Origin: Cryomorphaceae bacterium
GTDB lineage: Bacteria; Bacteroidota; Bacteroidia; Flavobacteriales; Schleiferiaceae
Assembly: GCA_020832345.1 (NCBI GenBank)
Contig: JAFIEY010000048.1
Coordinates: 1-32,028 of the forward strand
DNA length: 32,028 nucleotides
Direction: 5' to 3'
Position 1 is the first letter of the stretch. Every line of letters begins with the position of its first letter. This document shows positions 1-32,028 of this stretch, piece by piece. The notes under the pieces were generated by a model. That model searched no databases. It was not told the DNA's origin and was given only the letters and a program-made list of their open reading frames with translations. The position numbers and the translations under genes are program-made.

Positions 1-140
1 GTCTGCTCTAAAAAGTCCCTTTCTGCCAAAATCTTCCTTGTCGGTAGATTTTTGAATCCTCACTAACAGCTGGTTAGCTCCGGTTCAAAAATCCCCTCCG
101 CGTCGATTTTGATTGAAATCATCCTTTTTAGAGTGGACTC
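1..140 (-). repeat. MITE-like element, copy 1 (full-length form, cut by window start)
   Basis: This is a non-coding element whose reverse complement matches 11368-11498 almost throughout. It has imperfect inverted ends (GTCTGCTCTAAAAAG at the left, CTTTTTAGAGTGGACTC at the right). The centre differs from the 11368 copy by a small insertion around 64-78. The window begins inside its left end, so its target duplication cannot be tested. It ends 12 bases before the first ORF start and lies in opposite orientation to the copy at 4730. Confidence 0.85.
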
Positions 141-152
141 ACTATTTCAAAT

Positions 153-587
153 ATGCTTAAAATATGGATAGAAGCAAAAAAAGCATATGCTGAAAAAAAT
201 CGTAATTCTAGTTTATACTATCTTGCGAATGCTTCTGGAGGTCCTCCAAAAGTTGCAAAAATGAGAGATAAATGGCCTCAAAGCGAATCGATTAGCGATA
301 GTAAAACAAGTGCGGGTATGGATAGAACTGATGATATAAAAAAAGGGATATATCAAGTTTTGAAATTAGGTGTACTCAATAAAGACAAAGATAATATTGA
401 AACCGCACTAATATCCAATCTTCCGGCATATAGACATGGTAAAGATTACGTTGACCCTTTTGTTGACTTATTGTGGACTTCTGAAAAAAATGTGGTGAAA
501 GAAAAAGGCGCTGAATACATATCGAGAAAAGATTTAAGATATTTTTTCGACCATTTAATAACTTTGGACTCACCAATATTAAGATAA
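153..587 (+). CDS. Hypothetical protein next to a C5 methyltransferase, possibly a 5'-truncated restriction-associated gene
   Basis: This encodes a 144-residue charged, soluble protein with no signal peptide or membrane segment. I do not recognise its family. Its stop is one base before the start of the cytosine methyltransferase, so the two are translationally coupled and probably co-functional; a restriction-related role is an inference from this context only. The open frame continues upstream of the chosen ATG into the end of the MITE-like element (a TAG lies at 129-131), and no TAnnTTTG promoter fits between the element and the ATG. The gene may therefore be the 3' part of a longer gene cut by element insertion. 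The C-terminal part contains the segments LISNLPAYRHGKDYVDPF and RKDLRYFFDHL, which look like folded protein rather than chance translation. The downstream partner is intact, which supports real coding. Confidence 0.6.
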   Translation: MLKIWIEAKKAYAEKNRNSSLYYLANASGGPPKVAKMRDKWPQSESISDSKTSAGMDRTDDIKKGIYQVLKLGVLNKDKDNIETALISNLPAYRHGKDYVDPFVDLLWTSEKNVVKEKGAEYISRKDLRYFFDHLITLDSPILR

Positions 588-588
588 A

Positions 589-1677
589 ATGGAGAAAGTT
601 TTTAATCATTCAACGCGTAAATATGAAGGGATTGTGCTTGAACGAATCAAACACCTTCCTGAGGGTGGTAAAATGGGTGATTTACCCGTGCATTTACAAC
701 ATGAAAGCTTTATACGTAAGGGCGCTAAAAAGACAGGGGGGCCCAATATGCGACTTTATAGATTGGAACATAAAGTTCCTGCATTAACGGTGACAGCCTA
801 TATTTTCAATAAATTTGTCCATCCCACTGAAGACCGTTACATTACTCCAAGAGAAGCTGCATGTCTTCAAGATTTTCCAATATCTTGGGAATTCAAAGGG
901 ACTCTTGGCCAAGTGCATAAACAAATAGGAAATGCCGTTCCTGTTCGTCTTGCGAAAGCCATTGCAAAATCTATTCATGATTTTTTGGTAAAAAAAGAAA
1001 AAAGTAGTCCAATGAAAATCGCCTCATATTTTAGTGGAGCGGGTGGTTTAGATTTAGGTTTTGAAAACGCGTCATCTGCAAAACTTGTTTTTGAAACATG
1101 TTTTACGACTGACATCGAAAGTTGGGCTGAAGAAACCATTAATGCTAACAGGCCAAACTGGAATTTTTTAAGAAAGGATATACGGGATTTAAGTGTTGAA
1201 GAAGTAATTTCAGTTATCGGCGGGAAACCAGACATTATTATTGGAGGTCCGCCTTGTCAGCCATTTAGTGTTGCAGGGAAACAAAAAGGGATAAAAGATC
1301 CATTAGGTCGATTATATTCTGACTTTATAAGACAGGTAAATGATCTTCAACCAAGCATTGTAGTTATGGAAAATGTATATGGACTGACACAAGTTAAGTC
1401 GGCTAATATGATTGAATTAATATATAAATCATATAAAGATATTGGTTATGAAGTTTTACATAGAGAATTGAACTCCGCAGATTTTGGTACACCCCAAAAA
1501 AGACGAAGAGTATTTTTCATTGCAGCAAAAAATTTATCCGGGTATAAATTTCCTGAGCCAACTCATTACGAATACCCAAATATTTTAGGATTGCCGTTGT
1601 ATGTTGGAGCAGGTGAAGCGATAAATAAATTACCTTCACCAACCATTAAGAATTTCGACTCACAGCAACATGTATAA
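589..1677 (+). CDS. DNA (cytosine-5-)-methyltransferase with circularly permuted motif order
   Basis: This S-adenosylmethionine-dependent enzyme of 362 residues methylates cytosine at C5. All key motifs are visible but rotated. Motif IX-like sequence (RLYRLEHKVPALTVTAY near 55-71, ITPREAACLQDFP near 85-97) and motif X (QIGNAVPVRLAKAIA, 112-126) come first. Motif I (FSGAGGLDLGF, 148-158), motif IV (GGPPCQPFS, catalytic Cys223), motif VI (ENV, 261-263) and motif VIII (QKRRRVFF, 303-310) follow. An internal Met142 sits exactly where a linear enzyme would start (MKIASYFSGAGG). The C-terminus stops just before the NHS...ERIKHLPEGG segment that opens the protein, so the two halves complement each other into one complete fold. 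The start one base after the preceding stop implies an operon. It could protect against a restriction enzyme encoded or once encoded upstream. The cognate site cannot be read from the sequence. Confidence 0.9.
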   Translation: MEKVFNHSTRKYEGIVLERIKHLPEGGKMGDLPVHLQHESFIRKGAKKTGGPNMRLYRLEHKVPALTVTAYIFNKFVHPTEDRYITPREAACLQDFPISWEFKGTLGQVHKQIGNAVPVRLAKAIAKSIHDFLVKKEKSSPMKIASYFSGAGGLDLGFENASSAKLVFETCFTTDIESWAEETINANRPNWNFLRKDIRDLSVEEVISVIGGKPDIIIGGPPCQPFSVAGKQKGIKDPLGRLYSDFIRQVNDLQPSIVVMENVYGLTQVKSANMIELIYKSYKDIGYEVLHRELNSADFGTPQKRRRVFFIAAKNLSGYKFPEPTHYEYPNILGLPLYVGAGEAINKLPSPTIKNFDSQQHV

Positions 1678-1971
1678 GAAATAGCGGGTTCAGTACTGTA
1701 TCAAAGGTAAGTGCTTTTAATAAAAGTAAGAGCGAAATTAAAAGTGTAGTGCTTTTAAATCCGCTACTTCTCATACACGCAAACCGTTGCCAATAATGTT
1801 TAAGAAGCACATCCCAAGTGAATTAAATGATTTTGACCAGTGATTTTTCAGCATGAAACCAGACTGATGAACAAATTTTGAATATAAATAAAAATTAACC
1901 GGACACCTGACATGACAGAGAACTAACCAAGACACGTTGGAGAGATTAGCAACCTGACAAATCTAAGATTA

Positions 1972-2211
1972 ATGGGAAAAACCTACTACGAGAAAAATAA
2001 GGACAAAATACTTCGGAGGCTTAAGGAGCGCTATCAGGAGGACAAGGAGTTCAGAGACAAGGCCAGAGAGACCTACCGGGAGAGATACCAGACAGACCCG
2101 GAATATCGGGACAAGACACTGCAGCGGGCGAGAGACCGGTATCACACGGACGAGAATTACAGACAGGCGACCATTGAGCGGGCAAAAAACCGAGACAGGA
2201 AAAAAAAATAG
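1972..2211 (+). CDS. Small highly charged protein with an 18-residue repeat
   Basis: This encodes a 79-residue protein that is almost entirely Lys, Arg, Glu, Asp and Tyr. After MGKTYYEKNKDKILRRL there are three diverged units of about 18 residues beginning ERYQEDKEFRDK, ERYQTDPEYRDK and DRYHTDENYRQA. The pattern predicts a long basic helix or coiled coil. Similar YYEKNKDKI segments occur beside nucleic-acid-binding domains such as HNH proteins, but no such domain follows here, so I give no function. The gene is isolated: 294 bases follow the methyltransferase and 516 precede the restriction gene. Its base composition is more GC-rich than the flanking genes, which suggests separate origin. It could be a fragment of a larger gene. 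Confidence 0.5.
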   Translation: MGKTYYEKNKDKILRRLKERYQEDKEFRDKARETYRERYQTDPEYRDKTLQRARDRYHTDENYRQATIERAKNRDRKKK

Positions 2212-2484
2212 AATACCCGAATATAACAATTGGACAATATGTGCGATTTCCTTGGTGGGATCGCCGCGTGCCGTTGGATAGATACATGTGAGACTTAAAA
2301 ACAAAAAAACAACCATCGTAAAAAAAACATGAAGTCAAAACAGGCATGTTTACACACAACCAAAAGCATTGCGCAAAAGAAAAAGAATAGCCTGCGAGAA
2401 TACTTTACCCATTATGCTGTCCGAAGGCTTAGTACAACTCCGATTTATCTTTAGTGTTGTGTAAACGCTATTTTAGCCGGCCTA

Positions 2485-2510
2485 TCCCGATAATTATCGG
2501 GAGTTCTTTT
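2485..2510 (+). terminator. Palindrome followed by T-rich run, terminator-like
   Basis: TCCCGATAATTATCGGGA at 2485-2502 is a perfect 18-base palindrome. It is followed by GTTCTTTTT, so it could stop transcription rightward. It could equally be a dispersed REP-like palindrome, since it lies about 270 bases from the nearest upstream gene. Confidence 0.45.
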
Positions 2511-2687
2511 TCCCCAGCTCTTCATCATAAAATCTTTGCGTAGCTATGGCTATGCGCAGATTATATTCTTCGATCTGAGAAAAAATATCTGCGACTTAAC
2601 CGTCACAATAGCATTAACACAACACTAGTTTTCCTCGATCTTTGGAACATATAATTTAAACCAAACGGGGATTTGATCCCTGAAGGG

Positions 2688-2695
2688 TATATTTG
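2688..2695 (+). promoter_or_regulatory. Bacteroidota-type -7 box for the ApaLI-like R-M pair
   Basis: TATATTTG matches the TAnnTTTG -7 consensus of Bacteroidota. Transcription would begin near 2700, about 28 bases before the ATG at 2728. A TTTG lies upstream at 2672-2675 but is closer than the usual -33 spacing. The inverted repeat at 2668-2680 lies just upstream and could be a regulator site. Confidence 0.5.
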
Positions 2696-2727
2696 CATGG
2701 AAAACTTAAGATAAATCGCTTTAAGTT

Positions 2728-3468
2728 ATGCCTCATTGTATGACGACCGTAACCGAACAAAATTTTGTAACTTGCGAAACAAAATATAATAAAAAATGGA
2801 TGGACGAATTAATACAAAATATAAAGAATTTAGCCGAAGTATATTCTGTAAACTTGAAAGGGAAAATTGAAGCTAGAACAGAAGAAATAAAAGCTGATGA
2901 CAATTCTCATTATCTCATTTATCGTGTTTTAGGGATTTCCTTGCAAGAAGGACACCTTATTGACCAATACCAAAATACAGGGCGATTTCTTTATAAGTAT
3001 GCAGGTTCATTTCTTGAAGAAGCAGCAACTTTATGTTTGAATTTCAAATTTCCCGAAGGAATAAAGACCAAAATTGAAAACACGATTGGACAGCGTCCAA
3101 AAACATTTGAAATTGATTTTCTAAATGGAAATGACGCTATTGAAGTAAAGTGGAGAGACGCAACTACGGACGGAGACCATATTACCAAAGAACATACAAG
3201 AGTTAAAGTAATCAAAGAACACGGTTACAAACCAATTAGAGTAATGTTCTATTATCCTCAACGAGACCAAGCGATAAGAATTCAAGAAACTTTGAAAACA
3301 CTTTATGCAGGTGTGGAAGGAGAATATTATGGTGGAGATGAAGCTTGGAAATACTTAAAAAGTTACTCAGGAGTTGACCTAAAAGCTATTTTGACGCAGA
3401 TTGCTAACGAAAGAACACCCGAATTGAAAATCACGAACACAATTGAAAAATTAAAAAATCGTGAGTAA
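2728..3468 (+). CDS. Type II restriction endonuclease, ApaLI-like family
   Basis: This is a predicted double-strand DNA cleaving enzyme of 246 residues. It contains a PD-(D/E)xK nuclease core: Asp130 in FEIDF, then Glu139-Val-Lys141 in AIEVKWRD, followed by TTDGDHITKEHTRVKVIKEHG and KPIRVMFYYP. I recognise the segments YQNTGRFLYKYAGSFLEEA, RPKTFEIDF and KWRDATTDGDHITKEHTR as characteristic of the ApaLI restriction enzyme family (ApaLI itself cuts GTGCAC); that recognition is from memory, not a search. The stop is one base before the ATG of an amino-methyltransferase, the classic R-M gene pairing. A second in-frame ATG at 2740 could be the real start, as the first four residues look unusual. 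The gene appears complete and carries its catalytic residues, so it is probably active. Confidence 0.72.
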   Translation: MPHCMTTVTEQNFVTCETKYNKKWMDELIQNIKNLAEVYSVNLKGKIEARTEEIKADDNSHYLIYRVLGISLQEGHLIDQYQNTGRFLYKYAGSFLEEAATLCLNFKFPEGIKTKIENTIGQRPKTFEIDFLNGNDAIEVKWRDATTDGDHITKEHTRVKVIKEHGYKPIRVMFYYPQRDQAIRIQETLKTLYAGVEGEYYGGDEAWKYLKSYSGVDLKAILTQIANERTPELKITNTIEKLKNRE

Positions 3469-3469
3469 A

Positions 3470-4693
3470 ATGGAAACTAATAAAATCTATCACGGAAATT
3501 GTGTTGAAAAACTCAAAGAAATTGAAGCCAACAAAGTTGACTTGATTTACTTTGACCCACCTTTTTTTACTCAACGCAAACACAGTCTTACAAACAAAGA
3601 CAATTCTAAAACTTATGAATTTGACGACAAATACAATTCTATTGAAGCGTATTTAGAACTTGTTGAGAATGTTTTGGTACAGTCAAAACGTGTCTTAAAA
3701 AAAACAGGAAGTGTGTTTCTTCATTGCGACAAAACAGCATCACACAACATAAGAGCTGTTATGGACAAGGTTTTTGGACGTGAAAACTTCCAAAGTGAAA
3801 TTATTTGGTCGTACAAAAGATGGTCAAATGCAAAAAAAGGATTGTTGAATGCTCATCAAGTAATATTCTTTTATTCTAAAACACAAGATTTCAAATTCAA
3901 TACGCTATACACAGATTATTCAGCAACAACAAATCTTGACCAAATTTTACAAGACAGAGAGCGAAATGAAAACGGAAAATCTGTTTATAAGAAAGATGAA
4001 AATGGAAATGTGATTTTAGGAAAAGAGAAAAAAGGTGTTCCTCTTTCTGACGTTTGGGAAATTCCATACTTAAATCCAAAAGCAAAAGAAAGGACTGGAT
4101 ACCCAACCCAAAAACCAGTTTTACTACTCAATCAAATTTTAAACATCGTTACAGACGAAGGCGACTTGGTTGTTGACCCATTTTGTGGCAGTGGAACAAC
4201 TTGTGTTTCTGCAAAATCATTAAAGAGACAATTTATCGGAATTGACATTTCAAAGGATGCTGTTGAACTTGCAAATTCACGATTAGAAGAAATGGTCATT
4301 TCAGAATCAAACCTTTTGAACAAAGGGACAAACGAGTATCAAGAGAAAACTGAAAAAGAACTAGCTGTTTTACAAAACATAAATGCTTTTCCAGTTCAAA
4401 GAAATAGTGGAATTGATGGTTTTTTAAAAGACCATTTTGAAGGTATGCCAGTTCCAGTAAAAATTCAAGACGAATACGAAACGATTGAAGATGCAATTGA
4501 GAAACTAGAAAAAGCATCTTACGGTAAGAACTATAAAATGAAAATCTTAATCCAAACAAGAGAAACAGGAATAAGCCGACTTTTTGGTTTTGAATCAGAC
4601 GTGACAATATTGAAATCACTTGAATTACAGACGAAAGACCTGATGAAAAAGAACAACGAAGGCAACATCACCTATACGCAAGCAGAGGGTTAG
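3470..4693 (+). CDS. Beta-class DNA amino-methyltransferase (N6-adenine or N4-cytosine) with extra C-terminal domain
   Basis: This enzyme of 407 residues modifies DNA at an exocyclic amino group and is the predicted partner of the restriction enzyme just upstream. The catalytic motif IV comes first (DLIYFDPPF, near 24-32) and the cofactor motif I later (VVDPFCGSGTT, near 234-244), the beta-class order of the N6_N4_Mtase family. GYPTQKP (near 210-216) is also typical. Residues about 300-385 form an additional domain containing FPVQRNSGIDGF, then VPVKIQDEYETIEDAIEKLE and KMKILIQT. I chose the ATG at 3470, one base after the preceding stop. A GTG at 3461 overlapping the endonuclease end by 8 bases is the alternative and adds three residues. 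DPPF does not settle adenine versus cytosine. Confidence 0.88.
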   Translation: METNKIYHGNCVEKLKEIEANKVDLIYFDPPFFTQRKHSLTNKDNSKTYEFDDKYNSIEAYLELVENVLVQSKRVLKKTGSVFLHCDKTASHNIRAVMDKVFGRENFQSEIIWSYKRWSNAKKGLLNAHQVIFFYSKTQDFKFNTLYTDYSATTNLDQILQDRERNENGKSVYKKDENGNVILGKEKKGVPLSDVWEIPYLNPKAKERTGYPTQKPVLLLNQILNIVTDEGDLVVDPFCGSGTTCVSAKSLKRQFIGIDISKDAVELANSRLEEMVISESNLLNKGTNEYQEKTEKELAVLQNINAFPVQRNSGIDGFLKDHFEGMPVPVKIQDEYETIEDAIEKLEKASYGKNYKMKILIQTRETGISRLFGFESDVTILKSLELQTKDLMKKNNEGNITYTQAEG

Positions 4694-4729
4694 TGCTTCG
4701 TAGGATAGGAAAGTGGTAAATTTAAAGTT

Positions 4730-4811
4730 GAGTCCACTCTAAAAAGGATGATTTCAATCAAAATCTACCGACAAGGAAGATTTTGGCAGAAAGGGGCTTT
4801 TTGGAGCAGAC
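4730..4811 (+). repeat. MITE-like element, copy 2 (internally deleted form)
   Basis: It begins GAGTCCACTCTAAAAAGG and ends GCTTTTTGGAGCAGAC. It equals the 11368 copy with the central segment of about 50 bases missing. If the element is taken to end at 4813, it is flanked by AAAGTT (4724-4729) and AATGTT (4814-4819), a near-perfect 6-base target duplication. It closes the restriction-modification block opened by the oppositely oriented copy at 1-140. Confidence 0.82.
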
Positions 4812-5065
4812 GCAATGTTTAGGCGTTGAGTCGTTTAGGTGTTTAGTCGTTTTTAGACCGAACCATTTTCGGTATTCGTTGGGGTTTTGAGAAACCGGGA
4901 TCTTTTAGTTCGTGGTCTTTTTTGTCCTTTAAACATTCGGGTAATCGGGACGCTTTTAATTGACAGTTGACAATGAACAATGTGGACGACCAACGGGTTT
5001 CGGCTTTTGTAGAGATTGCGAGAGCCCGAAGCCATTTGGTCTTCGTTTTTATAACAGTCACCACA

Positions 5066-5156
5066 CACGAACCAACCCCGTAGGGGTGTTGATAATTATA
5101 ACATCACAACGCACACGAACCACACCAACCCCGTAGGGGTGTTGATGATTATAACA
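5066..5156. repeat. Two direct repeats each containing an ACCCC-GTA-GGGGT hairpin
   Basis: The units at 5066-5103 and 5114-5156 share CACGAACC, CCAACCCCGTAGGGGTGTTG and AT-ATTATAACA. Each holds the palindrome ACCCCGTAGGGGT (first copy 5075-5087). A third partial unit (CACGAACCACAC) follows near 5171-5182. This is a REP-like dispersed repeat type; no function can be read. Confidence 0.7.
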
Positions 5157-5244
5157 AATGACCTCACAAACACGAACCACACAAACCATTTCCCCACCAA
5201 ACTTCGGTTTCAAAAACCCATAAACATTAAAATGACGGAAAAAT

Positions 5245-5266
5245 GGGCAACCACAAGGGTTTGCCC
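5245..5266. repeat. REP-like hairpin GGGCAA...TTGCCC
   Basis: GGGCAACC and GGGTTTGCCC pair around a short ACAA loop to make a hairpin. A very similar GGGGCAAACCCTTGTGGTTG motif is a common interspersed repeat in many bacterial genomes (recognised from memory). It lies 45 bases upstream of a MITE-like copy. Confidence 0.6.
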
Positions 5267-5310
5267 CTACAACTAAATTTGCACCAAAAACGATTAAACC
5301 AATAAACATT

Positions 5311-5395
5311 GAATCCACTCCAAAAAAGGATGATTTCAACCAAAATCCACCGACAAGGAAGATTTTGGCAGAAAGGGCCTTTTTGGCGCAGACGC
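5311..5395 (+). repeat. MITE-like element, copy 3 (internally deleted form)
   Basis: It starts GAATCCACTCCAAAAAAGG and ends TTTTTGGCGCAGACGC, with the same internal deletion as copy 2 plus point changes. It is flanked by AACATT (5305-5310) and AATATT (5396-5401), a 5 of 6 match expected of an aged 6-base target duplication. It sits directly against the 51-base repeat that begins near 5396. Confidence 0.8.
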
Positions 5396-5444
5396 AATAT
5401 TGCCGTGGACATTTTCACCGTATCGGTTTTTCTCACTAACTTTA
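5394..5444 (+). repeat. 51-base repeat, copy A, with promoter-like end
   Basis: This matches 6397-6447 from GCAATATTGC through to TAACTTTA. The last 32 bases are identical, ending in CACTAACTTTA. TAACTTTA (5437-5444) resembles a Bacteroidota -7 box except for the last base, and TTTTC near 5412 is about 20 bases upstream, so the unit may carry the promoter of the lipoprotein gene. Together with copy B it flanks that gene like a cassette. Confidence 0.65.
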
Positions 5445-5550
5445 GCAGCCACAACACAAACACTCAAACGATACTTAGCATTAATTAATTGAAAAAGGAA
5501 AAAAGCGGCAGGAAACAGCATTGTGACAAACTGTGAAAAATTGACAACAA

Positions 5551-6384
5551 ATGACGAGACTATCATTATCAGTAATATTAATTGGTCTATTAACCGCTTG
5601 TGGACAGACCAATAAAGAAAAAAGTGAAGCAAAAAACAAGGGTTTGAACCTTGACGGTTATTGGATATTGACAAATTATATAGATAAGATTTTAGAAACA
5701 AAATCAATAGCCCCTCAGAGCAGTCAACGATTAACTTGGGACGTGATCGTTTTTAAATTTGAAAACGACACGATAAAAACGCACGGACTAATTATGGAAA
5801 GTAAATATCCTGCTTCTCAAAAAATTGAAAGCTTAACTTTAATCAAGGGAATGGCGGGTAGCTACAATTTAGTGTATAATGACCTAGACAGGACAATCGT
5901 TGCAAATGACATTGAAGGTAACGACACCATAAACTATATTTTTAGAAAAATACACAAACACGAAGAAAAACTTGTTGCTGATATTGACGGGAAAGCATTT
6001 TTTCAGCAATTAGAACACAATCTTTACCATTTATTTATCAACCAAATTATTTCAGGAACTTACCACCCAATCGTGAATTATAATAATGTAAATACCATAG
6101 AACTTTTGACTGACGGGACAACCAGTGGTTTTAAGAATTATAACAAATATTCAATTCACGACTTCTTCGGTACGCTGCACCCATTTTCAGATGATGCAAT
6201 CATGTTTGAAGATTCAACAAAAGAAGTAAGCGGACTTGGACCGCCAGATTATGTAGAATATTACAAATGGGAATTTAAGCAAGATACTTTAATTCTAACA
6301 AAATATGAAACAAAAGACCACGAAAGATTTACAGTAGGACACAAACAATATAAACTGGTTAAACAAAATAAAAACAGACACTAA
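5551..6384 (+). CDS. Hypothetical lipoprotein
   Basis: This encodes a 277-residue protein beginning with a lipoprotein signal, MTRLSLSVILIGLLTACG. The lipobox LTAC places the lipidated cysteine at position 17, so the mature protein is anchored to a membrane, probably the outer membrane. After a short charged linker comes LDGYWILTNYIDKIL. The rest is a mostly beta-strand, lipocalin-like pattern, including WEFKQDTLILTKYETKD near the end. I do not recognise a specific family and assign no function. The gene is flanked by the two copies of a 51-base repeat (5394-5444 and 6397-6447), of which the first may supply its promoter. It reads as complete. Confidence 0.75.
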   Translation: MTRLSLSVILIGLLTACGQTNKEKSEAKNKGLNLDGYWILTNYIDKILETKSIAPQSSQRLTWDVIVFKFENDTIKTHGLIMESKYPASQKIESLTLIKGMAGSYNLVYNDLDRTIVANDIEGNDTINYIFRKIHKHEEKLVADIDGKAFFQQLEHNLYHLFINQIISGTYHPIVNYNNVNTIELLTDGTTSGFKNYNKYSIHDFFGTLHPFSDDAIMFEDSTKEVSGLGPPDYVEYYKWEFKQDTLILTKYETKDHERFTVGHKQYKLVKQNKNRH

Positions 6385-6396
6385 AGTTCCGTCTTT

Positions 6397-6447
6397 GCAA
6401 TATTGCGGTGTGCTATTTCACCGTATCGGTTTTTCTCACTAACTTTA
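6397..6447 (+). repeat. 51-base repeat, copy B, with promoter-like end
   Basis: This starts 13 bases after the lipoprotein stop and repeats 5394-5444, with 32 identical bases at its right end. TAACTTTA at 6440-6447 lies 45 bases before the ATG of the next gene, a position suitable for its promoter. Confidence 0.65.
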
Positions 6448-6492
6448 TCCGAATATTTAGGAGACAAGACAATTTGCCATAAACCAACGCAA

Positions 6493-7059
6493 ATGACGAC
6501 AGTAAAAGGAAAAACGCAATACTCCAGTAAATTGAAAATCACTTGTGTTTTTTTCATCCTCGCGGTATTTTCACCCTACCGTACGTACGGACAAAGTATT
6601 CAACCAAATAAGGAAGATACACCAACTCCATCTTTCCAAGACAAAAGAAACTTTATCGCCATAAATCCCATCAAACCATTTATCGGTTTACCCAATTTAC
6701 ACTACGAGTATCAAATTCGAAGTAAAATAGGCCTAACCGCATTTTCAGAAGTTCACCTTTATAAAGTCATTTCCAATTTTGATCATCCAGACGCCGTTCA
6801 CACGTTGGGCGTTTCTTTATATCCATTTGTAAAATCCCAGTCAAACAATCGCGGCTTTTTTGTAAATCTAAACACAAGTCTCATTTCATATTTCCGGGAA
6901 AACAATCAATCCAACCATTTAGCAAATGGCGTGCAATTGGGCTTCAAAAATCTGTTTTCCAACGATCTGTTTTTAGAACCAAAACTATTGCTCAACTACC
7001 TACACGCGGAAAATGAACTTTTGCCGGGTATTGAATTAATGGTTGGATTGCGATTATAG
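6493..7059 (+). CDS. Small predicted outer-membrane beta-barrel protein
   Basis: From the ATG at 6493 this is a 188-residue protein. It has an N-terminal signal segment (KLKITCVFFILAVFSPYRTYGQS), so it is exported. The mature part alternates hydrophobic and polar residues in short strands (FIAINPIKPFIGLPNLHYEY, GLTAFSEVHLY, GVQLGFKNLF, LFLEPKLLLNYLH) and ends GIELMVGLRL with a C-terminal strand typical of outer-membrane barrels. The frame can be extended upstream to a TTG at 6403, but that would read through the 51-base repeat and its promoter-like box, and would bury the signal peptide 30 residues inside. The ATG is therefore preferred. The family resembles small DUF3575-like barrels; the role is unknown. 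Confidence 0.7.
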   Translation: MTTVKGKTQYSSKLKITCVFFILAVFSPYRTYGQSIQPNKEDTPTPSFQDKRNFIAINPIKPFIGLPNLHYEYQIRSKIGLTAFSEVHLYKVISNFDHPDAVHTLGVSLYPFVKSQSNNRGFFVNLNTSLISYFRENNQSNHLANGVQLGFKNLFSNDLFLEPKLLLNYLHAENELLPGIELMVGLRL

Positions 7060-7111
7060 ATTTCTTTTGAAGGCGCAATCTTTTTATTTCGTCTATAACA
7101 CCCATAACTCC

Positions 7112-7119
7112 TATTTTTG
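7112..7119 (+). promoter_or_regulatory. -7 box upstream of the DUF4293-Sua5 operon
   Basis: TATTTTTG fits TAnnTTTG and is followed within 17 bases by the ATG at 7136. This gives a very short leader. No clear -33 TTTG is present at the usual spacing. Confidence 0.5.
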
Positions 7120-7135
7120 CAAAAAATAAATCCAC

Positions 7136-7537
7136 ATGATTCAACGCAAACAGTCACTTTTAATGGCACTGGTAATCATCTTAATGGGTGTGGCAATATG
7201 GTATTTTCCACTTTACACCATCGGTGAAGAGACCGCCTTTGCGTCACAGTCGTGGCCATTTGCAGGCGCGGTGGTACTCAGTTTTTTACTGGCTTTTTAT
7301 GCCCTATCGCAGTTTAAAGATCGCAAAAAACAGTTCATCATCAACCGCCTAAATATGCTGCTAAACCTCGCCCTGACGGTTTATTTGGTCTATACCTTGT
7401 TTTCTTATGAAGCCGGTGCCATAAAAACCGGAACAGGCGCTATCTTCCCAATGATTTCGGTGGTGCTTCTTGCCGTTGCCAATCGTTATATTATGAAGGA
7501 TGAGCGATTGGTGAAATCCGCCGACCGGATTAGATGA
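7136..7537 (+). CDS. DUF4293 family integral membrane protein
   Basis: This encodes a 133-residue inner-membrane protein with four predicted hydrophobic segments: about 8-27 (LLMALVIILMGVAIWYFPLY), 41-58, 71-90 (LLNLALTVYLVYTLF) and 103-120. The opening MIQRKQSLL and the four-helix plan match DUF4293, a family found in Bacteroidota whose function is unknown. It ends inside the start codon of the Sua5-type gene (ATGA overlap), so the two are translationally coupled and share the promoter at 7112. The sequence appears complete and ordinary. Confidence 0.85.
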   Translation: MIQRKQSLLMALVIILMGVAIWYFPLYTIGEETAFASQSWPFAGAVVLSFLLAFYALSQFKDRKKQFIINRLNMLLNLALTVYLVYTLFSYEAGAIKTGTGAIFPMISVVLLAVANRYIMKDERLVKSADRIR

Positions 7538-8505
7538 GGACGGGAACCAACACAGACGTGGCTGCGGAATTGTTGCGTGCCGGTCGGCTCGTTGCCATTC
7601 CCACCGAAACGGTTTATGGTCTTGCGGCCAAAGGCACCGATGCCCGCGCTGTTGCAGAAATATTTTCTGCCAAAAAACGTCCATTTTTCGACCCGCTCAT
7701 CCTGCATTTTTACGACCAGCACCGCATCGAAGATTACGTGCATTCTGTTCCCGAATACTTCTATAATCTTTACCGCGCTTTCAGTCCCGGCCCGGTAACA
7801 TACGTACTTCCGAGAACCGATCGCGTTCCGGATTTGGTCAGCAGCGGTTTACCCACGGTTGGGATTCGTTTTCCCCGACATCCCCTCACCCGGCATTTGC
7901 TCTTTTCCCTCGACTTTCCTCTGGCAGCGCCTTCTGCCAACCGATTTGGCTACATCAGTCCTACCCTGGCCCAACATGTAGATAAGCAGTTTGGCGATGA
8001 ATTGGCCTATATCTTGGATGGTGGGCCATGCACCTTGGGCATTGAATCGACCATATTAGATTGTACCGGCCCAAAAGTAAAGGTTTTGCGCAAAGGCAGT
8101 TTGTCTGTAGATCGCCTCATTGCGGAACTCGGATATGAGCCCGAAATTGCGCAGATTAGCAGTTCTCGTCCCAGTGCGCCTGGCAACATCGACCACCATT
8201 ACGCCCCGCATACGCCTATGTATATTGGGAATTTATCCGAAAACACACGTCATTTTCCAAGCGGCACGGGCGTCTTGTCATTCGGCAACAATGCCAGGAA
8301 TCTAAAATTCCAGCGAGAAATAAACCTTTCTTTAAAAGGTGACTTAACCGAAGCTGCGGCAAATTTTTTCGCCGCCCTTCACCTACTCGACGAAGATCCT
8401 GAAGTGAAACAAATCCTCTGTGAATGGTTTGAAGAGGAAGGTTTAGGTTTGGCGCTGAACGATAAAATCCGCCGTGGGGGCAGGATTTCGGGCACTTCAA
8501 ATTAG
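7534..8505 (+). CDS. tsaC: L-threonylcarbamoyladenylate synthase, Sua5/YrdC/TsaC family
   Basis: This cytoplasmic enzyme makes threonylcarbamoyl-AMP from threonine, bicarbonate and ATP, the first step of the N6-threonylcarbamoyladenosine (t6A) modification of ANN-decoding tRNAs. The YrdC domain spans about 8-195: GRLVAIPTETVYGLAAKG (17-34), KKRPFFDPLILH (47-58), APSANRFGYISPT (132-144) and LDGGPCTLGIESTILD (161-176). SAPGNIDHHYAP (214-225) marks the linker into the C-terminal Sua5 domain, so this is the longer Sua5 form (323 residues) rather than short TsaC. The start overlaps the end of the DUF4293 gene by 4 bases. All expected motifs are present and the gene should be functional. Confidence 0.93.
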   Translation: MRTGTNTDVAAELLRAGRLVAIPTETVYGLAAKGTDARAVAEIFSAKKRPFFDPLILHFYDQHRIEDYVHSVPEYFYNLYRAFSPGPVTYVLPRTDRVPDLVSSGLPTVGIRFPRHPLTRHLLFSLDFPLAAPSANRFGYISPTLAQHVDKQFGDELAYILDGGPCTLGIESTILDCTGPKVKVLRKGSLSVDRLIAELGYEPEIAQISSSRPSAPGNIDHHYAPHTPMYIGNLSENTRHFPSGTGVLSFGNNARNLKFQREINLSLKGDLTEAAANFFAALHLLDEDPEVKQILCEWFEEEGLGLALNDKIRRGGRISGTSN

Positions 8506-8554
8506 TCTTTTAAAAAAGCCTCTGACCGCATTAGGAAAAATAATTTGCGATCCT

Positions 8555-8562
8555 TATATTTG
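8555..8562 (+). promoter_or_regulatory. -7 box upstream of the HEPN-associated gene pair
   Basis: TATATTTG is an exact TAnnTTTG match, 21 bases before the ATG at 8584. The only TTTG upstream (8544-8547) is too close to serve as a normal -33 element. Confidence 0.5.
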
Positions 8563-8583
8563 TAGCTTAATATAATAGTTCTA

Positions 8584-9081
8584 ATGAGTGATTCTGTTTT
8601 AGATATAAAGAAAGATAACAAATTTGGACAACTAAAAGCGATTCTTTATTTGCTTCAAACCAATTTGGAAGACTTTAAGGATGAGGTTGATTCAAGTTAT
8701 GAACTCTTAAAAATTGGTAAAAAAACGCCACTTTCAAAAAAAATTGAACAAAAAATTGACGATCCGATTAAAGATATTTTTGAGTTTACTTCAAAATTAG
8801 ACAATCAAGTCGATTCTTTTTTAGACCAGATTATAAGAAGTTTTTTTAATAAGAATTCAAATCTAATTTTCAAGGCTTTTAAGACAAATAATTGCATCAA
8901 TGATTTACACTATTCTATTGTTTTAAAAAAAGATAGTATTGAAATCAGAACTAAAATGTTTACCTTTTTGGATAATTTTGACGTAATGGATATTTCTAAA
9001 AAACACCCTATTTATTTTCAGTTTATACCAAAGGAATTGATGTGTAAAATTAATTTTTATGAAGAAATAAAATTGGATTAA
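8584..9081 (+). CDS. Hypothetical protein, first gene of a unit with a HEPN-like gene
   Basis: This encodes a 165-residue soluble protein of unknown family, rich in Lys, Asp, Phe and Ile. Its N-terminal half is predicted helical (FGQLKAILYLLQTNLEDFKDEV, then KIEQKIDDPIKDIFEFTSKL). Its C-terminal half looks beta-rich (LHYSIVLKKDSIEIRTKMFTFL, IYFQFIPKEL, INFYEEIKLD). Only five bases separate its stop from the ATG of the broken HEPN-like gene, and a good -7 box lies just upstream, so the two form one transcription unit. Pairing of a small protein with a HEPN protein is typical of toxin-antitoxin and other conflict systems, but nothing in this sequence alone shows that role. The unit is clearly more AT-rich than the Sua5 gene before it, which suggests later acquisition. 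Confidence 0.65.
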   Translation: MSDSVLDIKKDNKFGQLKAILYLLQTNLEDFKDEVDSSYELLKIGKKTPLSKKIEQKIDDPIKDIFEFTSKLDNQVDSFLDQIIRSFFNKNSNLIFKAFKTNNCINDLHYSIVLKKDSIEIRTKMFTFLDNFDVMDISKKHPIYFQFIPKELMCKINFYEEIKLD

Positions 9082-9086
9082 ACAAA

Positions 9087-9494
9087 ATGGATAAGTTTCT
9101 TAATTAGGCTTCTCAAAACGAAAACTTCCATCAATGTATTTGTGATAATTTTTCAGAAAAATTTTATGATTGGAAAATTACAACACTATTTTATATAGCT
9201 ATTCATTACTTAAAAGCTTTAGCGGCAAAAAGAGGTATTGATATAGGACAAACACATTTTGAAATTGAACAAAATGTAAACCCTAGAAAAGATAATGCTT
9301 CAATGAGAATAAAGCAAGGCGCCTGGATGGAGTATAAAAGTCTATTAAACTATTCTCGATCATCTCGTTATGATGGAATCGACTCGGATATCGAAACATT
9401 TGAAAAAATAATGAAAATAGATTACCAAATGGCTTTAAAGAATTTAGAAAATTTCAAAAAATATCTTAAGGGTCAAGACATCAAAATAAAATAA
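9087..9494 (+). pseudogene. HEPN-like domain protein with in-frame TAG at codon 7
   Basis: Reading from the ATG at 9087 gives MDKFLN, a TAG at 9105-9107, then 128 uninterrupted codons in the same frame to the TAA at 9492-9494. The translated part matches the HEPN plan. WKITTLFYIAIHYLKALAAK is the long amphipathic helix, a short linker with THFEIEQNVNP follows, then MEYKSLLNYSRSSRYDGID corresponds to the L..LR..ADY signature, and a final helix FEKIMKIDYQMALKNLENFK closes it. The homology before the first later ATG (9303) shows that the gene really begins near 9087. It is either inactivated by the TAG, or rescued by readthrough or a non-ATG start such as ATT 9138. I do not see a clear Rx4-6H RNase motif, so a nuclease role is uncertain. 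Confidence 0.7.
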
Positions 9495-9543
9495 AAATTA
9501 GCGATAATTATTTTTTCACCCCCTTAAAAGACAATTCATCATT

Positions 9544-9597
9544 GAGCCCGCTCCAAAAAGCCCACCTCTGCCAAAACCTTCCTTTTTAGAGTGGACT
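9544..9597 (-). repeat. MITE-like element, copy 4 (degenerate, about 54 bases)
   Basis: Only the two ends remain: GAGCCCGCTCCAAAAAG at the left and CTTTTTAGAGTGGAC at the right, with a remnant CTGCCAAAACCTTCC between. No target duplication is visible, consistent with decay. Confidence 0.7.
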
Positions 9598-9709
9598 AAA
9601 TTTATAATTTCAAAAAATATCTTGAGGAGTGTGGCTTCAAAACTAAACAAGAATGAACACCATTTAATTCCAACACGCACCATAATAAAGACAATACATA
9701 ATTTTTATA

Positions 9710-9717
9710 TACATTTG
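9710..9717 (+). promoter_or_regulatory. -7 box upstream of the first FISUMP gene
   Basis: TACATTTG matches TAnnTTTG. It lies about 260 bases before the ATG at 9980, implying a long leader if it serves that gene; no -33 box is clear. Confidence 0.35.
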
Positions 9718-9979
9718 CAAAACTAAAAGGGTGAATTAAAATTGCTTTTTTTAAAGATCGATTTACCGTCATTCACTTGGAAATGACGTTATAGTGGTCA
9801 TTCGATCTATTTTTTCGGAGTTTGGGCTTTTTTACGAACACGAATTACCTACTCAGTCATTGGAAAAACATTTCCTCGCGACCGTTTCCGAATGCAAGCA
9901 GCTTTTTTAACTGAATTGCCATCAAAAAAAGCATTCCTAATTCTACCGAACAACATGCTAAGATTAAAAATCAGAGAAA

Positions 9980-10573
9980 ATGAAGAAATTATCCCTGCTG
10001 TTTTTTTTAATTCTATCTGTTTCTGCATGGACACTTTTTAAATCCGATATTGGCACCCTAAAAGACCCCAGAGATGGGAATGTTTACAAAACAGTCAAAA
10101 TTGGAAATCAAATTTGGATGGCCGAAAACCTGAGGCATGAACCCGAACTTGGGTCGTTTGTGTCCTATGAAAATGACAAAGCTAATGGAGAAAAATTCGG
10201 ATACTTGTACGAATGGGATGATGCAGCTTTTATTTGTCCTGACCAATGGCGGTTACCCGAAGAAAAAGATTTAAAGGAACTCGTGAAAACGTTAGGCGGA
10301 GCGCATAATGCCGGCAAAAAAATGAAAAGCAAAACCGGATGGGCTAATAGTGGTAACAATAAAAGCGGTTTTTCAGCCTTAGCAGGCGGACTCAATAAAT
10401 TTGAAGAATTCATCGGAATGGGTGAAGAGTCAGGTTGGTGGCTGGCCGATTTTTATTACGAAGGATACCCGTGCGGATTGAGCTATGCCTTGTATTCGGA
10501 CACAGATAGCATTTTTACTTATTGTGATCATATCGATGGGGCACTGATGTACGTTCGGTGCATCAAGGACTAA
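9980..10573 (+). CDS. Secreted FISUMP-domain protein (Fibrobacter succinogenes major paralogous domain)
   Basis: This encodes a 197-residue exported protein. It has a signal peptide at about 1-17 (MKKLSLLFFLILSVSAW) and then a single FISUMP domain with all the usual landmarks: DPRDGNVYKTVKIGNQIWMAENL (29-51), FGYLYEWDDA (73-82), CPDQWRLPEEKDLKEL (86-101), KSGFSALAGG (128-137), GWWLADF (152-158) and the closing VRCIKD. The domain occurs in many secreted or lipid-anchored proteins of Fibrobacteres and Bacteroidota; its biochemical function is not established. The next gene but one repeat (10728) is a diverged paralogue, so the pair arose by duplication. The conserved WWTS motif is here WWLA, a sign of divergence. 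Confidence 0.85.
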   Translation: MKKLSLLFFLILSVSAWTLFKSDIGTLKDPRDGNVYKTVKIGNQIWMAENLRHEPELGSFVSYENDKANGEKFGYLYEWDDAAFICPDQWRLPEEKDLKELVKTLGGAHNAGKKMKSKTGWANSGNNKSGFSALAGGLNKFEEFIGMGEESGWWLADFYYEGYPCGLSYALYSDTDSIFTYCDHIDGALMYVRCIKD

Positions 10574-10579
10574 TTTGTT

Positions 10580-10655
10580 GAGTCTGTTCTAAAAAGTCCC
10601 TTTCTGCCAAAATCCCCTCGATTTTGATTGAAATCATCCTTATTGGAGTGAATTC
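10580..10655 (-). repeat. MITE-like element, copy 5, with perfect 6-base target duplication
   Basis: It runs from GAGTCTGTTCTAAAAAG to CCTTATTGGAGTGAATTC and is shortened internally. It is bounded on both sides by TTTGTT (10574-10579 and 10656-10661), an exact 6-base direct repeat that indicates insertion by transposition. It sits between the two FISUMP paralogues. Confidence 0.85.
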
Positions 10656-10727
10656 TTTGTTATTGTAGGAAAAGCCAAAAATCAGGAAAAACTGTTTTTC
10701 GATAAAAATAAATCAAAACTATTCAAA

Positions 10728-11357
10728 ATGAAAATGACAAAGCATATAAAAAAAGCATCATTACTTCTAACGGTGTTTTTATTAGGCAACACGCCCAAGC
10801 CTGAAACCTTTACGGATCCCCGAGATGGAAAGGTTTACCAAATTATCAAAATTGAAAACCGGGAATGGATGGCCGAAAATCTGGCCTTTGGGCCAACACA
10901 AGGTGACTATTGGGCATACGCCGACCGCCAGTCGAACGTAAAACAATATGGCTACCTCTATTCCTGGGAAACCGCAAAGGCGGTTTGTCCGCCGGGATGG
11001 CGACTTCCCAGCAATGCCGAATTTGTCGGGTTAACTTTCAACTTAGGTGATCCCAAAGTGGTTGGTGGGAAATTGAAAAGCACAACAGGTTGGAACGCGC
11101 CAAACACAGCGGTAAATAATGAAACCGGATTTAGCGGACTCCCGGGCGGGGTCAGGGGTATTACCGGTTTTTATGATGGTGTGGGCGATACCGGATACTG
11201 GTGGACATCCTCAGAAAGCAGGGGCAACAATGGTGCTGTTTTCAGAACCCTGTTTCACAACAACGGTACTTTTGGCAGAACTTCAGGAAACAAAAATCTC
11301 GGGCTTTCCGTTCGCTGTATCAAAAAAAGCGTCCTTGAAAAACCGGTAAACCGGTAA
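10728..11357 (+). CDS. Secreted FISUMP-domain protein, paralogue of the preceding gene
   Basis: This encodes a 209-residue protein with a signal segment (IKKASLLLTVFLLGNT, about 8-22) and one FISUMP domain: DPRDGKVYQIIKIENREWMAENL (30-52), YGYLYSWETAKAVCPPGWRLPSNAEF (74-99), TGWNAP, ETGFSGLPGG (132-141), TGYWWTSSESR (155-165) and LSVRCIKK (193-200). It is the more canonical of the two copies, retaining WWTSSE and PPGWRLPS. Two close ATG codons (10728 and 10734) could start it. It lacks an obvious -7 box. The MITE-like copies at 10580 and 11368 bracket it. Function is unknown beyond probable surface or periplasmic location. Confidence 0.87.
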   Translation: MKMTKHIKKASLLLTVFLLGNTPKPETFTDPRDGKVYQIIKIENREWMAENLAFGPTQGDYWAYADRQSNVKQYGYLYSWETAKAVCPPGWRLPSNAEFVGLTFNLGDPKVVGGKLKSTTGWNAPNTAVNNETGFSGLPGGVRGITGFYDGVGDTGYWWTSSESRGNNGAVFRTLFHNNGTFGRTSGNKNLGLSVRCIKKSVLEKPVNR

Positions 11358-11367
11358 AATCACTTTT

Positions 11368-11498
11368 GAGTCCACTCTAAAAAGGATGATTTCAATCAAA
11401 ATCGACGCGGAGGGGATTTTTGAACCGGAGCAAGTGAGGATTCAAATATCTACCGACAAGGAAGATTTTGGCAGAAAGGGACTTTTTAGAGCAGACTC
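11368..11498 (+). repeat. MITE-like element, copy 6 (full-length reference copy)
   Basis: This 131-base non-coding element has near-inverted ends, GAGTCCACTCTAAAAAG and CTTTTTAGAGCAGACTC. ACTTTT flanks it on both sides (11362-11367 and 11499-11504), a 6-base target duplication. No ORF lies inside, so it would depend on a transposase encoded elsewhere. Confidence 0.87.
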
Positions 11499-11578
11499 AC
11501 TTTTTTAAATCCCATACCCTGTACCTGAGTAAAGCGATAAATAAATCAGGGCAGAACATCTCACTTCCTTTAGGCCAT

Positions 11579-11614
11579 AAAAAACGTCCGCTGGCACAAT
11601 GGTCAGCGGACGTT
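11579..11614 (-). terminator. Rho-independent terminator of the first giant gene
   Basis: AACGTCCGCTG (11583-11593) and CAGCGGACGTT (11604-11614) form a perfect 11-bp stem with a 10-base loop. Read on the minus strand the stem is followed by TTTTTT. It lies 24 bases past the stop codon of the minus-strand gene. Confidence 0.88.
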
Positions 11615-11637
11615 GTTATATTTAGTGCCAGCGAAGA

Positions 11638-14600
11638 CTATTTAGAGATGATAACTCTTCGAGTTATAACCCCATCCCCATTGCGAATTCTCAGCATATA
11701 AACACCGGAAGCAATGGATTCTCCACTAAACTGCTTTTCGTAGGGCCCGACAAAACCTTGCATCACTTCTGTCCAAAGGGATTTACCACTAAGGTCGAGT
11801 AGTTCAATTGCGACGTCGTCCGTTACAGGTTGGTAAAACTGTAAATTGAAGAGGCCTTCAGAAGGGTTGGGGAACACTTTTAGGCTACCGGCTAAGTTGT
11901 GCTCAATGACGGAAACATTTTCCGCCCAAACCCATTGGCAAATGGTATCAGAACCGCATAAGTTGTAGGCGATCATGCAAACCTCAAAACTATCTGTACG
12001 CGGGAACTGATAACCAACTGAGTCACCGGAAAGGGTCAGTGTATCTAAGATCCAAGTGACACTATCCGCATTTAAGCTGGTATTCTGAAAGATCACTGTA
12101 TGGCTAATTTCGGTAAAGTCAAAATTAGCGACCACAGAATCTACGGCTGTTGGTGTTACCGGTGTACGGATATCTGAACAGGCCTCTGTGCCATAATGTA
12201 TTGCTCCGTTGAAGGTACGCGGGTTACAACAATAGTCAAACGGCGAGCACAAGCCCAAGCCGGCTACCATAGTCATATCTGCATTGCTGTAGGTATTGGC
12301 ACCAACTGTATAGCTTGCATTGTACTGCACATAAATACCGTATGTGGTATTTGCATTTAGTATCAATGGATTGGTCAAATCAAATCGTACCGGTTGGTTA
12401 GCCGTTGCGACCGGTATTACACCGCTTTCTACCAAAGTCCAGTCCGCTTGTGTCGTGCCGACATATCCCCCAGTTACCACATAAATACTGATGGGTGCAT
12501 TGGTTGCGGTGGTAAATGGCCTTACCGTAAACCCAGTAACACCAAGGGTTGAGTTCACCGTGAGATCAAACATATTACCTGCGCCACAACCTGATCCTCC
12601 CTGCTGAAGACTTTGAAGTGAATCTTCATTATCTTCATATCCGATGTATAGAGTTCCGGAAGTTGTGGGCACCGTAATAGAAGGCCCTGTGGCTATAGGT
12701 GTTCCTCCGGTGGCTACATCAAACCACTCATATCCTCCGGCTGGTATCGGCATGGCATTTAGGGTAATGGAGTCATCGCCCGGACAGAATTCGGGATTAT
12801 CGACAACGGGTTGGAAAGGAATGATGGCTAAGCTATCCATGTAAATAGAATCGTTGGTCAAATTCTGATCATTCGGTAAATCTGTAAATGCCTCGATATT
12901 GATGTATCCACCACCGTAGAGGTTCACACTACCAACGGTAACCGTATCAATTTCCGTTTCTTGTAAGTTACCCGTATAGGTAAAGTTCAATGTTTCGGTA
13001 ATGTCACCCGTAATATTTACCGTAATGGGCAAACTGGTAATGGCATTAAATCCATTGTTTCTAATGGCGACCACGACGTTCAATAAACTATCACCACAAG
13101 ACATGTCCTCAGGGTTCACAACACTCATTAACTCAGCATCGTCTTCAATGGGCACACAAATCTCAATAGCTTGCGACCAATCGCTAAAACCTCCGGCTGG
13201 ACATACCTCGCGAATGAAAACACAAACACAATGTCCCATGGGTAAACTATCGAGAAGGTAGCCATTGTTATTGGCTACTGTGACCAAATTACCCATGGCA
13301 GAACCTGGGGTAAACCCACAGATATCCCACTCAATTTCCCATTCATTGACCGGTGCAACGCTCGTCCACGAAAGAGCTGTCCCGCCGGGATACAATGTGT
13401 CAACTGTAACACCATATACACCGGAACAAGGAAGTGGATCAAATTGGAATACACCGGGATCCGGGGTCGTTGTTCTCGCCACGCCTTCAATGTCTGTTGG
13501 AACATCCGACAAGACATTTGCCCCAGCATTTTTTATGGCACCTACTGTTGGGCGATAGGCGTCATTACCCGTTCCACCAACAAAGGTTGGATTAGCTTCC
13601 ATACCATTGAGGTCAAAACCATTGGATTGCCAGTCGGCAAAATCTGTAATATCTGATCCGAGATGTCCAAAGGTCATAGCACTGGGATCCGGCGTGTGGA
13701 ATACGTTGTTGTCGTAGTCAATGGTTGCTCCGGCATTAAGCATGTGAATGTAATACCCGGGTGCAGAAGCTCTGTTGAGATAAAAAATATTATTTTTCAC
13801 CTCAAAATTATTTTGTGCGCCTGAAAAATAAATCAACCTAGTTGCGCTTGAAGATGAGGCATTTGGCTGATCTACTACCACAGTATTGTGATAAACCTTC
13901 CAAAAATTATTGGCAGCACCAATAAAATACAAGGCATAAATAACGCCGCCATTGTTGATATTATACAGTAGGTTATTGGCCAAAATACTTGGACTGGCAG
14001 CAGTGGCTTGTGCACTCGACAAAAAAATTGGATAAGCCGCATTGGTATTTGTGGTATTCTGTGTATTGTTGTCGTGAATGCGGTTGTTGATGACCTGACA
14101 TCCGGCATTTCCCTGCGTTAAGAAAATACCATAGAACGTTGACAAGGTAGTTCTTCCACCTCTGGAAATGTCATTACCATCGATCACCAAACTATCCTGT
14201 GAACGCAAATACATCCCGTAGAAATAAAAATCTTCAAAGGTAGAATTAATGACCTTATTTCCGACATTTCGTTGAGCCGTACTCACCCCGCTCATGGTAA
14301 TGCCGTAGTATCCACCAATGTGGTGGTTGTTTTCAAAGGTGTTGTAGTTACCAATATCTCCTCCTAAAGTTCCCGAAGTTGGGCTTCCACTCATGACCAC
14401 ATTACAATAATTAATTGATGGAGAGTTGTCATCCGTTTCAAAGACACAATTTTTAAAGGTGTTGTGATTGGAGCTATTGGTAATCCACATCACCCAACCA
14501 AAAGAGGTTCCATTTGCCTGTATATTGAGACTATCAATGGTCACGTAATCGGCTCCATTGAAGGTAACGGTAGTTCGATCTGCGGTACCCGAAGCAGAAT

Positions 14601-17436
14601 ACGACAGGGTATTTCCGTTTCCATTTATGGTGATGGTATTGGTCGCGGAAGCGCCTTGAATTTCTTCAAAGACAATCTGCTCATTGTACGGACCTGATCC
14701 CGGGACAACGTTGAGTATTACCGGTCCACAAACTCCATAATCATTAAGCGCATCTACAAAGTCTTCAAAACTAGTAAAGTTGGTCGAAGTAGGCATTGCA
14801 AGTTGATTGAGGGTAAAAGTTCCATCAAGCCCTGCGCGATATCCCATGATGGCGTCGCTATTGTTGGACAAGTCGAGATCCGGCCCGGGGTAAACACTGT
14901 CAATTTCCACTTCAATATCAAATGTTCCTGCAGCCGTTAGGGCAAATGAACCCAGCGTAATGGGAATGATATTGCCCGCATAAAACGAATCCGTAATAAT
15001 AACCGGAGTTTGCGGCACATTATTAATCATCCAATTAACTCTGATGGTTTCCGCTGTATCCGAAGCAAAATTTGCAACATTTACCGTAACATCAACTGTT
15101 CCCGGACAATCGCCGACCGGACTTACAAAACCAACGACGGCCATATCCACACCTTGAGGTGGTTCAAACTGGTACGCACCGGGATCCGGAGCCGGTAGTC
15201 TGGGAGCGCCCGAGAAGTCGTCGTTTACATAGGTTAAAACATTGTCGCCAATAAATTTCAAAGAGGCGTTTTGTGGCCGTAGTGAGTCATTGGCAAGGTT
15301 GACGAAAAACGGATCTGCAACCACCGCATTTTGGTCATAAGCACCACCGCTTACCGATTGCCAGTTTGCTAATGAACTATGGTTTCCACCCGAATATCCA
15401 ATATGGACGTTTGAGGCTGTTAAATCTGGATAATAATAAGCATTACCTTCAATATTAATATTTGCAGATGCATTGTTGAGGTAAACCATGTGCTGTTGAC
15501 CGCTACCACCTCGATTTAAATACAACAAGTTGTTTTTAAACTCCAAATTGTTTCCCGTTGATGTATGGTAATAAATCTGGGACAAAGCGGTTGAATTAGA
15601 AGGAAAATCTAAGGCAAATGTATTGTGATAAACATACCAATCACTAGAATTGAAGTTGTATATCCCGTAAAAAGCGCCCTCATTCTTCATGTTATAAATG
15701 AGGTTATTGGAAAACACATTTGGCGCTCCGGATGAACCACTTGCACTACTAAAATATACGATGTAATTTGTACTGGTATTTGTTGTTCCACCAGTTCCTG
15801 TATGAAAGTCGCGGATGGTATTTTTCTCAATCCGAGTATTGGTCATTCCGGTGAGGAATTGCATGGCGCGATGGAATGTATGATCTGAACGAGTTTCTCT
15901 GTGGATGTCATTTCCTGCAATCACCATGCTGTCTTGCGCACGGGCATAGATACCGTAATACCTCCACTCACCTATTTCATTATTGATAAAGGTATTTCCA
16001 ACTTCCATGCTGGCAGCAGATGCACCACCTACCGCGATGCCATAGTAACCACCGATGATTTTGTTGTTTTCAAAGTGGTTATAACTTCCGGAAGCGCCCA
16101 AAAGTGTTGGGGATGTTGGACTACTTGAAAGGACTATATTGGAAAAGAAGGTTGAAGTTGAGGTTGTACTCGATAGAAATTCACAATTGGTAAAAGTGTT
16201 GTGATCTGCATTTCCCGTAAGATGTACCGTCCAACCATAAGAAACACCAGTTGCCTCAATGATGAGGTTGTCAACGGTAAAGTAGTCGGTGCCGTTATAC
16301 ACCATTGTAGCCCTATCATTAGCACCACCGGCATACCTTAAAATATTACCATTTCCATTTATGGTTACGGTGTTTACCGAAGATGAACCTACAATTTCAT
16401 CAAACTCAACGCGCTCAACATAAGGACCTGAGTTTGGCACCACATTGGCGATTACCGGCCCGCAAATACCATTTACATTTAGGAAGTTTGCAAAATCTGA
16501 AAACGATTGAAAATTACTTCCTCCGGTTGCTGCTCCACTGTTAATGGTATAAGTACCGCTTATGGCAGGGGAAATGGAAACCGATAATGTATCGTTGAAG
16601 TTTATGGTATCCGCAACGTTGTTGGGCATGGAAGTCCAAGCGACTATATTATAGGTAGTATTGGCCGCAAAAGTGTTGCTGCCCAATGTAACATTGGCGA
16701 AAAATGGATTAACACCACCAATGGTATCCAATAGCGTTGTAACGTTTACAGGGGTTTGTGCAACTCCGTTGAGCGTCCAATTTACGGTAACCGAGGTAAT
16801 TTGGTTAATTCCAAAGTTTTGAACCCGAACGATGATATCTTCTTGTCCGGGGCAAAAAGCAACCGGTGCAATTAGTGAAGAGACACCGGCATCGTTAGGT
16901 GCTGTTGGCGCACTAAAGATTTCAATCTCCCTAAAATTGGGGTTTGAAGTCTGACCGGTTCCCGTCATTTGAAAACTGGTAAACCGCATTCTATTCGTCG
17001 TTAAACGAGGAATCGTTATCGAATTGATACACTGCATCGGCAAATTCGAAAACGTGTGGTGATTTTGCCAACTTGAACCATCCCAATATTGGATGGTGGC
17101 TCCAGTTAGAAACCTGGCATTGTCTTGGGCGTGATGTATCACGATTTCGTCGAAAGACTCGGCATTGGGCCAGTTCCACTCGATCCAGTTTACACCGGGT
17201 GTAGGCGATGGTGGACTTGAAGTACTGATCCACATAAGCTGAGAACCGCAAACACCATAATTTTGATCGTTTAACACGGTACAAGGGCCTGTGTTACAAG
17301 TACTGGCCGTGACCGTGGCATTGGGAGCAATGTTTACCTGTGCTTTGGCAGAAAACACAAAGGCTATGAAAAGAATTGCGCTGGAAAACATTTTCCCTAG
17401 CCCAATTCCTCTTTTTTGAAGTAATGCTTTTTTCAT
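11638..17436 (-). CDS. Giant T9SS-secreted adhesin-like protein with two beta-helix modules (paralogue A)
   Basis: This is a 1932-residue exported protein. Its order is: signal peptide 1-32 (FVFSAKA); F5/8 type C-like domain about 35-176 (WDGSSWQNHHTFSNLP, SNPNFREIEIFSAP); CARDB-like domain 181-290 (CPGQEDIIVRVQNFG); first right-handed beta-helix 295-757; second CARDB-like 763-870; second beta-helix 873-1333; Fn3-like 1336-1430; third CARDB-like 1435-1540; Ig-like 1546-1602; an unassigned beta-rich region 1605-1755; PKD-like 1766-1845; T9SS type A sorting domain 1849-1932 (LKVFPNPSEG, LLDLSGKSLW, GVYMLRI). Helix rungs repeat phrases such as ITINGNGN, HNTFKNC and GGYYGI. It should cross the outer membrane by T9SS and be attached or released. 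Beta-helix plus discoidin domains suggest glycan or surface binding. Its sorting domain is the most diverged of the four paralogues. Confidence 0.9.
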   Translation of the reverse strand: MKKALLQKRGIGLGKMFSSAILFIAFVFSAKAQVNIAPNATVTASTCNTGPCTVLNDQNYGVCGSQLMWISTSSPPSPTPGVNWIEWNWPNAESFDEIVIHHAQDNARFLTGATIQYWDGSSWQNHHTFSNLPMQCINSITIPRLTTNRMRFTSFQMTGTGQTSNPNFREIEIFSAPTAPNDAGVSSLIAPVAFCPGQEDIIVRVQNFGINQITSVTVNWTLNGVAQTPVNVTTLLDTIGGVNPFFANVTLGSNTFAANTTYNIVAWTSMPNNVADTINFNDTLSVSISPAISGTYTINSGAATGGSNFQSFSDFANFLNVNGICGPVIANVVPNSGPYVERVEFDEIVGSSSVNTVTINGNGNILRYAGGANDRATMVYNGTDYFTVDNLIIEATGVSYGWTVHLTGNADHNTFTNCEFLSSTTSTSTFFSNIVLSSSPTSPTLLGASGSYNHFENNKIIGGYYGIAVGGASAASMEVGNTFINNEIGEWRYYGIYARAQDSMVIAGNDIHRETRSDHTFHRAMQFLTGMTNTRIEKNTIRDFHTGTGGTTNTSTNYIVYFSSASGSSGAPNVFSNNLIYNMKNEGAFYGIYNFNSSDWYVYHNTFALDFPSNSTALSQIYYHTSTGNNLEFKNNLLYLNRGGSGQQHMVYLNNASANINIEGNAYYYPDLTASNVHIGYSGGNHSSLANWQSVSGGAYDQNAVVADPFFVNLANDSLRPQNASLKFIGDNVLTYVNDDFSGAPRLPAPDPGAYQFEPPQGVDMAVVGFVSPVGDCPGTVDVTVNVANFASDTAETIRVNWMINNVPQTPVIITDSFYAGNIIPITLGSFALTAAGTFDIEVEIDSVYPGPDLDLSNNSDAIMGYRAGLDGTFTLNQLAMPTSTNFTSFEDFVDALNDYGVCGPVILNVVPGSGPYNEQIVFEEIQGASATNTITINGNGNTLSYSASGTADRTTVTFNGADYVTIDSLNIQANGTSFGWVMWITNSSNHNTFKNCVFETDDNSPSINYCNVVMSGSPTSGTLGGDIGNYNTFENNHHIGGYYGITMSGVSTAQRNVGNKVINSTFEDFYFYGMYLRSQDSLVIDGNDISRGGRTTLSTFYGIFLTQGNAGCQVINNRIHDNNTQNTTNTNAAYPIFLSSAQATAASPSILANNLLYNINNGGVIYALYFIGAANNFWKVYHNTVVVDQPNASSSSATRLIYFSGAQNNFEVKNNIFYLNRASAPGYYIHMLNAGATIDYDNNVFHTPDPSAMTFGHLGSDITDFADWQSNGFDLNGMEANPTFVGGTGNDAYRPTVGAIKNAGANVLSDVPTDIEGVARTTTPDPGVFQFDPLPCSGVYGVTVDTLYPGGTALSWTSVAPVNEWEIEWDICGFTPGSAMGNLVTVANNNGYLLDSLPMGHCVCVFIREVCPAGGFSDWSQAIEICVPIEDDAELMSVVNPEDMSCGDSLLNVVVAIRNNGFNAITSLPITVNITGDITETLNFTYTGNLQETEIDTVTVGSVNLYGGGYINIEAFTDLPNDQNLTNDSIYMDSLAIIPFQPVVDNPEFCPGDDSITLNAMPIPAGGYEWFDVATGGTPIATGPSITVPTTSGTLYIGYEDNEDSLQSLQQGGSGCGAGNMFDLTVNSTLGVTGFTVRPFTTATNAPISIYVVTGGYVGTTQADWTLVESGVIPVATANQPVRFDLTNPLILNANTTYGIYVQYNASYTVGANTYSNADMTMVAGLGLCSPFDYCCNPRTFNGAIHYGTEACSDIRTPVTPTAVDSVVANFDFTEISHTVIFQNTSLNADSVTWILDTLTLSGDSVGYQFPRTDSFEVCMIAYNLCGSDTICQWVWAENVSVIEHNLAGSLKVFPNPSEGLFNLQFYQPVTDDVAIELLDLSGKSLWTEVMQGFVGPYEKQFSGESIASGVYMLRIRNGDGVITRRVIISK
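13451..13566 (-). repeat. 116-base tract identical between paralogues A and D
   Basis: By direct comparison, every base from 13451 to 13566 equals 28952 to 29067, ending at a mismatch (A versus C) at 13567/29068. Another 49 identical bases lie at 13391-13439 and 28892-28940. Flanking coding sequence differs more, so the tract has been exchanged recently or is under unusual constraint. Confidence 0.85.
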
Positions 17437-17776
17437 CGTGATTTACTGAATTTTAAATTTAATTAATGATGGGTAAAGTTAATCAAACAAATCATTAACA
17501 CAATAAACTTTTTACAAAATATTTTTGTTTCTTATAAAAATAAATTTTTAGTTATCATTGTAAATAGTTTAATTTACCACAAACTATAGCAACAACCAAT
17601 TAATAAATAGTAATTTAAAAAATTATTGAAAAAATAATTAGGTGATTTTTATAAAAAATAAATAGAAGTATTATTCTTTATAAATAAAAATATAATTCTA
17701 TTGATTTTATAATAATTAAACACACAATCCAGTAACATATATGGATTTTAACGCATGTTTTATACGGTAAAACAAA

Positions 17777-17804
17777 AAATTTACCTCATAAATGAGGTGA
17801 ATTT
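17777..17804 (-). terminator. Second hairpin downstream of paralogue B
   Basis: ACCTCAT-AA-ATGAGGT (17783-17798) is a perfect 7-bp stem, extended by AAATT/AATTT with one mismatch. T-runs follow on both strands, so it may act in either direction. It could also be an element in the leader of gene A. Confidence 0.5.
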
Positions 17805-17860
17805 TTTAGTGCGTTCGTATTGCTTTAAGGCTACTTTAGAAAATATTGGATGAACAAAAA

Positions 17861-17892
17861 AAAGCACAAGACTAAGATTAGCCTTGTGCTTT
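17861..17892 (-). terminator. Rho-independent terminator of paralogue B
   Basis: AAAGCACAAG and CTTGTGCTTT pair around a partly paired inner segment (ACTAAGATTAGC). On the minus strand the stem is followed by a T-run (complement of A at 17856-17863). The same hairpin with one base change is found after paralogue D at 27041-27072. Confidence 0.88.
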
Positions 17893-17916
17893 ACATTGAA
17901 ATTATCTAAAAAATGA

Positions 17917-20900
17917 CTACTTCCCGATTACAACTCGTCTGGTGATTATCCCATCGCGGTTGTTGATGCGCAACATATACATACCGGACGACAAATCATT
18001 TCGGTCAAAATCCTTTTGGTAAACACCGGAAAAACCTTTATGGTGTTCCAAGAAAATGGTTTTACCACTTAAATCCAGAAGCTCTATGGTTATATCACTG
18101 TTTTTGAGCTGATCAAAACTGAGGGTAAACCGACCTTCATTGGGGTTGGGGAAAACTTCAAGACTCACTGCCAAACTGTGTTCATCAACAGATATATTTT
18201 CCGCCCAAACCCATTTGCATACTGAGTCGGAACCACAACCATTTTCACCAACTACGCAAACCTGAAAGCTGTCGGTTCTAGGAAACTGGAAACTTACAGA
18301 ATCGCCCATGGCGGTACCTAGCGTATCGAAATACCAGGTTACCGAATTGGCATTTTTACCCGTAAATACAAAGTCCACCGTATGACTCACTGTTGCCCAG
18401 TCAAAATCCACGTCCAGTGTGTCTTCAATTATTGGAATGGCCTCTACCCTAACATCTGAACAGGCCTCGGATCCATAAATGATTCGTCCGTTCCACATTC
18501 TCGGACGGAAGGTGCTTCCAAAGGGGTATGATTTACCTACACCCTCCAATATGTCCATGTCGTTATTGGAAACATAAACGCTGTATTCACTGCTGGTGGA
18601 TGTATAGCGAACACTCGCGTCGGTTCGGGTGAGATAAAAGGAATACGTCAATCCTCCGGTTAAGGTAAGCGGCGTGGTAAGGGTTAGCCTATGTAGGACA
18701 TCTATCGTTACACTTTGGTTGGTGAAGGTTTCTAAAAGTGTCCAATCCGCAGCTGTAGCTTCCGACCCTTGATAGGAGCCTACCTTATAATATATCTCAA
18801 ATCCTGCCGCTGCAGAAGTTGAGGAGGGAAGCATATCAAATCCATACACGTTTAAGGTGTTGTGAATGACAAAGTCCACCATATTACCGTTCTGACCGTT
18901 TCCGGCCAGGGTAGTTGTAAGCAGCGAGTCATTTAAGTCGTTGTACTCCACATAAACAGGCAGCGCACCTGTAGCTACGGTAATTGCATCACTTGTGGCA
19001 AAAGGCGTCCCTCCTACCGGAACATCAAACCAATTGTAATTTGCGCCGGGAATGGAAAGGGCATTAAAGGTCACCGAATCATCTCCGAAACAAATAAAGG
19101 CATCGTCCAGAACCGGTTCATAAGGCATTATCATAAGACTGTCGAGCTGAATACTGTCATTGGACGTCAACTGATCGTTGGGAAGCTGGGTGTAGGCATT
19201 TACGTTTACATAACCTCCAAAATAGCTGTTTAAGGTTCCCACCGTAACCGTATCCACTTCATTTTCCAACAAATTTCCGGTATAGGTAAACGTGATTGTT
19301 TGGTTGAAATCTCCGGTAACTTCTACGGTTATGGGCATCGAGGTTATGGCGTTAAATCCGTTGTTACGAATGGCCACAACAACATTCATGGCACTGTCAC
19401 CGCATACCATTTGATCGGGAGAAATCACGCTGAGCATTTCCGCATCGTCTTCGATGGGCACACAAAGTTCAATCGGTCCGGTCCAATTACCATACCCACC
19501 AGAGATACATTTTTCGCGTATATAAACGCAAACACACATCCCCATCGGTAAATTCGACAACACATAATTATTGTTGGTGGTTACAACGGAATCCAAATTA
19601 CCCATTGCCGAACCGGGAACAAAGCCACATGTATCCCATTCAACCTGCCATTCGTTAATTCCAGCGACACTTGTCCATGATATTTCCGCACCACCGGGAA
19701 ACAGGGTATCAACTATAAAGTCGTATGCCCCTGAGCAAGGAAGGGGATCGAATTGATAGGCACCCGGATCCGGAGAGGTTGTACGCGCTACACCTTCTAT
19801 ATCCGTAGGTACGTCTGAAAGCACATTTGCGCCAATGGCTTTTACAGCACCTACGGTAGGACGGTAATAGTCAAGGCCCATTCCGCCCAGGAAAGTAGGA
19901 TTGGTTTCTATACCATTGATGTCATAGCCAGCAGACTGCCAATCTGAAAAGGTGGTTATTGCACCATTACTAAATCCAAAGTCCATGTTAGCGGAATGCG
20001 GCGAATAATACACATTATTGTCAATGCTTGTAACCGGCATTGCACTGGAGAGGTACATAAAAGTTGGCGAAGCAGATGGTCGATCAATATAAAAAATATT
20101 GTTCATAATATCCATATCCCATTGCGCACCGGTAACCCAAATACCCCTAGTGGCGGAAGTCGTGGTTGATGAAGGCTGGTCGATTACAATGGTATTGTGA
20201 TAAATGCCCCAGTGGGTGTTGGCTGCTCCCACCAAATACATTCCGTAAATGGTACCACTATTATTTATGTTATAAATGAGGTTATTGGCCAAAACATTTA
20301 TGTTATTTGCAGAACCTGTGGCTCCCGACATGTAAATCGGATAAGCCAAACTGGTACTCGTGGTGTTTTGGTTTGAGTTGTCGTGAATTCGGTTGTCCAT
20401 AACGGTTGATCCACCAATACCTGTCAGCATATAAATACCGTAGAAAGAGGAAAGTGTTGACCGACCGGATCGACTGATGTCATTTCCGCTAATGGTCATA
20501 TCGTCCTGTGACCTGAGGTACATACCGTATAAATAAAAGTCTTCAAAAACACTATTGGTCACGGTATTTCCTACGCATCGTGAAGCCGCACTCGCCCCGT
20601 TCATCGCAAAACCATAATAACCTCCAATGTGGGTGTTGTTGTCAAATGTATTATAATTTCCAGCATTTCCCGCAGTAGTAGCACTCGTCGGACTATTACT
20701 CATCACCACGTTGGAAAAATTTAAGGATGTAGAATTTGCATCAGTTTCAAATTGACAATTGGTAAAGGTATTATGGTCTGCGCCATTTAAAAGGTGTACT
20801 ACCCAGCCAAAAGTCCCCGCTGCATTAATGTATAGGCTGTCGATGGTCATGTAGTCGGTTCCGTTTAGCGTTAGCGTAGATCTTTCACTTGTAGAGGTCG

Positions 20901-22002
20901 AAGAGAAGGTCAAGGTATTCCCGTTTCCATTGATGGTAATGGTGTTGGTAGCCGACGCGCCCTGAATATCATTAAACTGAATCTGTTCCATATACGGCCC
21001 GGTACCGGGTGCAACATTGGCGACAACCGGCCCGCAAATTCCGTTGTTATTTAAAAAATTTGCGAAATCGGTAAAATTATTAAAGTTGGTACCACTGGTT
21101 GCCGCAAAAGCATTGATGGTAAACGTACCACTTATGGCCGGAGCAATGGTAATGGTCAGGGTATCGTTAAAGTTTATGGTATCGGGTTGACCATTGGGCA
21201 AGGAAGTCCAGGCCTCAATGGTATAACTTGTATTGGCGGCAAACGCCCAAGGACCGAGATTAACATTGGTGAAAATAGGGTTTAATCCACCGATGGTATC
21301 GAGAAGGGTTGTTATCCACATGCCGGTTTGGGGTACGCTATTAACGCTCCAGTCGAGGTAAACCGAATCAATTTGATTGATGCCAAAATTCTGCACGCGC
21401 ACAATAATATCCTCGGTTCCGGGACAAAAGGCAGTTGGGGCAACCAGTGCAGCCACACCAGCATCGTTGTTAGAAGTGGGCGCACTCCAAATTTCAATCT
21501 CGCGGAAATTGGGGTTTGACTGCTGATTTAAACCCGTCATCTGCAAAGCAGTAATGCGCAACTTATCTGAAGTGATTCTTGGAAATGTAATGGTGTTTTT
21601 ACACTGCTGCGGCATATTTGAGAATGTGTGATGATTCACCCAAGAAGTGCCATCCCAATATTGCAATAATCCCCCAGTAAGTGAGCGGGAATTGTTATTC
21701 GCATGGTAAAAGACAATTTCATCAAAGGATTCCACATTGGGCCACTCCCAAAGCATCCAATCTACACCGGGTGTTGCTGACGGTGGTGTGGTAGTCCAGA
21801 CAAAAGCCGTTTGAGTTCCACAAGTACCCGTATCCTGATTGTTGATATTGGTCCAATTCCACGGATCACTATTCGAAACCGTAGCACTTGGCGCAATATT
21901 GGTTTGCCCGAAACCACTAATCGCATAAAATAAACAAAAAATCAGCAAAAGAGGCTTTACCAATTTTGTGCTTTCAACATTTGCGTGTAATTGTTTTTTC
22001 AT
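17917..22002 (-). CDS. T9SS-secreted adhesin-like protein with one beta-helix module (paralogue B)
   Basis: This is a 1361-residue exported protein. Its order is: signal peptide 1-32 (LFYAISGFG); F5/8 type C-like 35-175; CARDB-like 179-288; right-handed beta-helix 291-752; Fn3-like 755-848; CARDB-like 853-955; Ig-like 962-1022; beta-rich region of unassigned fold 1023-1185; PKD-like 1196-1267; T9SS sorting domain 1278-1361 (LEVFPNPNEGRFTLSF, LLDLSGKTIF, GMYMLRINNRDG). It equals paralogue A with the second CARDB plus one beta-helix removed. The unassigned region (YYKVGSYQGS, then LTYSFYLTRTD) is strongly diverged from the other copies, and VEAIP replaces the RTPV seen in A, C and D. Its last 110 coding bases and its terminator are nearly identical to those of paralogue D. 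Paralogue C upstream ends 532 bases before this start. Confidence 0.9.
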   Translation of the reverse strand: MKKQLHANVESTKLVKPLLLIFCLFYAISGFGQTNIAPSATVSNSDPWNWTNINNQDTGTCGTQTAFVWTTTPPSATPGVDWMLWEWPNVESFDEIVFYHANNNSRSLTGGLLQYWDGTSWVNHHTFSNMPQQCKNTITFPRITSDKLRITALQMTGLNQQSNPNFREIEIWSAPTSNNDAGVAALVAPTAFCPGTEDIIVRVQNFGINQIDSVYLDWSVNSVPQTGMWITTLLDTIGGLNPIFTNVNLGPWAFAANTSYTIEAWTSLPNGQPDTINFNDTLTITIAPAISGTFTINAFAATSGTNFNNFTDFANFLNNNGICGPVVANVAPGTGPYMEQIQFNDIQGASATNTITINGNGNTLTFSSTSTSERSTLTLNGTDYMTIDSLYINAAGTFGWVVHLLNGADHNTFTNCQFETDANSTSLNFSNVVMSNSPTSATTAGNAGNYNTFDNNTHIGGYYGFAMNGASAASRCVGNTVTNSVFEDFYLYGMYLRSQDDMTISGNDISRSGRSTLSSFYGIYMLTGIGGSTVMDNRIHDNSNQNTTSTSLAYPIYMSGATGSANNINVLANNLIYNINNSGTIYGMYLVGAANTHWGIYHNTIVIDQPSSTTTSATRGIWVTGAQWDMDIMNNIFYIDRPSASPTFMYLSSAMPVTSIDNNVYYSPHSANMDFGFSNGAITTFSDWQSAGYDINGIETNPTFLGGMGLDYYRPTVGAVKAIGANVLSDVPTDIEGVARTTSPDPGAYQFDPLPCSGAYDFIVDTLFPGGAEISWTSVAGINEWQVEWDTCGFVPGSAMGNLDSVVTTNNNYVLSNLPMGMCVCVYIREKCISGGYGNWTGPIELCVPIEDDAEMLSVISPDQMVCGDSAMNVVVAIRNNGFNAITSMPITVEVTGDFNQTITFTYTGNLLENEVDTVTVGTLNSYFGGYVNVNAYTQLPNDQLTSNDSIQLDSLMIMPYEPVLDDAFICFGDDSVTFNALSIPGANYNWFDVPVGGTPFATSDAITVATGALPVYVEYNDLNDSLLTTTLAGNGQNGNMVDFVIHNTLNVYGFDMLPSSTSAAAGFEIYYKVGSYQGSEATAADWTLLETFTNQSVTIDVLHRLTLTTPLTLTGGLTYSFYLTRTDASVRYTSTSSEYSVYVSNNDMDILEGVGKSYPFGSTFRPRMWNGRIIYGSEACSDVRVEAIPIIEDTLDVDFDWATVSHTVDFVFTGKNANSVTWYFDTLGTAMGDSVSFQFPRTDSFQVCVVGENGCGSDSVCKWVWAENISVDEHSLAVSLEVFPNPNEGRFTLSFDQLKNSDITIELLDLSGKTIFLEHHKGFSGVYQKDFDRNDLSSGMYMLRINNRDGIITRRVVIGK

Positions 22003-22070
22003 AACAGTTTAATTTTAGTTGATTATAAAATTAGGTGGGAAAAAAATTCACACCATAGATGAGTATTCTT

Positions 22071-22078
22071 CAAAATTA
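22071..22078 (-). promoter_or_regulatory. -7 box candidate for paralogue B
   Basis: Read on the minus strand this is TAATTTTG, an exact TAnnTTTG match, about 68 bases upstream of the ATG at 22002. A TTTG on the same strand at 22096-22093 is somewhat close for a -33 element. Confidence 0.45.
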
Positions 22079-22458
22079 CAGAATTTAAAACACAAATCCA
22101 TTAAAAACACAAAAAAAATATCATCAACTAAATGTAAGTTTTTATCTAGCAGCTAGGAATACAATTAAATTGAGTAATTTAATTAACAATATTAATTATT
22201 TATACAATCAACTAATTTACAGGTTTCCTTTTAAAACAAACCAAACCATTACAAAAACATTTTATAATTTTGTTGTACAAATAAATTTACACCCAGCAGT
22301 AAATACCTACTTTATTATATTGAAGACCTCGTGTTTTATGAAAAAAAATACCAACCTTCAAAAAAAACAATGCAATCAAAAAATAAAAATATTAACAATT
22401 TCTTAATGCTAATCCAACGATTTAACACCTAAAAATTGATTCCACCTAACCAGAAACA

Positions 22459-22496
22459 AAAAAGCGCAAACCCATATAGAGGTTTGCGCTTTTTTG
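22459..22496 (-). terminator. Rho-independent terminator of paralogue C
   Basis: AAAAAAGCGCAAACC (22459-22473) and GGTTTGCGCTTTTTT (22482-22496) form a perfect 15-bp stem including the A/T arms, with an 8-base loop. T-runs on both strands make it bidirectional in form. Its sequence is unlike the terminators of B and D. Confidence 0.9.
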
Positions 22497-22534
22497 TTTT
22501 TGACTTTTCTTGAAGTCACAATAAAATAACAGGA

Positions 22535-25500
22535 CTATTTCCCGATTACAACTCGTCTGGTGATTATCCCTTCGCGGTTGTTGATACGCAACATATACAT
22601 TCCCGAAGACAAATCATTTCGGTCAAAATCCTTTTGGTAAACACCGGTAAACCCTTTGTGGTGTTCAGTCCAAACCGTTTTTCCACTCAAATCCAATAAC
22701 TGTATGGTTACATCACTGCTTTGTTGCTGGTTAAAGCTTAGGGTAAATCTCCCTTCGTTTGGATTGGGGTAAACGGAAAGACTGCCCGCCAAACTGTGTT
22801 CGGCTACAGAAATGTTTTCTGCCCATATCCATTTGCAAACAGTATCGTTTTCACAGGCGCCATAAGCGATGAGGCACACCTCAAAAGAGTCAGTTCTGGG
22901 AAATTGATAACTTACCGTATCGCCAGAGGCCACCGCTAAGGTATCAAAAAACCAAACTACACTATCCGCATTTATACTGGTGTTAAAGAAAGTAACAGTA
23001 TGGCTAATTTGATTATACTCAAATTCCGCAACGATACTGTCGGGGGGCACAATGGCTGAAACCGGCGTTCTAACTCCTGAACAGGCCTGCGAACCATAAT
23101 GAACTCTACCCTTCCAACTTCTGGGGCTTAAATTGGAAGTCCAACTTCCTGCTTTGGTATTTCCGGTGAGAATTTCCATATCCGCATTTGCGCCCAAACT
23201 CGAACCCAAAGGATCGCCTGAGGCATAACTAAAACTTCCGGTGACGGGCTGAAGGTATATACCATATACTTGTCCGGCGCTTACGGGAATAGGATTCGCC
23301 AAGTTAAACTTCGCATAAGTTGCAGAACCCAACAACTGGACATTGGGAACAGTTTCAACGAAAATCCATGAGGCCGGATTCGTTTGATGTCCTTGCAATG
23401 ACCCAACTCTGTAGTAAACATCAATATCAGAAACTGTAGTCGAAGTACCCATTACAGAAAAACCTGTGAGGGTAACAGCGTTAAAAATATCCAGATCAAA
23501 CATATTACCGCCGTTGCCGGTTGAGGTATTTCCGGTCGCCGTGGATTGTAAAGAATCATTGATATCGTTGTAACCAACATAAAAAGTTGGATTACCGATA
23601 TTGGGTACAGTCACGGAATCACCTGTAAAAATCGGCACTCCTCCCATGGGCACATCATACCAATTATACATGATATTCGGAATGTGCAATGCATTAAACG
23701 TAACATTCGGTTCGTTTGGACATGCGTAAGTGTCAAATATCAGCGGTTGGTATGGCAATATAACCAGACTATCGTGGCTAACCGTATCATTGGAGGTCAG
23801 TTGATCATTGGGCAGGCTTACACTCGCCACCACATTAATGAATCCGCCCCAATAGCTATTGATGGTGCCTACTGTCACGGTATCTACTTGGGTTTCTAAT
23901 AAATTTCCCGTGTAGGTGAAGGTAAAAGTTTGATTAATGTCACCACTTATATCAACGGTGATGGGTAAATTGGTAATGGGATTAAATCCGTTATTGCGAA
24001 TTTCAACCATAACCGGCATTAAGCTATCACCACAACCCATGTCTTCAGGAGTAACCAAGGAAACAAGCTCTGCATCGTCTTCAATGGGCACACAAATTTC
24101 CAGAGGTAATGACCATGGTCCATATCCGCCTTGTGGACATTTTTCCCTAACAAACAAGCAAATACAAACACCCATTGGCGGATTAACAACAGAGTAGTTG
24201 TTGTTGACCGTAACCACAGAATCTAAAGTACCCATGTTAGAGCCGGGAATAAAACCACAGGTACCCCACTCTACTTGCCATTCACTGCTCAAACTGGACC
24301 AGCTTACCAAAGCGCCACCAGGCCAAACGCTGTCTAGGGTTAAGTCTCCCGCACCTGTACATGGAAGCGGCGTAAACTCGTAAGCACCGGGATCCGGTGA
24401 GGCTGAACGAGCCACACTGTCGTAGTCCAACGGAACATAAGTCAACATATTGGTGCCTAAACCATTGATAGCACCAGCGCCGGGACGAAGGAAATCCGTT
24501 CCCATTCCTCCGATGAAAGTAGGGTTAAAGAAAGTTCCGTTTTGGTCATAGGCCAGATTATTTGCCATTTGCCAATCGGCAAAGGTGCTATGGTCAGTAG
24601 AGTGATATCCAAAGGCAACATTTGAATTACTAATATCATCTGCCCAATATGCGTTGTTGTCAATTTCGACCAAAGTTGTTGCGGTATTGATGTAAACCAA
24701 ATGTTGAGCACCACCATTCCCTCTGTTGAGGTACATGATGTTATTTTTAAACTCACAAGAATTGGCATTACTCGTCACGTAAAAAAGGCGTGTATTTCCG
24801 CTTCCAGGGGCATTGGGTTCGTCAATGTTGATGGTGTTGTGAAGCCATTTGACAAAACTATTGTTTGAAGAGTAAACAGCGTAAAGCAATCCCCCACCCT
24901 GAATGTTATAGATTTGGTTGTTAGCGACAACCAACGGATCATTAAAATTCATCGAAGTTGTATTGGTTCTAAAATCCATTACATAGATGGTAGAGGTGCT
25001 GGTAGGCTGTCCATTGTGGGTATCGTGAATTCGGTTGTTCATGATTTTGCCATTCGGCATACCATTTCTCGCGGTCAAAGCATAAATAATCGTTCCGTTT
25101 GTTCTACCGGGCCTGCTGATGTCATTCCCGATGATTTCCATATCGGCCTGCGCACTTGCGTAGATTCCGTAATAACTCCAATCCAGTAGTTCGCAGTTGA
25201 TAATTCGGTTTCCGGGCGAGTTGTTGTTGGCGGAAAGACCATTCATAGCAATACTGTAATATCCTCCCTCAAAAAAACAATTTTCGATGGTGGTGAAGCT
25301 AGCAGCATTGCCGTAAGTTGTTGCACTGGTAGCTGACCCACTGGCAACCAGACCCGCAGCGTTGGCTGAGGTAAGTGTTGTGCTGGATAAAAAAGAACAA
25401 TTATAAAAGCCGTTATTACTGGTTCCATTGGTGAGGTGAACGGCCCACGCAAACGAAGCTCCATTTGCTTCAATAATCAAATCATTAATGGTCATCCATT

Positions 25501-26659
25501 TGGTTCCGCTTAATGTAAGGGTCGTCCGGTCTCCGGTTGCCGTGGCGGAATAAACTAGGGAATTTCCGTTACCGTTTATGGTGATGGTATTTACCGTGTC
25601 AGCGCCTACGATATCTTCAAATTCAACTTGTTCATTGTAAGGCCCGGTTCCGGCAGCAACATTAGCAATCACAGGTCCGCAAATCCCATTGACATTAAGG
25701 AAAGTTGCAAATTCGGTAAAGCTACTAAAGTTTGTACCGCCAGTTGCTGCAAAAGAATTTATGGTAAAAGTGCCGGCAATAGCAGCTGCGATGGTGCGGG
25801 TCAATGTATCATTGAAATTTGTTGTGTCTGCGGTATTGTTGGGCAAGAAAGTCCAGGCTTCGATGGTGTAACTTGTGTTTGGGGCAAAAACCCATGAACC
25901 AAGGGTGATATCGGCAAAGTGTGATCCCAATCCGCCAATCGTATCCAAAGTCTGGGTTACGGTTGTACCGGTTTGAGGCACCCCGTTTACTGACCACCCT
26001 ACTTGTACCGTATTGATTTGGTTGACGCCAAAGTTCTGAACGCGAACAATAATATCTTCTGTTCCTGGGCAAAATGCAACGGGGCTCACTAATGCAGCAA
26101 CGCCAGCATCATTCGGTGAAGTAGGCGCACTGAAAATCTCAATCTCCCGAAAATTGGGGTTTGAGGTCTGACCTGATCCCGTCATTTGAAAACTGGTAAT
26201 CCGCATCCTGTTTGTGGTTAGGCGCGGAATGGTTAAAGAATTTACACACTGCATGGGTAAATTGGAGTACGTATAGTGGTTTTGCCAACTCGTACCATCC
26301 CAATATTGAATAAGTCCGCCGGTAAGAAACCTACCTGTAGCATTGGCGTGATGAAAAACGATTTCATCAAAAGATTCAGCATTGGGCCATTGCCACTCTA
26401 TCCAGTCTGTTCCGACAACAGAAGAAGGTGGGTTTGAGGTGCTAATCCAAACCAATTGTGTACCACAGGTACTGTAGTTTTGATCGTTGAATGCCTCGCA
26501 ATTTACACTTGTTCTACAATCACTTCCAGAAACCGTAGCGGCCGGAGCAATGTTAGTTTGGGCTTGAGCCTTTCCAGGTAAAAACACCCCCCCAAAAAAT
26601 AAGGCATATCCTGAGAAAATCCCTATCCATTTTGTAAGACTTGGTAATGTTAACTTCAT
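22535..26659 (-). CDS. T9SS-secreted adhesin-like protein with one beta-helix module (paralogue C)
   Basis: This is a 1374-residue exported protein with a signal peptide at 1-33 (FLPGKAQA). F5/8 type C-like (36-178, with WDGTSWQNHYTYSNLP), CARDB-like (182-292), right-handed beta-helix (about 295-755), Fn3-like, CARDB-like, Ig-like (WYDVPMGG), a beta-rich region, PKD-like and T9SS sorting domains follow. The last domain opens LSVYPNPNEGRFTLSF and ends in MYMLRINNREGIITRRVVIGK. Its N-terminal domain is close to that of A, whereas its region after the Ig-like domain (MFDLDIFN, VGSLQGH, QVYGIYLQPVTG, SPRSWKGRVHYGS) is close to D. The beta-helix is more diverged than in the others. It has its own terminator and a 437-base upstream gap, so it is probably a single transcription unit. 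Confidence 0.9.
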   Translation of the reverse strand: MKLTLPSLTKWIGIFSGYALFFGGVFLPGKAQAQTNIAPAATVSGSDCRTSVNCEAFNDQNYSTCGTQLVWISTSNPPSSVVGTDWIEWQWPNAESFDEIVFHHANATGRFLTGGLIQYWDGTSWQNHYTYSNLPMQCVNSLTIPRLTTNRMRITSFQMTGSGQTSNPNFREIEIFSAPTSPNDAGVAALVSPVAFCPGTEDIIVRVQNFGVNQINTVQVGWSVNGVPQTGTTVTQTLDTIGGLGSHFADITLGSWVFAPNTSYTIEAWTFLPNNTADTTNFNDTLTRTIAAAIAGTFTINSFAATGGTNFSSFTEFATFLNVNGICGPVIANVAAGTGPYNEQVEFEDIVGADTVNTITINGNGNSLVYSATATGDRTTLTLSGTKWMTINDLIIEANGASFAWAVHLTNGTSNNGFYNCSFLSSTTLTSANAAGLVASGSATSATTYGNAASFTTIENCFFEGGYYSIAMNGLSANNNSPGNRIINCELLDWSYYGIYASAQADMEIIGNDISRPGRTNGTIIYALTARNGMPNGKIMNNRIHDTHNGQPTSTSTIYVMDFRTNTTSMNFNDPLVVANNQIYNIQGGGLLYAVYSSNNSFVKWLHNTINIDEPNAPGSGNTRLFYVTSNANSCEFKNNIMYLNRGNGGAQHLVYINTATTLVEIDNNAYWADDISNSNVAFGYHSTDHSTFADWQMANNLAYDQNGTFFNPTFIGGMGTDFLRPGAGAINGLGTNMLTYVPLDYDSVARSASPDPGAYEFTPLPCTGAGDLTLDSVWPGGALVSWSSLSSEWQVEWGTCGFIPGSNMGTLDSVVTVNNNYSVVNPPMGVCICLFVREKCPQGGYGPWSLPLEICVPIEDDAELVSLVTPEDMGCGDSLMPVMVEIRNNGFNPITNLPITVDISGDINQTFTFTYTGNLLETQVDTVTVGTINSYWGGFINVVASVSLPNDQLTSNDTVSHDSLVILPYQPLIFDTYACPNEPNVTFNALHIPNIMYNWYDVPMGGVPIFTGDSVTVPNIGNPTFYVGYNDINDSLQSTATGNTSTGNGGNMFDLDIFNAVTLTGFSVMGTSTTVSDIDVYYRVGSLQGHQTNPASWIFVETVPNVQLLGSATYAKFNLANPIPVSAGQVYGIYLQPVTGSFSYASGDPLGSSLGANADMEILTGNTKAGSWTSNLSPRSWKGRVHYGSQACSGVRTPVSAIVPPDSIVAEFEYNQISHTVTFFNTSINADSVVWFFDTLAVASGDTVSYQFPRTDSFEVCLIAYGACENDTVCKWIWAENISVAEHSLAGSLSVYPNPNEGRFTLSFNQQQSSDVTIQLLDLSGKTVWTEHHKGFTGVYQKDFDRNDLSSGMYMLRINNREGIITRRVVIGK

Positions 26660-27096
26660 AGTTGGTTTACTTTTTTAACTTTTTTAAAAATTATCATCGT
26701 AAATGTACTCGATAATTTAGCAACAATTAAATAAAAATAAATCCGCTTTAAAATATTTTTTAATTATACCTAAAAAATCGCATTGCCTTTAGTTTACACT
26801 GAAAACTAATATAATGCAAACCCATTTAAAATCAAATCACAGAATCTATTTTTTAAAAATATAAAAATTCAAATTGAAAAAGGTTGAATCATCCAATAAT
26901 CTTATTACGTAAGAATAGGACTAACAACTTTAATAAAAATAATGAATATGCTTTAAGTATAATAAATCACCAAACTCTTTTTAACTTTTTTTTTGTTATT
27001 TAGGTAGCTAGGAAACCTTTAAACACCGCATAAAAATGAAAAAGCACAAGGCTAAGATTAGCCTTGTGCTTTACATTGAAATTATCTAAAAAATGA
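26660..27096. other. AT-rich intergenic region between paralogues C and D
   Basis: No gene is supported. It contains the terminator of gene D at 27041-27072. A TACATTTA (minus strand, 26707-26700) about 41 bases before the gene C start is a weak -7 candidate. Confidence 0.6.
27041..27072 (-). terminator. Rho-independent terminator of paralogue D
   Basis: AAAGCACAAGGCTAA pairs with TTAGCCTTGTGCTTT, a longer perfect stem than the paralogue B version because of one base change. Only a short T-run follows on the minus strand. Confidence 0.8.
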
Positions 27097-30000
27097 CTAC
27101 TTTCCGATTACAACTCGTCTGGTGATTATCCCATCGCGGTTGTTGATGCGCAACATATACATACCGGACGACAAATCATTTCGGTCAAAATCCTTTTGGT
27201 AAACACCGGAAAATCCGCTGTGGTGTTCCGTCCAGATGGTTTTACCACTTAAATCCAACAGCTGTATGGTCACATCACTGTTGAGTTGTTGGTCAAAACT
27301 GAGGGTAAATTTCCCTTCGTTAGGATTTGGAAACACCCGGAGACTGGCTGCCAAACTGTGTTCGGTAACCGACACATTCTCGGCCCAAATGGTTTTACAT
27401 ATTGTGTCGATTCCACAAGCACTTTCAGCTATCAAGCAAACAGTAAATGAATCGGTTACAGGGAATTGATAGTGCACTGTATCGCCACCTACAACTGTAG
27501 CAAGGGTGTCAAAAATCCATGTAATCTGGGTAGCATTTACACTGGTGTTGTAAAACTCAACGGTGTGACTGATCTGATTAAATTCAAATCCGGCAACCAC
27601 TGAATCGCTGAGTAGCGTGGGCACAACCGGGGTACGTATATCAGAGCAAGACTCTGAACCGTAGTGTACGCGACCTTTCCAGCTTCTCGGTGAAAGTGTA
27701 GAACCAAACACTCCGGATTTGGTCACACCGGTGAGGATTTCCAAATCTGCATTAACCCCTAAACTGGAACCAATTGGATTGCCGGATGCGTAACTGATAT
27801 TACCGGTAACGGGTTGTATGTAAATACCGTAAACCTGATTTGCCGGTAAAAACAAAGGTGTTGACAAGTTCATTTTTACAATGTTAGCCGCACCTTGTAG
27901 CATCACATTGGGAATGGTTTCCACCAAAGTCCATGACGCACTATTGTTTTCATGGCCTTGTAGTGAACCCACTTTATAATAAATCTGAACATCGGTCATT
28001 CCACTGCTGGCGCCGTAAATAGAAAATCCGGTAACCGATAGGGAATTGAAGATATCCAAATCAAACATACTTCCACCGTTACCCGTAGAAACGTTTCCGG
28101 TTGCAGATGATTCCAAGCTATCCATCATATCATTGTAGGCTAGAAAATAGTTGGTCGTTCCTGCGGTAGATACCTTAATAGAATCACCTACATGAATGGG
28201 AGATCCTCCCGTGCTTACATCAAACCAGTTGTAAATAACATTTGGAATGTGCATGGCTCGTAGCGTAATTGAATCCATTCCCGGACAAAATTCTGCCTCA
28301 TCCGCTTTGGGCTGAAAAGGTAAAATAATCAAGCTATCTGCGTGCATGGAGTCATTGGAAACCAACTGGTCATTGGGTAAACTGGTAAAGGCTTCAATAG
28401 AAATCCATCCACCCCAATAAGAATTGATGGTTCCCACCGTGACTGTATCAACCTCATTTTCCAATAAATTACCGGTATAGGTCATATTAAAGGTTTGATT
28501 GATATCTCCAGTAACATTTACGGTAATGGGCATTGATGTAATGGGGTTAAATCCATTATTTCTTATTTCAACCATTACCGGCATTAAGCTATCACCGCAA
28601 TCCATATCTTCCGGAGAAACAATACTGACCAGTTCTGCATCATCTTCGATGGGCACACAGATTTCTATTTCTTGCGACCAATCGCTGAAACCGCCGGCAG
28701 GACAAACTTCGCGAATGAACACACAAACACAAACACCCATCGGGAGACTATCGAGAAGGTAGCCATTGTTATTGGTTACTGTGACCAAATTACCCATGGC
28801 AGAACCCGGCGTAAATCCACAAATATCCCACTCAATTTCCCATTGGTTGACAGGTGCAACGCTCGTCCATGACAATGCTGCCCCGCCCGGATACAATGTG
28901 TCAACTGTAACACCATATACACCGGAACAAGGAAGTGGATTGAACTGAAACACACCGGGATCCGGGGTCGTTGTTCTCGCCACGCCTTCAATGTCTGTTG
29001 GAACATCCGACAAGACATTTGCCCCAGCATTTTTTATGGCACCTACTGTTGGGCGATAGGCGTCATTCCCCGTTCCACCAACAAAGGTAGGATTAGCTTC
29101 TAGTCCATTTAGATCAAATCCACTGGATTGCCAATCGGCAAAGGTATTTTGATTTCCACCACTAAACCCAAAGGTAACAGTACTCATATTGGGTGAGAAA
29201 TACACGTTGTTGTCAACATTTGATGTGGCTGGAAGTGGCTGCGTAAAATAGGAAAAGAACCCGGGTGCGGATTGCCTATTGAGGTAAAAGATATTATTGA
29301 CAATATCCATATTAGGCTGAGCACCAGAAACAAAGTTCAACCTGGTTGCAGAGGAAGATGTTGAGCCGGGCTGATCGACCACAACGGTATTGTGATAAAC
29401 CTTCCAAAAATTGTTGCCTGTTCCAATAAAATACAAGGCATAAATAACGCCGCCATTGTTGATATTATACAGTAAGTTATTGGCCAAAATACTTGGACTT
29501 GCAGCAGTGGCTTGTGCATTCGACAAATAAATTGGATAAGCCGCATTGGTATTAGTGGTGTTCTGTGTGTTGTTGTCGTGAATGCGGTTATTGATGATCT
29601 GACAACCGGCATGACCCTGTGTAAGGAAGATTCCGTAGAAGGTGGACAAGGTTGTTCTGCCCCCTCTGGAAAGGTCATTTCCATCTATTACCAAACTATC
29701 CTGCGAACGCAAATACATGCCATACAAATAAAAGTCCTCAAAGGTTGAATTGATGACCTTATTTCCAATATTTCGTTGTGCCGTACTTATGCCGCTCATG
29801 GTAATACCGTAATAACCGCCAATATGGTGATTGTTTTCAAAGGTATTGTAATTACCAATGTCACCAGTAACTGTTCCCGATGTGGGACTACCACTCATCA
29901 CAACATTACTAAAGTTGAGGGATGTTGAATTGTCATCCGTTTCAAAGACACAATTTTTAAAGGTATTGTGGTCTGCATTATTGGTAATCCACATCACCCA

Positions 30001-32028
30001 ACCGAAAGCAGTTCCATTTGCCTGTACGATGAGGCTATCTATGGTGACATAATCGGTTCCGTTAAAGGTTATGGTGTTGCGGTCTGCAGTACCCGAAGCA
30101 GAATGCGAAAGCGTATTGCCGTTTCCGTTTATGGTAATGGTATTTGCCGCTGATGTGCCCTGTATTTCGTCCAACTCAAATTGCTCATTATACGGCCCCG
30201 AACCCGGAAGAACATTTATCGTTACCGGCCCGCAAACTCCGTAGGTATTTAGTGCATCCGCCAAATCTGCAAAACTCGTGAAGTTGGTCGCTGTTGGCAC
30301 GGCCAATTGATTCATGGTAAAAGTACCCGCCAATCCGGCTCTGTATCCAATGATTTCTGCAAAATTATTGGTCAAATCAATATCCGGCCCGGGATTAACA
30401 CTATCGATATTTACCTCAATATCATAAGAAACACCAGCCGCAATGGTAAAGGTTCCCACTGTAATTGGAATCAAATTTCCGGGGTAAAAACTGTCGGTTA
30501 CTACGATCGGTGTTTGCGCTACATTGTTGATGCTCCAGCTGATGTAAATTGTATGCGCCGTATCGGATGCAAAGTTGCCAACCTCCACAGTCACATTGGC
30601 CGTTCCCGGGCAAGAAGCGTCTGGACTAAGGAAACGCACAATGCCCATATCGATTCCTTGTGGCGGTTCAAACTGATAGGCGCCCGGATCCGGTGCTGGT
30701 GTGCGCGGAAAACCTTCTATATCAGTAGGCACATCCGACAAGACATTTGTTCCCAAAAACTTAATGGCCGCAGCACGCGGACGTAAAGGTGCAGGACCTG
30801 CACCTACAAAATCTGGATTAAATTCTAGTCCGTTTACATCAAGACCAGCAGTTTGCCATGCGGCAAAACTACCTATGTTAACTCCGTTGTAACCAAAGGT
30901 AACCGCACTATTCGGGTGGAAATAGTTGTTGTTGTTGATGTCAACATTATGAGCACTACTGGTAAAATACACCTGATACTGCGTACCCCCTGCACCCCTG
31001 TCGAGATAGAAAATGTTATTTTTTATCTCCATATTGTTTTGAGCACCGGATACGAATACATTCCGCATCAAAGAGGTGGAAGTGGAATTCGGCATATCAA
31101 TCACCACGGTGTTGTGGAGAATTTTCCAGAAATTATTGGCCGCTCCTAATAAATACATGGTATAAATTGTACCTCCATTATTAATGTTATAAATGAGGTT
31201 ATTGGCCATAATATTTGGATTGCCAGCTGTTCCGGTTGCACTCGACATATAAATCGGATATGCCGCATTGGTTGTGGTCATATTCTGGTTGGAGTTATCG
31301 TGAATACGGTTGTTCATGATTCTCGCACCTTCAATACCAGTTGTAAAAAACAAGCCATAAAAAGTTGATAAGGTCGTACGAGTTGCTCTACTCAAATCAT
31401 TACCGTCTATGGTGAGACTGTCTTGCGACCTTACATACATCCCGTAAAGGGCAAAATCCTCAAAAACACTATTGAGTACCTTATTGCCCACATTTTTGGA
31501 AGCAGCTGATGGACCGTTCATGGTAATTCCGTAATAGCCTCCAATATGTGTATTGTTCTCAAAAGTATTATAACTTCCACTATTTCCAGCGAGCGTTGCC
31601 GAGGTCGGACTTCCACTCATTACAACATTAGAAAAGAAAGTAGAGGTACTGGCTGTGGAAGTTTCCATCGTACAATTTTTAAAGGTATTGTGATCAGCGC
31701 CTTGGGTCATAAACAACACCCAACCATAAGACACACCGGTGGCCACAATGTTTAAGCTGTCCACGGTGAGGTAATCCGTTCCGTTGAGCGTTAAGGTTGT
31801 TCGATTGGTGGCATCTCCCGCATAAGATAAGGTGTTCCCATTTCCGTTGATGGTAATGGTGTTTACTGAAGACGAGCCCACGATTTCATCAAACTCAACG
31901 CGCTCAACATAAGGACCTGAGTTTGGCACCACATTGGCGATTACCGGCCCGCAAATACCGTTTACATTTAGGAAGTTTGCAAAATCTGAAAACGATTGAA
32001 AATTACTTCCTCCGGTTGCTGCTCCACT
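27097..32028 (-). CDS. Giant T9SS-secreted adhesin-like protein, two beta-helix modules, 5' end outside window (paralogue D)
   Basis: The reading frame stays open to the last base of the window, giving 1643 visible residues; the signal peptide, discoidin-like and first CARDB-like domains expected from paralogue A must lie beyond it. An internal GTG at 31932 can look like a start but aligns to the middle of the first beta-helix of A. Visible order: first beta-helix (1 to about 455), CARDB-like, second beta-helix (about 570-1030), Fn3-like, CARDB-like, Ig-like (NWFDVSTGG), beta-rich region, PKD-like, and T9SS sorting domain (about 1560-1643, LRVFPNPNEGKFTLSF). The protein is a mosaic: helix 2 and Fn3 follow A, the beta-rich region follows C, and the sorting domain and terminator follow B. 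Confidence 0.9.
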   Translation of the reverse strand, partial: SGAATGGSNFQSFSDFANFLNVNGICGPVIANVVPNSGPYVERVEFDEIVGSSSVNTITINGNGNTLSYAGDATNRTTLTLNGTDYLTVDSLNIVATGVSYGWVLFMTQGADHNTFKNCTMETSTASTSTFFSNVVMSGSPTSATLAGNSGSYNTFENNTHIGGYYGITMNGPSAASKNVGNKVLNSVFEDFALYGMYVRSQDSLTIDGNDLSRATRTTLSTFYGLFFTTGIEGARIMNNRIHDNSNQNMTTTNAAYPIYMSSATGTAGNPNIMANNLIYNINNGGTIYTMYLLGAANNFWKILHNTVVIDMPNSTSTSLMRNVFVSGAQNNMEIKNNIFYLDRGAGGTQYQVYFTSSAHNVDINNNNYFHPNSAVTFGYNGVNIGSFAAWQTAGLDVNGLEFNPDFVGAGPAPLRPRAAAIKFLGTNVLSDVPTDIEGFPRTPAPDPGAYQFEPPQGIDMGIVRFLSPDASCPGTANVTVEVGNFASDTAHTIYISWSINNVAQTPIVVTDSFYPGNLIPITVGTFTIAAGVSYDIEVNIDSVNPGPDIDLTNNFAEIIGYRAGLAGTFTMNQLAVPTATNFTSFADLADALNTYGVCGPVTINVLPGSGPYNEQFELDEIQGTSAANTITINGNGNTLSHSASGTADRNTITFNGTDYVTIDSLIVQANGTAFGWVMWITNNADHNTFKNCVFETDDNSTSLNFSNVVMSGSPTSGTVTGDIGNYNTFENNHHIGGYYGITMSGISTAQRNIGNKVINSTFEDFYLYGMYLRSQDSLVIDGNDLSRGGRTTLSTFYGIFLTQGHAGCQIINNRIHDNNTQNTTNTNAAYPIYLSNAQATAASPSILANNLLYNINNGGVIYALYFIGTGNNFWKVYHNTVVVDQPGSTSSSATRLNFVSGAQPNMDIVNNIFYLNRQSAPGFFSYFTQPLPATSNVDNNVYFSPNMSTVTFGFSGGNQNTFADWQSSGFDLNGLEANPTFVGGTGNDAYRPTVGAIKNAGANVLSDVPTDIEGVARTTTPDPGVFQFNPLPCSGVYGVTVDTLYPGGAALSWTSVAPVNQWEIEWDICGFTPGSAMGNLVTVTNNNGYLLDSLPMGVCVCVFIREVCPAGGFSDWSQEIEICVPIEDDAELVSIVSPEDMDCGDSLMPVMVEIRNNGFNPITSMPITVNVTGDINQTFNMTYTGNLLENEVDTVTVGTINSYWGGWISIEAFTSLPNDQLVSNDSMHADSLIILPFQPKADEAEFCPGMDSITLRAMHIPNVIYNWFDVSTGGSPIHVGDSIKVSTAGTTNYFLAYNDMMDSLESSATGNVSTGNGGSMFDLDIFNSLSVTGFSIYGASSGMTDVQIYYKVGSLQGHENNSASWTLVETIPNVMLQGAANIVKMNLSTPLFLPANQVYGIYIQPVTGNISYASGNPIGSSLGVNADLEILTGVTKSGVFGSTLSPRSWKGRVHYGSESCSDIRTPVVPTLLSDSVVAGFEFNQISHTVEFYNTSVNATQITWIFDTLATVVGGDTVHYQFPVTDSFTVCLIAESACGIDTICKTIWAENVSVTEHSLAASLRVFPNPNEGKFTLSFDQQLNSDVTIQLLDLSGKTIWTEHHSGFSGVYQKDFDRNDLSSGMYMLRINNRDGIITRRVVIGK
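28952..29067 (-). repeat. 116-base tract identical to paralogue A
   Basis: This is the second copy of the tract at 13451-13566, at the junction of the second beta-helix and the Fn3-like domain of paralogue D. Confidence 0.85.
31883..32028 (-). repeat. 146-base near-identical tract shared with paralogue A (16394-16539)
   Basis: Only one difference is seen over the 146 bases up to the window end (G in D, A in A, in the ATACC[A/G]TTTAC segment). It encodes the start of the first beta-helix. The adjacent rungs further into the gene differ clearly in protein sequence. The tract may continue past the window. Confidence 0.85.

Follow-up and report, generated by a model that had tools for sequence, protein, structure and literature searches.

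How have four giant genes that lie side by side come to share segments with different partners along their length? The question is raised by a window of 32,028 nucleotides, which represents the entire contig C111 of a draft genome of 4.03 Mb in 260 contigs (G000). The group is little studied; its relatives are Flavobacteriales/Cryomorphaceae metagenome bins, which suggests an environmental, probably free-living lineage. The window carries four long open frames, A to D, arranged head to tail on the minus strand. The original prediction described four giant paralogues, and four genes are indeed present; however, three of them are complete and D is truncated, since the end of the window is the end of the contig.

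11638..17436, minus strand: gene A, 1932 aa, two beta-helix units, V-type I
17917..22002, minus strand: gene B, 1361 aa, one beta-helix unit, V-type III
22535..26659, minus strand: gene C, 1374 aa, one beta-helix unit, V-type II
27097..32028, minus strand: gene D, at least 1643 aa, two beta-helix units, V-type II, 5' end lost at the contig end

All four proteins end in a Por_Secre_tail sorting domain of the type IX secretion system (T9SS), which was detected by Pfam with 38.8-54.9 bits at a cut-off of 27.

11647..11877, minus strand: sorting domain of A
17926..18156, minus strand: sorting domain of B
22544..22774, minus strand: sorting domain of C
27106..27336, minus strand: sorting domain of D

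Ig_7 is a further Pfam match, as is Beta_helix in A, whereas a discoidin-like domain at the N-terminus scores below the cut-off only; the labels CARDB-like, Fn3-like and PKD-like used for further modules are a reading of the sequence by eye and not Pfam matches. The starts of A, B and C, again judged by eye, consist of charged residues followed by a hydrophobic stretch, and the start of D is missing. Terminator-like hairpins are located 3' of all four genes. The T9SS machinery is represented in the genome by SprA_N (551 bits), and A to D are thus predicted to be giant cell-surface proteins exported by this system, which might act as surface adhesins or ligand binders, for which diversity would be useful. 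The whole genome contains 145 Por_Secre_tail matches at E-values up to 0.001.

Several stretches of high identity, here called islands, connect the four genes with each other and with genes on other contigs.

16393..16539, minus strand: A/D island 1, A copy, A aa 300-348
31882..32028, minus strand: A/D island 1, D copy, 146 bp, 99.3% identity, agreement at 25/25 fourfold sites, reaching the contig end
13882..14355, minus strand: A/D island 2, A copy, A aa 1028-1185, 473 bp, 88.6% identity, in the second beta-helix
29386..29859, minus strand: A/D island 2, D copy
13168..13641, minus strand: A/D island 3, A copy, A aa 1266-1423, 472 bp, 91.3% identity, agreement at 64/83 fourfold sites
28669..29142, minus strand: A/D island 3, D copy, with its core at 28952-29067
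17861..18032, minus strand: B/D island, B copy, end of the sorting domain, stop codon and terminator
27041..27212, minus strand: B/D island, D copy, end of the sorting domain, stop codon and terminator
17146..17343, minus strand: A/C32 island, A aa 32-97, 197 bp, 97% identity, N-terminal domain
17023..17172, minus strand: A/C74 island, A aa 89-138, 149 bp, 94.6% identity, N-terminal domain, partner on another contig

The third A/D island spans the end of helix 2 to the Fn3-like region and contains a core, at 13451-13566 in A and 28952-29067 in D, of exactly 116 identical bases with zero differences, whose two flanking bases both differ. The B/D island comprises 172 bases with two differences, at positions 17871 and 17923, and the last 110 coding bases of both genes are 100% identical. 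D is nearest to A in the second beta-helix and the Fn3-like region, and in the sorting domain B and C are its nearest partners. The expected similarity of D and C after the Ig-like domain was found as well; however, C is only the second-best partner in this region (nucleotide identity about 0.60-0.69), whereas the best is a gene on another contig, C101a (about 0.67-0.76). That resemblance changes segment by segment and between non-neighbouring genes, as originally predicted, was borne out by strongly patchy identity, by partners that switch along the genes and by block trees that are incompatible with each other.

Synonymous sites show how sharply the islands are set off. Fourfold-degenerate sites of A and D agree at 21/21 positions at A aa 279-337 and at 32/37 positions at aa 1306-1365, whereas 98/301 (about 33%) agree outside the islands, which is near saturation and close to the value for unrelated third positions. 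The recombination test proposed at the outset was performed as a test of the longest shared run at variable third positions. These runs are 38 for A-D, 30 for A-C74 and 35 for B-D, and none of them was reached in 60000 permutations (0/60000 each; an earlier screen used 5000 permutations), with analytic values of about 2e-10 to 7e-10. The sharing of the islands is thus far beyond chance, even given the paralogy of the genes. Trees were also built for seven blocks and compared by AU tests. The mid-helix and the helix-end/Fn3 blocks accept each other's tree, whereas they reject those of the V, PKD-like and sorting blocks, and these three likewise reject each other's trees, with dlnL values of up to 275; the V block differs from all other blocks with dlnL values of 206-275. 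The CARDB3 block is weaker and rejects some but not all of the other trees.

The V module, a segment of about 180 aa after the Ig-like domain, points to an older layer of exchange.

12112..12669, minus strand: V module of A, type I, PHR-like beta sandwich
18433..18975, minus strand: V module of B, type III
23069..23623, minus strand: V module of C, type II
27604..28161, minus strand: V module of D, type II

In the predicted model (mean pLDDT 78.9), V forms a beta sandwich that best matches PHR domains (3no8, E 7e-6, TM 0.52-0.59), and its fold also weakly resembles that of a Kgp K3 domain; V might accordingly be a ligand-binding-like module. Three types can be distinguished in the genome: type I in A, C255 and C172, type II in C, D and C101a, and type III in B, C36 and C144. 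All three types recur in other species, with identities within a type that reach 75-79%, whereas identity between types is about 36-42%, and a V tree of 18 genes from five species consists of three monophyletic groups with support values of 92-100. These groupings are rejected by the Fn3 (dlnL 225), CARDB3 (118), PKD (233) and sorting (254) alignments, which means that V and its flanks have different histories. As judged from these alignments, either V has moved or the flanks have been homogenised around it, and both would require recombination.

The four genes belong to a much larger family, which comprises at least 21 giant T9SS-type open frames, each 779 aa or longer, spread over 17 contigs; a further three fragments lie at contig ends. 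The members are nearly all intact, and copies that do not run off their contig have a long open frame with a sorting domain at its end. The exception lies on C224 (106-2442), where the gene ends after the beta-helix region, without a sorting domain and without an open continuation in the remaining 105 bases; it is possibly a pseudogene. Sliding-window identity revealed that the best partner changes along each gene, often to another contig, and several of the best-matching segments of A and D are located on C74, C101a, C32 and C255; the A-D array is therefore not a closed system. A search of the open literature did not retrieve an earlier report of this giant T9SS family. An orphan N-terminus of 110 aa on C32 (3-332), 97% identical to A over 197 bp, is oriented as expected for the missing 5' end of D and is probably this end; the next genes on C32, read by eye, seem to encode a di-haem cytochrome peroxidase and a chloride channel.

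The closed genome G006 of the same taxonomic family contains a comparable pair of paralogues at 1773 kb and 1970 kb. These genes, which are 197 kb apart, share an internal island at aa 505-804 with 92-100% identity between flanks of about 50-70%, and a 3' tract of 2161 bp with 99.8% identity.

Gene conversion and unequal crossing-over had both been offered as explanations at the outset. Conversion is supported by the near-zero synonymous divergence in the islands, the conflicting trees, the run tests and the closed genome, whereas crossing-over did not hold up as the main process. It is likely that intragenomic gene conversion, together with older module swapping, operates in a dispersed family of intact genes; one genome per species was compared, and conversion is read from sequence patterns rather than from events between strains. 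In such a process, homologous recombination would copy sequence non-reciprocally from paralogue to paralogue, in stretches of about 100-500 bp that reach about 2 kb in a related genome, presumably by RecA-type recombination within one genome. Each gene would thereby become a patchwork of segments differing in ancestry and age, with a recent layer of tracts that have almost no synonymous divergence and an older layer, in which the three ancient types of V reside on different backbones. The 3' end with sorting domain and terminator would be a repeated target of homogenisation.

DNA could also have entered by natural transformation, so that homologous sequences from other cells, and not copies made within one genome, gave rise to the islands. 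DNA taken up from a different cell would produce an identical pattern, several species have V types in common, and ComEC, which occurs in most bacteria, is present in the genome. However, the recent islands match paralogues in the same genome at up to 99.8-100%, and most matches between species retain substantial synonymous divergence; import is thus rather unlikely.

Unequal crossing-over within the tandem array would alter the copy number and produce hybrid genes. A to D are indeed arranged head to tail, and the number of beta-helix units varies from one in B and C to two in A and D and probably four in a 3372-aa family member on C30. This gene (C30, 1979-12094), which is similar to a G003 gene on C113 and whose probable four units are read from repeated matches, suggests duplication and deletion of beta-helix units, whose gain and loss may stem from unequal exchange. 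However, the A/D and B/D islands have a boundary at either end, and the three intergenic spacers are mutually unrelated; only the first 58 bases downstream of B and of D, where the terminator lies, are alike. Non-reciprocal copying explains this better than unequal exchange does, and partners on other contigs, or 197 kb away in G006, also speak against exchange within an array. Crossing-over is therefore quite improbable as the source of the mosaics. The 3' tracts differ from classical conversion with homology at both ends, as their outer end is the end of homology at the terminator.

A mosaic could likewise be created during assembly, if similar paralogues were cross-joined from short reads into chimeric genes. 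The 260 contigs are broken inside family members: C111 ends within a tract shared with gene A; breaks in the sorting region are found on C207, C255, C187 and C252; and the first 300 codons of A may belong to D as the result of a mis-join. However, the tracts at 13168-13641 (A/D) and between B and D hold mismatches and sit inside one contig on unique flanks, and the older exchanges of V types are seen again in five species that were assembled independently. Furthermore, the same islands are present in the closed, one-contig genome G006, so the pattern is not just an assembly artefact. An artefact is very improbable, and the general mosaic pattern is independent of whether the first 300 codons of A belong to D.

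Mosaic surface proteins are a hallmark of antigenic-variation systems (PMC4534519). A dedicated system for antigenic or phase variation would combine donor cassettes with an expression locus, and the surface proteins encoded here are mosaic; however, every complete copy has its full length, from an apparent signal peptide to a sorting domain. Neither silent partial donor cassettes nor a single expression site was seen among the family copies of the genome, and together with the hairpins after all four genes this argues against one-at-a-time antigenic switching. As nothing points to a host with adaptive immunity either, a cassette system is extremely unlikely. The reshuffled modules may nonetheless contribute to variation in antigens or in ligand binding, as originally suggested. 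Uneven purifying selection, by which slow-evolving modules would reach high identity without recombination, has next to no probability: some protein modules are more conserved than others, but fourfold sites show no differences within islands and approach saturation outside them, which refutes this explanation for the recent tracts, the B/D identity extends into the non-coding terminator and tree topologies differ between blocks.

Intragenomic conversion among intact genes has a close counterpart in the homA/homB and babA/babB genes of H. pylori, in which a 3' segment is in concerted evolution by gene conversion and the middle has allelic types (PMC2795765). Both are sets of intact paralogous surface-protein genes at separate loci with a homogenised 3' segment and distinct middle types, and local near-zero synonymous divergence, significant tracts and conflicting segment trees are found here too. 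In contrast to the H. pylori genes, the family described here comprises at least 21 genes encoding proteins of up to 3372 aa, which are T9SS cargo and not beta-barrels; it has a modular beta-helix/Ig-like/PHR-like architecture with tracts over the whole gene, occurs in environmental Bacteroidota and is known from sequence alone. A partial precedent among T9SS surface proteins are the gingipains and HagA of P. gingivalis, whose adhesin domains are rearranged, whose repeats break short-read assemblies and for which gene conversion has been proposed (PMC5266723). Rearranged modules are common to both; however, differences in P. gingivalis are mostly between alleles of few genes in different strains, whereas paralogues of a large family are mosaic within one genome here. 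The molecular link between the two is the weak resemblance in fold of V to a Kgp K3 domain.

The omp-1/p28/map1 surface-protein genes of Ehrlichia are intact, lie in tandem arrays and appear to have recombined often in the past (PMC4534519). The A-D array shares these features, whereas the Ehrlichia genes belong to an intracellular pathogen and are known to be differentially expressed, and the family studied here is dispersed. The Ehrlichia proteins are also much smaller than A to D. Segmental gene conversion yields mosaic surface proteins in the msp2/p44 system of Anaplasma and the vls system of Borrelia as well (PMC4534519); unlike the genes studied here, these systems require silent donors and one expression site. 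Other bacteria thus already provide examples of the mechanism, and the novelty here lies in its scale, the class of protein and the setting. Reports of gene conversion among surface-protein genes of one genome come mostly from pathogens, where the process is tied to immune escape. A giant T9SS family of at least 21 members in an environmental lineage suggests other drivers, such as phage, polymer substrates or partner cells. It also serves as a warning that orthology calls and short-read assemblies of giant T9SS proteins are unreliable at such loci.

The 3' end seems to be affected repeatedly. Among eight hand-chosen islands with at least 95% identity and a length of at least about 100 nt, a small set that provides a lead, five extend into the final 80 codons (p = 5e-5 in a crude post hoc estimate). 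The identity of B and D carries on into the non-coding terminator and stops there, the C187/C252 island (98.6% identity) passes through the 3' flank to the terminator, and the tract of 2161 bp in G006 likewise reaches through the 3' flank to the terminator. Islands in the sorting domain were also found in G002 and G005. We tentatively suggest, as a possibility that is still doubtful, that the family evolves at two speeds: conversion would homogenise the 3' export unit of sorting domain and terminator, while three ancient V types are kept apart across species and recombined onto different backbones. If so, export would be uniform and binding diverse without dedicated variation machinery, perhaps driven by selection from phage or prey polymers.

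The position of the array was compared between congeners by means of the neighbours of Sua5. The contigs of G001 and G003 stop too close to Sua5, so that G002 and G004 are informative, and no array adjoins Sua5 in the 8.6-kb stretch of G002 or the 16-kb stretch of G004; the locus itself is therefore not conserved in the genus. A scan for sigma-70-type promoters scored no better than shuffled sequences. The window also contains a palindromic interspersed repeat of 140 bp with terminal inverted repeats of 15 nt at 1-140 and 11367-11496, with partial copies at 4729-4811, 5304-5393 and 10579-10650. The repeat folds far better than shuffled sequences (z -5.9), is often located at contig ends and has at least 40 near-identical copies in the genome (40 scored of 573 first-look candidates); few copies are present in G002 and G003 and none in G001 and G004. 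It is a MITE/REP-like element that has undergone a species-specific burst. A role as recombination trigger was considered and set aside, as copies are found genome-wide on contigs with and without family genes, though some lie near family genes. Just past the 3' end of gene A, two neighbouring genes at 9980-11357 encode Fib_succ_major (FISUMP) domains, and a restriction-modification locus at 589-4693 consists of a C5 cytosine methylase, an ApaLI-like restriction endonuclease and an N6/N4 methylase. With 4.0 Mb, the genome is larger than those of its four congeners (2.3-2.6 Mb).
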